From Paucibacter sp. B2R-40 (lineage in GTDB: Bacteria; Pseudomonadota; Gammaproteobacteria; Burkholderiales; Burkholderiaceae_C): a stretch of 64,000 nucleotides of DNA. A model generated the notes under the pieces. The model saw only the letters and a list, made by a program, of their open reading frames with translations, was not told the origin of the DNA and did not search any database. The number at the start of each line of letters is the position of its first letter. Positions within the stretch are counted from its first letter, which is position 1. The translations under genes and the position numbers were made by a program. Shown here in pieces: positions 1-64,000 of this stretch. The stretch spans positions 62,001 through 126,000 of the forward strand of contig NZ_JAJIRP010000011.1 of the NCBI RefSeq assembly GCF_025717555.1. Direction: 5' to 3'.

Positions 1-47
1 GCAAGCACGCCGCTGTGCGCATTGGGCCCGGGGCGGCCTCATCTGTC

Positions 48-63
48 GGTGCGACGGCGCACG
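48..63. promoter_or_regulatory. Crp/Fnr-type palindrome upstream of arcD (distal copy)
   Basis: The sequence reads GGTGCG-ACGG-CGCACG, an inverted repeat with a 4-base spacer. It matches the motif TGTGCG-N4-CGCACA that recurs in other intergenic regions of this window. It ends 114 bases before the arcD start. The 6-4-6 layout resembles Crp/Fnr-family sites. Its function is inferred. Confidence 0.45.
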
Positions 64-89
64 CTGATGCCCAGACATAGATGGCCATC

Positions 90-105
90 TGTGCGGTATC
101 CAACA
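90..105. promoter_or_regulatory. Crp/Fnr-type palindrome upstream of arcD (proximal copy)
   Basis: The left half is a perfect TGTGCG, the spacer is GTAT and the right half CCAACA is degenerate. The centre is 42 bases (about four helical turns) from the centre of the 48-63 copy, and the site ends 72 bases before arcD. The same distance is seen in front of several other genes carrying this motif. Weak alone, better as part of the pair. Confidence 0.35.
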
Positions 106-177
106 GTCGAAGACCGCATGCCGCATGAAGATGGCGTTGCACTCAGCCGGACGCGCTGTGTCTGAACTGGAGCCTTC

Positions 178-1587
178 ATGTCACCTCTTGATGCAAGACC
201 CTCGGCCAAACTGGGGCTGCGCCTGCTGACCGCGCTGGTGATTGGCTCCATGCTGGGCAGTGGCATCTTCGGCCTGCCGCAAAACATGGCCGGCGGTGCC
301 GGTGCGGGTGCCATCCTGATCGGCTGGACCATCAGCGGGCTGGGCATGCTGATGCTGGCCCTGTGCTACCAGATGCTGGCCATGCGCAAGCCCGAACTCG
401 ACAACGGCGTCTATGCCTATGCGCGCGAGCTGGGCGGCGACTATGTCGGCTTCAACGCCGCCTGGGGCTATTGGGTCAGCGCCTGGATTGGCAATGTCGG
501 CTATCTGGTCGCTGCCTTCGGGGCGTTGAGCTACTTCTACCCCCTCTTCGGCGAAGGCAACACGCCGGCCGCCATCCTCGGCGCCTCCGGCCTGTTGTGG
601 CTGGTGCACGCCATGGTGCTGCGCGGCATCAAGGGCGCCGCCATGCTCAATGGCGTCGTGACCCTGGCCAAGCTGCTGCCGCTGCTGCTCTTCATTGTGC
701 TGGTGGCCCTGTCGTTTCAGCTCAAGGTCTTCGAGCTCGATTTCTGGGGTGGCCCCGAGCTGGGTTCGGTGCTTGCGCAAGTGAAGAGCACCATGCTGGT
801 GACGGTCTGGGTCTTCATCGGCATCGAGGGTGCCAGCGTCTATTCGGCCCGCGCGGCGCGGCGCGTTGATGTCGGCCGCGCCACCGTGATCGGCTTTCTC
901 GTCACGCTGGCGCTCTTGATGGCGGTGTCACTGCTGTCGCTGGGCCTGCTGACGCAGGCGGAGCTGGCGGGCCTGAAGAATCCGTCCATGGCCGGCGTGC
1001 TGGAGCGGGCGGTCGGCTCCTGGGGTGCGGTGCTGATCTATCTGGGGCTGATCGTGTCGGTGGGCGGCGGCTTCCTGGCCTGGACCTTGCTCGCTGCCGA
1101 GTCACTGTTCACGCCGGCCAATGCGGGTGTAATGCCCGCCTGGCTGGGGCGGCAAAACAGTGCCGGTGTGCCGGCCAATGCGCTCTGGCTCAGCAGCGCC
1201 ATGGTGCAGGCCTTTTTGCTGCTGACGCTGTTCTCCAAAGCCTCTTACCTGGCCTTGATCTCGCTGTCGACGGCGATGATTTTGCTGCCCTATTTGTTCA
1301 GCGCTTTCTACGGCGCTCTGCTGGTGCGCCGCGATGCCAAGCCCGCCCTGCGCATCGTCACAGCGCTGGCCGTCGCCTACTGCTTGTGGCTGCTCTATGC
1401 CGCCGGGCTCAAGTACCTCTTGCTCAGTGCCCTGCTCTATGCGCCCGGTGCGGCGCTGTATTTCTGGGCCAAGCGCGAACGAGGTGAGCCGGCCTTCAAG
1501 CGCCATGAAGGGCTGCTGCTGGCTGGCTTGCTGGGCTTGGCGCTGCTTGCCGCATGGATGCTCAGCTCGGGTCGGCTGGGTCTGTAA
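178..1587 (+). CDS. arcD: Arginine:ornithine antiporter of the APC family
   Basis: A 469-residue polytopic inner-membrane protein with about 12 hydrophobic segments. The N-terminal glycine-rich helix (GSMLGSGIFGLP, near residue 23) is typical of APC amino-acid antiporters. The family member next to arcA-arcB-arcC exchanges external arginine for ornithine made by the arginine deiminase pathway. The ATG follows GGAG in a plausible spacing, and the stop lies 27 bases before arcA, so the four arc genes probably form one operon with this gene first. A polyamine or other basic amino-acid antiporter would look the same in sequence; the operon decides for arginine/ornithine. Confidence 0.9.
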   Translation: MSPLDARPSAKLGLRLLTALVIGSMLGSGIFGLPQNMAGGAGAGAILIGWTISGLGMLMLALCYQMLAMRKPELDNGVYAYARELGGDYVGFNAAWGYWVSAWIGNVGYLVAAFGALSYFYPLFGEGNTPAAILGASGLLWLVHAMVLRGIKGAAMLNGVVTLAKLLPLLLFIVLVALSFQLKVFELDFWGGPELGSVLAQVKSTMLVTVWVFIGIEGASVYSARAARRVDVGRATVIGFLVTLALLMAVSLLSLGLLTQAELAGLKNPSMAGVLERAVGSWGAVLIYLGLIVSVGGGFLAWTLLAAESLFTPANAGVMPAWLGRQNSAGVPANALWLSSAMVQAFLLLTLFSKASYLALISLSTAMILLPYLFSAFYGALLVRRDAKPALRIVTALAVAYCLWLLYAAGLKYLLLSALLYAPGAALYFWAKRERGEPAFKRHEGLLLAGLLGLALLAAWMLSSGRLGL

Positions 1588-1614
1588 GTCAATCGTTATT
1601 TGAAGGGGTATCTG

Positions 1615-2838
1615 ATGACACCAGGACTGAATTCCGAAGTCGGTCGACTGCGCCAGGTGCTGGTCTGCCGGCCCGGTCTGGCGCAAAAACGCCTGACGCC
1701 GGCCAACTGCCACGAGCTGCTGTTCGATGACGTGCTGTGGGTGGCGCGCGCGCAGAGCGACCATGACGCCTTCACCTCGATGATGACCGAGCGCGGCGTC
1801 GAAGTGCTGGAGCTGCTTGACCTGCTGAGCGCGACGCTGGGCGACCCGCTCGCTCGCGCCTGGCTGCTGGATCGCAAGCTGGGGCCCAACTTCTACGACC
1901 CGGCCGGGGCCGAACAGCTGCGCCCCTGGCTCGAAGCCCTCCCCCCCCTACAGCTGGCCAATTATTTGATCGGCGGCCTGGCCCGCAGCGATCTGCCCTT
2001 CGAGCCGGTCGGCCTGCTCGGCGCTTGCAGCGGGCCGGCCGACTTGCTGCTGCCGCCCTTGCCCAATACCTTGTTCACCCGCGACAGCAGTTGCTGGGTC
2101 GGCAAGAGCCCCGTGCTGTGCCCGATGTACTGGCCGGCGCGCCGCCAGGAGATGCTGTTGACGGCGGCCGTTTACCGCTTTCACCCCTTGTTCGCGGCCC
2201 AGGCCGAGCCGCTCTGGGGCGACCCCGACAGCGATATGGGCTTGGCCACCCTGGAGGGCGGCGATGTGATGCCGCTGGGAAACGGCGTTGTGTTGATCGG
2301 CATGGGCGAGCGCACCGCGCCGCAAGCGGTCTGCCAATTGGCCGCACGCCTGTTCGCCAGCGGCGACGCCAGCCATGTGCTGGCCGCCCAGTTGCCCAAA
2401 TCGCGCGGCGCCATGCATCTGGACACCGTCATCACCTTCTGCGATGTCGATCTGGTGACGGTATTCCCCGAGATGGTGGACGCGATTCGCCTGCACAGCC
2501 TGCGACCGGGCAACAAGCCCGGCAGCGTCGATGTGCGCAGCGAGCATGGCGAGAAAGGCCTGTTGGACAGCTTGGCCAAGGCCTTGGGTCTGCCCCGGCT
2601 GCGCACGGTCGCTACCGGCGGCGATGCCTATGAGGCCGAGCGCGAGCAATGGGATGACGGCAACAACTTGCTGGCCCTGGCTCCCGGCGTGGTGGTGGCC
2701 TATGACCGCAATGTCTTCACCAACACGCGGCTGCGCAAGGCCGGTGTCGAGGTCATCACCATCCCCGGCGGCGAACTTGGGCGCGGGCGCGGCGGCAGCC
2801 ATTGCATGAGCTGCCCCATCACCCGAGATGAGATTTGA
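1615..2838 (+). CDS. arcA: Arginine deiminase
   Basis: A cytoplasmic enzyme of 407 residues, the normal family length, that hydrolyses arginine to citrulline and ammonia. Visible guanidino-group-modifying signatures are FTRD (near residue 150), EGGD, HLDTV and the C-terminal CMSCPI, which holds the catalytic cysteine about eight residues from the end. The ATG at 1615 is chosen over an in-frame TTG at 1600 because GAAGGGG lies six bases before it. It is followed after 22 bases by the carbamoyltransferase gene. Confidence 0.95.
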
Positions 2839-2860
2839 AACCCTAAGGACAGGAACCCCC

Positions 2861-3859
2861 ATGAGCTTCAACCTCCGCAACCGCAGCCTGCTGGACTTGC
2901 GCGACTTCCCGCCGCGCGCGATCCGCTTCTTGCTCGACTTGGCCGCCGAGCTCAAACGCGCCAAATATGCCGGCACCGAGCATCCGCGCCTGCAGGGCAA
3001 GAATATCGCGCTGATCTTCGAGAAAGCCTCGACCCGCACCCGTTGCGCCTTCGAGGTGGCCGTGCATGACCAAGGCGGCCATGTCACCTATATCGACCCG
3101 GTCGGCTCGCAGCTCGGCCACAAAGAATCGCTGAAAGACACCGCCCGCGTGCTCGGCCGCATGTATGACGGCATCGAGTACCGCGGTTTTCACCAAAGCG
3201 TGGTCGAGGACATAGCCCGTTACTCGCGCGTGCCGGTCTGGAACGGCTTGACCGACGAGGCCCACCCGACCCAGGTGCTGGCCGACCTCTTGACGATGGA
3301 AGAGTTCGGCGAGAAGCCGCTGCATGAGCTGAGCTTTTGCTATCTTGGCGACGCACGCTTCAATATGGGCTGCTCGCTTCTGGTGGGCGGCACGCAAATG
3401 GGCATGGATGTGCGCATCGCTGCCCCCCTGGCGCTGCAGCCACCGGCCGAGCTGGTGGAGCAGATGCGTGCGCTGGCCAAGACGACCGGCGCCCGCATCT
3501 GCATCACCGAAGACCCGCTTGCCGCCGTGGCCGGCGCGGACTTCGTCTATACCGATGTCTGGGTGTCCATGGGCGAGCCGGCCGAGGTCTGGAAAGCGCG
3601 CATTGATCAACTATTGCCCTTCCAGGTCAACGCCGCCTTGATGCAGGCGACAGCCAAGCCGCGCAGTTGCTTTATGCATTGCCTGCCGGCCCTGCACAAT
3701 CTCGACACCGAGCTGGGGCGCGAGATCCACAAGCTGCATGGTCTGAGCGAGCTGGAAGTAACGGACGAGGTGTTTGAGTCCGAAGCCTCGATCGTTTTCA
3801 GCCAGGCCGAAAATCGCCTTCACACCATCAAGGCGGTCCTGGTCGCCACCCTGGCATGA
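2861..3859 (+). CDS. arcB: Ornithine carbamoyltransferase (catabolic)
   Basis: A cytoplasmic enzyme of 332 residues that converts citrulline and phosphate to ornithine and carbamoyl phosphate in the deiminase pathway. The carbamoyl-phosphate site KASTRTR (near residue 55) and the ornithine-side FMHCLPALH motif are both present. The start at 2861 follows AAGGAC; an in-frame ATG at 2828 overlaps the arcA end and has no good ribosome site. The catabolic role is inferred from position between arcA and arcC, since anabolic ArgF shares these motifs. Confidence 0.93.
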
Positions 3860-3911
3860 GAGTCCGAAAGCTTTCTACTGCGCAACCGCCATGCGTCGTT
3901 GGCCGAATGCT

Positions 3912-3943
3912 CGGAATCCTCACGTACAGAAAGTACGTTCCGG
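3912..3943. repeat. REP-like imperfect palindrome between arcB and arcC
   Basis: An inverted repeat with arms CGGAA...CACGTAC and GTACGTTCCG around a short AGAAA loop, in the 151-base gap between arcB and arcC. Elements of this general form occur in intergenic DNA of many Burkholderiales (recalled, not searched). It could also act as an mRNA-stability hairpin that separates arcC expression from arcB. Confidence 0.55.
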
Positions 3944-4010
3944 TTCCTGCGCTTCGTCCGCCTAGCCTGCCGGCCGCTCGCTACAAAAGCTCTCGTCCTC
4001 TGGGCCTAAT

Positions 4011-4973
4011 ATGAAGATCGTCATCGCCATCGGCGGCAACGCCTTGCTCAAACGCGGCGAAGCGCTGAGTGCCGCCAATCAGCTGGCCAATATCCGGCTC
4101 GCCGCGCTGCAACTGGCCCGCGTGGCGGCGCAACACGCCGAGTTGGTGCTGACGCATGGCAACGGCCCGCAGGTCGGCCTGCTGGCCCTGCAAGCCAGCG
4201 AATATGCAGCCAGTCATTGCGATCTGCCCGCCTACCCGCTGGATGTGCTGGGCGCGCAGACCGAGGGCATGATTGCTTATTTGCTGGAGCAAGAGTTGAG
4301 CAATTTGCTACCGGCCGGACGTCAGGTCAGCAGCCTCTTGAGCCGCGTTGAAGTGGCGGCCGATGACCCCGCGTTTGCACATCCCACCAAACCGATAGGG
4401 CCGGTCTACAGCCAGGATCAATTGCAAACCATCGCGGCGGCCAAGGATTGGAAGCTGGCCAAGGACGGTGGCGGCTGGCGCCGTGTGGTTGCTTCGCCCA
4501 AACCGCTGCGTGTCTTGGGCTTGCCCTCGATACGCTGCTTGCTCGAGGGCGGTGTGGTGGTGATTGCCTGCGGCGGCGGCGGCATCCCGGTGGCCAAGCA
4601 GGCGGGTCGCACGGGCCTGCACGGCATCGAGGCGGTGATAGACAAAGATCTGTGCAGTGCCATGCTGGCCACCGAGTTGGACGCCGACTGCCTGATCATT
4701 GCCACCGATGTGGAGAGTGTCTTTCTCGATTGGGGCCTGCCCAGCCAGCGCGCGCTTGGCGAAGTGACGCCGCAGCAACTGGCCCAGCACAACTTTGCCG
4801 ATGGCAGCATGGGCCCCAAAGTGGCGGCCGCCTGCGCCTTCGTGAACGCGACCGGCCGACGTGCGGTGATAGGACCGCTGGCCAAGATTGAGGCCATGCT
4901 GGCCGGCCAGGCCGGCACTCAAATCAAAGTGGCCGCTCAGGCCGGCAGGCAGATCAAGGCAAGCTTGCCCTAA
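4011..4973 (+). CDS. arcC: Carbamate kinase
   Basis: A cytoplasmic enzyme of 320 residues, family-normal. It transfers the phosphoryl group of carbamoyl phosphate to ADP and so yields the ATP of arginine fermentation. The N-terminal AIGGNALLKRG and THGNGPQVG motifs, the mid-protein VVIACGGGGIPV and the C-terminal SMGPKVAAACAF are the amino-acid-kinase fold signatures. It ends the arc cluster. Its last 20 bases overlap the 3' end of the convergent lipoprotein gene, so the two transcripts are antisense there. Confidence 0.95.
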   Translation: MKIVIAIGGNALLKRGEALSAANQLANIRLAALQLARVAAQHAELVLTHGNGPQVGLLALQASEYAASHCDLPAYPLDVLGAQTEGMIAYLLEQELSNLLPAGRQVSSLLSRVEVAADDPAFAHPTKPIGPVYSQDQLQTIAAAKDWKLAKDGGGWRRVVASPKPLRVLGLPSIRCLLEGGVVVIACGGGGIPVAKQAGRTGLHGIEAVIDKDLCSAMLATELDADCLIIATDVESVFLDWGLPSQRALGEVTPQQLAQHNFADGSMGPKVAAACAFVNATGRRAVIGPLAKIEAMLAGQAGTQIKVAAQAGRQIKASLP

Positions 4974-5601
4974 GCGGCGCAAACTCCGGCGCCTCGACCA
5001 AGTCTTTCAAGACCTGCTTCAGGGCAAGATTCACCGCCTTGACGCCTCCTGCTGCGTCCTCGCTGGGCGCCGCAACGCGTGCATCGAACTCGCGGCTGGC
5101 CAAGACACGGCGCGTCGCGTTGTCGAGCAGACTGGCGCGCAGCGTCAATTGAGCTTGGCTCGGTGACTGCGAAAAATCTTGCTGCAAGCGAATGATCTCG
5201 GTGTCGATGCTGAACTCGGCGCTGGCCGCGCTGTTGGCGCCAGTGACGACCCGAAAGCGCCCGCCCGCATCGAAGGCTGCCAGCAAGAGCGGCGCCAACA
5301 TGCGCGCCGGCGTGTCCGCCCATTCGTGCTTGGCAAAATAGTCCAGGCGGTAAGGCTCACGCAGATAGATGAGGCGCCGGCTGTCGAAACCTGCGGCGGC
5401 CAGCGGCGCGTTGATGCGCAGGCTGGCTTGCCCAGGCACAGGCGACGTAGTCGGAACCGCCTGCGGCATCGGCGCCCAAGTCAACAGATGCATGGTCGGC
5501 GGTGGCGGCGGCGTGGGCAGCAAGCTGCCGCAGGCGCCCAAGCCCAGCATGACGGCCGTGCAGGTAAGGCGTAAAACTCCTGCAAGCAGATTTGGTTTCA
5601 T
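4954..5601 (-). CDS. ABC-type transport auxiliary lipoprotein (PqiC-like)
   Basis: A 215-residue protein with a signal peptide and lipobox LGLGACG around residue 24, so probably an outer- or inner-membrane-anchored periplasmic lipoprotein. The rest resembles the auxiliary lipoprotein family found with MCE/Mla transporters (YREPYRLDYF..EW motif, then two beta-alpha repeats). It is the last gene of the operon: its ATG overlaps the stop of the MCE gene by four bases (ATGA), which implies translational coupling. It probably bridges the MCE protein to the outer membrane. Confidence 0.8.
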   Translation of the reverse strand: MKPNLLAGVLRLTCTAVMLGLGACGSLLPTPPPPPTMHLLTWAPMPQAVPTTSPVPGQASLRINAPLAAAGFDSRRLIYLREPYRLDYFAKHEWADTPARMLAPLLLAAFDAGGRFRVVTGANSAASAEFSIDTEIIRLQQDFSQSPSQAQLTLRASLLDNATRRVLASREFDARVAAPSEDAAGGVKAVNLALKQVLKDLVEAPEFAPLRASLP

Positions 5602-6563
5602 GGTTTTTCGTCTCGCGGCTTGCGGGTGGGTTCAAGTGCTTCGCCGGGGCCGTCGGGCACCGCGCCCTGCCCCAGAATCAATGCGCCGGGGTTGCGCTCG
5701 GCCTGCTCGCTCAAGCGCCGCAGTGAGGCGGCCAGCACGGCCATCTCGCCCATCAGCTGCTGCAACTCGGGCAAGGCCACGGCGCTGAACCGCTTGAGAT
5801 CGCCGCCCACATCGACCACGGTGCGGCCCGCGCTGCTGCTGGCCTGCGCGGTCTCAAGCCCCATGCGCTCAACAGCCAGCGCTGCGTTGTCGATGCGCGC
5901 CAGCAGGGGCCCGGCTTGACGCTGCAGTTGCGCCGTCAATGCGGCGCTGTGCTCAAAGGTTTTCGCCGCGCTGACCAGCCCTGCATCTATCGTGCTGCGG
6001 CGCTCGGCCAAGGTATGAGTCAGCAAAGCGATATCGGCCAGCGTGGCGCTGAAGGCTTTTTGATTTTGCGGGCTCAGCAGGGCGTTGAGGCTGGCCGAGG
6101 TGCTGTCCAGCTTGGCCAGCACCGAGCTCAGCACGTTCTCCAGGCGGGCACTCAGTGAGGGCTTGCTGGGAATCAAGGGGTAGCGCTCAGGCGCCACGGT
6201 CTGTAGCGGGGCGGAATTTGCGGCGCCGCCGTCCAGCTCCACATAGGCAATGCCGGTCAGGCCCTGGGTCTTGAGCACCGCCACGGTGTCAACGCGAATC
6301 GGCGTGCCCCGGTCGATTGCAAACAGCAGCCGCACCCGCTTGGGGTTCGCAGCGTCGATGCCGATCGCCTGCACCTTGCCGACATCCACGCCCATGTATT
6401 TGACCGGCGCGTTCAGGTTCAGGCCAGCCACCGACTCTTCCATCACCGAGAGATAGATGTCTTGCTTGGTTTGCCAAGCGCCGCCCGAGGCCAGCCACAG
6501 CACGCCCGCAATCAAGAGCGCGCCGAGCAACAGCACAAAACCGCCCACCAAGGCGTAGTTCAC
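5598..6563 (-). CDS. MCE/MlaD-family lipid-binding protein
   Basis: A 321-residue protein with one N-terminal transmembrane helix (about residues 5-27), then a single MCE domain (about 40-115, with the VKYMGVDVGKV and LKTQGLTGIAYVEL signatures) and a long helical C-terminal region. MCE proteins form hexameric rings that pass phospholipids between membranes. The long tail makes it more like the MCE subunit of ABC systems with a PqiC-type lipoprotein than classical 180-residue MlaD. Start and stop both overlap neighbours by four bases. Confidence 0.85.
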   Translation of the reverse strand: MNYALVGGFVLLLGALLIAGVLWLASGGAWQTKQDIYLSVMEESVAGLNLNAPVKYMGVDVGKVQAIGIDAANPKRVRLLFAIDRGTPIRVDTVAVLKTQGLTGIAYVELDGGAANSAPLQTVAPERYPLIPSKPSLSARLENVLSSVLAKLDSTSASLNALLSPQNQKAFSATLADIALLTHTLAERRSTIDAGLVSAAKTFEHSAALTAQLQRQAGPLLARIDNAALAVERMGLETAQASSSAGRTVVDVGGDLKRFSAVALPELQQLMGEMAVLAASLRRLSEQAERNPGALILGQGAVPDGPGEALEPTRKPRDEKP

Positions 6564-7399
6564 TTTAGTTTCGATGACGTGCTCCCGGTTTGCGCTGGCT
6601 GCTGTGCTTGTTGTTGTGCTTGCCTACCACGTGGCCCCTCAAAGAACTGGTGCACGGCCGGCACATCCATGGCCGCCAGCTCGCTCATTGAACCCATGCC
6701 CGCCACCTTGCCATCGGCCAGCACCGCGACCCGGTCGGCCACCTGCCAGAGCAGGTCCAGGTCGTGGGTGATCATCACGATCGTCAGGCCAAACAGATCG
6801 CGCAGCTTGAGCACCAACTCATCCACACCGGCGGCGCTGACCGGGTCGAGGCCAGCAGTCGGCTCATCCAGGAACAGCAGCTCCGGGTCCAAGGCCAGGG
6901 CCCGCGCCAAGGACGCACGCTTGAGCATGCCGCCGCTCAACTCGGTCGGATATTGCGCGCCGACTTCGGGTTTCAAACCCGCCAACTGCAGCTTCCAGGT
7001 GGCGATTTCGTCGATCAATGCGTCGTCCAGCTCGGTGTGCTCGCGCAAGGGCAGACCGATGTTTTCCAGCACCGTCAAGCTGCCAAACAGGCCGCCATGT
7101 TGGAACATCACGCCCCAGCGCAGGCGCAAGGCCAGGGCGTCCGCGTCGCTGATGCTCCGCAGCGCCACACCCAGCACGCTGACCTCACCGGCATTCGGCT
7201 GCTGCAGCAAAATCATCTCGCGCAACAAGGTCGATTTGCCCGAACCGCTGCCGCCGATCAAGGCGAAGATTTCGGCCCGCCGCACGTCCAGGCTGATATC
7301 GCTGTGCACGACATGGTCCCCAAAGCTGGTGCTGACGCCGGCCATTTGGACCACCGCATCGCTTGCTGATGCGGCCGCTGATGCCGCCGTCATGCTCAT
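6560..7399 (-). CDS. Mla-type ABC transporter ATP-binding protein
   Basis: A 279-residue cytoplasmic ATPase with Walker A GGSGSGKSTLL (near residue 50), signature LSGGMLKRASLARAL and Walker B LLFLDEPTAGLD. The LSGGM-type signature is typical of MlaF-like ATPases of lipid transporters. It should power the permease encoded directly upstream. The ATG at 7399 overlaps the permease stop (ATGA). Confidence 0.88.
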   Translation of the reverse strand: MSMTAASAAASASDAVVQMAGVSTSFGDHVVHSDISLDVRRAEIFALIGGSGSGKSTLLREMILLQQPNAGEVSVLGVALRSISDADALALRLRWGVMFQHGGLFGSLTVLENIGLPLREHTELDDALIDEIATWKLQLAGLKPEVGAQYPTELSGGMLKRASLARALALDPELLFLDEPTAGLDPVSAAGVDELVLKLRDLFGLTIVMITHDLDLLWQVADRVAVLADGKVAGMGSMSELAAMDVPAVHQFFEGPRGRQAQQQAQQPAQTGSTSSKLK

Positions 7400-8550
7400 A
7401 GATCCAGCGCGCTGAAGGCGACCGAGAACAAGGCGTCGGCGCTGATCACCAAAAATATCGACTGCACGACGCTGCGGGTGGTTTGGCGGCCCACACTGTC
7501 GGCCCCTCCTTTGGCGCGAAACCCCTGGAAGCAGCCGACAAGCACAATGACGGCGGCAAACACCGGCGCCTTGCCGAGGCCAATCAGGTAGGACGTTACG
7601 CTGACGGCCTTGGAGAAACGCTCGATGAACTCGGTCGGCGTCACGTCCAGCTTGACGCTGGCCATCAGCATGCCGCCCAGCACACCCAGCACATCGGCAA
7701 ACAAGGTCAACAGCGGCAAGGCAATCACAAGTGCCACCAGCTTGGGCAGCACCAGCAGCTCCAGTGGCAGCAGACCCAAGGTACGCATGGCGTCGATCTC
7801 CTCGCTGACCACCATGCTGCCGATCTGCGCCGCATAGGCGGAGCCCGAGCGGCCGGCAATGATGATGGCGGTGATCAGCGGCGCAAACTCACGCAACATC
7901 GACAGACCAATCAGATCGGCGACAAAGATATTGGCGCCGTATTGGCGCAATTGGTTGGCACCCTGATAGGCCACGACAACGCCGAGCAAGAAGGACATCA
8001 GCCCCACCAGGGCCAGGGCGTCCACCCCGGCCAAGCGCAAATTGAACAGCATCGGGCGCCAGCGAAAGCGCGTAGGTCTTAGCAAGCAGCGCCCCAAGGC
8101 CAAGGCGTTCTCGCCGACAAAGCTCAACAAAGCCAGCAACTCAAGCCATGCGGCCGAGCCGCGCTTGACCATTTCGCGGCCCAGCCGCTCCAGCACGCCG
8201 GGGCTAGGCTCAGCCGGCTTGGCCACGGACTCGGTCTGCGCGAGTTGTTCAGCCACCACGGTCATCAAAGCCTGCATGGGCTCAGGCAGGCCGAGCAGCC
8301 GCGCCGGTTGCCCGGCCGGGCCGAGCCGCAGCAAGAGCTTTTGCAACACATAGGCGCCCGCGCTGTCCAGCGCTTTGAGGCCGCTGACCTCAAGCTCGAT
8401 TTCACCTTTTTCTTTGCCTTGCTCAGCCCGTGCCGGCTGGGCGTCGGCAAGCAGCTCGGCCACATTGCCCAAGCCGCGCGCAGTCCAACAGCCCGCCAGC
8501 GCGAGCCGCTGCGGCGTGACCTGACGCAAGCTCGCGGCGGCGGCGGCCAT
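7396..8550 (-). CDS. MlaE-type ABC permease with N-terminal STAS domain
   Basis: A 384-residue inner-membrane protein. Residues 1 to about 110 form a STAS-like domain (LEVSGLKALDSAGAYVLQKL) and residues 125-384 the MlaE permease, with the conserved AGRSGSAYAAQIGSM and EEIDAMRTLG loop. In E. coli the STAS protein MlaB is separate; here it is fused to the permease, a known variant in other proteobacteria. It pairs with the ATPase and MCE genes downstream and follows the 8562-8972 gene after 11 bases. Confidence 0.88.
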   Translation of the reverse strand: MAAAAASLRQVTPQRLALAGCWTARGLGNVAELLADAQPARAEQGKEKGEIELEVSGLKALDSAGAYVLQKLLLRLGPAGQPARLLGLPEPMQALMTVVAEQLAQTESVAKPAEPSPGVLERLGREMVKRGSAAWLELLALLSFVGENALALGRCLLRPTRFRWRPMLFNLRLAGVDALALVGLMSFLLGVVVAYQGANQLRQYGANIFVADLIGLSMLREFAPLITAIIIAGRSGSAYAAQIGSMVVSEEIDAMRTLGLLPLELLVLPKLVALVIALPLLTLFADVLGVLGGMLMASVKLDVTPTEFIERFSKAVSVTSYLIGLGKAPVFAAVIVLVGCFQGFRAKGGADSVGRQTTRSVVQSIFLVISADALFSVAFSALDL

Positions 8551-8561
8551 CTGATGCTTTG

Positions 8562-8972
8562 TTATTTCATCGGCTGCGCGGGGGGCGCGGGCGGCGCGGG
8601 CGGCGCTATCGCTTCGACCGTCACAGCCTCACGCAAGAGGCCACCGCCGGCCACGCTGCCGCTGGCCGGCGCGCGCATCCTGGCAATGCATTCATAGCGT
8701 TCCGGTGTCGGCAAGGCCATGCAGCGCTCACGCGCATTGCGCTCGTAGGCGGCCGGGCCATCGTCCAGATCCCCGCGCTTGGCAGCCGCCAAGGCGGCGC
8801 CGGCCTCGCGCTGGCAATTCGCCAGGCTTTGCGTGGCCGGCCCGCTCTTGCAATGCGCCAACTCTTGTTGATAGCGCAGCTGGGCGTCGGCCGTCTGCGC
8901 TGAAGCAGACAAACTCAAGAACACAGCAGACAAGAAGAGCGTAAAGCGCGGAAGTTGAAGAAACTTGTTCAT
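8562..8972 (-). CDS. Small secreted protein of unknown function in the MCE operon
   Basis: A 136-residue protein with a signal peptide (MNKFLQLPRF..., cleavage after ASA near residue 26) and a mature part with four cysteines (CKSG, CQRE, CMAL, CIAR) and a proline/alanine-rich C-terminus. The start at 8972 is preferred over much longer in-frame alternatives because AAGGA lies upstream and the ATG overlaps the stop of the preceding gene (ATGA). Spacing of 11 bases to the permease gene places it in the lipid-transport operon. I do not recognise the family; a periplasmic accessory is possible. Confidence 0.75.
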   Translation of the reverse strand: MNKFLQLPRFTLFLSAVFLSLSASAQTADAQLRYQQELAHCKSGPATQSLANCQREAGAALAAAKRGDLDDGPAAYERNARERCMALPTPERYECIARMRAPASGSVAGGGLLREAVTVEAIAPPAPPAPPAQPMK

Positions 8973-9343
8973 GGGGAAGTCCTTGGCTTGCGGGTTGAAA
9001 CTGGGGGCGCTGGCTCGGCATGTGCCTGGGTCTGGGTCTGGGTCTGGGACGCTTGTGCACTCAAACTCGCGGCTTCGTTCAAGGCCAGCAAACAGCTCTC
9101 CTGAACCCGTCCGCCGAGCAACGCCATGCATTGGCGCGCTTGGCCGGCCTGCGTGACCTTGATGGCGCGGCGCAGCTGCCCTTGATCGACCGAAGCTTGC
9201 AACACCGTCTGCAGCGCCACCAACAGGGCAATACACAGCAGCGCCGCCAAGCCTGACCACCAGACGGCCGCATGCGCCGCCAGACCAAAACCTGCCTCGC
9301 CATCGCGATACTCCGCCCAAGCGCCCAACGCTTGGGCACTCAT
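8969..9343 (-). CDS. Small single-pass membrane protein, unknown
   Basis: A 124-residue protein with one transmembrane helix at about residues 29-46, a short Cys-containing region (RQCMALLGGRVQESCLLAL) and a low-complexity tail made of Gln-Thr dipeptides. The DNA under that tail is a simple repeat of TCTGGG units near 9030-9050, which could vary by slippage. Start and end both overlap neighbours by four bases, which supports it as a real coupled gene. No function recognised. Confidence 0.65.
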   Translation of the reverse strand: MSAQALGAWAEYRDGEAGFGLAAHAAVWWSGLAALLCIALLVALQTVLQASVDQGQLRRAIKVTQAGQARQCMALLGGRVQESCLLALNEAASLSAQASQTQTQTQAHAEPAPPVSTRKPRTSP

Positions 9344-9549
9344 GACAACTCCACCGACTCGCCGCCTTCCGGCAAGGCATCCGGCCAGAAACTTGCCAGC
9401 AAGGCGGGGCAGGCGGATTCGAAGCCGATCGCGCCGAGCCCATCGACATGAAACTCCGCCATGCCGCCAGCGCCCATTCCATTGCCTCGGCCACGCTGCG
9501 GGCGCTCGCCCGCAGGCCCTTGGCCCAATGCGTTCATTTCATGCGTCAT
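9340..9549 (-). CDS. Small unknown protein, first gene of the MCE operon
   Basis: A 69-residue soluble, glycine-rich protein. The ATG at 9549 is preferred over the in-frame one at 9585 because GAGG is placed six bases before it. Its stop overlaps the next start (ATGA). It heads a run of seven coupled or closely spaced genes to 4954, so its promoter probably drives the whole lipid-transport operon. No family recognised. Confidence 0.6.
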   Translation of the reverse strand: MTHEMNALGQGPAGERPQRGRGNGMGAGGMAEFHVDGLGAIGFESACPALLASFWPDALPEGGESVELS

Positions 9550-9646
9550 GGCTGACCTCGGAGCTGGCCCGCTGGCAGCGGGCATTTGATGGCTCCATCT
9601 TCAGCGCGGCTCACCCCGGCTGCCATCGGCGAATGGCGGGCCTGCT

Positions 9647-9664
9647 TGTAGGACGAGCCCGACA
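9647..9664. promoter_or_regulatory. GacA/UvrY-box-like palindrome before the MCE operon
   Basis: The sequence reads TGTAGG-ACGAGC-CCGACA, 11 of 12 arm bases of the palindrome TGTAGG-N6-CCTACA found at 32625. It lies 98 bases upstream of the first gene of the lipid-transport operon. The spacing equals that of published GacA/UvrY sites (TGTAAG-N6-CTTACA). Regulatory role inferred. Confidence 0.45.
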
Positions 9665-9681
9665 GGCGCGCTCGTCCAGCG

Positions 9682-10173
9682 TCAGGACTTGGGTTTGACG
9701 GTCAGCTGGTTATCCACCGCTTGCACGCCTTTGACGCCCGACGCGATTTCGCGCGCCCGGCCCACCGCTACCGCGTCGGCCGCCGTGCCGCGCAAGACCA
9801 CCCGCCCTTGGGTCGAGTCGACATTGATGCTGGAAGCCGTCAGCGCGGTGTCCCCCGCCAATCTGGCCTTGACCAAGGTGACGATGCCGGCGTCACTGAG
9901 ATCGGCACCCATTTTTTCGCGCATTTCCAGGGAAGCTTGCTTGACGTCTTGCACGGCGGCGCTGGTGGCTGAGGCAGCTTCAGCGGAGCCGCGCTGTACA
10001 TCGGCCTTCATGGCCTCGGACTGCTGCTCCACCCGGGCAATGCCGTCGTCGAGCTTCTTGCCGGGTGTGCGCGCGTCATCACCCTCTTTGCTGCAAGCGG
10101 CCAAGCTCAATGCGATGATGGCAGCGGCCAAGGCGCGCATGACCTGGGGGGAAGGGTTTTTAGCGATCTTCAT
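9682..10173 (-). CDS. BON-domain lipoprotein
   Basis: A 163-residue protein with a signal peptide and lipobox LSLAACS (near residue 26), a helical alanine-rich stretch (residues 50-90) and one BON domain at the C-terminus (LVKARLAGDTALTASSINVD ... VDNQL). BON domains occur in envelope stress proteins such as OsmY and may bind phospholipid. The start at 10173 follows GAGGAAA; upstream in-frame extension lacks coding character. It stands alone, with a Crp-like palindrome about 110 bases upstream. Confidence 0.8.
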   Translation of the reverse strand: MKIAKNPSPQVMRALAAAIIALSLAACSKEGDDARTPGKKLDDGIARVEQQSEAMKADVQRGSAEAASATSAAVQDVKQASLEMREKMGADLSDAGIVTLVKARLAGDTALTASSINVDSTQGRVVLRGTAADAVAVGRAREIASGVKGVQAVDNQLTVKPKS

Positions 10174-10282
10174 GGATTTCCTCGTTTGAACGACACCCTG
10201 CCAGCCTAGCCGGCACGGTGGCCCGAAGATGTGAGCCGGGGCCGCAAGTTCTTGTCGGACAGCGCCGACAAAGTGCCGGCTA

Positions 10283-10298
10283 TGTACGCTGGCGTACA
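10283..10298. promoter_or_regulatory. Perfect palindrome, variant of the Crp/Fnr-type motif
   Basis: TGTACG-CTGG-CGTACA has perfect six-base arms with a four-base spacer. It differs from the common motif TGTGCG-N4-CGCACA at one position per arm. It lies between divergent genes, 110 bases from the BON lipoprotein start and 116 from the 10415 gene. A TGTGCG half-site follows near 10313. Confidence 0.45.
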
Positions 10299-10414
10299 GA
10301 TGCCGCCACGAATGTGCGTTATGGTCAAGGTTCATTTCCAAACATCAGACCAGTTAGCTGGATGACAGACATAGCGTCAAGCTTGCATGACACCTTCAGT
10401 GACCCGACCAAACC

Positions 10415-10882
10415 ATGACCAGCCCAGAGAGTGATCAAACCGTGGCTTTCCTGGCCCAGCACTTGGATGCCGGCGCCAGCTCGGCGCAAATTGCCAAGCT
10501 GGTCTGCCGGGTTTGCCGAGAGATTGAGTTCGCCTTGGTGCCCATCGTGGGCCAGCGCGGCGTAGCCGCCTTGTTCGCTCGCAGCCTGCAGCTCAGTGCC
10601 AAGAGCCATCACTGGCTGAAGGATGCCAAAGTAGGTGCAGACAGCGACAGCGGCATCTGTGGCGGAGAAAACCCTGCAACTTCATCTGTCACCCCGGCAG
10701 CCTTGTGCACCATGATAGAGCGCCAAACCCGGCCAGAGGCAGCGGCCGGTGCCTGCTTGTTTTTGCAAACTTTTTGTGAGTTGTTGGCCAAGTTGGTGGG
10801 GCGCGCGCTCACCGAACGCTTGCTTCGCACCCCTTGGATTACTTTTTTAAGCGGCGCAGCCGCGCAGGACAACACGCAATGA
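10415..10882 (+). CDS. Unknown protein preceding a KaiC-like gene
   Basis: A 155-residue soluble protein, partly helical, with several cysteines (CRVCRE near residue 33). Not recognised. Its stop overlaps the start of the KaiC-like gene (ATGA at 10879-10882), so the two are translationally coupled and likely act together. The ATG has no clear ribosome site, so the exact start is uncertain. A regulatory or adaptor role for the KaiC-like protein is inference from position only. Confidence 0.6.
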   Translation: MTSPESDQTVAFLAQHLDAGASSAQIAKLVCRVCREIEFALVPIVGQRGVAALFARSLQLSAKSHHWLKDAKVGADSDSGICGGENPATSSVTPAALCTMIERQTRPEAAAGACLFLQTFCELLAKLVGRALTERLLRTPWITFLSGAAAQDNTQ

Positions 10883-12351
10883 GCAGCAAAGTAGCCATCC
10901 AACGTTTGCCCACCGGGGTGCCGGGCTTGGACCAAGTGCTAGGCGGCGGCTTGCCTGAGTTCTCCTTCAATCTGATCGCCGGCCAGCCCGGTTGCGGCAA
11001 GACGACCTTGGCGCACCAGATCATGTTCTCGCTCGCCACGCCGCAGCGCCCGGCGATCTACTTCACCGTGCTGGGCGAGCCGCCGATGAAGATGCTGCGC
11101 TACCAGCAGCAATTCGAATTCTTTGACAGCGAGCAGATCAACGATGCGGTGCGCTTCATCAACCTGTCCGAAGACGCGGCCAACGGCGATCTCGACCGTG
11201 TGTTGGCGCGCATCGGCGAGGCGGTGACGACCTATGAGCCAAGCTTGGTGTTTGTGGACTCATTCCGCTCGGTAATGATCGCCAGCGAAACCAACGGCAA
11301 CCCGCAAAGCCCGACCCACAGACTGCAGCAATTCGTGCAACAACTCGGCATGATGATGACGAGCTGGCAGGCCACCACCTTCTTGATCGGCGAGTACTTC
11401 ATCGAGACCGATGCCAATCCGGTCTTTACCGTCGCTGACGGCCTGATCTGGATGCGCCAAAGCGTGCAGCGCAATTCCATGGTGCGCAAGATCGAGATCT
11501 TGAAGATGCGCGGCCAACCTACGCTGCCGGGCTTGCACACCTTCAGAATCAGCAGCGCCGGCATCAATATCTTCGCCCCGGTCGGCCAGCCGAGCATTGC
11601 CGCAGATGCGGTCAAAACTGCCCATGCGCCAGCCACCGACACCCGCCTGCTGCTGGGCGTGCCCAAGCTCGACGAGATGCTGGGCGGCGGCTTGCCGCGC
11701 GGCTACTCGCTGCTGGTGGCCGGGCCCTCGGGCTCGGGCAAGAGCATTCTGGCGGCGGCCTTCCTGGCCGAGGGCGCGCGCTGCGGCGAAACTGGCGTGC
11801 TGGCGGCCTTCGAGCAGCGCCCCAGCCAGGCGCAGAACCGCATCATTGCCGATCTGGTGGCCAGCGGCAAAGTCGGCCTGGTCGACAGCCGGGCGCCGGA
11901 TCTCTCGATCGACGAGGTGATCGGCCTGCTGCTGAGTGAGGTGACCAGACTCGGCGCGACCCGGGTCGTGATCGATTCACTGTCCGGCTTCGAGCTGGCG
12001 ATCGCGCCGACCTTCCGTGACGATTTCCGCGAGTCCTTGGCGCGCCTGGTGCGTGCAATGGCGAACGCGGGTGTGACGATTCTGATGACTTCCGAGCTGG
12101 AAGACCGCTACACCGATCTGCGCTTCAGCCCCTACGGCACGGCTTTCTTGACCGACGCCATCATCGTGCAGCGCTATATCGAAATCGACAGCCGCTTGCG
12201 CCGCATGATGGCGGTCGTGAAGCTACGGGCCAGCGCACATTCGGACGAGTTGCGCGAGTTTCACATCGACGACCACGGCCTGCAAATTGGCGCCACCTTG
12301 GCCGACCAGGAAGGTCTGCTGGGCGGCCGGCCCCGCCACAAAGCTGACTGA
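10879..12351 (+). CDS. KaiC-like double RecA-type ATPase
   Basis: A 490-residue protein with two KaiC/RecA domains. Walker A motifs are GQPGCGKTT (about 35-43) and GPSGSGKS (about 281-288); Glu residues follow the expected strands (LGEPP; FEQRP). Each domain begins with a PTGVPGLDQVLGG or GVPKLDEMLGG signature. In the segment aligned with cyanobacterial KaiC S431/T432, this protein has Ala-Phe (YGTAFLTDA), so the clock phosphosites appear to be absent; the alignment is from memory. KaiC homologues outside cyanobacteria act in stress or signalling. It is coupled to the gene upstream and 11 bases from the GGDEF-kinase gene downstream. Start 10879 chosen for the ATGA overlap. Confidence 0.85.
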   Translation: MSSKVAIQRLPTGVPGLDQVLGGGLPEFSFNLIAGQPGCGKTTLAHQIMFSLATPQRPAIYFTVLGEPPMKMLRYQQQFEFFDSEQINDAVRFINLSEDAANGDLDRVLARIGEAVTTYEPSLVFVDSFRSVMIASETNGNPQSPTHRLQQFVQQLGMMMTSWQATTFLIGEYFIETDANPVFTVADGLIWMRQSVQRNSMVRKIEILKMRGQPTLPGLHTFRISSAGINIFAPVGQPSIAADAVKTAHAPATDTRLLLGVPKLDEMLGGGLPRGYSLLVAGPSGSGKSILAAAFLAEGARCGETGVLAAFEQRPSQAQNRIIADLVASGKVGLVDSRAPDLSIDEVIGLLLSEVTRLGATRVVIDSLSGFELAIAPTFRDDFRESLARLVRAMANAGVTILMTSELEDRYTDLRFSPYGTAFLTDAIIVQRYIEIDSRLRRMMAVVKLRASAHSDELREFHIDDHGLQIGATLADQEGLLGGRPRHKAD

Positions 12352-12362
12352 GCCACGGCGCC

Positions 12363-14021
12363 ATGGACGAGCTGCCAACTCCCCTGACGCCCACTGTGGC
12401 CAGCGCCGAGCAGGAACTGGCCCAGATCACCCAGCGCGTCGAAGCGATGCGGGCCGTGTTGGTGCGGCTGCTGCAAGACGTGGTGCGGGCGGAGAGTTTT
12501 CTCGAACACAGCCAAAGCGTGCAACTGCTGGAGGCTAACGAACAATTGGTGCTGACCACGCTGGATGCGCAGATCGACAGCGAATCGGCGCTGCAAGCGC
12601 TTGACGCTGCCGCCCGCACCAGCGGCCTGGACCCCTTGACGCAATTGGCCAACCGGGCCTTGGCCTTCGACCGCCTGGAGCAGGCGATTGCGCACGCCAA
12701 AAGGCAGGGCACGCAACTGGCCCTGCTGTTCGTGGACCTCGATAAATTCAAGCAGATCAACGATTCGGCAGGCCATGCCATCGGCGATCAGGTCTTGCAG
12801 CAAGTAGCTTCTTGCCTGCTGTCGGCGGTGCGAGAGTCGGACACGGTCAGCCGGCATGGGGGCGATGAATTCCTGATCTTGCTGGATGATCTGGTGCAAA
12901 TCGACGACGCCCTGGCCATCGCCGAGAAGCTCAAGGAAGCGCTGCGGGTGGCCCGCGCCAGCAATGTCGATTGGGCCGATTTGAGCGCCAGCATTGGCAT
13001 CAGCGTCTACCCCCGCGACGCCGACTCAGCCGACGCCTTGATCGCTTGCGCCGACCAGGCCATGTATATGGCCAAGCGCCAAGGGCCGGGTGGGATCTCC
13101 TTTTTTGTCGAAGACGCCGACCCGCTTGAGCTCTCGCCTGCAACTGCATCGAGCAAGTCGGCGGCGCCGGCGCCCTCATTGCCGGCGCTGCAACGCCAGT
13201 CGGCCGAGTTGGCGCAACTGCTGGCCAAGCAAGAGCAAAAGCATCTGCTCTTGCAAGAAGCGAATGAACAGCTGGTACTCGCGACGCTCAGTGCGCTGGA
13301 CTTGCAGACCGCAGCGGCCGCTGCACAACAACGCCAGCGTGAGTTCATGGCCGGCGTGGCGGCCGAGCTGAACAACCCGCTGTCACCGATCCGGATTGCC
13401 ATGGCCGCGCTGGGCCGGCCGCCCGACGCGGCCCCGCTGCTGCCCCATGCGCAGGACATGATGGCGCAGCAGGCCGCGCAGATTCGCGGCTTTGTCAGCG
13501 ACTTGCTCCATCCTGCGGATGCCGAAGAGCGAGGCAAGGCCAAACTGCTGCTGATGCTGCGGCCGCTGGATCTGTCGGCCCTGCTCGAACATTGCGCTCA
13601 GTTATGCCGACCGCTGCTGGATCAGCGCAGCCAACAATTGCTGCGCGAACAGCCGCCCGAGGCGTTGCGCGTACAAGGTGACGCGATGCGCCTGACCCAG
13701 GTCTTCAGCAATTTGCTCAGCAACGCCAGCCGCTACTCCCATGAGGGCAGCAGCATTCAAATGGACTTGCAGCGCTCGGACACGCATGCCCTCATCGGCA
13801 TCAGCGACACCGGCATCGGTATCAGTGCACAGGCGCTGGAAACGATTTTCGAGCCCTTCGGACGCGAGTTCCACGCGGTGGGTGCGCATGGCAGCGGCCT
13901 GGGGCTGGGCCTGACGGTGGTGCGAGAGATCGTCGAAGCGCATGGCGGCACGGTGCGGGCCAGCAGCGCCGGCATTGGGCAAGGCAGCCAGTTCTGGGTC
14001 ACCCTGCCGCTGACTGCTTGA
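12363..14021 (+). CDS. GGDEF diguanylate cyclase fused to a kinase module lacking the phospho-acceptor His
   Basis: A 552-residue soluble protein. Residues 1-85 are helical, 90-250 form a GGDEF domain with intact RHGGDEF active site and RxxD inhibitory site (RESD five residues before it), then a coiled linker and a histidine-kinase core (about 325-550). The ATP-binding part has N box (FSNLLSNASRYS), G1 (DTGIGIS), F (IFEPFG) and G2 (GSGLGLGL) motifs. In the dimerisation helix, the usual HELxNPL reads AAELNNPL, with alanine near residue 334 where the phosphorylated His belongs. The linker phrase EANEQLVL occurs twice, before and after the GGDEF domain. It probably makes c-di-GMP under control of the KaiC-like partner. 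Confidence 0.85.
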   Translation: MDELPTPLTPTVASAEQELAQITQRVEAMRAVLVRLLQDVVRAESFLEHSQSVQLLEANEQLVLTTLDAQIDSESALQALDAAARTSGLDPLTQLANRALAFDRLEQAIAHAKRQGTQLALLFVDLDKFKQINDSAGHAIGDQVLQQVASCLLSAVRESDTVSRHGGDEFLILLDDLVQIDDALAIAEKLKEALRVARASNVDWADLSASIGISVYPRDADSADALIACADQAMYMAKRQGPGGISFFVEDADPLELSPATASSKSAAPAPSLPALQRQSAELAQLLAKQEQKHLLLQEANEQLVLATLSALDLQTAAAAAQQRQREFMAGVAAELNNPLSPIRIAMAALGRPPDAAPLLPHAQDMMAQQAAQIRGFVSDLLHPADAEERGKAKLLLMLRPLDLSALLEHCAQLCRPLLDQRSQQLLREQPPEALRVQGDAMRLTQVFSNLLSNASRYSHEGSSIQMDLQRSDTHALIGISDTGIGISAQALETIFEPFGREFHAVGAHGSGLGLGLTVVREIVEAHGGTVRASSAGIGQGSQFWVTLPLTA

Positions 14022-14024
14022 ACT

Positions 14025-14048
14025 GCAAGGCGCCGCCGGGCGCCTTGC
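14025..14048. terminator. Bidirectional hairpin between convergent genes
   Basis: Nine-base arms GCAAGGCGC and GCGCCTTGC around a six-base loop, in the 45-base gap between the convergent GGDEF-kinase gene and the glycine-zipper gene. There is no T-run, so it may work as a stabiliser or weak terminator. Confidence 0.5.
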
Positions 14049-14066
14049 CCTGGTTTCGCTGTCCTG

Positions 14067-14300
14067 CTACTTCTCCTTCTTCTTGTCCTTCTCGATCTCG
14101 TGGCCGATGACGCCGCCGACGACGGCGCCGCCGACCGTGGCCGCAGCGCTGCCGCCGGTCAGCACCGCGCCGCCTGCCGCGCCTATGCCGGCGCCGATCA
14201 CCATGCTCTTGTCATGCTCGGACATGCCGGCGCAAGCGCTCAGAGTGAGCATCAGCGCAGCGCTGATGCAAAGACTTGAAAACCGCTGCATTGAAATCAT
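14067..14300 (-). CDS. Glycine-zipper lipoprotein
   Basis: A 77-residue protein with signal peptide and lipobox LSACAG (near residue 22), then a glycine-zipper helix pair (GAGIGAAGGAVLTGG ... GGAVVGGVIGHEIE) and a lysine-rich tail. Such small proteins (YMGG/OmpA-linker-like) insert in the outer membrane; exact role unknown. The start follows GGTCTCCCC with weak ribosome site. It is divergent from the 14447 gene, with a shared Crp-like site between them. Confidence 0.75.
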   Translation of the reverse strand: MISMQRFSSLCISAALMLTLSACAGMSEHDKSMVIGAGIGAAGGAVLTGGSAAATVGGAVVGGVIGHEIEKDKKKEK

Positions 14301-14358
14301 GGGGAGACCTCTTGACGTGTTGGAAAAGCTCAGCGTATTGCGCCGGGCCGGCGCCGTC

Positions 14359-14374
14359 TGTATGCCAGCGCACG
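14359..14374. promoter_or_regulatory. Crp/Fnr-type palindrome, degenerate
   Basis: TGTATG-CCAG-CGCACG matches nine of twelve arm bases of the motif. It is 58 bases from the 14300 start and 72 from the 14447 start, distances like those of better copies. Confidence 0.35.
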
Positions 14375-14446
14375 GACGCTTTCGCTTTCGCCATTTAGCC
14401 TGTCAAGCTTCGAGTCTGCGGACTGATCAATGAAGGAAAAATAGCC

Positions 14447-14665
14447 ATGAATGCAATCAAACTCGGTGCCCTGGCGCTTATCTTGGGCGGCCTGCTGGGC
14501 CTGGGCTATGGCGGCTTCACCTACACCGAACGCAGCCAAGCGGTCAAACTTGGGCCGATCGCGCTGACGGTGGACGAAACCCATGCGGTCAATGTGCCGG
14601 TTTGGGCCGGGCTGGGCGCGGTCCTGCTGGGCGGCTTCTTGCTGGTGTTTGGCGGCAAACGCTGA
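14447..14665 (+). CDS. Small two-helix inner-membrane protein
   Basis: A 72-residue protein with transmembrane helices at about residues 5-24 and 50-68, separated by a short loop (YTERSQAVKLGPIALTVD). It resembles the small DUF3185-type membrane proteins common in proteobacterial stress clusters, an identification from memory. GAAGGAAA lies just before the ATG. It is 31 bases from the YihY-like gene and probably cotranscribed with it. Confidence 0.7.
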   Translation: MNAIKLGALALILGGLLGLGYGGFTYTERSQAVKLGPIALTVDETHAVNVPVWAGLGAVLLGGFLLVFGGKR

Positions 14666-14696
14666 TACCTGCAACAGGGGTGGCCAAGATGAACCC

Positions 14697-15581
14697 ATGC
14701 AGATCATCGACCCTCGCCTGCTGCTGATCCTGAGGCATCCGGCAGCCTTCAGCCTCAGAACGCTGCGCAGCTTCCAGCGCAACCAGGGCTTGCTGCTGGC
14801 CGGCGCGGTGGCCTATTACGCGCTGCTGTCCATCGTGCCCATGCTGATCCTGATCGTGATCGCGCTCTCGCATGTGATCAGCGAGGCCGACTTGCTGCTG
14901 ACGCTGGGCCGCTACCTTGACTGGGTGGTGCCTGGCCAGGCGAGTGCCATCGTCCAGGAGTTGGCGCACTTTCTGGATCACCGCCAGGTCATTGGCTGGG
15001 TGCTGCTGCTGACCATGCTGTTCTCCAGTTCGCTCGCTTTTACGGTGTTGGAAAGTGCCATGTCCATCATCTTTTTGCACCGCGTGGTGCAGCGGCGACG
15101 ACGCTGGCTGATCTCGGCGCTGATCCCCTATGCCTACATCCTGTGCTTGGGTCTGGGCCTGTTGTTGGTCACACTGATGACCGGCAGCTTGCAAGCATTG
15201 GGCGATGAACAGCTTGAGCTGCTCGGCCACGACTGGTCACTCGGCCGGCCCGCCAATGCCCTGCTCTACCTGCTCGGCTTCGTCGGCGAGGTGGCGGTGC
15301 TGACCTCCATCTATATGGTGATGCCGGTGGGCCGCCTGTCGCTCAAGCATGCCTTGTTCGGGGCCGTGGTCGCGGCCTGTTTGTGGGAAGGCTCGCGCCG
15401 CCTGCTGGTCTGGTACTTCACCACCCTGTCCCAGATCGGCCTGGTCTACGGCTCGCTGACGACCGCCATCGCCGTGCTGTTGAGCCTGGAGTTGGCCGCC
15501 ACCTTGCTGCTTTTGGGCGGGCAGGTGATTGCCGAGTTCGAGCGCCTGCCCAACCAAGCCCAAAAGCTCCAGCACGTCTGA
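14697..15581 (+). CDS. YihY/BrkB-family (UPF0761) inner-membrane protein
   Basis: A 294-residue polytopic protein with about six transmembrane segments and the N-terminal LLLAGAVAYYALLSIVPML signature of the YihY/virulence factor BrkB family. Family members of roughly 290-400 residues are linked to serum resistance in Bordetella, but their molecular role is unresolved. The ATG at 14697 is the first that keeps family-like sequence; longer in-frame starts overlap the previous gene. Confidence 0.85.
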   Translation: MQIIDPRLLLILRHPAAFSLRTLRSFQRNQGLLLAGAVAYYALLSIVPMLILIVIALSHVISEADLLLTLGRYLDWVVPGQASAIVQELAHFLDHRQVIGWVLLLTMLFSSSLAFTVLESAMSIIFLHRVVQRRRRWLISALIPYAYILCLGLGLLLVTLMTGSLQALGDEQLELLGHDWSLGRPANALLYLLGFVGEVAVLTSIYMVMPVGRLSLKHALFGAVVAACLWEGSRRLLVWYFTTLSQIGLVYGSLTTAIAVLLSLELAATLLLLGGQVIAEFERLPNQAQKLQHV

Positions 15582-15593
15582 AGCAGCACGCTG

Positions 15594-15609
15594 TGTTCCG
15601 TAGCGCACA
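15594..15609. promoter_or_regulatory. Crp/Fnr-type palindrome before the Crp/Fnr gene
   Basis: TGTTCC-GTAG-CGCACA has a perfect right arm and a left arm with four of six matches. It ends 62 bases before the start of the Crp/Fnr-family gene at 15671, which would fit autoregulation. Confidence 0.45.
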
Positions 15610-15670
15610 TACAGCGCCAGCTTGGCGGCTTAGGCTGAGGCCTGCTTTCCATCCAGCTCAGGGAGTCGCC

Positions 15671-16522
15671 ATGTACAAGACCCAGCAACACAGCATCGAG
15701 AACCGCCCGCCCATGCGCAAGACCGGGCCGGGGCTTCAGTGGATAACGGGCTCTTCAGCTGGCAATTCAGCCGATGCAGCGGCCCTTGTTCAGCGCAATG
15801 GGCGGGTCAATTGCGGCCATGCTGCTGGCGCCCGAGCGGGCCAGATCGCCCGCTCACTGGGCTTGCTGCTCGAGCAGCTGCCGGTGCGCCGCCGCCTCGT
15901 GCATGCCGGCGATCTGGTGTTTGAAGCCGGCATGCCTTTCAATCAGCTCTATGTGATCAATTCGGGCAGCGTCAAGGTCGTCAATACAGCGGCTGACGGG
16001 CGCAACCAGGTCGTCGGCCTGCTGCTGCGCGGCGACTGGCTGGGCTTTGACGGCATTGCCAAGGGCCAGTACGGCTGCACGGCACAGGCGCTGGAGGTTG
16101 GCGAAGTCTGGGCCCTGCGCTATGACGAGTTGCTGCGCGCGGCCAGCAGCCACCCGCAATTGCTGATCGAGCTGCACACCGAAATGAGTCGCGCCATCAC
16201 GCGCGGGCGCGACGCCATGCTGTCGGTGTGCACGCTGCCGGTGGCGGCGCGCGTTGCGGAGTTTTTGCGTCAATGGGCCGAATCGCTGGCCGTGCGTGGT
16301 CTGCGCAATGACCAGATTATTTTGCGCATGTCGCGCGCCGAAATCGGCAACTATCTGGGCATGACCCTGGAGTCGGTCAGCCGCGCGCTCTCCAGCCTGG
16401 AGCGGGCCAAGGTGATCTGTTTCACCGAGCGGGGTCGGCGCCTGCTCCATATCCCTGACCCGCAGGCGCTGAGCGACTTCATCCAGGCCGAGGGCCAGGC
16501 AGCCGGCGCAACATTGCAGTGA
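15671..16522 (+). CDS. Crp/Fnr-family transcriptional regulator
   Basis: A 283-residue DNA-binding protein: cyclic-nucleotide-binding-like beta barrel (about residues 75-185, with FEAGMPFNQLYVINSGSVKV), dimer helix, and a C-terminal winged helix (SRAEIGNYLGMTLESVSRAL). The recognition helix keeps the E..SR pattern of Fnr. Unlike E. coli Fnr, the N-terminal region has only one cysteine (C48), so a classical [4Fe-4S] oxygen sensor seems absent; the ligand is unknown. ATG follows GGGAG. It lies just upstream of fumC (16 bases), so they may share a transcript. It is the obvious candidate to bind the recurring TGTGCG-N4-CGCACA sites. Confidence 0.88.
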   Translation: MYKTQQHSIENRPPMRKTGPGLQWITGSSAGNSADAAALVQRNGRVNCGHAAGARAGQIARSLGLLLEQLPVRRRLVHAGDLVFEAGMPFNQLYVINSGSVKVVNTAADGRNQVVGLLLRGDWLGFDGIAKGQYGCTAQALEVGEVWALRYDELLRAASSHPQLLIELHTEMSRAITRGRDAMLSVCTLPVAARVAEFLRQWAESLAVRGLRNDQIILRMSRAEIGNYLGMTLESVSRALSSLERAKVICFTERGRRLLHIPDPQALSDFIQAEGQAAGATLQ

Positions 16523-16538
16523 AGGCAGGAGGCCACAG

Positions 16539-17954
16539 ATGAAGGCAACACGCAGCGAGATCGACAGCTTCGGCTCGATTGAAGTTCCGGCCGATGCCCT
16601 GTGGGGCGCGCAGACCGCGCGCAGCCTGATGTTCTTCAAAATCGGTCAGGCGGGTGCTCAGCCATATGGCCAGCGCATGCCGCTGGCCGTGATCCATGCG
16701 CTGGCCTGGGTCAAATGGGCGGCCGCGCTGGTCAACCGGGATTTGGGCTTGCTGGACGCCACCGAGGCTTTGGCCATCGCGGCGGCAGCGCAGGAGGTGG
16801 CGAGCGGCGCGCATGACGCGCAGTTCCCGCTCTCCGTCTGGCAGACCGGCTCGGGCACGCAAAGCCATATGAATGTCAACGAGGTGATTGCCAATCTCGC
16901 CTCGCAAGCCTTGGGCGGCGGCTTGGGCGAGCAGCGCTCCATCCACCCGAACGACCATGTCAATCTCGGCCAGTCCTCCAATGACGTCTTCCCCAGCGCC
17001 ATGCATGTGGCGGTGGCTCTGCAGGCCAAGCGGCAGCTGCTGCCGGCGCTGACCGAGCTGCAAGCGGCGCTGCTGGACAAGGCCGACGCATGGGCTACGC
17101 TGGTCAAGATTGGCCGCACCCATGGCCAGGACGCCACGCCGGTGACGCTGGGCCAGGAGTTTGCCGGCTATGCCACGCAGCTGCAGCTGTGCGAGGGCCA
17201 TCTGCGTTATGCGCTGCAGGCGGTGCACCGCCTTGCGATTGGCGGCACGGCGGTCGGCACTGGGCTGAACACGCATGCCGAGTTCGGCGCTCGGGTCGCC
17301 GCCCGGCTGGCGCAGCAATTGGAGCTGCCACTCACGCAAGCCGACAACTTGTTCGCCGCCATGGCCGGTCATGAGGCCTTGGTCGGCCTGCACGCCGGGC
17401 TCAAGATGCTGGCCATCGCCTTGACCAAGATCGCCTGCGATATCCGCCTGATGGGCGGCGGCCCACGCGCCGGTCTGGGCGAGTTGATCTTGCCCGCCAA
17501 TGAGCCGGGTAGCTCCATCATGCCGGGCAAGGTCAACCCCACGCAGATCGAAGCGCTGACCATGGTCTGCGCCCAGGTGATGGGCCATGACGCGGCGATC
17601 GGCTTTGCCGCCAGCCAAGGCCAGTTCGAGCTCAATGTCTACAAGCCGCTGATCATTCTGGACTGCCTGGACAGCCTGAGCCTGCTCAGCGAGGCGATGC
17701 AAAGTTTCAAGCAGCATTGCTTGCAGGGCTTGGCGGCGAATCCTGAGCGCATCGATGCATTGCTGCAATCCTCGCTGATGCTGGTGACCGCCTTGGTGCC
17801 GCATATCGGCTATGACCGCGCGGCGGCCATCGCCAAGCTGGCCCACCAAAACGGCCTGAGCCTGCGCAGCGCCGCCTTGGAACGGGGCGAAGTCAGCGCC
17901 GCCGACTTTGACAACTGGGTCGACCCGCAAGGCATGTTGGGCCCGGCAGTTTAG
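16539..17954 (+). CDS. fumC: Fumarate hydratase, class II
   Basis: A 471-residue cytoplasmic enzyme of the TCA cycle that interconverts fumarate and malate without an iron-sulfur cluster. The superfamily signature GSSIMPGKVNPTQ (near residue 325), the GSGTQSHMNVNEV and GRTHGQDATPVTLGQ motifs all fit FumC. Aspartate ammonia-lyase shares these motifs; length and the HMN/THG context favour fumarase. An oxygen-stable fumarase beside a Crp/Fnr regulator fits redox control. Confidence 0.9.
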   Translation: MKATRSEIDSFGSIEVPADALWGAQTARSLMFFKIGQAGAQPYGQRMPLAVIHALAWVKWAAALVNRDLGLLDATEALAIAAAAQEVASGAHDAQFPLSVWQTGSGTQSHMNVNEVIANLASQALGGGLGEQRSIHPNDHVNLGQSSNDVFPSAMHVAVALQAKRQLLPALTELQAALLDKADAWATLVKIGRTHGQDATPVTLGQEFAGYATQLQLCEGHLRYALQAVHRLAIGGTAVGTGLNTHAEFGARVAARLAQQLELPLTQADNLFAAMAGHEALVGLHAGLKMLAIALTKIACDIRLMGGGPRAGLGELILPANEPGSSIMPGKVNPTQIEALTMVCAQVMGHDAAIGFAASQGQFELNVYKPLIILDCLDSLSLLSEAMQSFKQHCLQGLAANPERIDALLQSSLMLVTALVPHIGYDRAAAIAKLAHQNGLSLRSAALERGEVSAADFDNWVDPQGMLGPAV

Positions 17955-17969
17955 GTGTGCTAACGCACA
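17954..17969. promoter_or_regulatory. Crp/Fnr-type palindrome after fumC
   Basis: GGTGTG-CTAA-CGCACA has a perfect right arm; read with shorter arms it is TGTGC-TAAC-GCACA, a perfect palindrome. It overlaps the fumC stop and is 182 bases before the ice-binding-like gene. Confidence 0.35.
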
Positions 17970-18150
17970 GACCGGTGAGATTGACAGCGACAGGATGACC
18001 GGTGACGCAGCGCCATGAGTTGAGACATCAGACACTCAGGCCACTGCTTCATCCGTGCAAGTCCGAAAGCCTCACGCGACGACTGAGATGGCGTGCGACT
18101 CCTTGCTAAACCATGCCGGCCCTTGGACCGGTCAAACAGGATCTCTCGCC

Positions 18151-19029
18151 ATGCAAACCCATACCAGCACGTACAAGATTCACTTCATCGCTGCCACTTG
18201 CATCGCGCTACTCGGGCCCATCCCGGCGGTGGCTGCGTCCCTGCTGGCAAGCGCGCAAAGTTTTGCCGTGCTGGGGCATGAGACCGTGACCAACGCACAC
18301 AGCGCGCCCAACCCCAGCACGCGGGTCTATGGCGACCTGGGTGTCACGCCGGGTAGCTCGGTGACAGGCTTTTATCCGGACGGCGCGGTGTCCGGCGGCG
18401 CCATCCACATCAATGACGGCATTGCGCAATTGGCCTTGGCGGATACGCTGAGCGCCTATACAACGCTGGCGGGTCTACCCTCGGTGGCGAACCTGACTGG
18501 CCATGCGCTGGGCTCCTTGGGCTATCAAAGCTTGACGCCGGGCGTCTATCACTTCGACAGCTCGGCGCAGCTGACCGGCAACTTGGTGCTGGACTTCACC
18601 GGCAACCCGAATGGCACTTTTGTGTTCCAGATCGGCAGCAGCTTGACCGCGGCCAGCGACTCCTCGTTGCAAGTCCTCAATGGCAATTCGAACAGCGGCG
18701 TGTACTGGCAGGTCGGCAGCTCCGCCACGCTGGGCTTAGACAGCCAGTTTGCCGGCAACATCTTGGCCCTCGCCAGCGTCAGCCTGGATCCACGGGCGCA
18801 GATTCTGTGCGGGCGCGCTTTCGCCATCACCGGCGCGGTGACGCTGACCGACAACCTGATCTCCAGCAACTGCAGCGCTGAAGCTTTCGGCCATCAGCGC
18901 TTTGACTTCGGCAGCCAAGGCTTTAGCGGCGAACTGGCCACCGCAGTGCCGGAACCGAGCGCGCTCCTGCTCTTGACCTTGGGCGCAGCGGGGCTTGCAG
19001 CGTTCAGATTTAACAAGACCGGGCGCTGA
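18151..19029 (+). CDS. Ice-binding-like (DUF3494) secreted protein with PEP-CTERM anchor
   Basis: A 292-residue exported protein. After the signal peptide (cleavage near VAA, residue 28) comes a DUF3494/ice-binding-type beta-solenoid (about 35-245, with ILASAQSFAVLG-like start and repeated LTPGVYHF, TFVFQIGSSLT, AQILCGRAFA segments). The C-terminus is a PEP-CTERM sorting signal: VPEPSA, a hydrophobic helix, then a basic end, so an exosortase elsewhere should process it. Ice binding is the known activity of some members; adhesion or surface roles are also possible. Start 18151 follows AGGA. Confidence 0.85.
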   Translation: MQTHTSTYKIHFIAATCIALLGPIPAVAASLLASAQSFAVLGHETVTNAHSAPNPSTRVYGDLGVTPGSSVTGFYPDGAVSGGAIHINDGIAQLALADTLSAYTTLAGLPSVANLTGHALGSLGYQSLTPGVYHFDSSAQLTGNLVLDFTGNPNGTFVFQIGSSLTAASDSSLQVLNGNSNSGVYWQVGSSATLGLDSQFAGNILALASVSLDPRAQILCGRAFAITGAVTLTDNLISSNCSAEAFGHQRFDFGSQGFSGELATAVPEPSALLLLTLGAAGLAAFRFNKTGR

Positions 19030-19153
19030 AGCTTGAGCACCGCTGCGCTGCGCAATGATGCGTTCAGCGCGGCGGAATTTAGGGCCAGTTTGATGCAGGT
19101 ACGAGATGAGCACCGCTGGCCTAAGGCTCTATTTGAGCGCCAGCAAGCCGCGA

Positions 19154-19645
19154 CTATTGATAGCCTATCCCCATCACATAGTTGCGCAGCAGCTCCTCTT
19201 CCTGATTGCCCGCCAATAGCAGCGCACGCAGGCCGTCGCGCACATTGACAACCCCGAGCGGCTTGTTGTCGGCATCGACCAGCAAGATGTGGATCAGGCC
19301 CAGCTTGTGCATGATGGCCACCACATCGGACAACTGGTCCTGCAGTCCGCAGGATCTGATTTCCCTCGACATCACCGCATCAGCCCGCGTCGTGAAGAAG
19401 TCGGCCTGGCCCAAGCCGAGCTGCTTGACCAACATCGTTTCGGTAATGATGCCCAGCACGGCGCCGGCTTCGCTGCACACCACCACGACACTGATCTGCG
19501 CGCTGGACAAGAGTGCGGCCACATCTACCAGATGAGCGCCAGCGGGCACCGTCAGCAGGCGTGAGCGGGCAATCGTCTGGATGGTGCTGACCAGCGGTGC
19601 TGGCACGCTGCGAGGCGCTTCCTTGTGGGTATCGGTGTCAGTCAT
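19154..19645 (-). CDS. Tandem CBS-domain protein
   Basis: A 163-residue soluble protein made of two CBS motifs (about residues 20-80 and 85-145; LVDVAALLSSAQISVVVV and LSDVVAIMHKLGLIHILLVD). Paired CBS domains bind adenosine nucleotides and sense energy state; no effector domain is attached. The ATG at 19645 follows AAAGGA; a longer reading start at 19837 is rejected. A weak Crp-like site is at 19699-19714, 54 bases upstream. Confidence 0.8.
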   Translation of the reverse strand: MTDTDTHKEAPRSVPAPLVSTIQTIARSRLLTVPAGAHLVDVAALLSSAQISVVVVCSEAGAVLGIITETMLVKQLGLGQADFFTTRADAVMSREIRSCGLQDQLSDVVAIMHKLGLIHILLVDADNKPLGVVNVRDGLRALLLAGNQEEELLRNYVMGIGYQ

Positions 19646-19698
19646 GACGAATCCTTTCAAACTGAATGCTGAGTGAATGCTGAGTGCGGGCTTAGGTC

Positions 19699-19714
19699 CG
19701 TGCGTTGTTTCACT
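19699..19714. promoter_or_regulatory. Weak Crp/Fnr-type site before the CBS gene
   Basis: CGTGCG-TTGT-TTCACT: the left arm matches five of six bases and the right arm three of six. It is included because its 54-base distance to the CBS gene start equals that of stronger copies. Confidence 0.2.
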
Positions 19715-19820
19715 TGCCTCATACGTTCCACCCCGCCCGGCGCTGTCTTTTTGTTCAGCGTACAGACCCTGTTTGGCTTGGCGCAGGCGTGAAACTTCCT
19801 TCGCTCCAGCGCCTTTTGAA

Positions 19821-20234
19821 CTAGAGCAGCTCTTCAACCGTCAACCTGCGGTAATGCACCGCCAAGGTCGCATCACAGCTGCGTGCGATGGCGGCGGCGG
19901 CCGCCGCGCGCTCGACGCTGCTGACCTTGACCAAGAGCCATCGATAGCCCTCTTTGCTCAGCTTGATGTAGCGGCGCAGCAAGGTGATTTCATAGCCAAA
20001 GCCGGCCATGGCGCCGGCGTTCTCGGCCATGGCTTCAAGCTGCTCCAGCGTCTCGCTGGGCGCGAAATGCAGCACTTCCGAGCTGGGCCAGGCCTCACCA
20101 TTCGGCGCGCCTTGCAGGGCCGCAACCAGCTGGTTGGCGAGCGCTTGCGCTGGCAGACCGACCATCAGCCAACCGACGGGTTTGAAGGCACCGAAACTGG
20201 TCGGCACTTGGGGGACGGCGGTGATATCACTCAT
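19821..20234 (-). CDS. Unknown small soluble protein
   Basis: A 137-residue protein with mixed alpha/beta pattern: a hydrophobic strand (VGWLMVGLP), a central FGYEITLLRRYIKLSKEGYRW segment and an ATLAVHYRRLTVEELL end. It resembles general stress/heat-tolerance proteins that show ferredoxin-like repeats, but I do not recognise a named family. The start at 20234 follows AGAGGGT. It ends 176 bases before the CBS gene on the same strand. Confidence 0.65.
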   Translation of the reverse strand: MSDITAVPQVPTSFGAFKPVGWLMVGLPAQALANQLVAALQGAPNGEAWPSSEVLHFAPSETLEQLEAMAENAGAMAGFGYEITLLRRYIKLSKEGYRWLLVKVSSVERAAAAAAIARSCDATLAVHYRRLTVEELL

Positions 20235-20421
20235 GACGCAGACCCTCTGAGGCAGATGAAGCAGCGCAGGTCTGCGTCGGCAGCGGCAAGGCGCACTTGC
20301 AATCGGCATTGGTGATGAAGTGCATGGGGGGCTCCGATCAGGTGCTTGGGGATGGATTGCTTTTTTCCTCGGACCAGCCGGGGCTCGCAGTCACAGCTTG
20401 CGCGCCGAGGCAACTGCGGTC

Positions 20422-20437
20422 TGTTCGCTGCACCACA
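20422..20437. promoter_or_regulatory. Weak Crp/Fnr-type site before the 20522 lipoprotein
   Basis: TGTTCG-CTGC-ACCACA: the left arm equals that of stronger copies at 24923 and 43311, the right arm has four of six matches. It ends 84 bases before the lipoprotein start. Confidence 0.25.
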
Positions 20438-20521
20438 GACGCCGGCCGGCGGCGCCTCTATAAAGCATGAACAAAGGCAGCCAGCCCCCCCATCCACTAC
20501 GCATTTGGCGCGAGGAATTCC

Positions 20522-20878
20522 ATGCAGCATTCATTCCGATTGACTACCCTGTGTCTCGTCGCCTTGACGCTCAGCGCCTGCGACAAGGCACCTCCCAACC
20601 CCATTTGGCCGCCCGAGCCAAAGGTCAGGCCTGTGACTGGCGAATTGGCTGCGCAGGTGGCCAGCGCGCCGCAGACCTCGGTACCCTCGGTACCTTCGGC
20701 CGCAACCGTACTCGCCACGCCCGCCACCGCCACCAAAGTCGACCCGACTGCGGGCCGCTCCAACAGCGCGATGAGCCGGGCGCAAGAATCCTCGGCGATG
20801 CCCATGCCGGGCCAAAACAATGATCACTCGGCCCCGCTGACTCCGACCAAGCCTGCCAGCGGCCCTGGGCGCGGCTAA
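20522..20878 (+). CDS. Small proline/alanine-rich lipoprotein
   Basis: A 118-residue protein with signal peptide and lipobox LSACD (near residue 20). The mature part is low-complexity, rich in Pro, Ala, Ser and Thr, with no recognised domain, probably a disordered envelope lipoprotein. AGGAATTCC precedes the ATG. It is followed by a 50-residue gene 47 bases on. Confidence 0.65.
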   Translation: MQHSFRLTTLCLVALTLSACDKAPPNPIWPPEPKVRPVTGELAAQVASAPQTSVPSVPSAATVLATPATATKVDPTAGRSNSAMSRAQESSAMPMPGQNNDHSAPLTPTKPASGPGRG

Positions 20879-20925
20879 GTTCTGCTTTCACCTCAGACGG
20901 CACCGGCAAAGTCAGGAGATCCTCA

Positions 20926-21078
20926 ATGGCTGCGACCCATAGACACCCTCACCCCAATACCGACGTCCCCGCCGAGTTCGAACCCGGCGCGCTGCCGGTG
21001 GAACCCGACGAAGGGCTGATACCCAGTCAAATCCCGCACGACCCCGAGCACGAGTGGGCGGTCGATCCCGAAGCATGA
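20926..21078 (+). CDS. Small acidic protein (50 residues)
   Basis: A short open frame beginning MAATHRHPHPN, with AGGAG seven bases before its ATG. The product is rich in Pro, Glu and Asp and ends EHEWAVDPEA; no hydrophobic segment. The ribosome site and codon bias support it. Function unknown. Confidence 0.55.
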   Translation: MAATHRHPHPNTDVPAEFEPGALPVEPDEGLIPSQIPHDPEHEWAVDPEA

Positions 21079-21085
21079 GGCGGGC

Positions 21086-21105
21086 CGCCTTGAAGTCACA
21101 AGGCG
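21086..21105. terminator. Hairpin between convergent genes
   Basis: Seven-base arms CGCCTTG and CAAGGCG around a six-base loop, in the 52-base gap between the convergent 20926 and 21131 genes. No strong T-run on either side. Confidence 0.45.
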
Positions 21106-21130
21106 AGTCGGGCCGCGGCCTCAGAGCTCG

Positions 21131-22201
21131 TCACTTTGGGCGCGGCTGTGTGGTCCGCTGGTCCGGCTGGCTCAACTGACCCACGCGCAAGTCTTTGACG
21201 GCCTGCACCACGGCGCGGGCGACATTGCGGGCCTCCTCCTGCACCGCCTTGTCCAGGTCGAGCGCGTCATGGCTGTTGTAGTAAGGCTCGTAATAGCCGA
21301 TATAGCGGTCGAGTTTGGACGCCGCGCCAGCGTCTATCAAGCCCATCCACTCCAGCCAGTCGCAAAGGTTGCGCCGGTGAACTTCCACGCCGGCCACATC
21401 GCCGTGCACGATCACGCCGTAGGCACGGCCGGCCAGATGCTTGGGATAGTCCCAGCCTTGCTGTTCAATCCGCTTGGCCTCGTCCACATGCTTGCCATGC
21501 GTGCTCGTTGGATCGGGGTTGCCGCCATCGGCCGAGACCATGCGGTCCATCATCAGCTTGAGCGGGCTCGGCGACTGGTACCAATAGGTCGGCGCCAGGA
21601 TGATCACCGCATGGGCGGCCACCCAGCGCTCATAGATTTCGGCCATCCAATCATCGGTCTGGCCCAAGGCATGGTTGGGGTAGCAGCTGCAGGGCCAATG
21701 GCACAGCGGCATGGCGCTCGACACGCAGCCCTTGCAGGGGTGAATGGTGCGGCCGTATTCCGAGGTGACCAGACTCAGGTCGAGCACGTCGGCATGCAGG
21801 CCTGCCTGCTCGATCACTTCTTGCGCCATGCCGGTCAGCCGCCAGGTCTTGGAGATCTCGCCCGGACAAGTGCCGTCATTGCGCGCACTGCCGCAGACCA
21901 GCAGGACCCGCGAGGGATTTTTGCTGTCACTCCAACGCTTTTGCGCAGCCTTCAAGCGCTGCTGGGTGTTCAGCCACTGCACCGACACCTGGTAGCTGGG
22001 GTCGGCAAAACCGCGCCCGGCCGGCTGAGTGATGGGCGCTTTGCGACCTTCTTGCATGGCCACCCAGGCGATCGCTTCCAGCCTGTCGATGGCCGCGTAT
22101 TCGCCGTCGAATGCGGGGTCGTAGAAGCGAGCCTTGAAACGCTCGCTGAACTGCGCACGCGTCAGCGGCAAGGGCGCTTGTCCGGTTCTGATCTTCGTCA
22201 T
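21131..22201 (-). CDS. Flavodoxin-fold NAD(P)H-dependent oxidoreductase
   Basis: A 356-residue soluble protein. Residues 1-90 form an unusual N-terminal extension; about 95-300 is a flavodoxin-like FMN reductase fold (VLLVCGSARNDGTCPG phosphate loop, ILAPTYWYQSPSPLKLMMDR). It also carries a cysteine cluster (CKGC, LCHWPCSC) in the middle that could bind metal or be redox-active, as in the iron-sulfur flavoprotein class. Substrate unknown; quinone or azo reduction are possibilities. Starts with its own promoter region and ends near a convergent hairpin. Confidence 0.75.
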   Translation of the reverse strand: MTKIRTGQAPLPLTRAQFSERFKARFYDPAFDGEYAAIDRLEAIAWVAMQEGRKAPITQPAGRGFADPSYQVSVQWLNTQQRLKAAQKRWSDSKNPSRVLLVCGSARNDGTCPGEISKTWRLTGMAQEVIEQAGLHADVLDLSLVTSEYGRTIHPCKGCVSSAMPLCHWPCSCYPNHALGQTDDWMAEIYERWVAAHAVIILAPTYWYQSPSPLKLMMDRMVSADGGNPDPTSTHGKHVDEAKRIEQQGWDYPKHLAGRAYGVIVHGDVAGVEVHRRNLCDWLEWMGLIDAGAASKLDRYIGYYEPYYNSHDALDLDKAVQEEARNVARAVVQAVKDLRVGQLSQPDQRTTQPRPK

Positions 22202-22222
22202 AGGAGCTCCGGTGCTTTTGCT

Positions 22223-22447
22223 TCAACCCGCTCGTGGGGCGTCAATTTGAATGGCTTTGCTGGCCACATAGCGCTTGTAGTCACCCAGCGGTATGGCGGC
22301 CGAGCCGTGCGAATCAGCATCGGTCCAGCTGATGGTCACATCCAGCGCGGACTCTTCGACCTCGCAAGCGCCTTTGCGTATCGTGATATTGGCGCCGTCG
22401 CCTTCGCGGTATTCGACGGTTCCGGTGATGTGGGCTGGCTGGCTCAT
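22223..22447 (-). CDS. Small unknown protein, paralogue of 45620-45841
   Basis: A 74-residue soluble protein with beta-strand character: ITGTVEYREGDGANITI, then CEVEE, ISWTD and AAIPLGDYKRY. The start at 22447 follows GGAG. Matching positions (ITG.V.Y..G.G, G.C.VE, I.W, S.A.P..D) recur in the protein at 45620, so the two are paralogues. Both lie beside Crp-like palindromes or BON/PRC stress genes. Function unknown. Confidence 0.65.
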   Translation of the reverse strand: MSQPAHITGTVEYREGDGANITIRKGACEVEESALDVTISWTDADSHGSAAIPLGDYKRYVASKAIQIDAPRAG

Positions 22448-22526
22448 AGTGGCTCCAATGGCTGATGTTGACGCTGCACCTTGAGGTCCAGCTGCGGCCA
22501 TCGTGCGAGCCCGCGAGCATGGCGTC

Positions 22527-22542
22527 CGTGCGCTGGCGCACA
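22527..22542. promoter_or_regulatory. Crp/Fnr-type palindrome (copy 1 of a pair)
   Basis: CGTGCG-CTGG-CGCACA matches eleven of twelve arm bases. It lies between the divergent genes at 22447 and 22682, 80 bases from the former. Confidence 0.5.
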
Positions 22543-22564
22543 TCTGCGGCGACTCGCCTAACTC

Positions 22565-22580
22565 TGTGCGCAAACGCACA
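22565..22580. promoter_or_regulatory. Crp/Fnr-type palindrome, perfect copy
   Basis: TGTGCG-CAAA-CGCACA, a perfect palindrome with the four-base spacer. Its centre is 38 bases from that of 22527-22542. It ends 101 bases before the PRC-barrel gene. Confidence 0.55.
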
Positions 22581-22681
22581 GTGCCCACACAGCCCTTCAT
22601 TTAACTTGCTGGCAGAGCGTCGCTTCTCTCATTGCGGCGCTCGTATCAATCCGCCAATGAGACACCGAACTGGAGCAGCAC

Positions 22682-23155
22682 ATGAACTACGAAGAACGCG
22701 ACACCTACGGCATTTACCGCACAAATAATGGGTCAGGCACCGGCCTCGACGGCCAGTCCGTCGGCGGCTTCGACCCCGAAATTCATCAAGGCCCTGGCCC
22801 ACGCCTGATGGGCGCAAACACCTTGATCGGCAATGACGTCTGCAACCAGGAGGGCGTGGATCTGGGCGACATCAAGGAAATCATGCTGGACGTCAGCAGC
22901 GGCCGCATCAGCTACGCGGTGCTGTCTTTCGGTGGCTTTCTGAGCCTGGGCGAGAAGCTGTTTGCCGTGCCTTGGAGCGCCCTCAAGCTCGACACCGTGA
23001 ACAAGCGCTTCACGCTCAACATCGACAAGAACCGGCTGGAAGGCGCGCCTGGCTTTGACAAGGACAAGTGGCCGAATATGGCCGATTCCGAATGGGCGCT
23101 GGGCATCCATGCTTTCTATGGCACCCATCCCCACGGCGACACCTTGATGAACTGA
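22682..23155 (+). CDS. PRC-barrel domain protein
   Basis: A 157-residue soluble protein with a PRC-barrel (about residues 40-115: ANTLIGNDVCNQEGVDLGDI, then ISYAVLSFGGFLSLGEKLFAVPW). PRC-barrel proteins occur in RNA processing, photosynthesis and in stress clusters of Burkholderiales, where the role is unknown. GGAG precedes the ATG. It is 18 bases from the ABC transporter gene, so they may be cotranscribed. Confidence 0.85.
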   Translation: MNYEERDTYGIYRTNNGSGTGLDGQSVGGFDPEIHQGPGPRLMGANTLIGNDVCNQEGVDLGDIKEIMLDVSSGRISYAVLSFGGFLSLGEKLFAVPWSALKLDTVNKRFTLNIDKNRLEGAPGFDKDKWPNMADSEWALGIHAFYGTHPHGDTLMN

Positions 23156-23173
23156 AGCGGCGCCCAAGCGACC

Positions 23174-24901
23174 ATGCCAAGCGAAGCCGCACCCGGATTC
23201 AACGCCCGCCTGTGGCATCGCTTTGTCGCCATCGCCCGGCCCTACTGGCGCAGCGAGCAGCGCTGGCGGGCCATCGGTCTGCTGGCGCTGCTGATTCTGC
23301 TGCTGCTCGGGCAAACCGCCTTCAATGTCTTGTTCAACCATGAGACGGGCGAATTCACCTCGGCACTGGCGGCGCGCGACGCCGAGCGCTTTTGGAGCGC
23401 GATCGGCCGCTATACCGCCATTCTGGTGGGTGCGGTGCCGATTTACGCGCTCTACTTTTATGTGCGTGACACCCTGGGCCTGCGCTGGCGGCGCTGGTTA
23501 ACCGATCATTTTTTGGCCCGCTATTTCGAGCAGCGCGCCTATTACCGGCTGACCGCGGCTTCCGGCATCGACAACCCGGATCAGCGCATCGCCGAGGACA
23601 TCAACGCCTTCACCCAGCAGTCGCTGTATTTCTCGATGATCATGATCGGCTCGCTGATGCAGCTGATCGCCTTCGCCGGCGTGCTGTGGTCGATCTCGCA
23701 GGGCTTGGTCTACTTCCTGATCGGCTACGCGCTGTTCAGCACCTTGTTCACCGGCTCGGTGTTCGGGCGCCGGCTGATCGCCCTGAACTTTCGCCAGCTG
23801 CAGCGCGAGGCTGACTTTCGCTACAACCTGGTGCGCGTGCGCGAGCATGCCGAGGCGATCGCCTTTCACGACGGCGAGGCGCGCGAAATGTCGGCGCTGC
23901 AACGCGTCTTCGAGGCGCTCTACGGCAACTACCTCAAGGTGCTGCGCTGGCAGTTCAAGCTCAATCTGTTTCAGTACGCGCACAGCTTCTTGATCGCCGT
24001 GCTGCCCATCGTGATCATCGCCGGCGAAGTCTTGGCAGGCGAGCTGGAGGTCGGGCGCGCGATCCAGGCGGCCGGCGCCTTTGTCGCGATCCTGAGCGCG
24101 CTGACCGTCATCGTTGACCATTTCGAAGGCCTGAGCCGCTTCTCCGCCGGGGTTGATCGCTTGCACGCTTTCGCGGCCGCGCTGGACAGCCAAGGCGAGC
24201 AATTGCAGCGCAGGCCTGACGACGGCGTGCTGCAAATCACCACCGAGGCGTCCATGAACTTGAGCGTGGCGCAGCTGACCGTGCTGACGCCGAATCGCGA
24301 ACAGCTGCTGATTCAAGGCTTGAGTCTTTGCGTCAAACCGGGCGAGGGTTTGTTGATTGCTGGCGCCAGCGGTTCAGGCAAAAGCTCGCTCTTGCGCGTC
24401 ATCGCCGGCCTGTGGACGACCGGCTCAGGGGTCGTGCAGCGCCCGGCCGGACCTGACATCTTGTTCCTGCCGCAGCAGCCCTATTTGCCGCTGGGCAATT
24501 TGCGCGATCAGCTGACCTACCCGCTGACCGAACGCATGATCTCCGACCAGGAATTGCTGCGCTGGCTGGAGCGCGTCAATCTGCCTTTGCTGGCCGATCG
24601 CTTTGGCGGCTTGGGCGCCGAAGCGGACTGGGCCCGCGTGCTCTCGGTCGGCGAGCAGCAGCGCCTGGCCTTTGCGCGCGCACTGTTGGCCAAGCCGCGC
24701 TACTTGCTGCTGGATGAATCCACCAGCGCGCTCGACGCCGCCAACGAGGCCAAGCTCTACGAGCAACTGGCCGGGCTGGCGATCACCCCGATCAGCGTCA
24801 GCCATCACGCCAGCCTGCTGCGCCACCACACACAGGTCCTGGCCTTGCCGGGCGACGGTACTTGGGTCTTGCATGCAACGCAAGGCTATGTCTGGCAATA
24901 G
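23174..24901 (+). CDS. SbmA/YddA-like ABC transporter (permease-ATPase fusion)
   Basis: A 575-residue inner-membrane protein: an SbmA/BacA-like transmembrane domain (about 1-330, six helices) fused to an ATPase domain with Walker A GASGSGKSS, signature LSVGEQQRLAFARALL and Walker B YLLLDESTSALD. This architecture matches YddA-type and BacA-related transporters, which handle peptides or cobalamin in other bacteria. Substrate cannot be told from sequence. It follows the PRC-barrel gene closely. Confidence 0.85.
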   Translation: MPSEAAPGFNARLWHRFVAIARPYWRSEQRWRAIGLLALLILLLLGQTAFNVLFNHETGEFTSALAARDAERFWSAIGRYTAILVGAVPIYALYFYVRDTLGLRWRRWLTDHFLARYFEQRAYYRLTAASGIDNPDQRIAEDINAFTQQSLYFSMIMIGSLMQLIAFAGVLWSISQGLVYFLIGYALFSTLFTGSVFGRRLIALNFRQLQREADFRYNLVRVREHAEAIAFHDGEAREMSALQRVFEALYGNYLKVLRWQFKLNLFQYAHSFLIAVLPIVIIAGEVLAGELEVGRAIQAAGAFVAILSALTVIVDHFEGLSRFSAGVDRLHAFAAALDSQGEQLQRRPDDGVLQITTEASMNLSVAQLTVLTPNREQLLIQGLSLCVKPGEGLLIAGASGSGKSSLLRVIAGLWTTGSGVVQRPAGPDILFLPQQPYLPLGNLRDQLTYPLTERMISDQELLRWLERVNLPLLADRFGGLGAEADWARVLSVGEQQRLAFARALLAKPRYLLLDESTSALDAANEAKLYEQLAGLAITPISVSHHASLLRHHTQVLALPGDGTWVLHATQGYVWQ

Positions 24902-24922
24902 TTGCGAGGAAATTGAGCGCTG

Positions 24923-24938
24923 TGTTCGCTAACGCACT
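24923..24938. promoter_or_regulatory. Crp/Fnr-type palindrome before the collagen-like lipoprotein
   Basis: TGTTCG-CTAA-CGCACT matches ten of twelve arm bases. It ends 69 bases before the start of the lipoprotein at 25008. Confidence 0.45.
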
Positions 24939-25007
24939 GAACCCTTCGCTGCCCCGCCCTAATCTCCACACCCATCCACTCGCAAACCCAAATTCCAAGG
25001 AACCCCC

Positions 25008-25241
25008 ATGAAAAACACTGTGCTGATCGCCTCGCTGCTGCTGACCCTGGGCCTGACGGCCTGCGAAAAGCCGACGACCGTCGTCAATGTGCCGCCTCCA
25101 GCCGAGCCCGTTGCTGGCCCGGCCGGCCCAAGCGGAGCGACCGGCATGACAGGACCACAAGGCGCCAGCGGTGCCACTGGGACACAAGGCGGCACGGCCG
25201 TGATTGTGGTCACGCCTCCAGCCTCCGCGGTGCAGAACTGA
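25008..25241 (+). CDS. Small lipoprotein with collagen-like repeats
   Basis: A 77-residue protein with signal peptide and lipobox LTACEK (near residue 19), a proline-rich linker, then about nine Gly-X-Y triplets (GPA GPS GAT GMT GPQ GAS GAT GTQ GGT) and a hydrophobic end (AVIVVTPPASA). Collagen-like repeats can form trimeric stalks at the cell surface; nine triplets is short for a stable helix. AAGGA precedes the ATG. It is probably cotranscribed with the 25272 gene. Confidence 0.75.
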   Translation: MKNTVLIASLLLTLGLTACEKPTTVVNVPPPAEPVAGPAGPSGATGMTGPQGASGATGTQGGTAVIVVTPPASAVQN

Positions 25242-25271
25242 TCCCCTCCCTCAACATTCAAGGAGAACACC

Positions 25272-25430
25272 ATGAGCTTAGGCACGATACTTTTGATCGT
25301 TTTGATTCTGATGCTGATTGGCGTCTTCCCAGCATGGCCACATAGCCGCGGCTGGGGTTATGGGCCAACCGGCGGCCTGGGTCTCGTGGTGGTGATCATC
25401 TTGGTCTTGCTGCTGCTGGGCCGCATCTAG
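25272..25430 (+). CDS. DUF3309-like small membrane protein
   Basis: A 52-residue protein with two hydrophobic helices (beginning MSLGTILLIVLILMLIGV, and a C-terminal VVVIILVLLLLGRI) joined by a WPHSRGWGYGPTGG turn. This pattern fits the DUF3309 family of tiny membrane proteins. AAGGAGAA precedes the ATG. It lies 30 bases after the collagen-like gene and 8 before the next gene. Confidence 0.75.
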   Translation: MSLGTILLIVLILMLIGVFPAWPHSRGWGYGPTGGLGLVVVIILVLLLLGRI

Positions 25431-25438
25431 GTCTTGCC

Positions 25439-26812
25439 ATGCGCGCACAGGGCGAAGGCAGATGGCTTGGTTCGAGATGGCTTGTTAGCCCAGGCCTGAG
25501 TCTGAGCTTAATCCTTGCCCTGAGCGCCTGTGGTGACCTGGCCACGCAGCCTTTGGCGGCCGGCAGCGGCCCGCGGCCGAACTTGCCCCCGCCGGTGAGC
25601 AGCAACTTGCCCACCGTCCATATTGCACCCGCCATTGGGTGGCCCAAGGGGGTTGCGCCTGTCGCAGCCCTGGGCCTGCAAGTACAAGCCTTTGCCCGTG
25701 GGCTCGAGCACCCACGGACTTTGCTGGTACTGCCCAATGGCGATGTGCTGGTGGCCGAGAGCAATGCGCCGGCCAAGCCGGCACAGGACGCAGGTCTGGG
25801 CGCCTGGGTGAAAGGGCTGGTGATGGGCCTGATGATGCAACGCGCCGGCGCGGGCGTGCCCAGCGCCGACCGCATCACGCTGCTGCGCGATAGTGACGGT
25901 GACGGCGTCGCCGATGTGCAAGCGCCGCTGCTGGAGAACCTGCACTCTCCCTTCGGCATGGCCTTGATCGGCAGCGATTTGTATGTGGCCAACACGGACG
26001 CCCTGCTCCGCTTCGCCTACATACCCGGCAGCACCCGCATCAGCGGCGGCGCCGTCAAGGTGATGGACTTGCCTGGCGGCCCTATCAACCACCATTGGAC
26101 CAAGAACATCATCGCCAGCCCCGATGGCCAGCATCTCTACATCACGGTGGGCTCCAACAGCAATGTCGGCGAGCGCGGGCTGGCCGCCGAGGCGGGCCGG
26201 GCCGCCATCTGGGAGTTGGACCTCAACACCGGCGCCAGCCGCATCTTCGCCAGCGGCTTGCGCAACCCCAACGGCATGGCCTGGGCCTTCGATGGCACGG
26301 GCGAAGCGCATCTGTGGACCGTGGTCAACGAGCGCGATGAGCTCGGCAGCGACTTGGTGCCCGACTACCTCACGTCGGTACAAGACGGTGCCTTCTATGG
26401 CTGGCCCTTCAGCTACTTTGGCCAGCATGTGGACGCTCGCGTGCAGCCGCCTGCGCCAGAGCAAGTGGCCCGCGCCGTGGTGCCCGACTTCGCGCTGGGC
26501 GCGCATACCGCATCGCTGGGCCTGGCCTCATCCAAGGGCAACAGCCTGTCGGCGCTCTATGCCGAGGGCATGTTCATCGGCCAGCATGGCTCCTGGAATC
26601 GGCGCCCGCACAGCGGCTACAAGGTGGTGTTCGTGCCCTTTGCCCAGGGTCAGGCAATTGATGGCCCGGTGCTGGATGTCTTGACCGGATTCCTCAACGC
26701 CGACGGTGAGGCTCTTGGCCGCCCGGTCGGCGTGGCGCTGGACCGCAGCGGCGCACTGCTGGTGGCCGATGACGTCGGCAATGTGATCTGGCGCGTCAGC
26801 GCACGCCCTTGA
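25439..26812 (+). CDS. Sorbosone dehydrogenase-like periplasmic beta-propeller lipoprotein
   Basis: A 457-residue protein with an N-terminal signal and lipobox LSACGD (near residue 31), then a six-bladed beta-propeller of the soluble glucose/L-sorbosone dehydrogenase (GSDH) type: LVAESNAP, TVGSNSNVGERG, ASGLRNPNGMAW, NERDELGSDLVPDY. Members with PQQ oxidise sugars or aldehydes in the periplasm; whether PQQ binds here is not shown. It is close to the PLD gene (17 bases). Confidence 0.82.
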   Translation: MRAQGEGRWLGSRWLVSPGLSLSLILALSACGDLATQPLAAGSGPRPNLPPPVSSNLPTVHIAPAIGWPKGVAPVAALGLQVQAFARGLEHPRTLLVLPNGDVLVAESNAPAKPAQDAGLGAWVKGLVMGLMMQRAGAGVPSADRITLLRDSDGDGVADVQAPLLENLHSPFGMALIGSDLYVANTDALLRFAYIPGSTRISGGAVKVMDLPGGPINHHWTKNIIASPDGQHLYITVGSNSNVGERGLAAEAGRAAIWELDLNTGASRIFASGLRNPNGMAWAFDGTGEAHLWTVVNERDELGSDLVPDYLTSVQDGAFYGWPFSYFGQHVDARVQPPAPEQVARAVVPDFALGAHTASLGLASSKGNSLSALYAEGMFIGQHGSWNRRPHSGYKVVFVPFAQGQAIDGPVLDVLTGFLNADGEALGRPVGVALDRSGALLVADDVGNVIWRVSARP

Positions 26813-26829
26813 AGCCGGCAAGGTCTGCC

Positions 26830-28251
26830 ATGCGGCGCGGGACATGTCTTTGCCTGATGCTGCTGAGTCTGCTCGGTGTGCTGGGACTGACTTGCTGCGC
26901 CGGGCTGCCTACGCTCACGCCCGAACTCTCGCGTCGCGCCCGGCCGCCCCCCGCTGTGGACGGACCCGGCGGGCCCTTGTCGGCGATCCAGGCCAAGGCG
27001 GTCTTGCAGCGTCTGAGCCAGCAAGGCGAACAGACACAAGAAACAGGTATTTTCGAGCGCCATCTGGCCTTGGAAGAAGCCATCAACGGCAGACCCTTGA
27101 GCGCCGGCAATGCGGTAGAGCTGCTGCAGGACGGGCCAGCTACTTACCGCGCGATGTATGCGGCCATCCTGGCGGCGCAGGATCACATCAATATGGAAAC
27201 CTATATCCTCGACGACGATGAGGTCGGCCAGCGTTTCGCGCAGGCCTTGATCGCCAAGCAGGCCGAGGGCGTGCAGGTCAATTTGCTGCGCGACAGCGCC
27301 GGCACCATGGCCACGCCGAGCGCCTTTTTCGAGCGCCTGAGCGCGGCGGGCGTGCAAGTGCTCGAGTTCAACCCGCTCAACCCGGTCCAGGCCTTGAGCG
27401 GCAGCGGCGACTGGGAACTCAACCAGCGCGATCACCGCAAGCTGCTGGTGGTGGACGGGCGCATTGCCTTTCTGGGCGGCATCAATATCAGCAGCGTCTA
27501 TTCGGGCGGCTCCTTCAAGTCGGGCTCGCGGGCGGCCAAAAAAGCTAACGCCAAAACCGGACTGGCCTGGCGCGACACCGATCTGCAATTGCAAGGTCCG
27601 GTGGTGGCCGATCTGCAGCGGCTCTTCATGGCCAGCTGGGGGGCGCAAAATGGTCCGGCGTTGGCTGACAGGAAATACTTCCCGCCGCTGCCGGCGATGG
27701 GCCGGGCAGTGGTTCGCGCGATCGGCAGCTCGCCGGATGAGCCCTTCAGCCTGATCTACGCCACGCTGCTGTCAGCGATTGCCAGCGCCGAAACCAGCGT
27801 GCACCTGAGCAATGCCTATTTCGTACCCGACCCGCAATTGCTGAAGGCGCTGGCCGATGCAGCGCAGCGCGGTGTTGACGTCAAACTCATCCTGCCCGGC
27901 CAAACCGATTCCTGGCTGGTGCTGCAGGCCGGCCACGCCAGCTACGCGCCGCTGCTGCGAGCGGGGGTCAAGATCTTCGAGCGCCAGGGTGCCATCATGC
28001 ATGCCAAAACCGCGTCGATAGACGGCGTCTGGTCCACTGTTGGCTCCACCAATCTCGACTGGCGCAGCTTCTTGCACAACCAGGAGTTGAACGCAGTAGT
28101 GCTGGGAGCGGACTTTGGCGGGCAGATGCACCAGCAATTCGAGCGAGACTTGCAAGCCTCGACCCAGATCAGCTGGGCGACGTGGCGAGACCGGCCTTGG
28201 TCGGCCAGGCTGCAAGAGTGGTTTGCCAATGTTTGGGCTTATTGGTTGTGA
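26830..28251 (+). CDS. Phospholipase D-family cardiolipin synthase-like protein
   Basis: A 473-residue protein with a membrane-targeting N-terminus (Cys-Cys-Ala at about 22-24 may be a lipobox) and two HKD motifs: DHRKLLVVDG and MHAKTASIDG. It should make cardiolipin or transfer phosphatidyl groups; nuclease or lipase activity is possible in the superfamily. ATG at 26830 follows AAGG; an in-frame TTG at 26809 is less likely. Its 3' end overlaps the convergent gene by 13 bases. Confidence 0.85.
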   Translation: MRRGTCLCLMLLSLLGVLGLTCCAGLPTLTPELSRRARPPPAVDGPGGPLSAIQAKAVLQRLSQQGEQTQETGIFERHLALEEAINGRPLSAGNAVELLQDGPATYRAMYAAILAAQDHINMETYILDDDEVGQRFAQALIAKQAEGVQVNLLRDSAGTMATPSAFFERLSAAGVQVLEFNPLNPVQALSGSGDWELNQRDHRKLLVVDGRIAFLGGINISSVYSGGSFKSGSRAAKKANAKTGLAWRDTDLQLQGPVVADLQRLFMASWGAQNGPALADRKYFPPLPAMGRAVVRAIGSSPDEPFSLIYATLLSAIASAETSVHLSNAYFVPDPQLLKALADAAQRGVDVKLILPGQTDSWLVLQAGHASYAPLLRAGVKIFERQGAIMHAKTASIDGVWSTVGSTNLDWRSFLHNQELNAVVLGADFGGQMHQQFERDLQASTQISWATWRDRPWSARLQEWFANVWAYWL

Positions 28252-28715
28252 GGCCCGCGCGCGGGAGCGTCAGCAGTGGCTGGACCGGCAGTGGCAGTCG
28301 CAGGCGAAGGCGGTGCTTGCGTCATGGCCCCAAAAGCGGCCAGGCAAGCCTCCAGCGTAGCGCCACCGAGCGCCTTGGACAAGAGCTGTTGCGCCAGACC
28401 CGCCAGCAAGGCTGGCTTGAGCAAGCGCCAAGGCCGCGCCCACACCAGCAGCCCGCCCAGCGCCGCTGCGCCACAAACAAGCGCGAACGGATGACGCCGA
28501 GCCAGGGGCGACAAGCTGGCCTTGACAGCCGCCCCTAGCGGCTGCTGTTGCCACCAAGTTTTGCTCAACTCAAAAAGCAAGGCGGCCCCAGGCAAGGACT
28601 TCAAGCCGGCAAGATAGCCCCCGATGGCACCGACCGCAGGCCGCTCGCGCAAACTATTGCGCAAACTCTCCCGCGACGAAGCCAAGCGCGCCAGTGCCGT
28701 CGAAGGCGGCTTCAC
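28239..28715 (-). CDS. Unknown helical membrane-associated protein
   Basis: A 158-residue protein starting at GTG, whose codon overlaps the stop of the upstream gene (GTGA at 28715-28712). It has a hydrophobic pair of helices (FALVCGAAALGGLLVWA and WRLLKPALLAGLAQQLL) and an alanine/proline-rich tail. Together with the next two genes upstream it forms a DUF883/holin-like small cluster typical of Burkholderiales. Function unknown. Confidence 0.65.
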   Translation of the reverse strand: MKPPSTALARLASSRESLRNSLRERPAVGAIGGYLAGLKSLPGAALLFELSKTWWQQQPLGAAVKASLSPLARRHPFALVCGAAALGGLLVWARPWRLLKPALLAGLAQQLLSKALGGATLEACLAAFGAMTQAPPSPATATAGPATADAPARGPHNQ

Positions 28716-29116
28716 AGGGCAGCGCCCGCAGCCGCTGTCGCGCCCACCAACATGGCTCGGTCGGTCGCCAACTGGTGGCGCAGATTCGCAAAAAAGACGC
28801 CATCGCTGCTGCGCGATGCCGCAGCGGCGCGCCAGCAGTACAACGCCAAGACCAGCGGCAGCAATGGCACGCACAAGAGCAGCCAAGCGCTGTGGATCTG
28901 CGCCGCTGGCGTGACCGCCCACAGCAGCAGCGCCACACCCGCCAAACCAACACCCAGGGCGACGCTACACATCACCACCGCATGCAGCACAAAACGCCGA
29001 CGCAGCGCCTGCTTGGCCTGCCCGAATTCATCACCGAACAAGTCGGCATAGGCCTGCGCATGCTCGGCCAGCGCTTGCGGCTGCGTGGAAAACAAATGAA
29101 GCAGCGCGTGCAGCAT
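28712..29116 (-). CDS. Phage-holin-like (DUF1469-type) membrane protein
   Basis: A 134-residue protein with an N-terminal amphipathic helical part (ALAEHAQAYADLFGDEF) and two transmembrane helices at about residues 45-65 and 75-92. This fits the holin superfamily III-like proteins commonly encoded after DUF883 genes. It is coupled to the downstream gene by GTGA and lies 32 bases after the DUF883 gene. Not evidence of a prophage. Confidence 0.7.
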   Translation of the reverse strand: MLHALLHLFSTQPQALAEHAQAYADLFGDEFGQAKQALRRRFVLHAVVMCSVALGVGLAGVALLLWAVTPAAQIHSAWLLLCVPLLPLVLALYCWRAAAASRSSDGVFFANLRHQLATDRAMLVGATAAAGAAL

Positions 29117-29148
29117 GAGGGCGGGCCTTCAATCAGTGTCGACGCTAC

Positions 29149-29526
29149 TCAGCCGCGCGAGCGGTTCAGCAGGCCGACCAAGGCCATCAGCGCGGCGCCG
29201 GTGGCCGCAGCCATCAACACCGACTTGACCGGCTCGGCGCGGATGTAGTGCGTGGTGTTGGTACCTGCGCGCATCGCTTGGTCGCGCAGCCGCATCGACT
29301 GGTCCCGCAAGGCATCGACCGTGTTGTGGGCGAAGTTGCTGGCCCGGTCGCTGGCCTGATGCAAGATTGGCGAAGCTTGATCGCGCAATTCCTGCACGCC
29401 GCCGGCCAAGCCGTCGAGCGCTTCTTGTGCCAACACCTGAGTCGCATGCAAGGCTTGCTCGGCCGCGCTGCCGGCGTGATCCAGGCTGTTATTGGAGAGG
29501 GGTGAAGTCTTGTTGCTTCCGAACAT
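29149..29526 (-). CDS. DUF883 (ElaB/YqjD-like) protein
   Basis: A 125-residue protein: a long amphipathic helix (about 20-85, ALDGLAGGVQELRDQASPIL) then a C-terminal transmembrane anchor (VLMAAATGAALMALVGLLN). ElaB/YqjD proteins bind ribosomes and tether them to the inner membrane in stationary phase. The ATG at 29526 is preceded by AAAGGAATC. First gene of the three-gene minus-strand cluster. Confidence 0.82.
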   Translation of the reverse strand: MFGSNKTSPLSNNSLDHAGSAAEQALHATQVLAQEALDGLAGGVQELRDQASPILHQASDRASNFAHNTVDALRDQSMRLRDQAMRAGTNTTHYIRAEPVKSVLMAAATGAALMALVGLLNRSRG

Positions 29527-29569
29527 GATGATTCCTTTGTGTAATGAAATGGGTGATTTGAATAAGGCG

Positions 29570-29734
29570 TTAGTTCTTGGCAATCAAGCCGAACAAGAAG
29601 CTGGCAACCGCCAACACCGCAAACACCACAAACAAGATCTTGGCGATGCCCACGGCACTGGCCGCGATGCCGCCGAAACCAAACAAGGCGGCGATCAGAG
29701 CGATCACGAAAAAGACGACGGCGTAATGCAGCAT
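29570..29734 (-). CDS. DUF1328 small membrane protein
   Basis: A 54-residue protein ([20 protein letters not shown]...) with two transmembrane helices separated by a glycine-rich turn. This matches the DUF1328 (YtjA-like) family. The start at 29734 follows CAGGAG. It sits between the DUF883 gene and the histidine-kinase gene on the same strand; a GacA-box-like sequence is 148 bases upstream. Confidence 0.82.
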
Positions 29735-29881
29735 GGTGAACTCCTGTCGAGCCGCTTGGTGGGCTGAGTGATTGAGGTATCGCAGCCTTTGGGCTGCGGC
29801 ATGCCCCCAGTGTCTGCCCGGCTGCGCTCGCAGGCGATAGGCGAACTGGCTGAAGCGGGGTCGGACAATTCGGCGCCGGTT

Positions 29882-29899
29882 TGTAGGACGATCACCATC
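29882..29899. promoter_or_regulatory. Half of a GacA/UvrY-box-like site
   Basis: TGTAGG-ACGATC-ACCATC: the left arm is perfect and the first spacer bases equal those of the copy at 32625, but the right arm is degenerate. It lies upstream of the DUF1328 gene. Confidence 0.25.
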
Positions 29900-29925
29900 G
29901 CCGGCGAACAATGCCGGCGAGAGCG
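29889..29925. terminator. Hairpin after the histidine-kinase gene
   Basis: Arms ATCGCCGGC and GCCGGCGA with flanking GAT/ATC bases around a short AT-rich loop, just past the stop of the minus-strand kinase gene (29930). No long T-run. Confidence 0.4.
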
Positions 29926-29929
29926 ATCC

Positions 29930-31309
29930 TTATGCGACGCTGCCGTCGGCAGGCAGCAAGAGCTGGATCAAGGTGCCCTGCCCTTTTTCAGACACCACCG
30001 TCAAGCGCCCCCCCTCGGCCTCGACACGCACGCGCATGCCCAGCAGGCCATAGGTCGAGCGCGGTGTGTCCTCGGCATCAAAACCGACCCCGTCGTCCCG
30101 CACCGACACCGTCACCCAGCCAGCCTCCTGCTTCATGCCGACCCATATTTGGCTCGCCTGGGCATACTTTGAAACATTCGTGATGGCCTCTTGCATCACC
30201 CGGTAGACGACGATTTCGGTGCCGCTGGCGAGTGCAACCGGTTGCAAATCGCAATGCGCTTGCAGACCCTTGGCTTCGGCGAACTCGCGCACCAGGATCT
30301 CCACAGTGGGCAGCAGGCCCAGATTGCTCAGCGTCGACGGCCGCAGATCTTCGATGATGGTGCGCCCCAGCGCGATGCTGGCGTTGAGCGTGCCGACCAA
30401 ATGCGCCAAGCGCTCCAAGGCCTCGGCAACGCCCGGCGCGGCGGGCGCGGCCGCCGCAGTTTGACTCAGGCGCGACTTGATGCGGGCCGCGTCGAGCTTG
30501 GCCGAGGTCAGCAAGGCGCCCAACTCATCATGCAGATTGCGCGCCAGCCGGCCACGCTCATCTTCGCGGGCGGTCAGCAAATGCTGCGTCAACTCGGTCA
30601 ACATCAAAGTGCTGATGCCGGCCTCGTCTTGCAACTGATCTCTATCGTCTCGCAGCGTGCGACTGGAATCCTGCAGCTGTTGTTTCAGGATAAGGCTCTG
30701 GCGCACATACAAAAATAAGGCCAGCAAGCAGGCGGCGCAGAGCCCGGCCAGCCCGATCCGGTTGATCACCAGCGTTCTCGCCAGCGACGCTTGCTCCGCG
30801 GCCATGCGCTCGGTCTCAAGCCGCAGCAGTGCTGTGATATTGAGGCGGAACGCGTCCATATGGGACTTGCCGAAACCGCTCTTGACCAGTTGCCGAGCCT
30901 GCTCGCCTTGGCCCGCATCGGTCAACAGGAGGCCGCGCGCAAGCATGGCTTGCTTGGCATCCAAATGCAGCTGGGTGTCCGCCAGCAGCGCGGTGAAGGC
31001 GGGATCGCGGCCCAGTGCCAGTCCAAGTTCCTGCATGCCCTCCTTGCACACCGCCACACCATTCTCGTAGGGCTCTAGATAGACCTTGTCTGCGGTCAGC
31101 AAATAGTTACGCTGGCTCGTTTCAGCGTCCAGCAGTCCAACCAGCATCGTGCGGGTGATCAATTGGATCTTCCCCATCAGCGCCAATTCCTCCAAGCTGG
31201 ATGTGGCCCGCAAAAAGGAGTTTTCGCTAAGAAAGATGACGGCCACCGTCGCTGCGCAGGCCAATGGGATGATGAACGGACTGCGCCGAGCAACGGTGAG
31301 TAGATTCAT
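29930..31309 (-). CDS. NarL-type sensor histidine kinase with CHASE3-like input
   Basis: A 459-residue inner-membrane protein: transmembrane helix near 12-28, a helical periplasmic CHASE3-like domain (about 40-180), second transmembrane helix (about 185-203), coiled linker, HisKA_3 helix with LARNLHDELGALL (His near 260), then an ATPase domain (NVSKYAQA, DDGVGFD, YGLLGMRVRVE). It should phosphorylate the NarL-type regulator encoded divergently 56 bases away. The CHASE3 ligand is unknown. Confidence 0.88.
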   Translation of the reverse strand: MNLLTVARRSPFIIPLACAATVAVIFLSENSFLRATSSLEELALMGKIQLITRTMLVGLLDAETSQRNYLLTADKVYLEPYENGVAVCKEGMQELGLALGRDPAFTALLADTQLHLDAKQAMLARGLLLTDAGQGEQARQLVKSGFGKSHMDAFRLNITALLRLETERMAAEQASLARTLVINRIGLAGLCAACLLALFLYVRQSLILKQQLQDSSRTLRDDRDQLQDEAGISTLMLTELTQHLLTAREDERGRLARNLHDELGALLTSAKLDAARIKSRLSQTAAAAPAAPGVAEALERLAHLVGTLNASIALGRTIIEDLRPSTLSNLGLLPTVEILVREFAEAKGLQAHCDLQPVALASGTEIVVYRVMQEAITNVSKYAQASQIWVGMKQEAGWVTVSVRDDGVGFDAEDTPRSTYGLLGMRVRVEAEGGRLTVVSEKGQGTLIQLLLPADGSVA

Positions 31310-31330
31310 AAGCAGCCTTGGCCTGAATTC

Positions 31331-31347
31331 GTGGGATCATGGCCCAC
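31331..31347. promoter_or_regulatory. Palindrome between divergent kinase and regulator genes
   Basis: GTGGG-ATCATGG-CCCAC lies in the 56-base divergent gap and could be an operator for this two-component pair. A CTAG-CGCACA half-site of the Crp-like motif follows at 31355-31364. Confidence 0.3.
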
Positions 31348-31365
31348 AGGAGCGCTAGCGCACAC

Positions 31366-31998
31366 ATGATTCGTATTGCCATTGTTGATGACCACGCCAT
31401 CGTCCGAGCCGGCTTGCGCCAGTTTTTCGCCGATCAGATCGACTTCCAAGTGGTGGCCGAAGCCGCCACCGGCCGCGAGGCGATGGAGATCGTGCGCAAG
31501 GGCGAGATCGATGTGATCTTGCTGGATATTTCCATGCCCGACCAAAGCGGCATCGATGCGCTGGCCGCAATCAAGGCCCGCGCACCCGACTTGCCGGTGT
31601 TGATCCTGAGCGGCTTCCCCGAGGCGCATTACGCCACCACCTTGCTGCGCCAAGGCGCCAGCGCTTATCTGAACAAGGACTGCGACCCGGAAGAAATCAA
31701 TCGCGCCATCCGCACCGTGGTGCGCGGGCGCAAATACATCAGCGCCGGCGTGGCCGAACAGTTGGCCAACGGGCTGAGCAACGGCGGCGACCGCCCCGCG
31801 CATGAAAGCCTGTCGGAGCGCGAACTGCAGGTCTTCTTGCGCCTGGCCAAGGGCGAGACGATTGGCCATATGGCCGACAGCATGTCGCTCAGCGTCAAGA
31901 CAGTCAGCACCTATCGCACCCGGGTGATGGAAAAAATGAATCTGGCCTCCAACAGCGACCTGACCTATTACGCCTTGAAAAACGGCTTGATTCAATGA
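31366..31998 (+). CDS. NarL/FixJ-family response regulator (UvrY/GacA-like)
   Basis: A 210-residue regulator: receiver domain 1-120 with acidic pocket VDD (8-9) and phospho-acceptor D54 (ILLDISMPD), then a LuxR-type HTH (about 145-205, LSERELQVFLRLAKGETIG ... SVKTVSTYRTRVMEKM). Partner of the divergent kinase. The start at 31366 begins directly with the receiver strand; an in-frame ATG at 31339 adds nine residues. Sequence order and length match UvrY/GacA, which bind TGTAAG-N6-CTTACA. Confidence 0.88.
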   Translation: MIRIAIVDDHAIVRAGLRQFFADQIDFQVVAEAATGREAMEIVRKGEIDVILLDISMPDQSGIDALAAIKARAPDLPVLILSGFPEAHYATTLLRQGASAYLNKDCDPEEINRAIRTVVRGRKYISAGVAEQLANGLSNGGDRPAHESLSERELQVFLRLAKGETIGHMADSMSLSVKTVSTYRTRVMEKMNLASNSDLTYYALKNGLIQ

Positions 31999-32053
31999 TT
32001 TGACGGCGCCGCCGTCGGCGCATTGCAGGCCCATCAATGCGGGGCGGGCCATC

Positions 32054-32503
32054 TCAATCCAAGCCAGCGCAGCCGGTATCACCCGCCGCCAGGCGGCAGC
32101 AGTAGTCCAGCAAATCATCAATTTCGTTGGACTTGTCGAAGACCCGCGCCGCGCCCAGTTCCAAGCATTTGCGGCGCATCTCAAGGGTTGCATAGTTGCT
32201 TAAGACCACCAAGGTGTGGTGGCCGGGCATGGCTCCCGCCGCATTCAGCACGCCGATGCCAGAGCCCTGTTTCAAAAATATATCGACGATGGCCAAGTCA
32301 AAGCTATGCAGGTTTTGGTTCATCCACTGCAGCGCAGAGCTTTCATCTTCGGCCGTGCCGACGACTTCAATCGGGCCGAGTTCTTCCAGGGTTGCGATCA
32401 AATTTTCGCGGATGACTGGGCTGTCTTCGACGATATAGGTCTTGAGCTTAGACCTCAAGCGCGCGAGTTCAGGGGGGGCAGGAGCCGAGCATTCAGCATT
32501 CAT
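32054..32503 (-). CDS. Stand-alone receiver-domain response regulator
   Basis: A 149-residue protein of one receiver domain (about 22-140): TYIVEDSPVIRENL, phospho-acceptor Asp in LAIVDIFLKQGSG, conserved Ser/Lys region (VVLSNYAT, VFDKSNEIDDLL). No output domain, so it probably acts by protein contact, possibly with the nearby kinase. The start at 32503 lacks a good ribosome site; an upstream in-frame ATG at 32563 is an alternative. It is convergent with the NarL-type gene. Confidence 0.8.
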   Translation of the reverse strand: MNAECSAPAPPELARLRSKLKTYIVEDSPVIRENLIATLEELGPIEVVGTAEDESSALQWMNQNLHSFDLAIVDIFLKQGSGIGVLNAAGAMPGHHTLVVLSNYATLEMRRKCLELGAARVFDKSNEIDDLLDYCCRLAAGDTGCAGLD

Positions 32504-32624
32504 TTGGAGTGACGACGGGTTCGGCAAGGCCCGAACATATCCCGCTGAGCTTGGGGTCATGTGTGGATGCTCCGAGTGTGACAGCAAATGCACCAATGCC
32601 CCAGGTTGGACTTGCCCGGCTGTG

Positions 32625-32642
32625 TGTAGGACGAGCCCTACA
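32625..32642. promoter_or_regulatory. GacA/UvrY-box-like palindrome, perfect copy
   Basis: TGTAGG-ACGAGC-CCTACA, six-base perfect arms with a six-base spacer. It lies 122 bases upstream of the receiver gene and 159 bases from the crystallin gene on the other strand. It differs from TGTAAG-N6-CTTACA by one base per arm. Confidence 0.5.
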
Positions 32643-32662
32643 AGGCCGGCCCATAAGCCCGA

Positions 32663-32680
32663 CGTAGGACAGCAACTACG
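32663..32680. promoter_or_regulatory. GacA/UvrY-box-like palindrome, second copy
   Basis: CGTAGG-ACAGCA-ACTACG: its own arms pair as CGTAG/CTACG. Centre is 38 bases from that of the perfect copy. It ends 120 bases before the crystallin gene. Confidence 0.4.
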
Positions 32681-32800
32681 TGCGCCCAAGCGCCTGTCCG
32701 CTTCAAGCGCGAGCGACGCACTTGCACACTCCTGTTGCCGTTCGAATTTCGCCTCAGACCGAAATTCAGCGCGGAGCAAAACTCACTTCAGGAGACATCG

Positions 32801-33604
32801 ATGAGTCCAACACTGAAACTTCTGGCCGCTGCAGCAGGCCTGGCCTTGGCGGCCCAAGCCAGCGCCCAGATCACCTTTTACGAGCATGACAACTTCGGTG
32901 GCCGCTCCTTCAAGACGCAGAACAAGGTCAGCAATCTGCAGCGCTACGGTTTCAATGACCTGGCCTCCTCGGCCGTGGTCAGCAGCGATCGCTGGGAGAT
33001 TTGCGATCAGCAAAACTTCGGCGGGCGCTGTGTCATCTTGCGGCGCGGCAACTACCTGTCCTTGTCCGCCATGGGCTTGAATGACCGCATCTCATCGGCG
33101 CGCGCTGTACCGGCCAATCAGCAGTACGAGGAGCAGCGCTATGCGCCAGCGCCGGTGTCGGTCTATGACTCACGGCGGCGCAATGACGAACGCCTGTACG
33201 AGGCCGAGGTCACCTCCGTGCGTGCGGTAATGGGGAAGCCCCAGCAGCGCTGCTGGGTCGAGCAGCAACAAGTGTCGCAGGCTAGCAATGCCAATGTGCC
33301 CGGCGCGTTGGTGGGCGGATTGCTCGGCGGCGTACTGGGCCACCAGGTCGGCGGTGGCCGCGGGCGTGACTTGGCCACCGTGGGCGGCGTCGTGGCCGGC
33401 GCGGCGATCGGCTCGCAAGTGAACGGCAATTCGCCCTCGACACGTGCGCAAGATGTGCAGCGCTGCAGCTCGGACGACGGCAATGGCCAGCCCGAGTATT
33501 GGGACGTGGGCTACCAATTCCGCGGCCAGGCCCACCATGTGCAGATGAACTCAGCGCCGGGCAGAACTGTCATCGTCAACCGGCAAGGTGAACCGCGTAC
33601 TTGA
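32801..33604 (+). CDS. Beta/gamma-crystallin plus glycine-zipper envelope protein
   Basis: A 267-residue exported protein: signal peptide (cleaved after ASA, residue 22), two crystallin Greek-key motifs (about 23-105; ITFYEHDNFGGRSF and WEICDQQNFGGRCVIL), a linker, and a C-terminal 17-kDa-antigen-like region with a glycine zipper (about 170-215, VGGLLGGVLGHQVGGGRG). Beta/gamma-crystallin domains often bind calcium; glycine zippers insert in the outer membrane. ATG follows CAGGAG. Confidence 0.85.
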   Translation: MSPTLKLLAAAAGLALAAQASAQITFYEHDNFGGRSFKTQNKVSNLQRYGFNDLASSAVVSSDRWEICDQQNFGGRCVILRRGNYLSLSAMGLNDRISSARAVPANQQYEEQRYAPAPVSVYDSRRRNDERLYEAEVTSVRAVMGKPQQRCWVEQQQVSQASNANVPGALVGGLLGGVLGHQVGGGRGRDLATVGGVVAGAAIGSQVNGNSPSTRAQDVQRCSSDDGNGQPEYWDVGYQFRGQAHHVQMNSAPGRTVIVNRQGEPRT

Positions 33605-33646
33605 GGCGCTTGCGGCCAGTTTGCTGCCGCTGAAGCTGCCGTCAAT

Positions 33647-33664
33647 CGTAGGACATTGACTACC
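33647..33664. promoter_or_regulatory. GacA/UvrY-box-like site before 33750
   Basis: CGTAGG-ACATTG-ACTACC: nine of twelve arm bases match the palindrome at 32625. It ends 85 bases before the small gene at 33750. Confidence 0.35.
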
Positions 33665-33749
33665 CCAACAAGCGATGTAGTCCGCTTGGCTCGCCGCCTC
33701 GGCAACTGGACACTGATTGCTCGCTAACCCCCTTCTCAAGAGGTTTCCA

Positions 33750-33893
33750 ATGAGTTTCATTCTGTTCTCGCTGACCGCGCTGGCGTTTGTATCTTCATGC
33801 GGATTGGCCCTCTTGAGTTGGTTCGCTGCAGATCAAGTGCAGGCAGAGATGGGGCGTCAGGCGCTGCACGGCTTGCGGACTTTGGACGAATAA
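33750..33893 (+). CDS. Small membrane protein (47 residues)
   Basis: A short frame beginning MSFILFSLTALAFVSSCG, with one hydrophobic helix and a charged tail ending RTLDE. AGAGG lies seven bases before the ATG. No family recognised. It is 56 bases before the Cys-repeat gene and may be cotranscribed. Confidence 0.5.
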   Translation: MSFILFSLTALAFVSSCGLALLSWFAADQVQAEMGRQALHGLRTLDE

Positions 33894-33949
33894 ACGCCAA
33901 GGCCGATGGCACCCAAGTTCTTAGTTTTTTTCAACCACCAAGGAACATC

Positions 33950-34501
33950 ATGAACAATCAATTCAAGCTCAAGGCCACACTCGTTTTAGCTGCCCTGTTT
34001 TGCTTGCCTGCCGCCCAGGCTGCCCTGACATCCAAAGATGACTTGAAGGCCAGCAAGACCCGCATCGCTGCGGACTACAAGACCGAGAAGGCAGCTTGCT
34101 CGGCCATGAGCGGCAACGCCAAAGATGTGTGCGTCGAAGAAGCCAAAGCACACGAAAAGGTTGCACTGGCTGAAGCCGAGTTGGCCCACACCGGCAGCAC
34201 CAGCGACAGCAACAAGGTGATCGTTGCCAAGGCGGAATCGGCCTATGCCGTCGCCAAAGAGAAATGCGATGACAAGTCCGGCAATGACAAGGACGTCTGC
34301 GTCAAAGAAGCCAAGGCGATCGAAACCAAGGCCTTGGCCGACGTCAAGCTGAGCAAGAAGATCGATACCGCCGTCAAGGACGATGTGCAGAGCAAGCGCG
34401 ACGCCGACTACAAGGTCAGCGTCGAGAAATGCGACGCGCTGTCCGGCGACGCCAAGACCAGCTGCGTCGCCAGCGCTAAAGCCACCTTCGGCAAGGGCTG
34501 A
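33950..34501 (+). CDS. Secreted protein with repeated Cys-pair helical units
   Basis: A 183-residue protein with a signal peptide (cleaved after AQA, residue 24). The mature part carries three copies of a Lys/Ala-rich unit with two cysteines about 12 apart (CSAMSGNAKDVC, CDDKSGNDKDVC, CDALSGDAKTSC) followed by EAKA-type helices, likely one disulfide per unit. Periplasmic; function unknown. AAGGAAC precedes the ATG. Confidence 0.75.
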   Translation: MNNQFKLKATLVLAALFCLPAAQAALTSKDDLKASKTRIAADYKTEKAACSAMSGNAKDVCVEEAKAHEKVALAEAELAHTGSTSDSNKVIVAKAESAYAVAKEKCDDKSGNDKDVCVKEAKAIETKALADVKLSKKIDTAVKDDVQSKRDADYKVSVEKCDALSGDAKTSCVASAKATFGKG

Positions 34502-34552
34502 TGACCTAGCCGGGGCAGCAACCAGCCGCCCTGGCCGAATTGATATCTTGAC

Positions 34553-34577
34553 CCACGCCTGCATTCTTGCGGGCGTG
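34553..34577. terminator. Hairpin after the Cys-repeat gene
   Basis: Arms CACGCCTGC and GCGGGCGTG around ATTCTT, 52 bases after the stop of the Cys-repeat gene, followed by a short pyrimidine stretch. Probable weak terminator. Confidence 0.45.
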
Positions 34578-34648
34578 CCTCTTTGCGCCCCCCCAAGCCG
34601 GGGTGCGGCTTGCGGCTTGCCTTCACGCCTCGAAAGGATGGACTCGAC

Positions 34649-34849
34649 ATGATTGCTTTTCAAGTCAGCGATATGAGTTGCGCGCGTTGCGCCGGTGCCG
34701 TCACCAAGGCACTCAAGGAGGCCGATCATGCCGCCTTGGTGCGGGTGGATATGGCCACCTTCACGGTCGAGATCGAGCCCAGCCACGCCACGGCGCGGCA
34801 ACTGAGCGACGCGATCAAGCGGGCCGGCTATTCGCCGGTGGCCGCATGA
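34649..34849 (+). CDS. Heavy-metal-associated (HMA) domain protein
   Basis: A 66-residue cytoplasmic protein forming a single HMA fold with the metal-binding MSCARC motif (CxxC at residues 10-13). It resembles CopZ-type copper chaperones, although the sequence around the motif is also like stand-alone HMA proteins next to P-type ATPases; none is seen here. AAAGGA precedes the ATG. Its stop overlaps the next start (ATGA). Confidence 0.82.
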   Translation: MIAFQVSDMSCARCAGAVTKALKEADHAALVRVDMATFTVEIEPSHATARQLSDAIKRAGYSPVAA

Positions 34850-35151
34850 AGACCTTTGCGGTGTCCAAGGTCAGGCTTGATGCCGGCGGGCGCATCACCG
34901 CCGTGCTCTGGGGGCCGGTGGATACGGCCAAGAACACCTGGGCAGCGCCCGAGGTCGAGGCACCGGTCAGCGCGGCCGTCAAGGCAATCCGTACCGGCGC
35001 GCCGGTGTTTGCGCTGTTTCCATCGACTCATGGACATGTGCCCGACCGGCAGTTCGTCGTGGCAGACTATGACGGCGGCCGCGCCACCATCGTGATGGAC
35101 GGCCCGGCCACCCATGAACGCGAAGTCCACGATATGGACCGGCTCGCTTGA
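34846..35151 (+). CDS. Unknown small protein coupled to the HMA gene
   Basis: A 101-residue soluble protein with beta-rich pattern (FAVSKVRLDAGGRITAVLWG ... PVFALFPSTHGHVPDRQFV). Coupled to the HMA gene by ATGA and 11 bases before the nitroreductase gene. Not recognised; I have seen similar small proteins in Burkholderiales stress clusters but cannot name a family. Confidence 0.65.
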   Translation: MKTFAVSKVRLDAGGRITAVLWGPVDTAKNTWAAPEVEAPVSAAVKAIRTGAPVFALFPSTHGHVPDRQFVVADYDGGRATIVMDGPATHEREVHDMDRLA

Positions 35152-35162
35152 GGAGGGATTCC

Positions 35163-35822
35163 ATGAACACCTTGACCAAGCTGGCACTCGGTTTGATGGG
35201 GCAGCTCAAACCCTTGCCGCCCATCGGAGATACCGCCGCTCTGCTGAACTTGCCGCCACCGACGCTCACCGGCGGCATGCCTTTGATTGCGGCCCTGTCG
35301 AGCCGGCAGTCGCGGCGCGAGTTTTCACCTAACGCCCTGCCCACGCAGCAGCTGTCCGATCTGCTGTGGGCGGCGGCCGGCATCAACCGGCACGAGCTCG
35401 GTGGGCGCACCGTGCCCAGTGCGATGAACTCGCAAGAGGTGTTGCTCTATGTGGCGATGCCTCAAGGTCTGTTCCTTTACGAGCCCTTGGGCCACCAATT
35501 GCGTTTGATGGTGGCCAGTGATGTGCGCCGCGTCACCGGTCAGCAGGACTTTGTCGACAGCGCGCCACTGGATCTGGTGTTCGTGGCCGATCACGCGCGC
35601 ATGGGCCTGGTGCCGGCTGCCCAGCGGGAGGCCTATGCCTATGCCATGGCCGGTGCGATGGCACAAAACGTCTATCTTTTTTGCGCCTCGGAGGGCTTGG
35701 CGACGGTGATTCGCGCCTGGTTCGACCGCCCTGCGCTGTCCCAAGCCATGGGTCTGCAGGCCGACCATCAATTGCTGCTGTCGCAGACGGTGGGTGCGAT
35801 GAAGGCCGAGCAAGCGGCCTGA
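35163..35822 (+). CDS. Nitroreductase-family (SagB-type) FMN oxidoreductase
   Basis: A 219-residue protein with the nitroreductase fold: FMN-binding SSRQSRREFS near residue 44, LSDLLWAAAGINR, and the C-terminal GAMAQNVYLFCASEGLATVIRAW. The N-terminus is mildly hydrophobic. Strong AGGAGG ribosome site before the ATG. Substrate unknown. It ends 13 bases before pgm and may be in one transcript with the HMA gene. Confidence 0.85.
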   Translation: MNTLTKLALGLMGQLKPLPPIGDTAALLNLPPPTLTGGMPLIAALSSRQSRREFSPNALPTQQLSDLLWAAAGINRHELGGRTVPSAMNSQEVLLYVAMPQGLFLYEPLGHQLRLMVASDVRRVTGQQDFVDSAPLDLVFVADHARMGLVPAAQREAYAYAMAGAMAQNVYLFCASEGLATVIRAWFDRPALSQAMGLQADHQLLLSQTVGAMKAEQAA

Positions 35823-35835
35823 ACCCTGTTCGCGC

Positions 35836-37509
35836 ATGCTCAGCCACCTCAGCCCACGAGCGGGACAAGCGTCATCCGCCGCAGATCTGATCAATGTAGA
35901 TCAGCTCATTGCCACCTACTACGCCGAGCGACCTGATCCGACCATCGCCGCGCAGCGGGTGCAGTTCGGCACCTCGGGCCATCGCGGCTCGGCTTTCGAT
36001 CTGGCCTTCAATGAATGGCATGTGCTGGCCATCACGCAGGCGATCTGCGATCGGCGCAGGCAGCTCGGCATCACCGGGCCGCTCTTCTTGGGGCTGGACA
36101 CCCATGCGCTGTCGGCGCCGGCCTGCGCCACTGCGCTTGAAGTGCTGGCCGCCAATGGCGTCGATGTGATGCTGGCACCCGCCAATGAGCCCACCCCCAC
36201 GCCGGCGGTCTCGCACGCCATCGTCACCTACAACTCGGGCCGGCAACTCAGCCGGGGCAAGGGATGCGCCGATGGCATCCTGCTCACGCCCTCGCACAAC
36301 CCGCCGCGTGATGGCGGCTTCAAGTACAACCCACCCCATGGCGGCCCGGCCGGCGACGCCATCACCGCCCCCATCTCCGCACTCGCTAACGCCTATCTTG
36401 AACGCCACCTGGCGGGTGCGCGGCGCATGCCTCACGCCGCGGCACTGAGGGCGACAACGACCCATAGCCACAACTACAGCGCTCACTATGTCGCCGAGCT
36501 CGACCAGGTGATCGACATGGCGGCGATACGCGCGGCCAAGCTGCGCATCGCGGTCGACCCGATGGGCGGCGCCGGACTGCATTACTGGACCCGCATTGCG
36601 GAGCGCTGGCAGTTGGACCTGACGGTGACGAATCAGCAAGTTGACCCCAGGTTTGCCTTCATGCCGCTGGATTGGGACGGGCAGATCCGCATGGACCCGT
36701 CTTCGGCCTACGCGATGCAGAAGCTGATTGCTGTCAAAGACCAATTCGACATCGCCTTCGCCTGTGACACCGACCACGACCGCCACGGCATCGTCACCTC
36801 CGCACAGGGCTTGTTGGCGCCGAATCATTACCTTTGCGTGGCCATCGACTACTTGTTTCGCCACCGCCCCCTGTGGCCCGCAAAGGCCGGCATCGGCAAG
36901 ACCGTGGTCAGCACGCAGCAGATTGAGCGCGTCGCCAAGCGTCTGGGGCGGCCCATTTTTGAAGTGCCGGTGGGCTTCAAATGGTTTGCCGCCGGCCTGC
37001 TGGACGGCAGCCTGGGCTTTGCCGGCGAAGAGAGCGCGGGCGCCAGCTTTGCCCGGCGCGATGGCACAGTCTGGACCACCGACAAGGACGGCATCACGGC
37101 CGCTTTGCTGGCGGCCGAGATCACGGCCGTGACCGGCCGCGACCCTGGTCTGCTCTACCAGGCACTGGCCGAGAAACTCGGCCGCCCCCTGGCCCAAATG
37201 CTTGCAGCTCCGGCCAACCCGGCGCAAAAGATCGGCTTGGCAGCGCTGTCTGAGCAGGCGCCACAAGCCTTGGCAGCGGCCGAGTTGGCTGGCGAAAAAA
37301 TTGGCGCCATCCTCACCCGTGCGGCCTGCAACGGCGCCCCCATCGGTGGCATCAAGGTCAGCACGGCCAGCGGCTGGTTCGCCGCAAGACCGTCCGGCAC
37401 CGAAGCCATCTACAAGATTTACGCCGAGAGCTTTCGCGATCAAGCGCATCTACAGGCGCTGTTGCGAGAAGCTCAAACCCTGGTCGACGCGGCGATCGCA
37501 CAGCCCTAA
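35836..37509 (+). CDS. pgm: Phosphoglucomutase (alpha-D-glucose specific)
   Basis: A 557-residue cytoplasmic enzyme that interconverts glucose 1- and 6-phosphate. Key motifs: GTSGHRG (near 40), active-site phosphoserine loop TPSHNPPRDGG (near 150), metal-binding DTDHDRHG (near 310), sugar-binding GEESAG (near 400) and C-terminal RPSGTE phosphate site. Length fits the alpha-D-glucose-specific family. Supplies precursors for glycogen or exopolysaccharide. Confidence 0.93.
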   Translation: MLSHLSPRAGQASSAADLINVDQLIATYYAERPDPTIAAQRVQFGTSGHRGSAFDLAFNEWHVLAITQAICDRRRQLGITGPLFLGLDTHALSAPACATALEVLAANGVDVMLAPANEPTPTPAVSHAIVTYNSGRQLSRGKGCADGILLTPSHNPPRDGGFKYNPPHGGPAGDAITAPISALANAYLERHLAGARRMPHAAALRATTTHSHNYSAHYVAELDQVIDMAAIRAAKLRIAVDPMGGAGLHYWTRIAERWQLDLTVTNQQVDPRFAFMPLDWDGQIRMDPSSAYAMQKLIAVKDQFDIAFACDTDHDRHGIVTSAQGLLAPNHYLCVAIDYLFRHRPLWPAKAGIGKTVVSTQQIERVAKRLGRPIFEVPVGFKWFAAGLLDGSLGFAGEESAGASFARRDGTVWTTDKDGITAALLAAEITAVTGRDPGLLYQALAEKLGRPLAQMLAAPANPAQKIGLAALSEQAPQALAAAELAGEKIGAILTRAACNGAPIGGIKVSTASGWFAARPSGTEAIYKIYAESFRDQAHLQALLREAQTLVDAAIAQP

Positions 37510-37543
37510 AGCTGCGGGTTTTGCGCGCCGGCTTAGGCGGCGA

Positions 37544-38242
37544 TCAAGCGCCTGCGACCACACCAAACATCACCCCGGCAGCTGCGGTGACCGCCATGGC
37601 GACAGCACCCCAGAACGCAACCCGCCAAGTGCCGCTCCAAATCGGCGCCCCGCCCGCCTGGGCCGAGACAGCACCCAAGCCCGCCAGAAAAACCAGCGAA
37701 GAGGCCGACACCCAGACAATCAACGACGCCGACGAGGCCGTGGCGACGACGGCGATCGGCAGAGCCGCACCGACCGCAAAGCTACCCGCCGAGGCCAGCG
37801 CGGCTTGGGTCGGACGCGCGGCAGTCGTCTCGGACAGCCCCAACTCGTCGCGAGCATGCGCGCCCAGCGCGTCTCGGGCCGTCAACTGCTTGGCAACCTG
37901 TTCGGCCAAGTCCTTGTCCAGACCACGGCCCACATAAATGCCCGTCAATTCGCGCAGCTCAGCGGCGGGGTCTTGCTGCAGCTCGGCGCGCTCGCGCGCC
38001 AGATCAGCATGCTCGGTGTCTTGCTGCGAATGAACGGAGACGAATTCGCCCGCCGCCATCGACATCGCGCCGGCGATCAGCCCCGACACACTGGTCAGCA
38101 AAATCAAGCGAGGCTCGGCGCCGGCTGCGGCCACGCCGAGCACCAGACTGGCGGTCGAGACGATGCCGTCATTGGCGCCAAGCACGGCGGCGCGCAGCCA
38201 GCCAATGCGCTCGCTGCGGTGATTTTCAGTATGACGGCGCAT
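37544..38242 (-). CDS. VIT1/CCC1-family iron/manganese transporter
   Basis: A 232-residue inner-membrane protein with the VIT1 N-terminus (LRAAVLGANDGIVSTASLVLGV), a cytoplasmic helical insertion rich in Glu (about 80-130, metal-binding in the family) and three further transmembrane helices at the C-terminus. It probably moves Fe2+ or Mn2+ out of the cytoplasm. The start at 38242 is chosen because sequence before it lacks family character. Confidence 0.85.
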   Translation of the reverse strand: MRRHTENHRSERIGWLRAAVLGANDGIVSTASLVLGVAAAGAEPRLILLTSVSGLIAGAMSMAAGEFVSVHSQQDTEHADLARERAELQQDPAAELRELTGIYVGRGLDKDLAEQVAKQLTARDALGAHARDELGLSETTAARPTQAALASAGSFAVGAALPIAVVATASSASLIVWVSASSLVFLAGLGAVSAQAGGAPIWSGTWRVAFWGAVAMAVTAAAGVMFGVVAGA

Positions 38243-38285
38243 CGCTCGGTCTCCGTAAATATAAGTAGTTAGGACATTGCCGGGA

Positions 38286-39500
38286 CTATTCGTGCCGCAA
38301 CGCTTCGATAGGATCCATGCGCGCTGCACGGCGCGCCGGAAAGTAACCAAACACCACGCCGATGGCGGCCGAGAACAGCAGCGAGAGCAGATTGATGGCG
38401 GGATCAAAGGTATAGGGCACGCCCATCACGCCCGACAGCACATAGGACGCCGCCGTGGCAATGATGACGCCGATCAGCCCGCCCAGCGCCGACAGCACCA
38501 CCGCCTCGATCAGGAACTGCAGCAGCACCTCGCTTTCCAGCGCGCCCACGGCCAGGCGCAGGCCAATCTCGCGCGTGCGTTCGGTGACGCTGACCAGCAT
38601 GATGTTCATGATGCCAATGCCGCCCACCAGAAGGCTGACCGCTGCCACCGCGCCGAGCAAGCTGGTCAGCACGCCCATGGTGCTGGACAGGGTCTCGGCG
38701 AGTTGCTGGGTGTCGAAGATATTGAAGTTGTCGTCGTCGCTGTCGGCCAGGTGGCGCCGCTCGCGCAGCAACTGGCGCAAGCTGGCTTTGAGCGGCGCGC
38801 TGTCGCTGCCGTCTTGCATGGACACCAGCAAGACGCCAACCTTGCGGCTGCCGGTGACGCGGCGCTGCAGCGTGTGCAGCGGCAAGAGCACGGTGTCGTC
38901 CTGGTCACCCATGCCGCCTTGGCCCTTGGGGACCAGGATGCCGACGACCTCGCAGGAAAAATTCTTCACCCGCAGCTGCTGACCCAGCCCTGTTTGGCCG
39001 ACCGTGGCGCCCCAGAGTTCGCGCCGCACCGTCTCGCCGATGATGCACACGGCCGCGCCCGACAACTGCTCATCGGCCGCAAACAGCCGCCCGCTGGCGA
39101 GCTCCCAATTGCCGGTCTCGAACCAGGCATTGCTGCTGCCGACCACCGTGGTGGCCCAGTTGCGCCCATTCGCCACCACGGTGGCGCTGGAGCGGCCTTG
39201 CGGCGCGACGGCCGCCACGCCGCCGATTTGTGCGGCGATCGCCTCGCCATCGGCTTCGACGAACTGCGGCACGCCACCGCCGCCGCCACCGCCGCCAATG
39301 CGCTGGCCCGGGCTGACCATCAGCAAATTGGTGCCCAGGCTGGTGATCTTCTGCTCGATCGCCTGGGTGGCGCCATTGCCCAGGGTCACCATGGTGATGA
39401 CGGCGCTGACGCCGATGACGATGCCCAGCACGGTCAGAAACGAGCGCAGCACATTGCGCCGCACCGAGCGCAAAGCGAGCATGAAGACGCTGAAGAGCAT
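38286..39500 (-). CDS. MacB-type ABC transporter permease
   Basis: A 404-residue inner-membrane protein with one N-terminal and three C-terminal transmembrane helices around a large periplasmic domain, the MacB/FtsX topology (RNVLRSFLTVLGIVIGVSAVI at the start, MRLAVGALESEVLLQFLIEA-like coupling region near 315). In E. coli MacB the ATPase is fused; here it is a separate gene upstream. Last gene of the efflux operon. A glycine run of eight residues in the periplasmic part (near 70) is low-complexity. Confidence 0.88.
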   Translation of the reverse strand: MLFSVFMLALRSVRRNVLRSFLTVLGIVIGVSAVITMVTLGNGATQAIEQKITSLGTNLLMVSPGQRIGGGGGGGGVPQFVEADGEAIAAQIGGVAAVAPQGRSSATVVANGRNWATTVVGSSNAWFETGNWELASGRLFAADEQLSGAAVCIIGETVRRELWGATVGQTGLGQQLRVKNFSCEVVGILVPKGQGGMGDQDDTVLLPLHTLQRRVTGSRKVGVLLVSMQDGSDSAPLKASLRQLLRERRHLADSDDDNFNIFDTQQLAETLSSTMGVLTSLLGAVAAVSLLVGGIGIMNIMLVSVTERTREIGLRLAVGALESEVLLQFLIEAVVLSALGGLIGVIIATAASYVLSGVMGVPYTFDPAINLLSLLFSAAIGVVFGYFPARRAARMDPIEALRHE

Positions 39501-39578
39501 CTCAGCCTCCGCCGGGCCGCCGCAGGGCGGCTGAGCGCCCGCTAGGCGGGCGATTGCGCAAAAATTTGAGGGCCAACA

Positions 39579-40328
39579 TCAGGTGGTCTCCGCGGCGGTC
39601 ATAGCGGGAGCGGCCGTGGTCGGATTCGGATTGAGCGCGTCCTTGGCGATGCGCCCGTCAATAAAGTGCACCATGCGCCGCGCGTAGGCGGCCATATCGG
39701 GCTCATGGGTCACCATCAACACGGTGATGCCGTGATCCCGGTTCAGCGCCATCAGCAGGCCCATGATTTCGTGGCTGCGCTGCGTGTCCAGATTGCCAGT
39801 GGGCTCGTCGGCCAGCACCACAGCGGGCTGGGTGACGATGGCACGCGCAATCGCCACGCGCTGCTGCTGGCCGCCCGACAGCTCGCCCGGCGTGTGCTGC
39901 TCCCAGCCCGCCAGCCCCACATCGGCCAAGGCCTTGGCGGCCGCGCTGCGGCGCGCGGCGGCGCTGTCACCTCGGTAGAGCAGCGGCAGCTCCACATTCT
40001 CTTGTGCCGAGGTGCGCGCCAGCAGATTGAAGCCCTGAAACACAAAGCCCAGATAGCGCCGGCGCAGCCGCGCGCGCTGGTCGCGCGAGAGCGCTTCGAC
40101 ATGCGCGCCCTTGAATAGATATTGGCCGCTGCTGGGCGTATCCAGGCAGCCCAGGATGTTCATGGCGGTGGACTTGCCCGAGCCACTCGGCCCCATGATG
40201 GCGACAAACTCGCCGGCCGCGATGTCCAGGTCAATGCCCTTCAGCGCCAACAGCTCTGCCGCCCCGCTGCCATAGCGTTTGCTGACGCCGCGCAATTGGA
40301 TCAATTGCTCGCTCAGGTGCTCGTTCAT
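39579..40328 (-). CDS. MacB/LolD-type ABC ATP-binding protein
   Basis: A 249-residue ATPase with Walker [11 protein letters not shown], signature [14 protein letters not shown] and Walker [13 protein letters not shown]. Its ATG overlaps the stop of the membrane-fusion gene (ATGA) and it is 78 bases before the permease gene. It should energise the MacB-like permease for tripartite efflux of macrolides, peptides or siderophores. Confidence 0.9.
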
Positions 40329-41749
40329 TTGGCGCTCGCCGTCTGCTGCGCGGTGATGACCCGCATGCCGACCTTCAGCTCGCCGCCAACAATCTCGGTC
40401 ATATGGCCGTCGCTGATGCCGGGCACCACGGCCACGGCCTTGGGCGCGCCGCCGCTGATGGCCACGCCTTCGGCATCAAGCGGCAAGACCCAGACCTGGC
40501 GCGCCGCTGCCGTGCTGGCGCCATCAGCCGCGCCCCGGCGCCGGCTCTCGGTCTTGGGCGGGCCGAAGGCAATGCCGGACGCAATGCCCTTCTTCGCGAC
40601 GGCGGCCGCCGTGCTGGGCGCATAACGCAAAGCCGCATTGGGCACCAGCAGCACATCTTTGCGCTGGGTGGCGACGATGGTGGCCGTGGCCGTCATGCCC
40701 GGGCGCAGGCTCAGGTCGGCGTTGTCCACATCGAGGTAAGTCAGGTAAGTGACGACGTTGTCGGTGATGGTCGAGCCAAAACCGACCCGCGTGATGCGCG
40801 CCGGAAACGGCCGGCTCGGGTAGGCGCTGACCGTGAACACCGCTGTTTGGCCGACCTTGACCGCGCCGACATCGGCTTCGTCCACATAGACCCACAGGCG
40901 CAGCCGGGCCAGGTCTTCGGCCACGACGAACAGGGTCACGGCCTGCAACGAGGCCGCCACCGCATTGCCCGGCTCGACCGCGCGGGTCAGCACCACGCCG
41001 TCGGCCGGCGCGGCAATCGAGGCTTTGGAGAGATTGATCTGGTCGGTGGACAAGGCGGCCAAGGCATCGCTGATGCCGGCCTTTGCGCTGCCCTGGTCGG
41101 CGATGGCGCGGGCCAGCGTGGCGCTGCCGCTGTCGAGTTCGGCCTTGGACGGCACCTTGCCACCGGACAGCCGCGCCACTTCTTCCAGGCGTCCCAGCGC
41201 GGCGCGGGCTTCGGCGACGGTTGCTCCGGTCTGCTCGAGGCGGGAGTGCGCGGCAGCCAGCGTCGCCTGTGAGCGCTGGATCTGGCCGCGCAGCTTGGCG
41301 GTGTCCAGCACCACCAGCACCTGACCTTTTTTAATGCGGTCATTGACATCGACATTGACCTTCAACACCGTGCCGGACAGCTCGCTGCCGATATTGATGG
41401 AGCGCGTTGGTTGCACCGTGCCGTTGGCGGTGACGCTGAGCGTGAGGTCGCCGCGCGTGACCGGCGCGGTGGTGTAGCTGGGCGCGGCCTTGGCAGCGCG
41501 CCCCATCAGCCACCAGCCCAGGCCTGCCGCCGCCAGCAGCGCGGCCCCAACGGCGATCCACAGCCAGCGGCGGCGGTACCAGGGCAGCGCAGCGGGCTCA
41601 CCCAACAGCGTGTTCATGTCGGCGCCGGGCGCGGCAGGCGCTGCAGTTGGGGATAGGGCAGCCGGGGATACGGCAGGCGGCGCGGCACTCGCTACGCTTG
41701 TGCTTGTCGCTGAGGTCGGCGGGTCCACCGCTGGGCTGGCTGCGTTCAT
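40325..41749 (-). CDS. MacA-like periplasmic membrane-fusion protein
   Basis: A 474-residue protein with a proline/alanine-rich cytoplasmic N-terminus, one transmembrane helix (about residues 65-82), a lipoyl/hairpin region (about 100-240) and beta-barrel domains. The start at 41749 is chosen because it overlaps the stop of the outer-membrane gene (ATGA). It links the permease to the TolC-like channel. Confidence 0.88.
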   Translation of the reverse strand: MNAASPAVDPPTSATSTSVASAAPPAVSPAALSPTAAPAAPGADMNTLLGEPAALPWYRRRWLWIAVGAALLAAAGLGWWLMGRAAKAAPSYTTAPVTRGDLTLSVTANGTVQPTRSINIGSELSGTVLKVNVDVNDRIKKGQVLVVLDTAKLRGQIQRSQATLAAAHSRLEQTGATVAEARAALGRLEEVARLSGGKVPSKAELDSGSATLARAIADQGSAKAGISDALAALSTDQINLSKASIAAPADGVVLTRAVEPGNAVAASLQAVTLFVVAEDLARLRLWVYVDEADVGAVKVGQTAVFTVSAYPSRPFPARITRVGFGSTITDNVVTYLTYLDVDNADLSLRPGMTATATIVATQRKDVLLVPNAALRYAPSTAAAVAKKGIASGIAFGPPKTESRRRGAADGASTAAARQVWVLPLDAEGVAISGGAPKAVAVVPGISDGHMTEIVGGELKVGMRVITAQQTASAK

Positions 41750-43167
41750 CTGTTCTGGGTTCCCGCTGTGGGCGACCAACCGCCCCCTAAGGCCGTGAAC
41801 AAGCGCACCTGATCACTGCCGACATCGGCGCTGGCACGAGCCACGCCGTCCTGAGTTGCAAATAGCGTGCGCTGGGTTTCCAGCACGGTTTGAAAATCGA
41901 TCAGGCCGCTGCCGTAGCGCTGGCGGGCCAGCAGGGCGGCATTGCTGGCGGCGTCGGCGGCCAAGCGCAGGCTGTCCAGCCGCTGCCGGTCGCCACGCAA
42001 GGCCTCCAGGGCATCTTCCACTTGCTGCAACGCGCTGAGCACAGCGGCGCGATATTGATGTTGCGCCTGAGTCAGGGCCGCCTGCTGTACCCGCACCTGG
42101 GCATTCAAAGCGCCGCCGTCAAAGATCGGCAAGCTCACGCTGGCCAAGAGACTGCCGAGCACCGCGCTGCTGTTGCCGAGCGCGCCGACCGAGACCGCAC
42201 TCAAGCCCAGCGAACCCCCGATGGCAAAGCTGGGCAAACGCAGCGCCTGCGCCTGGCCCTCGCGCGCCAGCGCGGCCGCCACCTGAAATTCGGCGGCACG
42301 CACATCGGCGCGTTGACGCAAGGTCTCGGCTGGGACGTTCAAGCTCAGACCCTCGCGCGCCTGCGGCACGGTGGGCGCCAGCCGGGCCTCCACGAGCGCT
42401 GGCAGCGCAGCAGGTGCTCGGCCCGTCAGGACCGCCAAAGCATGCTGGGTTTGCACAATACTTGTCTGGAGCAATGGCAGCAGCGCCCGGTTTTGCTCGA
42501 CGGCGGCGCGCGCCTGCTCGGCCTCCAGCGCGGTGTCCAAGCCCGCTTGCTGGCGCCACAGCGTGATCTGCAGGGTCTCCTCCTGGCTGGCGAGATTCTC
42601 GCGAGCGATCACGCTGCGCACCTGGGTCGTGCGCAGCAAGATGTAGTTCAGCGCGACTTCCGCAGCGATCTGCACCTGCTCATCGCCCAAGCTGGCCTGA
42701 CTCGCGCCGACGAGCGCTTCGCTTGTATCCACGCCGGCGCGGCGGGCGCCGAACAGATCGATCTGCCAGCTGGCATCGCCGCCGAGTTGAAACTTATTGC
42801 CGCTGCTGTGGCCACCCAGCGTGCCGCGCTGCGCCGAAGCGGAGCCGTCAAGTTGGGGCCACAGGGCTGCGGCGGCCACATCTCGCAAGGCCTGCGCCTG
42901 ACGCAGCGAAGCACGGGCCACTTGCACGCTGGTATTGGCCAGCATCGCCTGGCCGACCAGCAGTTCCAGCTGCGCATCGTCAAAGCGCTGCCACCAAGCC
43001 ACCAACGAAGCCGTGCTGGCCCGTGACTCGCCCGGGCCAGGCGCATAGGCCCCTGACCAGGCTAGCGGGGTCGCAAGCTTGGCCGCTGCGCTTTCATCAA
43101 TGGGAGGCAAGGCCGCGCAAGCCACGAGTGCGCCCAGCAGGCCGACCGAGATAAGTCGCCTCGACAT
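41746..43167 (-). CDS. NodT-type TolC-like outer-membrane efflux lipoprotein
   Basis: A 473-residue protein with lipobox LVACAA (near residue 17) and two outer-membrane efflux repeats (coiled-coil helices, LVAWWQRFDDAQLELLVGQA and RQRADVRAAEFQVAAALAR signatures). It is the channel of the tripartite pump and the first gene of the operon. Upstream lies a Crp-like palindrome at 43311, shared with the divergent 43412 gene. Confidence 0.9.
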   Translation of the reverse strand: MSRRLISVGLLGALVACAALPPIDESAAAKLATPLAWSGAYAPGPGESRASTASLVAWWQRFDDAQLELLVGQAMLANTSVQVARASLRQAQALRDVAAAALWPQLDGSASAQRGTLGGHSSGNKFQLGGDASWQIDLFGARRAGVDTSEALVGASQASLGDEQVQIAAEVALNYILLRTTQVRSVIARENLASQEETLQITLWRQQAGLDTALEAEQARAAVEQNRALLPLLQTSIVQTQHALAVLTGRAPAALPALVEARLAPTVPQAREGLSLNVPAETLRQRADVRAAEFQVAAALAREGQAQALRLPSFAIGGSLGLSAVSVGALGNSSAVLGSLLASVSLPIFDGGALNAQVRVQQAALTQAQHQYRAAVLSALQQVEDALEALRGDRQRLDSLRLAADAASNAALLARQRYGSGLIDFQTVLETQRTLFATQDGVARASADVGSDQVRLFTALGGGWSPTAGTQNR

Positions 43168-43310
43168 TGCTCAGGCAAGCGACGCGAAAGCGAGGCGAGC
43201 TGACTTGCTGTTGGTGCTTGGCATGATTCGAGACCTCTGCTGCTGCCACCACCGTTAACAGCCGGTGGCGGTTCGATGAGACGGTTTTAAGGGCTTGCGG
43301 CGGCGGCGTC

Positions 43311-43326
43311 TGTTCGACAGCGCACA
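43311..43326. promoter_or_regulatory. Crp/Fnr-type palindrome between divergent genes
   Basis: TGTTCG-ACAG-CGCACA matches eleven of twelve arm bases. It ends 85 bases before the 43412 gene and is 144 bases upstream of the efflux operon. Confidence 0.5.
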
Positions 43327-43411
43327 CGCGACAGCAGCGACAAGGCAGACCCTTGCGCGCATGAGCCGCAGATATCGCGGCGAAGCGGGCTGCACAGGCT
43401 TATGCTGAGCG

Positions 43412-43999
43412 ATGAATGATCGAATCAAGCAAATCCTGGCCCAGATGGCCGAACTCGAAGCGGAGCTGCACAGCGCCGTCCATGATCAGGAGAGCCGCAT
43501 GTTCTTCCAGATCAAAGGCAAGCGCGTCGAGTTTGAGCGTTCGGTCCGGCAAGCGCATCGCAAGCTCAAGACCAATTTCTTCCGCTGGCTGGTGACGAAC
43601 CGGCCACAAAACCTGATCACTGGGCCGCTGATCTACGGCATGGTGATCCCGCTGCTGCTGCTCGATGCCTGCGTCAGCTTCTACCAATGGGCCTGCTTTC
43701 CCATCTACGGCATCAGCAAGGTGCGCCGCAGCGACTACCTGGTGTTTGACCGCCACCAGCTGGGCTACCTGAACTTCATCGAGAAGTTCCACTGCACCTA
43801 TTGCGAATATGGCAATGGCTTGATGGGCTATATGGCCGAGATCCTGGCGCGCACGGAACAGTACTTCTGCCCGATCAAACACGCCCACAAGATCCTCGGC
43901 ACGCACTCGCGCTACAACCGTTTCCTGGACTATGGCGAGGCGGACGCCTACGAGGCCAAGCTGGAGGAATACCGGGTGGCGCTGGGTAAACTCAAGTAA
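43412..43999 (+). CDS. Conserved membrane-associated protein of unknown function
   Basis: A 195-residue protein: N-terminal coiled helix (residues 1-50), a hydrophobic pair (LITGPLIYGMVIPLLLLDACVSFYQW, about residues 70-95) and a soluble C-terminal part with FHCTYCEYGNG and YFCPIKHAHK, a possible metal-binding cysteine set. I recognise it only as a conserved proteobacterial hypothetical. Monocistronic, behind a Crp-like palindrome. Confidence 0.75.
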   Translation: MNDRIKQILAQMAELEAELHSAVHDQESRMFFQIKGKRVEFERSVRQAHRKLKTNFFRWLVTNRPQNLITGPLIYGMVIPLLLLDACVSFYQWACFPIYGISKVRRSDYLVFDRHQLGYLNFIEKFHCTYCEYGNGLMGYMAEILARTEQYFCPIKHAHKILGTHSRYNRFLDYGEADAYEAKLEEYRVALGKLK

Positions 44000-44026
44000 G
44001 TACTTGGCCGAATCCGTGACTTGCAA

Positions 44027-44539
44027 TCACGCATGCTGACCAAGACCTACTGCACGGCGCGCGTGATAGGGCACAAATTCATCGGCAGTTTCCTGAGCCC
44101 GCGCCACCTGCAGCACAGCGTCCAGATCCGACCTCAGCATATCAACGGGGCTGTGTCCTTCAAGTTGCGCGTGAGCGGCCGCAAACCAAGCCGCCAAGGC
44201 CCAGCCCGACCAAACCGTCGGCAGCTCGGCGCGCACGGCTTGTGCCGCCGCATTCAAGGCCAGGTCATTCGCTTGGAACTGGAACATCGGGATCCACAGA
44301 CTGGCGCGCCATTCAAAACCAAAGACCTGGCCGGTGTAGATCCGTTGGGCCAGGCTGGTGGCCGGGCCAGGCTGATGTTCCTCCAGCAAGCGCGCCACGA
44401 TCTCAGCCGGCGCCGTGCCGCCGGTTGCGCGGAAAGCCTCGAGCAAGGCGATGAAACCGCGCCCACTGGGCACTTCGAGATCGGCGGCCTGCGGGCCCGC
44501 GTAGGCCGGCAAGAACGCGCTGACGCTGGCGCGGCTCAT
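44027..44539 (-). CDS. Unknown protein with antitoxin-like C-terminal segment
   Basis: A 170-residue soluble protein. The C-terminal stretch GHSPVDMLRSDLDAVLQVAR resembles the toxin-binding domain of MbcA/ParS/Xre-type antitoxins (DUF2384), and the N-terminal half has no clear HTH. Its start overlaps the stop of the 64-residue gene upstream by four bases. No RES-type toxin is seen nearby, so an antitoxin role is speculative. Confidence 0.6.
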   Translation of the reverse strand: MSRASVSAFLPAYAGPQAADLEVPSGRGFIALLEAFRATGGTAPAEIVARLLEEHQPGPATSLAQRIYTGQVFGFEWRASLWIPMFQFQANDLALNAAAQAVRAELPTVWSGWALAAWFAAAHAQLEGHSPVDMLRSDLDAVLQVARAQETADEFVPYHARRAVGLGQHA

Positions 44540-44730
44540 CGTGCGCCCTTGTGGTCTTTTTGACCGGTGTTCTTGTGCCGGCCCAAAACCTCGTTCGGTT
44601 CGCTCGGTTGGGTCAGGGCAGCTGGCCCGCTCTGCCCTGACTGCGGCTTACTCGAGACCTTTGATTGCAGCAGATTCGCAGGGCGCCCGGGCACAGGTGA
44701 GAGCCAGGGGCTTTGGTACTTTTTGTTCAT
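44536..44730 (-). CDS. Small basic unknown protein
   Basis: A 64-residue Ser/Pro/Gln-rich protein beginning MNKKYQSPWLSP, with GGAG six bases before its ATG. It is coupled by ATGA to the 44027 gene. Two Crp-like palindromes lie 73 and 136 bases upstream. No family recognised. Confidence 0.5.
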   Translation of the reverse strand: MNKKYQSPWLSPVPGRPANLLQSKVSSKPQSGQSGPAALTQPSEPNEVLGRHKNTGQKDHKGAR

Positions 44731-44802
44731 CAAGAACTCCAATCAAAGGTTGAGGCGAACAGCTTTGGAAACTGCAGCGTAATCAGAGCCCGCTCCTTCG
44801 AC

Positions 44803-44818
44803 TGTGCGACAGCGCACA
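44803..44818. promoter_or_regulatory. Crp/Fnr-type palindrome, perfect copy
   Basis: TGTGCG-ACAG-CGCACA, a perfect palindrome, 72 bases from the minus-strand gene at 44730. Confidence 0.55.
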
Positions 44819-44865
44819 TGGTCCGAGCAAGCCTGCCATGCACCTCTAACTTCAAATTCGTTCAG

Positions 44866-44881
44866 CGTGCGCTGTCGCACA
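44866..44881. promoter_or_regulatory. Crp/Fnr-type palindrome before the BON gene
   Basis: CGTGCG-CTGT-CGCACA matches eleven of twelve arm bases. It ends 58 bases before the triple-BON gene. Its centre is 63 bases (six helical turns) from that of the perfect copy at 44803, so each of the two divergent genes has its own site. Confidence 0.55.
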
Positions 44882-44939
44882 GAAAGGCCCTGTTGGCGCG
44901 CGCATGCTGAAGCTTCCTTAACGACCTGGATGAAGCAAG

Positions 44940-45590
44940 ATGAAAACTGATTCACAGCTGCAGCAAGACGTGATGGCCGAACTGAAGTGGGAGCCTTCTG
45001 TGCATGCAGCGCAGATCGGCGTCGAAGTCAAAGACGGCGTGGTGACGCTGGCCGGTGAGGTCAGCAGCTACACCGAGAAGCTCAATGCCGAACGTGCCGC
45101 GCAACGCGTGCAAGGCGTCAAGGCGCTAGCGGTAGACATGACGATCAAACTGTCACAGCTCGGCAAGCGCACCGATGCCGACATCGCGGGCTCGGCCCGC
45201 AATATCTTGAGCTGGACGAGTTCGCTGCCGACCGACGCGGTCAAGGTGCTGGTCGAAGGTGGCTGGTTGACCTTGTCGGGCGATGTGGAGTGGCAATTCC
45301 AGCGTCAGGACGCTGCCGACAGCGTGCGCTACCTGCTGGGTGTGATTGGGGTCAGCAACCAGATCGCCATCAAGCCCTCGCTATCGGCCACAGTCGTAAA
45401 ATCGGACATCGAGGCCGCGCTCAAGCGCCGCGCCATGGCGGATGCCAAGACCATTGCCGTCGAGGTCAAAGGCGCTGATGTGACCCTGACCGGCACCGTG
45501 CACAGCTGGGCCGAACGAGACCTCGCCACGCGCTCCGCCTGGAGCAGCGCCGGCGTGCGCAATGTCGTCGACAAAATGAACCTCGTCTAG
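44940..45590 (+). CDS. Triple BON-domain protein (OsmY-like, no signal peptide)
   Basis: A 216-residue protein with three BON domains (about 5-70, 75-145, 150-216; each with a VxVxVxxGxVTLxG-type strand pair such as VEVKDGVVTLAGEVSS). Unlike OsmY there is no signal peptide, so it appears cytoplasmic. BON proteins are osmotic or envelope stress factors. It is 29 bases before the small paralogue gene. Confidence 0.85.
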   Translation: MKTDSQLQQDVMAELKWEPSVHAAQIGVEVKDGVVTLAGEVSSYTEKLNAERAAQRVQGVKALAVDMTIKLSQLGKRTDADIAGSARNILSWTSSLPTDAVKVLVEGGWLTLSGDVEWQFQRQDAADSVRYLLGVIGVSNQIAIKPSLSATVVKSDIEAALKRRAMADAKTIAVEVKGADVTLTGTVHSWAERDLATRSAWSSAGVRNVVDKMNLV

Positions 45591-45619
45591 GCGAGCAGAC
45601 TACGGACGAGGTACTGGGC

Positions 45620-45841
45620 ATGGACATCACGACACATCGCGCGCGCATCACCGGCCCCGTTTCTTATACGGCCGGCAGAGGTCGAAAGCAGAACATCCCC
45701 ATCGGCCCCTGCTTGGTGGAAAGCCTGGGCGGGCGCTCCATCGACATCATCTGGGGCACGCGGGGACAGAGTTCCGTGGCCTTGCCGATCGAAGACATCG
45801 AAGCCGCCCAAGATCATGGCCATCTGGTGCTGCTGGACTGA
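45620..45841 (+). CDS. Small unknown protein, paralogue of 22223-22447
   Basis: A 73-residue beta-rich protein (ITGPVSYTAGRGRKQNI, CLVES, IDIIWGTRGQSSVALPIED). Alignable over its length with the 22223 protein. GAGG precedes the ATG by nine bases. Located directly after the BON gene and probably in one transcript with it. Function unknown. Confidence 0.7.
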   Translation: MDITTHRARITGPVSYTAGRGRKQNIPIGPCLVESLGGRSIDIIWGTRGQSSVALPIEDIEAAQDHGHLVLLD

Positions 45842-45859
45842 GCCAGCAGCACTGCGACT

Positions 45860-46336
45860 TCAGGCCTGCCGCGCGAGCGGCTGCAGCAACTCGAAATGCG
45901 CCAGGCTCGCCACATAGACCGCCGTCACGGCTCGCTCCAGGCTTGCTGCACTGAGCGGCTCGGCGAGCGAAATCTCGTGCCAGGGAGGGCTCTGGCCACC
46001 CTGGCCCAGGCCTTGTGCCACCACATCTCCGCAGGCATCAAGCAGACGTATGTCCAAGGCGCCGCAGGGTCCATGGCCTACCGCCATGCCATCGATCAAG
46101 GTGATGTCAACAATGCAGATCAGGCCGCGCTGCCCCATCACCGCTAAAAAAGTCGAGAGCCCGCGCGGCGTCTGACTAACTTGTGTGTCACCGCGCAAGC
46201 CCAGGGCTTGAAAGCGCGCCAGAAGCCGCTGCGCACAGGCCTCGACCTGCGGCCGAAGGGCCTGGGTCAGCCGCGTGAAGGTGATATCCCAGGCTGGTTG
46301 GCTGGGCGCTGCGGGAACGGAGTGCGGGTAGACCAT
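45860..46336 (-). CDS. Unknown protein
   Basis: A 158-residue soluble protein, mixed alpha/beta, with a segment LICIVDITLIDGMAVGHGPCGALDIRL cut here as LICIVDITLIDG ... GALDIRLLD. No recognised domain. Start uncertain: 46336 begins MVYPHSVP, and an in-frame ATG at 46390 would add a hydrophobic stretch. Convergent with the 45620 gene. Confidence 0.55.
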   Translation of the reverse strand: MVYPHSVPAAPSQPAWDITFTRLTQALRPQVEACAQRLLARFQALGLRGDTQVSQTPRGLSTFLAVMGQRGLICIVDITLIDGMAVGHGPCGALDIRLLDACGDVVAQGLGQGGQSPPWHEISLAEPLSAASLERAVTAVYVASLAHFELLQPLARQA

Positions 46337-46529
46337 GAGTCCAATTGTCAGTCGCCCGCCCCAAAGCCATAGCCCGAACAAGTGGGTCATTGCAGACCAC
46401 CGGTGCTGACCGGCAGCTTCGTCCTAGGAACCGGTCACACGACCGCGGCGGGTACAAGCTGGAAAGCGGCCCTCAGGCAATTGCGCAACTGTGGCGCGAC
46501 CACCCGGTGCCGCTATCCAAGATGGCAGG

Positions 46530-48605
46530 TCACCAAATGCGCACCCGGTCGGCCGGCTTGCGCCACATGGCGTCGCCGGGTCGGGTGCCGAAGGCCTTGT
46601 GAAAGGCGTCCAGGTTCATCAGTGGCGCATAGCCGCGCACCACACTGTTGGCGTGGTAGTCGATGGCGGCCCGTGCGCGGATGAGCTCCTCGCGGGCCTT
46701 GTAGATCCACAGCTGCGACCAGGCGACGAAGCAGCGCTGGTCGGTGCTCAGGCCGTCGACCTTGGGCTGCGGCTTGCCCTTCAGCGCCCGGTGCAGCGCG
46801 GCATGCGCCATCGTGATGCCGCCCAAGTCGGCGGTGTTCTCGCCCAGCGTCAGCGCACCATCCACCTTCAGGCCCGGCAGCAGTTGGAACTGGCTGTACT
46901 GCGCCACGAGCAGGTCATTGCGCTTTTTGAACTCGGCCGTGGCCAGGGGCGTCCACCAGTCGCGCACATTGCCCTGGGCGTCGAACTTGCCCCCAAAGTT
47001 GTCGAAGCCATGCGTCAGCTCATGGCCAACCACCGCGCCCATGGTGCAGTAGTTCACCACCGGGTCAGCGCCTGGCGTGTAGAACGGTGCTTGCGAGATG
47101 GCGGCGGTGATGTCGATGCCGTTGAGCTGTGGGTCGTAAGCCGCGTTGACCGAGGTCGGCGTGGTGTGTCCCGCATCGGCGAAACGTTCGCGCACGGCCG
47201 GCTTGCCGACCTTGTCGAGGTCACGCTGCAGCCGGAACGCGGCCAGGCGCTGGTTATTGCCCAGGTGGTCGTCGGCGCGTATGTCCACGCTGCTGAAGTC
47301 GATCCAGCGCTGCGGGTAGCCGACCTGGATATCGACCTGGGCCAACTTGGCCAGCGCGGCGGCGCGGGTCGGCGCGTCCAGCCAGGGGTTGGTCTTCAGG
47401 CGACTGGCGAACTCGTCCTTGATGTGGCCCACCATCTGCGTGATCTCGCGCCGCATGGCTTCGGTGTAGTACTGCTGCACGTACAGCTGCGACATCGGGT
47501 GGTAGAGCTGCATCGTCAGCGCCTGCACCGCCTGGCGCTCCAGCGGCAGCGAGGTGGCCAGGCCGTCGCGCTGGCGTTGGTAGTCTTGGCTGAGCTGGAG
47601 CCAGGGCTGGCCGAGCAGGTCGGCGTTCAGCGCCAGCACCCACCAGCGAAGCAGCGTCTGCACGTCCTGGGCGGGCCGGCTGCTCAGCAGCTGCTGCGTC
47701 GCCTTGGCCGCGCCGATGTCGTAGACCTGCAAACGGGCAGGCAGCGTCAGCCCGGCTGCTGCGGCCATCGCGCGCAGGTCGAAGGCGGGGATCAGGGCTT
47801 GCGCCTCGTCCACCGACAGCAGGTTGTAGATCAAGGCCGGCTCGTACAACTGCAGGGGCGCCAACCGCTTCGCCGCCAGCTCCGCTTCCATCGCCAAGAT
47901 GGCGCGCGCCTTGGCGGCCGCCACATCGGGCGCATCGCCCAGCTGCTGGTGCATGCGGGTGATGTAGTCGACGTACACGTCGCGGATTTTCTGACTGGCC
48001 GGATCGCGGTACTGGTCCTGCGGCAGCTGCAGGCCCCCAAACTGCAGCGACAGCTGCGTGCGGCTGCTGTCCTTGAGGTCGGGCACCGTCACCAAGTTGA
48101 ACAGCGGTGAGTTGCCGGTGCTGACCTGCAGACGCACCGACAGCCGGGCCAAGTCGGCCTGGCCGCTGGCGCGCGCGGCGGAGTCCAGATCGGCCTGGAT
48201 CGGCTGCAGGCCGACGGCATCACGCTGCCGCATGTCCAGCGCAGCGCGGTAGTAGTCGCCCACCTGCTGCGCCGGGCTGCCCTTGGGCGCTTGACCCTGG
48301 CTGGCCTGCACCGCCAGTTGCTGCAGTTGTCCATCCAGGTTGGCGCCCAGCATCGAGAAGCCGCCGATGTCGGACTCGGCATCGGGGATCTTCAGCCGCT
48401 TCAGCCAGTTGCCGTTGGCATAAGCATAGAAGTCCTGGCGCGGGTCGACGTTGCGGTCCATGTGGCTGACAGAAAAGCCTATCGTCTCGGTCGACGCCTG
48501 GGCGCTTGGCTTGACGGGCCGGTGGATGACGTCGGCCATGGGTGGGTCGGCGAGCACAAAGGCGCTCGACAGGCAGAAGAAGGTCGCGGTGGCAATCCGT
48601 TTCAT
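46530..48605 (-). CDS. M13-family (neprilysin/PepO-like) zinc metallopeptidase
   Basis: A 691-residue exported peptidase: signal peptide (cleaved near LADPP, residue 20), N-terminal M13 domain, then catalytic domain with VNAAYDP (substrate binding, NAYY-like), zinc motif HELTH (about 528-532) and third ligand in GENTADLGG (Glu near 589). It ends RVRIW and lacks the usual penultimate Cys of many M13 enzymes. Cleaves peptides in the periplasm or outside. Its ATG overlaps the stop of the CPBP gene (ATGA). Confidence 0.92.
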   Translation of the reverse strand: MKRIATATFFCLSSAFVLADPPMADVIHRPVKPSAQASTETIGFSVSHMDRNVDPRQDFYAYANGNWLKRLKIPDAESDIGGFSMLGANLDGQLQQLAVQASQGQAPKGSPAQQVGDYYRAALDMRQRDAVGLQPIQADLDSAARASGQADLARLSVRLQVSTGNSPLFNLVTVPDLKDSSRTQLSLQFGGLQLPQDQYRDPASQKIRDVYVDYITRMHQQLGDAPDVAAAKARAILAMEAELAAKRLAPLQLYEPALIYNLLSVDEAQALIPAFDLRAMAAAAGLTLPARLQVYDIGAAKATQQLLSSRPAQDVQTLLRWWVLALNADLLGQPWLQLSQDYQRQRDGLATSLPLERQAVQALTMQLYHPMSQLYVQQYYTEAMRREITQMVGHIKDEFASRLKTNPWLDAPTRAAALAKLAQVDIQVGYPQRWIDFSSVDIRADDHLGNNQRLAAFRLQRDLDKVGKPAVRERFADAGHTTPTSVNAAYDPQLNGIDITAAISQAPFYTPGADPVVNYCTMGAVVGHELTHGFDNFGGKFDAQGNVRDWWTPLATAEFKKRNDLLVAQYSQFQLLPGLKVDGALTLGENTADLGGITMAHAALHRALKGKPQPKVDGLSTDQRCFVAWSQLWIYKAREELIRARAAIDYHANSVVRGYAPLMNLDAFHKAFGTRPGDAMWRKPADRVRIW

Positions 48606-49366
48606 GAGTTCTCCGTCGTTGTGATCAACTTGCTGACATGGCGCATCAGCCACAGGCCATAAAGCGCGTTCGGCAGCACCAACAGAATAGGCGCCAGGCT
48701 CATCGCGTCTGCGGGTGCTGCATTGGCGGCCAGATCCTTTGAGCTCGACATGACCACCAGGAAGGCGGCGCAGTCCCAGAGACCATGTATCACGATGCTC
48801 GGCCACAGCGAGCCTGTACGCAGGCGCAGGGCAATGAAAAACAGGCCGCTCAGGGCTGCGGCGGTCGACTGGATGAGCGCCCCCCGCAGGTCGCCGGTGA
48901 TGAACACGTTCAGGCTGTGGACGGCACCGAAGGCCAGCGTCGTCAGCGCCACGGCGGGCCAGATTGAAACCGTGTGCCGCAGGGCCTGTAGCAACACACC
49001 CCTGAACATCAGCTCTTCAGACAGCCCCACGAGGAAGGTGTTGACCAGCACCCACAGCACGACTGTGGCCGGCGCAAGCCCCAGCGAGGCCGACAGGGCA
49101 AAGCCTCCCACGATGTAGACCATCGGCAACCAGGCCAACCGCAGGCTGCGGGCCGAGGGCAGGTCGCGCAGGCCGATGTCGCGCCATCGCTGCCAGGCCA
49201 CCACGGCCAGCACGAACGCCGCGGCAGCGACGAAGGGCCAGCCCGGGCCATGCGAGACGGTTTCGGACAGCGCCTGGTGGGCGCCGGCGCCGAACTGCTC
49301 GCCGAGCAGCGTGATCAGCAGCCAGCCCAGCAAGGTGGCCAAAGAGACCGCAAGACGCTGGTTCAT
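48602..49366 (-). CDS. CPBP-family intramembrane metalloprotease
   Basis: A 254-residue polytopic protein with the three ABI/CPBP motifs: EELMFRG (glutamates, about 148), FGAVHSLN and IHGLWDC. Bacterial members act in membrane proteolysis or bacteriocin self-immunity. Start at 49366 (MNQRLAVSL) chosen because upstream sequence is not family-like. Translationally coupled to the M13 peptidase downstream, so the two proteases may be one unit. Confidence 0.85.
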   Translation of the reverse strand: MNQRLAVSLATLLGWLLITLLGEQFGAGAHQALSETVSHGPGWPFVAAAAFVLAVVAWQRWRDIGLRDLPSARSLRLAWLPMVYIVGGFALSASLGLAPATVVLWVLVNTFLVGLSEELMFRGVLLQALRHTVSIWPAVALTTLAFGAVHSLNVFITGDLRGALIQSTAAALSGLFFIALRLRTGSLWPSIVIHGLWDCAAFLVVMSSSKDLAANAAPADAMSLAPILLVLPNALYGLWLMRHVSKLITTTENS

Positions 49367-49868
49367 GGCAGTCGTGAGGGCAGCATCAGTCCCGCAGCGT
49401 CGCACAGCCCTTCTTGAAGGGGAGCAACAGGTCCTTGCGCAGCACCTGGACGCCGAAGAACAGGCCCACCGGCCATGACCCAAATCGATATGGCGACCAA
49501 AGCCTGGGTCAGAAATCGCAAAGGTCCAAGCACGAACATGACTCCGCAAGACTTGCCACAATTCATTGTGGCATGGCCGCTGGAGCATTTGAGACCTACG
49601 GTGGCATAGGCTGGGTTGGCTTGACTTTGCCGAGACCTGCTCCACTGACGCACTGTCTCAGGTGAGCGGCGGTTTGACCGCCGTCTCGGCAAACCCGCTG
49701 GCGACGAGCTTAGGCGCCGTGGCACAAGGCCCATCCGGCTCGGGGCCGAACTGCGCGGCCATCGACCTCGTGCCCTTGACTGCGGGTAGGGGGAGAATCA
49801 CGGTCTGGACTGCCGCAGGTCGGCCAGACAGCCTGTCCCTCTCTACACCTGGTGCCATCAGACCGCTC
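49367..49868. other. Intergenic region between the CPBP gene and truD
   Basis: About 500 bases between divergent genes. Open frames run through it on both strands but are not family-like, and the truD frame is open upstream of 49869 without conserved sequence. I see no RNA gene or repeat here. The promoters of both divergent units should lie in it. Confidence 0.5.
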
Positions 49869-50882
49869 ATGACCGACGCTCAATACACGACCTTGCCGCA
49901 GTGGCCGAACGCTTATCCGGCCAGCGGCGCCAGCGCCACCCTGAAAAGCCTCAACGAGGATTTCATCGTGACCGAACTGCCGCTGCAGCTGCCCTCCGGT
50001 GCGGGCGAACACATCTGGCTGGACATCGAGAAGAACGGTGCCAACACCGCCTTCGTCGCCCAGCAACTGGCCGCGGCTGCCGGCGTGAAGGAATGGGACG
50101 TGGGCTATGCCGGCCTCAAGGACCGCTACGCCATCACCCGTCAGTGGTTCAGCATCTATCTGCCGAAGGGCGAAACGCCCGACCTGACCCAGCTTCAGCA
50201 CCCGGAATTCAAGGTGCTGAGTCAGAGCCGCCACGTGAAAAAACTGCGCCCCGGTGATTTGCAAGGCAACCGATTCCGCATCGTCCTGCGTGATGTGATT
50301 GGTGATCGCGACGCCATTGAGACCAATCTTCAGGCCGTTGCGTCACATGGCGCGCCCAATTACTTCGGCGCTCAGCGTTTCGGCCATGACGGCGGCAACG
50401 TGACGCAGGGCCTGGCCATGCTGGCACGCGAAATCCGTGTGCGCAACCCGAAGAAGAAAGGCATCTACCTGTCTGCGGTGCGCTCCTTTGTCTTCAATGA
50501 AGTGCTGGCGCTGCGCATCCAGCAGGGACTCTGGGGCAAGACCCTGCCCGGTGACGTGATGGACGAGGCGGGCCAGCCCACCGGGCCGCTCTGGGGGCGA
50601 GGCCGCGTGATCACCACCGATCAAGCGCAGGCCCTGGAAAACGGCGTGGCTGAACGTCACGCCACCTTGTGCGATGGCATGGAACACGCCGGCCTCGATC
50701 AGGCGCGCCGCGCCCTGGTGGCCAGGCCGGTGGACATGTCATGGGAATGGCCGCAAGCCCATCAACTGGTGCTCAGCTTCTCTTTGCCCGCCGGGAATTA
50801 CGCCACGTCCATTCTGAACGAAATCCTCCGCGCCACCGAGGCTGACCGGCACACGGAGAACGAGTCTGAGGCAGTCGAATGA
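49869..50882 (+). CDS. truD: tRNA pseudouridine(13) synthase
   Basis: A 337-residue cytoplasmic RNA-modifying enzyme with the TruD catalytic motif GYAGLKDRYAITRQWFS (Asp near residue 80), N-terminal EDFIVTE and the insertion-domain NYFGAQRFGHDG motif. It converts U13 of tRNA-Glu to pseudouridine. The start at 49869 gives family-normal length; the frame is open for 207 bases more upstream. Monocistronic here. Confidence 0.92.
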   Translation: MTDAQYTTLPQWPNAYPASGASATLKSLNEDFIVTELPLQLPSGAGEHIWLDIEKNGANTAFVAQQLAAAAGVKEWDVGYAGLKDRYAITRQWFSIYLPKGETPDLTQLQHPEFKVLSQSRHVKKLRPGDLQGNRFRIVLRDVIGDRDAIETNLQAVASHGAPNYFGAQRFGHDGGNVTQGLAMLAREIRVRNPKKKGIYLSAVRSFVFNEVLALRIQQGLWGKTLPGDVMDEAGQPTGPLWGRGRVITTDQAQALENGVAERHATLCDGMEHAGLDQARRALVARPVDMSWEWPQAHQLVLSFSLPAGNYATSILNEILRATEADRHTENESEAVE

Positions 50883-51068
50883 CGGTGAAAGCCCACATAT
50901 GCAGGGCTAAGGGGTCGGTATTCTGACTCGAAAAGAAGCGGCCGCTGCCGTCCGGCGCTGCGAACAAGGCGGCGAGTACCGCGGGCCAGTACTTCGAAGG
51001 CTGCGCGGCATCGCGGACCGCCGGCAGCGTCTAGGTGCCCGCGCCGGCAAACGCCAGGTCCACCTGGG
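50883..51068. other. Gene remnant or spacer after truD
   Basis: About 190 bases with several stops and no supported frame, between truD and the shared terminator. Its composition is still GC-rich, as though it were decayed coding DNA. Confidence 0.35.
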
Positions 51069-51078
51069 CCAATGAAAC

Positions 51079-51105
51079 AAAAAAAGGGGCCGAAGCCCCT
51101 TTTTA
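51079..51105. terminator. Bidirectional rho-independent terminator
   Basis: AAAAAGGGGC-CGAA-GCCCCTTTTT: a GC stem with GNRA-like loop flanked by A and T runs on both sides. It serves the receptor gene on the minus strand (stop at 51128) and truD or read-through on the plus strand. Confidence 0.9.
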
Positions 51106-51127
51106 GAGTCCACCCGGAACGCCCTTC

Positions 51128-53953
51128 TTAAAAATCGTAGGCGCCGGTCACGTAGACACGACGCATCAACGTGTCGCCATAACGCGGGTCATAACCGGTC
51201 TGCTGACCTGCTGCGTCGCGCAAGGAGAACTCGGGCGCCTTGTTGAAGAGGTTCTTCACGCCAACAGTCAGGGTTGCAACCTTGTTGTGGCGATAGAGAC
51301 CTTGCCAGTCGAGCGTGGATGAGCGCGGTACGTCCACAGCGACGTTGACCAATTTATTCGTCGCCACATCACGCACGCTGACCGTCTTGTCCTTGTAGGC
51401 CGACTTCCAGTTCAGGATAAAGGAGTTCGTGAACGCACCGGTATCCAACACCGCGCTGGCGCTGACCTTGTTGCGGAAGGTGTTGGAACCGCTGACATCG
51501 TTGTACTGACTCAGGCTGGTCGTGAACTGATCGCTGGTGCCTGGCAAGGTGTACGAAGACTCGATCACATAGGTGCCCGACAAATTCAGCGTCAAGCGCC
51601 CAATGTTTTCCAGGTTGGCGCGGCCAACGATGTCCCAATCGACGCCGCTATTCTTAGCTTGGCCGATATTGGTCGACGTGCTCTTGAAGGCGTAGTAGGC
51701 CTGAGGCTCAGCCGGCTGCTGGAACGTGGTGAACAAACTGGCGAACTTGACCGGGTCGGCAAACGCCTGCGCGGGCGATACCGCGCTGATCGCGTCGGTG
51801 ATATGAACGTTGTAATAGTCTGCGCCGATGCCAAAGGATGCGTTGGGTTCAAAGCGAATGCCGAAGGCCTTTTGTTCGGACTTCTCGGGCTTGATCAGCG
51901 GGTTGCCCCCGGCCAGCTGTGTGTACTGGTCAGGCGTCTTGGGCCGGCAGGCCGCTGTGCCTGGGTATGGGCAGGCAAAGCTGCTGCCGGTCACGCCGCT
52001 AGGCAGCAAAGGCGAAGCCAAGGACAACATATCCGGCGCCTTGAAGCCGGTGCCGTAGGAAGCACGCAGCAAAACCTGCGGCACCACCTGGTAGCGACCT
52101 GAAATTTTATAGGTCGTGGCACTCAGATCTTCGCCGACGCTTACGTTGGCCAAGCCATCTTTGGTCGGCTTGATCGAGTCATAACGCAGCGCAGCAGTCA
52201 GCTCAAGGTTCTTGATCACCGGAACCAAGAGTTCGCCAAACACGCCACCCGATTTGCGCTTCAGGTCGAAGGCATTGGGTGCAGAGAAGTTGTAGATCAC
52301 GCCATTGACTGCGTCATCCGAGGGTGTGTTCTTGTACTGTTGCTCGCGAATATCGCCACCCAGACCCAGGCTTACATCACCGGCCGGCAGCTTGTAGATT
52401 TCACGCGAGGCGCGGAAATCCAAGCCGGTCAAATTCACCTCACCCTTGCGAACGGTGCCGTGGTAAATCGAGTCGGACATCAGTTGCAGCGTGGCAGGTG
52501 TCTGCTTGCCGGCTTCTGAGAAGGGGTCAAACTGGTTCTTTTGAACCATGCTGATGAACTCGTTCTTCTTGAAATAGCCACCAACGTATTTCTCGTCAAT
52601 GGCATTACGCGACCAAGTGAAGCCGCTGTTCATGGCCCAACCCGCCAGCTCTGCATCTGCGCCGATGACGAAATGCGTTGCGTCGGTGATGGTCTGCGAG
52701 TCACGCGTTCCGAAGTCCAAGGCGCGGTAGTTGGCCTGGACCTTGGGCTTGCCAAAATTAGGGCTGGTCTTGTCTGTTTCCAAAGACAGGTTGGCGATCT
52801 GGAACGGCGTCAGGTAAGGCGCCACATACTTGGCAAACAAATCAGTTGAGGTCGGGATCGCCACCGGCACCGGATTGGCCGCGATACGCGCGGTCAAATC
52901 AAAGCGGGAGTACGCGAACTCGGTAAAGAAGGACAGCTTGTCAGTGGCTTTGAACTGACCCGTCAGGAACAGCGAGTCACGCTTGCTCTCAGGATAGATT
53001 TCAATGTCTTTGGCGAAGTCATAGCCGCAGATCTCTTGCACGCCGGGCACATTGGTCAAACTGGCAAAGTTGCCGGGAGCACATTTACCGCCATTGGCCT
53101 TGGCATAGGGGTTGAAAAGGTAGGCCGGAAATGCCGGGACCGTCTTGCCCTTAGCGTCAACGATGTTTCTGGCGGTGACCTGCGCATTGGCCGGAACGGC
53201 CGACCCGCTGGTTTTGTCATAGATATAGTCCCTGCCACCGAAAGAGTAAGGAATATATGCTGTGCTGCCGAACGAACGATCGGTTGCTTTCAATTGCTGC
53301 TGCACGTCATGACGGTAGTTCAGCAGCACATTGAAACGGTCTTTGTCGATATCACCGATGCCATAGGTGGCGCTCGCAAAGGCCGACTTGCCGCCACCCT
53401 CCAACGGCACCATGCCGCTGGCTGTGACGTTGCCACCCTGATGGTTCTTCTTCAGCACGAAGTTCACCACACCAGCAATTGCGTCCGAACCGTACAAAGC
53501 CGAAGCGCCGTCGGTCAGCACTTCGATGCGGTCGATGGCGCTCATCGGGATCGAATTCAGGTTGACCGTGCTGCCGGCGCCTGTTGGCGCAATGCGGCGG
53601 CCGTTCAGCAAGACCAGGGTGTATTGGGTGCCGATATCGTGGATGTTGGCAAAGCTGGTACCGCCGGAATTGGTGCCGACCGCGGTGTCAGCGATTTGAA
53701 AACCCTGCATGGCCGGAAGGTTTCGCAGCACATCAGAGACCGACGTAGCGCCAGTACGAGCGATTTCTTTGGCACTGATGATCTGCACCGGCAGCGCACC
53801 TTCGCTGGAAATGCGTTTGATACTGGAACCGGTTACTTCAATTCGTTCAAGTTTTTCTTGAGGGACTGAGGCTTGCTGCGCGAAGGTCGAGATGGGTGTC
53901 ATGACGCCAACTGACACCAATGCGGCTGCGCTGATTCTATTGAGCTTGAGCAT
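51128..53953 (-). CDS. TonB-dependent outer-membrane receptor
   Basis: A 941-residue protein: signal peptide (cleaved after TFAQQ, residue 26), TonB-box-like ERIEVTGSS (about 37-45), plug domain (about 50-165, VSDVLRNLPAMQGFQ, TLVLLNGRRIAP, IDRIEVLTDGASALYGSDAIAGVVNF), then a 22-strand barrel ending in YVTGAYDF with terminal Phe. This long type (with many acidic and Asn-rich extracellular loops) often imports oligosaccharides or peptides. Base composition appears lower in GC than in flanking genes. The terminator at 51079 follows. Confidence 0.92.
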   Translation of the reverse strand: MLKLNRISAAALVSVGVMTPISTFAQQASVPQEKLERIEVTGSSIKRISSEGALPVQIISAKEIARTGATSVSDVLRNLPAMQGFQIADTAVGTNSGGTSFANIHDIGTQYTLVLLNGRRIAPTGAGSTVNLNSIPMSAIDRIEVLTDGASALYGSDAIAGVVNFVLKKNHQGGNVTASGMVPLEGGGKSAFASATYGIGDIDKDRFNVLLNYRHDVQQQLKATDRSFGSTAYIPYSFGGRDYIYDKTSGSAVPANAQVTARNIVDAKGKTVPAFPAYLFNPYAKANGGKCAPGNFASLTNVPGVQEICGYDFAKDIEIYPESKRDSLFLTGQFKATDKLSFFTEFAYSRFDLTARIAANPVPVAIPTSTDLFAKYVAPYLTPFQIANLSLETDKTSPNFGKPKVQANYRALDFGTRDSQTITDATHFVIGADAELAGWAMNSGFTWSRNAIDEKYVGGYFKKNEFISMVQKNQFDPFSEAGKQTPATLQLMSDSIYHGTVRKGEVNLTGLDFRASREIYKLPAGDVSLGLGGDIREQQYKNTPSDDAVNGVIYNFSAPNAFDLKRKSGGVFGELLVPVIKNLELTAALRYDSIKPTKDGLANVSVGEDLSATTYKISGRYQVVPQVLLRASYGTGFKAPDMLSLASPLLPSGVTGSSFACPYPGTAACRPKTPDQYTQLAGGNPLIKPEKSEQKAFGIRFEPNASFGIGADYYNVHITDAISAVSPAQAFADPVKFASLFTTFQQPAEPQAYYAFKSTSTNIGQAKNSGVDWDIVGRANLENIGRLTLNLSGTYVIESSYTLPGTSDQFTTSLSQYNDVSGSNTFRNKVSASAVLDTGAFTNSFILNWKSAYKDKTVSVRDVATNKLVNVAVDVPRSSTLDWQGLYRHNKVATLTVGVKNLFNKAPEFSLRDAAGQQTGYDPRYGDTLMRRVYVTGAYDF

Positions 53954-54470
53954 TTATGAGGTTCCTGAGAATTGCTTGGACCAAAGGGCGTGTCGCCGTG
54001 AGGACCCGCCATGTAACAAAACGGCTGCAGTTTTTCTTTGACCGCAGACCAGAATCCACAGTGTTTCTCAGGGTCGCCTGGGGCCGCACCGGGATTCCCC
54101 CTAGCATTTTTTGCTCATCCCTGGGTACAGGGGTTTCACCCCAAATCGAGGGAAAACACTGAGGCCTTAATCCCTTCCGCCGCGCCCATTGACGCAAGAG
54201 AACGACACCACATCGAAGTGGCTCCCGCTCGGCCCGGCCGCATCGACATTACGAGCGTCCACATCGATGGCCAGGATTCTGCGCGGCACAATCCAGAGTC
54301 GGTCATGGCTCTTGGTGCCGCCACTTATTCATCGGCCTGTACAGTGGGTCGATTGGGAGAACTGTGCGACCCAGGGTAGCCAATCAAGCACTACAAGAAG
54401 TAGCCCAATGGTCAAAAGACGCCTGTCCGAAAAGAGCGCGGGCACAAGATGGGCACAGGATGGGCACAAA
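53954..54470. promoter_or_regulatory. Long upstream region of the receptor gene
   Basis: About 520 bases between the receptor start and the tRNA terminator. The part nearest the gene (to about 54170) probably holds a long leader for the receptor; runs of A and T (near 54030 and 54110) are visible. The rest has stops in all frames. Three near-copies of GGGCACAAGAT/GGGCACAGGAT/GGGCACAAAC sit at 54440-54470, perhaps the tail of a lost gene. No riboswitch recognised. Confidence 0.35.
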
Positions 54471-54472
54471 CG

Positions 54473-54501
54473 AAAAAAGCCGCTCAAACTGAGCGGCTTT
54501 T
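54473..54501 (-). terminator. Terminator of the tRNA-fMet gene
   Basis: Eleven-base arms AAAGCCGCTCA and TGAGCGGCTTT around a three-base loop, flanked by A and T runs, nine bases past the tRNA 3' end on the minus strand. Confidence 0.88.
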
Positions 54502-54509
54502 CAAGGACT

Positions 54510-54586
<77 letters not shown>

Positions 54587-55419
54587 CCAGATATGGTGTT
54601 CCGGGCGATCTCGTCACAGCGAGCCCGAAAGGAAAGTGGTCATTCAAGGTTATGAGCGCACTGATGGAACCATGTTGTTCTACGGCGTTCAGCGCGGAAA
54701 AGTGGTCTAAGTCGTTGTCACCAAAGTAAATTTCACCGCGCCATCTGTCGGCACCCCTTACCGCTTGAAACCGTGCAGGACCAGATGACCACGACCGGCA
54801 CGTGTCCAGCAGATCGTCGAAAGCACGACCATTGGGCTTTATCCTAGCGTCAGCACTATCAGCTGAGGATCGTCGACAAGACTCAAGTGGTCGAACCTCC
54901 ATAGCTTAGGCACTCTGCTTTGCGCCACGTTCACGGCGCGCTGTCCGAGGCAGGCTCGCACGACAACAGATGGGAATGTTGCGCCACATATCATTCTGCA
55001 TCAGAGCAGACTCAACCAGCGCTTCTACGATTCAGCCGCTTTCTGTGTATCTTGGTAAGTGGCAGGCTAGTCCAGACTACTGTCATTGAGGACCGTAATA
55101 CGAAGTTCGTGGACGCCTTCAAACCTTTGCGCTCAAGCTGCCCACCTCCTTCGATATCAAACAAGACAGCGAGGATACCCGGCCTTCCCCATGCGGTTTT
55201 GAATCGCGGGAACATAGGCTCCGAGTTTGAGGATCGGGTTGTGGCACACCTGAGCGATGACGAAGCAAACTGGCGCGTTCTTCATCTTTTTGTCCATACG
55301 CTTCTCCGATTGACAGTCGTCATTTTGAGTTCCCCCTGTTCATCTCGGGACGGGGCTAGCTGGTCTTTCCCCGCATAGTTCAGACAAACTGCCTGGACTC
55401 CGTCCGCGGTCGAAGCTTT
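54587..55419. other. Gene-poor stretch between tRNA-fMet and the recombinase operon
   Basis: About 830 bases without a supported gene. Open frames are short, lack ribosome sites and overlap each other. Near copies GGAAAGTGGTC (about 54631) and GGAAAAGTGGTC (about 54698) are visible. The region is less GC-rich than the first 50 kb and probably holds the island boundary or decayed mobile-element sequence. Confidence 0.4.
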
Positions 55420-56640
55420 CTAGGCGGCCTCACGACCATCGGCGTCTTCTGAAGGGTCATCACCCTCTAAGCCGGCGTCTTTTTCGTCGTGTTCTTCGCC
55501 TTCCGAGCAGCCTCCTGGCATGACCGAGAAGCGAAGTGCTTCGATCGCCAACTGCTTCAGCGCCAACCAGTCGCCGGGATCCACAACCAAAGCCGGGTTG
55601 TGCTGCAGTCGGGTCGTGCTAATCGCCTCTCTTACACCAAGGCCTACCTGCTGTCCGGCACCTCGCAAGATCAGCAAGATTCCGCGCCTGAAGTCATCCA
55701 GGCTCGTATACCGAACGTCGTGCACGCCCAGGGTGGTAACACCGCCAAGCACTCCAGCCCCTTTGGCTTCAAGCACGTCCACACGGAGCACATCGCTTTC
55801 AGCTCTTGTGGGCACCAAGCGAACTTGGATCTGCACGACGTCCCGACTTGCCACCTCATTGCGAACCGGAGGAACTACAAAAGGAACTTGATAGCCATCC
55901 ACCTCCACGATAAGCTCCTGCTGCCGCGATGCGATGAAGTAGCGCGCCGGAGCGGACAACAAGCCCGTGCGCCGCTCCAGATCACGGATGTCCCCGGCTA
56001 GGTTAGAGGACGTGGCCAGGATTTCGGCGACTTGAGCCGACATGGAAGCACTTGCCTCAATGCAGTTCAGCGCCTGGTCAACCTTCAGGCGTTTGGCGTC
56101 CATCGGCGCAAGGGGCTCGACTTCACGCATTGTATTTACGCCGGCCGCCGGCAGTTGCATCTGCGACAGAGTTGTGCCCTCCGACTCGAAACCACAGGCG
56201 GCCGTTCCTCCCTGATCTCCAGAAGCTACATCAGGGGCAACAGTGCCGCCGGCCGCCTCACCCAGCAGATCGTCCAACGCGGCGTCCAGATCAATCATCT
56301 TCGGGCTCGCCTCCGGCACATCGGTCCTCGACACACAAGATGACTGCGAAATCCGCGCCGCACCCTCGCTTGGCGGCAGTACCGCTTTTGGATAGCCAAA
56401 AAGATCAGCCTGCGGCGCGCCCGGAATCGGAGCGACAAGCACATATTGATCCTCTACGACTATGAGCCGCGCTCCCCGCAGGTACTGGTCGTCGGTAAGG
56501 GTATCGAGCTTTTGCTGCCCGCTGTGGAGCAGGCGAAGTTGCCTGCGCGACCGGCGCAGTATTGCATCGAACGTCGGCTCCAGGCTCGGTTTCAGGCCCA
56601 GTGGCACCCTAAGCTTGGGTTCGTATGAGTCATCGGACAC
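55420..56640 (-). CDS. Unknown protein, last gene of the recombinase operon
   Basis: A 406-residue protein starting at GTG, with AAGGAG seven bases before it inside the end of the recombinase gene (one-base gap between stop and start). It has an N-terminal basic helical region (ILRRSRRQLRLLHSGQQKL), an acidic middle with DAALDDLLGEAAGG, a helical stretch (KVDQALNCIEASASMSAQVAEIL) and a beta-rich part (IVEVDGYQVPFVVPP, IQVRLVP), then an acidic tail. No family recognised. Position suggests a partner of the recombinases in integration or excision. Confidence 0.7.
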   Translation of the reverse strand: MSDDSYEPKLRVPLGLKPSLEPTFDAILRRSRRQLRLLHSGQQKLDTLTDDQYLRGARLIVVEDQYVLVAPIPGAPQADLFGYPKAVLPPSEGAARISQSSCVSRTDVPEASPKMIDLDAALDDLLGEAAGGTVAPDVASGDQGGTAACGFESEGTTLSQMQLPAAGVNTMREVEPLAPMDAKRLKVDQALNCIEASASMSAQVAEILATSSNLAGDIRDLERRTGLLSAPARYFIASRQQELIVEVDGYQVPFVVPPVRNEVASRDVVQIQVRLVPTRAESDVLRVDVLEAKGAGVLGGVTTLGVHDVRYTSLDDFRRGILLILRGAGQQVGLGVREAISTTRLQHNPALVVDPGDWLALKQLAIEALRFSVMPGGCSEGEEHDEKDAGLEGDDPSEDADGREAA

Positions 56641-56641
56641 T

Positions 56642-59155
56642 TCACTTCTCCTTGGTGGAAATCGAAGATCCGGCAAGCAACATGAGCCAGTGCAGGCCCA
56701 CGATGGAAACTTGCCTCGCCATGCCTCTGCTGGCTTTGAGGTGCGTCGCCACGAGAACCAGCCTGTATCTCGGCACGCCGGCGCGCGGTTGGCATCGTCG
56801 CCAAACGAGCTTAAGTTCCTCGAGGTGCTTGGGAAGCGGCAATGCGTTTTGCGGCGCAGTGACAGCCAGCGACGCACGAGGCACCCCGGTCTTGATCAGG
56901 AATCGGATTAGTTCAGAAGCCGGACGCGACCGATCCAGACGGAGATCGCGACAATGCAGACAACGGAGCCAAGCATTCCAGACCACAAGCGCTTCGTCTT
57001 TCCGTCCTCTATCGAGGAGTCCTTCAAGACCCTTTCGGACGAGCGCCAACTTCCCATGACCCGCCGCAGAAGCCCAAGTGTGCCGCTGCCGGATCGCGTC
57101 GATCTGCCGACTCGGTGTGCTGATGGCGTCATCTTCGACCAGCCCCGCGTCGACCATCGCCGACGCAAGGCTCCGAATGCAACTCAGAACATCGTCTGCA
57201 GAAGTTGAGCAGCGCCCTGCAATCTGATCAACGGTCTCGCCCGCCACAACACGGCGCGCAACCATGTAACGAAGGGAGAAAGACAGCTCGCCTGTTTTCC
57301 CTTCGTTCCCATCGACTTCGCCGTTGCTCCGCGGCGGCGGCGAAGTACGAGCGTCCACCAGGACGCCCTCTCCGATGTCGGGAAACAGGACAGTGTCGAG
57401 TTCATGCCAGCCGGGCGCGACCCAAGACTCCGGTCGGGCGTGCTTCAGCCAATGAGCCAGCGGCCTCTCGATTAGGTGGATGTAGTCACCACTCGAGCCC
57501 GGGCCAGCGTGCCCTCCTTCAGCTGACATCTGGAAAAGCCCGGCGACATCGGTTGAATTTTCCATCATGAGCTTCTCAGCCTTCCTGGAAAAAACAGCGT
57601 GCCGGAGGTCGTAGAAGGACGCCACGCGATCGCCCGTGGACCAAGCCAATGCTGCATTCACAAGGCGCATGGTCTTTTCCTGGGCGTGACGTTGATCCGG
57701 CGCGCCCGGCTCACCAAAGAAGAGATCCTCGTCATCCACAGCGTGGTGAATCGTCAGGCGCTTCTGCTTGAAGACCACCAGCAACTTGATCAGCAACGGA
57801 TGCGCCAGGTCCACCTGTCGCCGCATTGAGGGCGTCTTGCCTGTTCCGTCCCGAAGGCGCGGGTAGACCACGAGGTAAGGCGGCCGGTCCAATTGAACAT
57901 CGACCATGCGGATGCACCAAAGTTCGTAGGTGCGCAGTTCGATCTCGAAGCCCAGCAACAGCGCGATGGCGGCTTGTGCGGCCACATCTCTCGTCTCGCC
58001 ATGTTCCCGAACGAAAGCAAGAGCCACCATCAACTCATGGTCAGTGACGGTCGCCGCAGCAGGCGGCGGAGAGAACCGCCGACCTTGAATGCTGGCCGGC
58101 AGGCGCTCCATTCCGACCAGGACAAGGAACTGATGAAAGGCCTCCAGAAAGGACGCCAGCTTGCCTTTTTGACTCGGCAGTACTTGGTTCAACATCCCAC
58201 GGTAGGCTGAAAGCCAATCTTCTCCACTACGACTGTCAACGCCGGCTTTCGCTAGATCTGTGGCCAGACCCAGAATGTGTTGCCTGCTGTACTCATACAC
58301 GGAGACAGGCGCGAGACCATTGCCTCGAACACCACCGTGAGTCAGCACCGACGCCAGACCGCCCACCACCAGCATTTGCGCGCGTCCCGCACGAAGAGCA
58401 ACTGGACTGGCAGCCAAAACCAACTCCATCAAGCCCTCAACGCCAGCCGCCTTCGACCCTTTTGCACGGGCGATCCGCCCGAAGTCGCGAACCAGAGCAT
58501 GCAGGACACTCAAATCTGCCGATTGTGTGAAGCAAGTTTCGTAAGCTCGGCGCACAGCCGCGACGCCCGCCTGTGCCTTAGCTTGCACGTTCGCCTGCGG
58601 CCGCTTGCTGACCGTCCGAGCCCGAGCCGCTCTGTCTAGAACCTGGAACGGCCGTAGTCGGGTGACATGAACGAACAGCGGGCCAGGAAGCCGGCGGTAC
58701 CACGCGGCTTGTGCGTCCGCAATTGCGCTGTCGAGCGCGCCTGTCATCGCTGAGTAGCATGGCAGTTGCGCGATTGCCGCCTCCGCCTCCCTCCAGACGC
58801 TCGAGCTGACAACGCACCCTCGGTTGCGGCGAATCTCGTCGATTACAGGCCTGGGCAACTGCCGGCGGTCGCGCCACCCTCCGCCCATCGGCAACTCGAC
58901 CTCCATCACCTTGCCGCACAAATAGGTTTTGGCGCTGCCAACTGCGGTCAGCGCCTCCAACGTCGAGCGGTGCAATGCAATTCCTTCAATGATGCTGGTC
59001 AGCAGAAGTCGAGCGCCGGGCGACAGGCTCGTCGCCCGTTCGACGAAGGCATGGAGCTCGCCGTGGCGAGCGAGAGCCTTCGAGTAAGCCGGCTCAACGG
59101 TTTCAATGATGAGGCCTCGCACTCCGAGGTCGCTGCAGACAAGTCCATTGGTCAT
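56642..59155 (-). CDS. Large tyrosine-recombinase-like protein
   Basis: An 837-residue protein. A central region (about 385-565) has tyrosine-recombinase motifs: box I Arg in GFEIELRTYELWCIRMVD (near 408), beta-hairpin Lys in GTGKTPS (near 440), box II FYDLRH (Arg near 518; Tyr replaces the usual first His), GHAG (His near 549) and a candidate nucleophile Tyr in SGDYIHL (near 558). Long N-terminal and C-terminal extensions (380 and 275 residues) of unknown fold surround it. It follows the 716-residue gene by 18 bases and is followed by the GTG gene after one base. Likely integrase of a mobile island. Confidence 0.75.
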   Translation of the reverse strand: MTNGLVCSDLGVRGLIIETVEPAYSKALARHGELHAFVERATSLSPGARLLLTSIIEGIALHRSTLEALTAVGSAKTYLCGKVMEVELPMGGGWRDRRQLPRPVIDEIRRNRGCVVSSSVWREAEAAIAQLPCYSAMTGALDSAIADAQAAWYRRLPGPLFVHVTRLRPFQVLDRAARARTVSKRPQANVQAKAQAGVAAVRRAYETCFTQSADLSVLHALVRDFGRIARAKGSKAAGVEGLMELVLAASPVALRAGRAQMLVVGGLASVLTHGGVRGNGLAPVSVYEYSRQHILGLATDLAKAGVDSRSGEDWLSAYRGMLNQVLPSQKGKLASFLEAFHQFLVLVGMERLPASIQGRRFSPPPAAATVTDHELMVALAFVREHGETRDVAAQAAIALLLGFEIELRTYELWCIRMVDVQLDRPPYLVVYPRLRDGTGKTPSMRRQVDLAHPLLIKLLVVFKQKRLTIHHAVDDEDLFFGEPGAPDQRHAQEKTMRLVNAALAWSTGDRVASFYDLRHAVFSRKAEKLMMENSTDVAGLFQMSAEGGHAGPGSSGDYIHLIERPLAHWLKHARPESWVAPGWHELDTVLFPDIGEGVLVDARTSPPPRSNGEVDGNEGKTGELSFSLRYMVARRVVAGETVDQIAGRCSTSADDVLSCIRSLASAMVDAGLVEDDAISTPSRQIDAIRQRHTWASAAGHGKLALVRKGLEGLLDRGRKDEALVVWNAWLRCLHCRDLRLDRSRPASELIRFLIKTGVPRASLAVTAPQNALPLPKHLEELKLVWRRCQPRAGVPRYRLVLVATHLKASRGMARQVSIVGLHWLMLLAGSSISTKEK

Positions 59156-59173
59156 GATGTCGGGGGCGGGTGC

Positions 59174-61324
59174 CTAAGCGCGCAGTGCTTGCGGTACGGG
59201 GATGTCCATCCGATCCACCACGACTGTCATGACCCGCATAAGGCGTTCATGTATCTCTCCTTCTGGTCGGCAGAGGTGTGAGGATCCCGGATGCAAAGCA
59301 GGCATTTGATGACGCAGGAGAACATCTGCGTCAAGCTGCGGGACGCCGAGTTGGGCGAGATAGTGCGGCCAGAACTGCCGGCCGAAATTTGCAACCAGGC
59401 GCAGTTTTCGGGGAAGGCGCTCGCGCCATGTGTGTGCGCCTATTGCCTCCAGCGTGCCGGCTGCAGTAACGGTAAACACCCAGCCAATACTCTCAAAATC
59501 AACCAGACGGCTGGTGAGCACATTGGCCAGAGCCAAGGCCTCATCCGTTTCGATGGCGCCAAGTGCCTTGATGGCTGCGCGCACCAAGGACTCCCACCGC
59601 TGCAATGTTTCATGCACCAACGGCAGGGTTGGGACTGAGGGCATGCTGAACTCATGAACGTCCTTGTCATTGAACTTCAGAGGCGTTCCTGTACGTAGCC
59701 CGAGAGTCGGAATCGTGTAGACCACACGATTTCGGAGCGCGTACATCAAAGCCAGCAACATAGACAGATACGTACCGTGCGAGTTGAGGCAGCCGACGAC
59801 ACCTTCGACCGTGTCCTCATCGATGGTCCACGAATCGGCCTCCAACGCGAGAGTGTCCAAGGCAAGACGAACTGCAAGTGACTTCGGCGTCGTGAAGCTA
59901 CCGATCAGGATGGCTTCGTCTCCCGCATCTGCACATCGCGGCCAGCCGAGACAATCGTAGACTTGGCCGACCACCGCATTGATATCAGCCTGCCGTCCCA
60001 CTCCGTAGGCCGGCCGACCGCGGCTTACTATGAAGGGGCTTGAGGTTGCGACGGCGACGCCCCAACGAAACTCACCTTGCTGCAGCAGCAAAGCAGGGAT
60101 GCTTGCCTGCAGCTTGCTGGCCGTGACTCTATACGGGCCCTTTCCGGCGACTGCGTCGTGCGGACCATGGGCTACTTCTCCCAACAGTTCGCCTACTGTA
60201 CTGAAGTCGGCATCAACATTTGCCGCAGCTTTCCGGATCGCCTCAGCAAGAAAGGGGCTAAGCTGAACCCGCACCACCTGGGAGGTGAACTCGTAGAGCT
60301 CCTCAGTACCAACGTCAGGGCGCGCTCCTTGTTCGACCACCTTGTAGAGAGTGTAAAAGTAGGCGCCTCCAGGAACGTCAAGCCAAGCCAAGGCTCCGGG
60401 CGGAGGCTCGATTTTCAACTGAACCGGCAAAAGTTGAACACAATCCGACGTAAGGTGACTCAGGATTTCGATTGCAACATGAATCTCTTGGTGACACCCA
60501 GCCCTGATCGCCGCAAGCAGCTCCCGCCCGGCCCGCTTCAGTCCCGCGCGTGAGAGAGTGCCGTTACCACCTGCGCCGGCTTGGCCGTCAGCTGACTTGT
60601 ACTCCAGCAAATCCAACATCCTCCGGCGAAAGCGGCTGTTGAAGTGAGCAGTGGGATCGGCTTCCGGTTGGACAATCGGATCATCCACAGCCAGACACAT
60701 AGCCGCAGCGGCAGCCGGATTCTTGGAAATTGCAAGACGCAGCTGGTAGATGGCCTCCCCGGCCGCGCGCTCACGCTGCTGTGGCGACCAACCACGGTTG
60801 TACCGAGAGGCCGGCCGTGCTAGCGCCGATTGGACGCGCGAGTGGGCATGCTTGCTTGGCCGCCAGCCGTCCAGCATTAAGCGAACAGCCCATGCGCCGA
60901 GCATTTTGCTCAGCGGGGACACAAGCCGTTGGCCCTGCAATGATGCTTGCTGCGCCAGCAGACCGACTTGCAGGCAGCACAGGTACTGGAAGTGGTACTT
61001 CTTTCTTCGAGTGAACGAGGCCACCGCTTCCGCACTGGCGGCAACAGGGTCCAGTGCCTCCAATCTCTGAACAACCGGCTGGATCAGGCGGCTCAGACCC
61101 GCGGCGCCGGGCAGCACACTGGCGAGTTCGGCAAGACAAGCAGCGAGTCCCATGGCTGCCGTTGCCTTGCACTCAAAGTCGATTGGCGGGTCGAGCATCT
61201 GCTGCAGATGGAACTCTGCGTCCTCGAGATTGTCCGGACGCGGGGCAATGTACAGATTGTCATTCGCGGATCTTCCGCCCAGCATATGTACCGGTGCTGG
61301 CCCACAATCTTGATGCCTGTTCAT
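59174..61324 (-). CDS. Second large, degenerate tyrosine-recombinase-like protein
   Basis: A 716-residue protein. The C-terminal part resembles a tyrosine-recombinase catalytic region: ALRNRVVYTIPT (possible box I Arg), then NFGRQFWPHYLAQLGVP (near 646, Asn in place of the box II His, Arg at 649) and LLRHQMPALHPGSS (His near 672). No clear nucleophile tyrosine follows, so it may be a catalytically altered partner. N-terminal 500 residues are helical and unrecognised. Its ATG overlaps the stop of the small leader gene (ATGA). Confidence 0.65.
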   Translation of the reverse strand: MNRHQDCGPAPVHMLGGRSANDNLYIAPRPDNLEDAEFHLQQMLDPPIDFECKATAAMGLAACLAELASVLPGAAGLSRLIQPVVQRLEALDPVAASAEAVASFTRRKKYHFQYLCCLQVGLLAQQASLQGQRLVSPLSKMLGAWAVRLMLDGWRPSKHAHSRVQSALARPASRYNRGWSPQQRERAAGEAIYQLRLAISKNPAAAAAMCLAVDDPIVQPEADPTAHFNSRFRRRMLDLLEYKSADGQAGAGGNGTLSRAGLKRAGRELLAAIRAGCHQEIHVAIEILSHLTSDCVQLLPVQLKIEPPPGALAWLDVPGGAYFYTLYKVVEQGARPDVGTEELYEFTSQVVRVQLSPFLAEAIRKAAANVDADFSTVGELLGEVAHGPHDAVAGKGPYRVTASKLQASIPALLLQQGEFRWGVAVATSSPFIVSRGRPAYGVGRQADINAVVGQVYDCLGWPRCADAGDEAILIGSFTTPKSLAVRLALDTLALEADSWTIDEDTVEGVVGCLNSHGTYLSMLLALMYALRNRVVYTIPTLGLRTGTPLKFNDKDVHEFSMPSVPTLPLVHETLQRWESLVRAAIKALGAIETDEALALANVLTSRLVDFESIGWVFTVTAAGTLEAIGAHTWRERLPRKLRLVANFGRQFWPHYLAQLGVPQLDADVLLRHQMPALHPGSSHLCRPEGEIHERLMRVMTVVVDRMDIPVPQALRA

Positions 61325-61740
61325 AGCGCGCTCCTGCCTGCGGCATCAGCCTTGCGCTGCGCGGGCAGCTCACCTGCTGAGGCCACAAGGGTGCCCGGAC
61401 ACAACCATGGCAGCAAATCTCCACAGCCCGCCGTCGAGGCGGTATCGTCAAGCTCGTTGGTGTTTGCAGCCCTCCGGCGGAGTCCCAGCCCGCCTACCCG
61501 GAGGTCGAGGATTAACTTGATGCGGTCGGTTGCTTGATGTTGGATGTGGCCCTGGCCCAAGTCAACATAACGGCATTTTTCTGCTGACGGCGGGCTGCCG
61601 CGGTTTGATTTCTCCTGATCACTTGGATTACTCCAAGCTGGTTCAGTTGAATATCTATTTGATTCGCGATCCCATGTAATTTCCATGTTGCAGAAAACGT
61701 CTGAATCGTTCCAGACTTCTTTGTCGTTCTTTTCATGCAT
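61321..61740 (-). CDS. Small unknown protein, first gene of the recombinase operon
   Basis: A 139-residue hydrophilic protein beginning MHEKNDKEVWNDSDVFCNM, with AAGGAG eight bases upstream of the ATG at 61740. Its stop overlaps the start of the 716-residue gene (ATGA). It could be the small regulatory or excision factor of the module; nothing in the sequence proves this. Confidence 0.55.
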   Translation of the reverse strand: MHEKNDKEVWNDSDVFCNMEITWDRESNRYSTEPAWSNPSDQEKSNRGSPPSAEKCRYVDLGQGHIQHQATDRIKLILDLRVGGLGLRRRAANTNELDDTASTAGCGDLLPWLCPGTLVASAGELPAQRKADAAGRSAL

Positions 61741-63075
61741 TGAAAACTCCTTGCAGTATTGGATCTCCAGACATGGCACTTAGCCACAATGCCTTTCGTC
61801 TCATGCGACGGTGCAAGCACGAGCGATATGCAACTTTTTGAGTTGAAAGTCTGAATGATTTGAAACATCAGATGCAAGTGATTCACCCAAAATCACCCCA
61901 TTCGCGGCTGACTTCTTGTCCTTGCCCTGCGCAAATTTTTCCTCGTAAATTGGGAGAAATTTCTTTGGTGTGGCGTCAGCATGGTCGGCGTTTGTCTTAG
62001 AAACTGTGTATTTCTATTAGCCATAAATGCTGCTCGTCAGTGACTTGAGGTTGGTGGGTGATGTACCCCGACCTCAGTTAGACAGTTGAAAATCTTAGGC
62101 CACGGTTTCTGTGATGAAGCAAGCCATGGCCACGCTGTATCTGCCGCATCGATATCTGAGTCAAGTGGCAGCCGAAGGCGTCGTTTTAATTTCATACATC
62201 GGTCCAAATTTGGTTAATTCTCTAGCGAGCACCTCAGAAATTGAAGGCTATTCAGAACAGGCTTCCATCTTAAATTTAAATATTTAGATAATTTTCACAA
62301 CCGTACATCACCACAGTCAGTCAATGTTTAAAAAACCAACTTTTGCTGGGCCATTCAATTTTTTTACAATTTCTCATGGGCACTCAAAACACTCTTTCGT
62401 ACTGGGACTAATTGCCAACATTTAAATCACATATTTCTTGGAACTGGACGGGAAATTGCCATTATTAGCGCATATTTTCTGGTCCCACGCACAGCCGCAA
62501 TGCGTCACTTTTCTTCGCTTTGCCATTGGAATCCATCACAGAACAGACCATTCTCATCAATTTTTCTTTCCAGAGCCAACCAACGAATACTAAATTCAAA
62601 TGAACAGATGATTTTTGTGACAATGGGCCACCACAGCCTGCCCATGTCCAAGAAACGGACAGCAGCACTGCACTCATCGATATGCGCATCAATACTTGAA
62701 GGTGGTGTCCTGCGAGGCACCAAAACTGAGCGAAGCAATAGCGGCTAGCAATTTGTCGACGGGGCAAATATTCATATTGGGCTTGGACATATTCCGTCTC
62801 GAATAGCAAAACGCAGTTCCGCTTGCATTTGCGAGCACTTCTGACATGGCTTACTCAAGTTTCCGCCCGGCAAATCCAGCCTAGATCGGCGCCAGCGCCA
62901 AGAATTGGAAACCAACCGAGGGTAAATCTTGATCGCGGCGCCTGCCCGAAACGCATGCACTGTCAAAAAGGTGTGAGAACATCCCCAACGGCATCACTTT
63001 CATACGGCCTCACCAGCAACTCGCGAGCGCCTGTGATTTGGACAAATCAAAATATTCAAAATCGGGGGGGGATTA
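61741..63075. other. AT-rich non-coding region between the recombinase operon and the cargo gene
   Basis: About 1.3 kb clearly richer in A and T than the rest of the window (lowest near 62160-62460). Open frames present on both strands around 62465-62809 overlap and lack ribosome sites. An imperfect inverted repeat (GAGGT..GGGT / ACCC..ACCTC) lies at 62045-62077. Divergent promoters for the operon and for the 63076 gene are expected here. An RNA element or an insertion remnant is possible. Confidence 0.45.
62045..62077. repeat. Imperfect inverted repeat in AT-rich DNA
   Basis: Arms TTGAGGT/ACCTCA with an inner GGGT/ACCC pair around GATGT. It stands out as a GC-rich hairpin in AT-rich sequence and could be an element end, operator or structured RNA. 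Function unknown. Confidence 0.3.
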
Positions 63076-64000
63076 ATGATCGGACTTGCAGGTATTTCGG
63101 TTTCTCGGATAATTCCGGAGAACACCTTGCTCGGGCTTCTCAGTGGAGCCTACTCATTACATGGCGGGGTCGTTCGAGACATGGGCGGTCGAATCGTTGC
63201 GCACATGGCCGCACCATCCTCCGCCTTGAGTCTGCTGCCTGGACTGGGGTGGGTGGCCGATGCGTTCCAGACCTACCAATTGCACAAGATGGGCCTGGTC
63301 TTGGCTCGCGTCGAAACCCAACTGGGCACCCTAATGAAGGTTTCCGCAGCCACGGTGGCCCTTTCGGGCCTTGGGCTTGTAGTTTCCGTTGCAGGTTTTG
63401 CGTTGTTGTCTCGCAAGCTCAATGAACTCAATGTCACCCTCGGGCGAATTGAGCTCAACACTCGGAAGACAAATCAGTTTTTGCAGGCAGTCCAGTACAG
63501 TCAACTGAAGGCTGCGGTTGACAACCTACGGCATGCCCGTGAAACCACCGACCCGAATACTCGGCGTGACTGTCTGATGTCCAGCAAGAATGATTTCGGT
63601 CAACTGGTTCATCAGTACCCTCACCTTTGGTCTCAGTTTGAGGACCTGAACGAGTTGCAAGCTCTGGACGACGGCTATTCAATCGCCATGGTGGGCCTGG
63701 CCCAAGCCACCAGTGATTTGGGCATGGGCCAAGTCGCTTTGCATGACTTCGCCACCCATCGAATGGCGTGGCAACACGTTGCGCGGAATCACTGCACGTC
63801 CAAGGCGTTGAAGACAGATCCGCAACGCTTGATCCATCATCGGTATCTTTCTTCCATGCCGGCTGACTCGCTCTTGAAGCTACTCGACTTCGCTCATCAG
63901 ACAAACAAGGGCGTGCAATGGTTGGATGAATTGAGGGCTATGGAGTCTGATGCGTCGTTCCTACGACTTCGCAAGTTCGGCAACGAAGATGCCGAGTTGG
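63076..64000 (+). CDS. Unknown membrane protein, truncated by the window end
   Basis: An open frame from ATG at 63076 to the last base (308 complete codons, no stop), preceded by a run of seven G that can serve as ribosome site. The N-terminal part has a GGVVRDMGGRIVAHM segment, then a hydrophobic region (about 46-112) with a transmembrane helix near 90-112 (VALSGLGLVVSVAGFALL), then a coiled segment (LNELNVTLGRIELNTRKTN) and a soluble helical C-terminal part. No family recognised. Its location beside the recombinase operon suggests island cargo, possibly defensive. Confidence 0.7.
   Translation, partial: MIGLAGISVSRIIPENTLLGLLSGAYSLHGGVVRDMGGRIVAHMAAPSSALSLLPGLGWVADAFQTYQLHKMGLVLARVETQLGTLMKVSAATVALSGLGLVVSVAGFALLSRKLNELNVTLGRIELNTRKTNQFLQAVQYSQLKAAVDNLRHARETTDPNTRRDCLMSSKNDFGQLVHQYPHLWSQFEDLNELQALDDGYSIAMVGLAQATSDLGMGQVALHDFATHRMAWQHVARNHCTSKALKTDPQRLIHHRYLSSMPADSLLKLLDFAHQTNKGVQWLDELRAMESDASFLRLRKFGNEDAEL

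Follow-up and report, generated by a model that had tools for sequence, protein, structure and literature searches.

A 16-bp palindrome of the form TGTGCG-N4-CGCACA recurs along a stretch of 64,000 nucleotides of the Paucibacter sp. B2R-40 genome (the window), which raises the questions of whether it is a functional operator and which protein reads it. An earlier note took it as the mark of a Crp/Fnr-type regulon and suggested as binder an Fnr-like protein encoded at position 15671. Our results make it very likely that the palindrome genuinely serves to switch on stress-protein genes. We assign a probability of about 0.78 to the reading in which it is the operator of another Crp/Fnr subfamily, recognizable by an LGVRR helix, whose dimer would sit at about -41.5 and activate stress genes, usually including its own.

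All 14 copies listed in the earlier note are found where it placed them. For scoring, we trained a matrix on 80 loci from other species and then ran it over 118 kb around the window; the 12-bit threshold was picked during training, and cross-validation used the same value. Thirteen copies score 16.0 to 25.2 bits, and the one at 19699, at -1.5 bits, was dropped. The 118 kb contain 19 matches of at least 12 bits. By comparison, 30 first-order Markov resamplings averaged 1.3 such matches and never exceeded 4, and the reversed sequence has 2. Eighteen of the 19 lie between genes, while intergenic bases make up only 14.5% of the sequence (binomial, 1e-14). Gene starts were taken from our own small gene caller, trained on the window genes, with some short genes missed or invented. 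By these calls, the 13 good sites are all intergenic at their centers, site 17954 overlapping the last base of the preceding gene. They do precede genes, at 59 to 188 nt from the start rather than the 54 to 116 nt first given.

Three exact copies exist in the whole 5.61-Mb genome, all within 50 kb on the contig of the window (C3), and the reversed pattern has none. Allowing two mismatches gives 364 matches versus 257 for the control, and the extended pattern TNTGTDCGNNNNCGHACANA with at most one mismatch gives 18 versus 1 in this genome, 8 of the 18 being on C3. Outside the window, C3 has sites at C3:39819, 43704, 56020, 57454, and 61103, and there are further sites elsewhere in the genome. 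When up to three mismatches are allowed, the bare consensus shows no enrichment in the window (51 matches versus 74.6 in shuffles; standard deviation, 8.7); therefore, weak matches picked by eye are no evidence by themselves. The strong matches are far beyond chance. The full palindrome is about gTCTGTGCGCTAGCGCACAGAc, with the core TGTDCG-N4-CGHACA. It shows the 16-bp dyad, fixed spacing, and upstream placement of a Crp/Fnr-type operator, and its half-site, TGTDCG, matches neither TGTGA nor TTGAT. The reading as a regulon of the Crp/Fnr type, with a constant N4 spacer and sites ahead of genes, is supported, and the observation that the arms are unlike the standard Fnr and Crp half-sites was also correct.

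Many related bacteria share this switch. Around 80 homologs of the LGVRR protein, the core palindrome occurs 67 times between genes and 3 times inside them, whereas every other spacing from 0 to 12 yields 0 to 2 copies; runs of N were left out of the palindrome ranking at these loci. Sites are present in 77 of the 80 loci (all but L175, L184, and L190), and 64 of 78 homologs have one within 400 nt upstream. Among 200 sampled genomes of the order, 65 have a homolog at an E value of 1e-40 or better, and the motif is in excess in 35 of these, compared with 5 of the 135 without a homolog (G044, G049, G053, G168, and G226); 30 of the 65 have the homolog without the excess. Since related species share sites, these counts over loci and genomes are not independent draws. 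In one genome, G010, the best candidate before its own regulator reaches 6.0 bits, which is not a good site; training locus L145 is probably from the same genome, which means that G010 and the matrix are not independent. Of 28 loci sampled across the phylum, 10 show no match at 10 bits (L198, L206, L209, L214, L216, L218, L219, L221, L223, and L224), 5 of them with homologs of 55 to 74% identity; among the seven loci with homologs of 37 to 43% identity (L218 to L224), two have a match of at least 12 bits. Site density is also raised over the first kilobases downstream of the regulator, which may be due to its paralogs and to divergent neighbors.

In Paucibacter sp. B2R-40, the LGVRR genes are three tandem paralogs (C3:57663, 58489, and 59360) that lie upstream of the window at a distance of about 2 to 4.3 kb, and an exact copy of the palindrome lies 194 nt before the start of the first. 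The protein encoded at C3:57663 ends in a Crp-type winged helix-turn-helix domain (Pfam HTH_Crp_2, 9.5e-14, above the cutoff); it and its homologs have an N-terminal cyclic-nucleotide-binding-like beta roll and a long dimer helix, and the recognition helix of the subfamily reads LGVRR(E/V)GVT. It falls in no named NCBIfam regulator family, its sole match being NtcA_cyano at 21.6 bits against a cutoff of 245. The cAMP pocket of Crp is built with E72, R82, and S83; by eye, the equivalent of E72 is not conserved in the LGVRR alignment (region GISLFMGG..TPSRA). No N-terminal cysteine cluster was seen by eye either. Across 33 orthologs, C142, C219, and C221 are invariant and C153 is conserved in at least 90%. 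From distribution and sequence, we infer that the binder is probably this unnamed subfamily, encoded just outside the window, with one or another of the three paralogs making the contact in this genome; it appears a better candidate than 15671.

The position of a promoter-like element suggests what a bound dimer would do. On 68 of 323 gene-facing sides, a TANNNT hexamer begins 21 nt past the site (mean at other offsets, 1.1). This places the site near -41.5 from the predicted start, as for a class II activator; in class II activation of the Crp type, the site is centered at -41.5 from the transcription start. With the -10 signal present on 21% of these sides, alternative promoter layouts or weak -10 elements are common too. 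As for the genes served, families were assigned with Pfam to 130 targets and 130 non-targets, drawn randomly from the 189 of 201 non-regulator targets and 811 of 862 non-targets that were free of N, made up of whole codons, and shorter than 1,800 nt. Apart from the regulators, proteins of the BON, CsbD, PRC-barrel, and DUF4398 families are abundant among the sampled targets; the tables list 25 families, which sets an upper bound of 2 on BON and on DUF4398 in the non-targets. In this reading, an LGVRR-type dimer would bind the palindrome, centered some 41.5 bp ahead of the transcription start, and would switch on genes for BON/OsmY, CsbD, PRC-barrel, and DUF4398/OmpA proteins, and usually its own gene; here, the targets would also include the KaiC operon, a DnaJ gene, and the arginine/ornithine antiporter.

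Table 1. Predicted sites, -10-like hexamers, and neighboring genes in the window.
Feature	Position	Strand	Remarks
Regulator site (predicted)	48..63	.	16.0 bits; before antiporter gene (178)
Regulator site (predicted)	90..105	.	20.2 bits; before antiporter gene (178)
Arginine-ornithine antiporter, probable target	178..1587	+	First gene of probable arginine deiminase operon (178-4973)
BON-domain protein, probable target of site 10283	9682..10173	-	
Regulator site (predicted)	10283..10298	.	25.2 bits; between divergent genes
-10-like TATGGT	10320..10325	+	21 nt past site 10283
155-aa protein of unassigned family and KaiC-type ATPase, probable target operon	10415..12351	+	
GGDEF/histidine kinase gene	12363-14021		Follows KaiC-type operon
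-10-like TACGCT	14332..14337	-	21 nt past site 14359, minus strand
Regulator site (predicted)	14359..14374	.	24.3 bits
-10-like TAGCCT	14396..14401	+	21 nt past site 14359
Regulator site (predicted)	15594..15609	.	21.2 bits; 62 nt before Fnr-like gene 15671
-10-like TAGGCT	15631..15636	+	21 nt past site 15594
Fnr-like Crp/Fnr protein (P0002)	15671..16522	+	Probable target
Regulator site (predicted)	17954..17969	.	23.3 bits; before ice-binding/PEP-CTERM gene (18151-19029)
Regulator site (predicted)	20422..20437	.	18.9 bits
Regulator site (predicted)	22527..22542	.	19.9 bits; first of pair, before PRC-barrel gene
Regulator site (predicted)	22565..22580	.	20.4 bits; exact consensus; second of pair
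-10-like TAACTT	22602..22607	+	21 nt past site 22565
PRC-barrel protein, probable target	22682..23155	+	
Regulator site (predicted)	24923..24938	.	21.1 bits
-10-like TAATCT	24960..24965	+	21 nt past site 24923
Regulator site (predicted)	43311..43326	.	22.6 bits; before 195-aa gene of unassigned family (43412)
-10-like TACGCT	44776..44781	-	21 nt past site 44803, facing called gene 264 nt away
Regulator site (predicted)	44803..44818	.	19.4 bits; exact consensus; before BON gene
Regulator site (predicted)	44866..44881	.	20.3 bits; 59 nt before BON gene
Three-BON-domain (OsmY-like) protein, probable target	44940..45590	+	

Several sites of the window are conserved in the four congeners examined. 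Site 10283 is kept in all four, sites 14359 and 24923 each in the two congeners where its downstream gene was found, and site 20422 in the single one where the neighboring gene was found; the 16 letters of site 90 also occur upstream of the antiporter ortholog in another genome (G007). The partners in the arginine deiminase operon were named by eye from their first residues, not by family search. A plasmid search with positions 10200 to 10420 of the window gave no match.

The protein favored by the earlier note, 15671, is a Crp/Fnr protein with a site 62 nt before its gene. At least one match is present at all five loci of 15671 and its orthologs, compared with 3 in total (reversed control, 1) at 25 generic Fnr-type loci, although some of the 30 loci in this comparison (L057 to L086) overlap. 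Because all of its loci have the site and generic Fnr-type loci have almost none, 15671 looks like a regulated gene. Of 59 genomes searched, 4 others have a close ortholog of it (69 to 83% identity). Sites beside the LGVRR homolog were the rule even without 15671: 15 of 17 genomes with an LGVRR homolog and no 15671 ortholog carry sites beside that homolog. In G010, which also lacks the ortholog, site 10283 lies at a similar distance (101 versus 110 nt). The recognition helix of 15671, TLESVSR, is of the Fnr type (the Fnr helix carries E-SR) and would be predicted to recognize a TTGAT-type site; there are no TTGAY-N4-RTCAA boxes in the window, and Fnr boxes were rejected as the operator, the sole one in 118 kb (C3:31033) being outside it. 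Ortholog distribution and the sites at LGVRR loci led us to reject 15671 as sole binder. It is a probable target that may bind some of the sites too but is probably not the binder, and we regard its proposed role as quite improbable. Alternatively, another nearby regulator that travels with these loci could bind the site, the LGVRR protein being only a target. A mixed signaling cluster, present in 42 of the 80 loci, accounts for 20 targets; of its 73 members, 10 were scanned and 9 of these could be assigned to families, namely, GGDEF proteins, histidine kinases, receivers, one OmpR-type regulator, and one sigma-54 activator. Yet this cluster, only part of which binds DNA, is missing from 38 of the 80 loci, while 77 have sites, and a symmetric 16-bp site at -41.5 is Crp/Fnr geometry. 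The genome-wide motif excess also follows the LGVRR protein, although a constantly travelling second factor would look alike. Overall, we consider such a regulator very unlikely.

The LGVRR protein might instead repress, or activate some promoters and repress others. On most sides, no -10 hexamer is present at offset 21, and neither side of the site before C3:57663, the regulator's own in this genome, has one; against this, the offsets show a single sharp peak at the class II activator spacing, and of the 374 distances from site to start that were binned, 21 are shorter than 40 nt. We infer activation and judge repression, at all or at some promoters, unlikely. A reading of the sites as operators of the polyhydroxybutyrate regulator PhaR (AniA), a different protein with similar TGTGC...GCACA palindromes, draws on published Sinorhizobium sites, which, according to PMC12542648, include ACATTGTGCGGCGCACAAAGT. 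The half-sites in that sequence are three bases closer, 13 bp in all, and the corresponding TGTDCG-N1-CGHACA has no copies in the 80 loci; PhaR was rejected on this spacing and is barely credible here. That the motif reflects chance or the composition of a GC-rich genome would fit the unenriched bare consensus, but spacing specificity, the cross-species matrix, conservation in congeners, and the low reversed-sequence controls refute it, leaving it a negligible chance. CooA-type half-sites were also set aside.

The closest known systems share parts of this design. Crp binds TGTGA-N6-TCACA; the palindrome here is likewise 16 bp, with the same half-site distance, TGTG...CACA ends, and a predicted class II placement at -41.5, but it has C-G at bases five and six and a variable base four (G, T, or A). 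Fnr and Anr bind TTGAT-N4-ATCAA. The LGVRR protein has the Fnr fold, and its putative operator has the same N4 spacer but a different half-site; as noted, an N-terminal cysteine cluster was not seen by eye. At the helix position where Crp has R185, GlxR of Corynebacterium has K and the LGVRR protein has E, the R-E pair of the helix being common to the latter two. GlxR, a cAMP-bound actinobacterial protein (PDB 4cyd and 4byy), is among the closest solved sequences (E value, 3e-6) and has the same fold, but identity is 15 to 16% over the structure alignment. CgrA of Rhodospirillum also uses TGTGA-N6-TCACA, according to PMC4681086. The lxa locus of Burkholderia cenocepacia, as described in PMC6127331 and PMC3759415, resembles this system in being a stress-gene island with a suspected Crp/Fnr-type regulator, BCAM0049, called Anr/Fnr-like there; the likeness is one of description, and the word "motif" is absent from both papers. 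The matching letters in PMC4505428 are a primer, and the CGCACA matches shown in PMC5398030 are primers. Among the matches listed, from open-licence papers in which the slash spelling Crp/Fnr may escape a search, none describes this site or regulon; on that basis, the subfamily appears to be unstudied and uncharacterized, and its DNA code and regulon seem so far undescribed.

It is an even bet that the LGVRR subfamily and its own DNA code, TGTDCG-N4-CGHACA, make up a large undescribed regulon under an autoregulated class II activator of envelope and general stress genes, spanning Burkholderiales, other Gammaproteobacteria, and at least one further class of Pseudomonadota; it would be a counterpart of the alphaproteobacterial general stress response, with a signal possibly sensed by its conserved cysteines. 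For this common but unnamed group of Crp/Fnr regulators, our analysis puts forward a DNA code, a list of targets, and a geometry of activation; how CsbD, BON, and PRC-barrel stress genes are controlled in such bacteria becomes directly testable.

The earlier note listed 14 places in the window that carry the palindrome TGTGCG-N4-CGCACA, and all of them were found as written. When up to three mismatches are allowed, the window holds 51 places versus 74.6 in shuffled sequence; since this count is below that of the shuffled sequence, a better test of the claim was required. Exact copies occur three times in the genome, at positions 57454, 84565, and 106803 of contig C3, and the window spans C3:62001-126000. 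At two mismatches or fewer, there are 22 places in the 118 kb around the window, and 16 of the 19 between C3 positions 39819 and 106866 are intergenic.

Other species were scanned using an alignment (A1) of 24 homologs. Of 594 candidates, the 80 best became the named loci used here, mostly from Burkholderiales, with some from Thiocystis, Dyella, Rhodanobacter, and Thermomonas. In the intergenic DNA of these best 80 loci, we counted every 6-mer inverted repeat with spacers of 0 to 14, assuming no motif and setting aside runs of N. The top repeats were GTGCGC-N2 and TGTGCG-N4, which represent one site, followed by TGTTCG-N4. When genic DNA is included, further repeats rank equally high, e.g., CTGGCT-N7 and CAGCAG-N12, which we take as coding repeats. 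With a spacer of 4, the core form TGTDCG-Ns-CGHACA is present in 67 intergenic copies and 3 genic ones; each other spacer from 0 to 12 gives a total of 0 to 2. In the refined matrix from the same 80 loci, gTCTGTGCGCTAGCGCACAGAc, the core begins with T (67%), C, or G, and its fourth base is G, T, or A. At 12 bits, it matches 313 sites in 77 of the 80 loci, versus 10 in reversed sequence; 285 of these sites are intergenic. Splitting the loci in halves for training and testing gave 179 and 137 matches versus 7 and 7 in the controls.

Scored with this cross-species matrix, 13 of the 14 places proposed in the window reach 16.0 to 25.2 bits, and the one at 19699 is rejected. Ten stretches elsewhere in the genome, picked for motif matches, hold 16 matrix matches (13 intergenic and 3 genic), one of them before a gene on contig C50 whose product reads by eye as PRC-barrel-like. 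Five of the 16 form a second cluster on contig C1 (866092-870123; L235); by eye, these sites precede an oleate-hydratase-like gene, a short-chain dehydrogenase, and small exported proteins. In four congeners (G003, G007, G010, and G012), sites before orthologous genes are mostly retained at similar distances with changed letters; the 10283 site reads TGTACGCTGGCGTACA here, TGTGCGCTAGCGCACA in G007, and TGTGCGCTGGCGCACA in G010. No counterpart of the gene downstream of 17954, 43311, 44803, or 44866 turned up in the congener stretches fetched; two minus-strand neighbors of the last three sites were located, in one congener each, with no site there. Before orthologs of the gene at 15671, the site scores lower in two relatives, at 14.3 and 12.7 bits, and a third relative has a strong one of 24.0 bits.

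Which protein binds the palindrome? The earlier note proposed the product of 15671 (C3:77671), which has an Fnr-like recognition helix and matches in 33 of the 59 genomes searched, its own included. Close matches (69 to 83%) are confined to its own genome and four others of the 59; in the remaining genomes with a match, the best is 34 to 39% identical, which we take to be generic Fnr. This proposal is probably wrong because sites lie beside a homolog of another group, the LGVRR subfamily (unnamed Crp/Fnr regulators with LGVRR at the recognition helix), in 15 of the 17 genomes that have such a homolog and lack a 15671 ortholog. By eye, the 15671-16522 product has no N-terminal cysteine cluster of the Fnr kind.

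Three lines of evidence, namely, place, co-occurrence, and a control, point to the LGVRR subfamily as the predicted binder. In the best 80 of 594 loci, a site lies within 400 nt upstream of 64 of 78 regulators, site density there is several-fold higher than in the flanks, and the regulator cluster makes up 87 of the 288 site-bearing target genes. Of 200 genomes sampled from the order, 65 have a homolog, and motif count minus control is at least 5 in 35 of these and in 5 of the other 135; within the genus, exact sites occur in six of nine genomes with a homolog and none of nine without. As a control, 25 generic-Fnr loci gave 3 matches, versus 56 in 26 of 30 LGVRR-homolog loci, some of which overlap one another. 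Across the phylum, matches of at least 10 bits are present in 18 of 28 new loci (35 matches; control, 3). Four of these 18 (L199 to L202) belong to a different class from the window; their regulators are 69 to 73% identical, and the sites preceding them score 21.7 to 26.4 bits; two of seven homologs at 37 to 43% identity have a match at 12 bits.

The exact copy at C3:57454 lies upstream of three such genes (C3:57663, 58489, and 59360), whose recognition helices are, in order, VRREGVT, VRREGVT, and VRRVGVT. Homologs of the first were found in 22 of the 59 genomes searched (own genome counted), and no NCBIfam model covers it. Several congeners also have two or three paralogs side by side. One LGVRR homolog, that of G023 (L069:1501-2184), lacks four residues directly after VRREG in the alignment, and one nearby site is TGTTCGATATCGAACA. 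In the island, C3:45031-53658 (L017) is a single predicted ORF of ~2875 aa; a gene near that length, a likeness in length alone, is part of a cluster found in 10 of 80 other loci (best 80 of 594). GC content is 0.54 to 0.60 in window positions 52001-64000 versus 0.62 to 0.67 across the rest, possibly a foreign segment adjoining the island.

Regulator genes and probable targets (bare positions count within the window)
Feature	Position	Remark
Tandem paralogous Crp/Fnr genes, one subfamily	C3:57663-60052 (L017:15663-18052)	Upstream of window
BON proteins	9682, 44940	Probable targets in window
Operon with KaiC-type ATPase	10415	Probable target in window
PRC-barrel protein	22682	Probable target in window
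Arginine/ornithine antiporter	178	Probable target in window
Fnr-like gene	15671	Probable target in window
Ice-binding-like protein	18151	Probable target in window

The Crp/Fnr architecture is a known kind of regulator. Among the matches listed in partly weak searches of open-licence literature, we found no description of the palindrome site; as far as we could see, this architecture with such a DNA code and regulon is apparently undescribed so far. Probable targets in the window also include several unknowns. We sampled 130 target genes and 130 nontargets from the same loci (best 80 of 594). Besides regulators, the targets are rich in BON (13), CsbD (7), PRC-barrel (6), and DUF4398 (6) proteins, versus 2 CsbD and 2 PRC among the nontargets; DUF3309 is not enriched (4 in each sample). 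This set resembles general-stress genes, which suggests that the signal for the regulon is stress.
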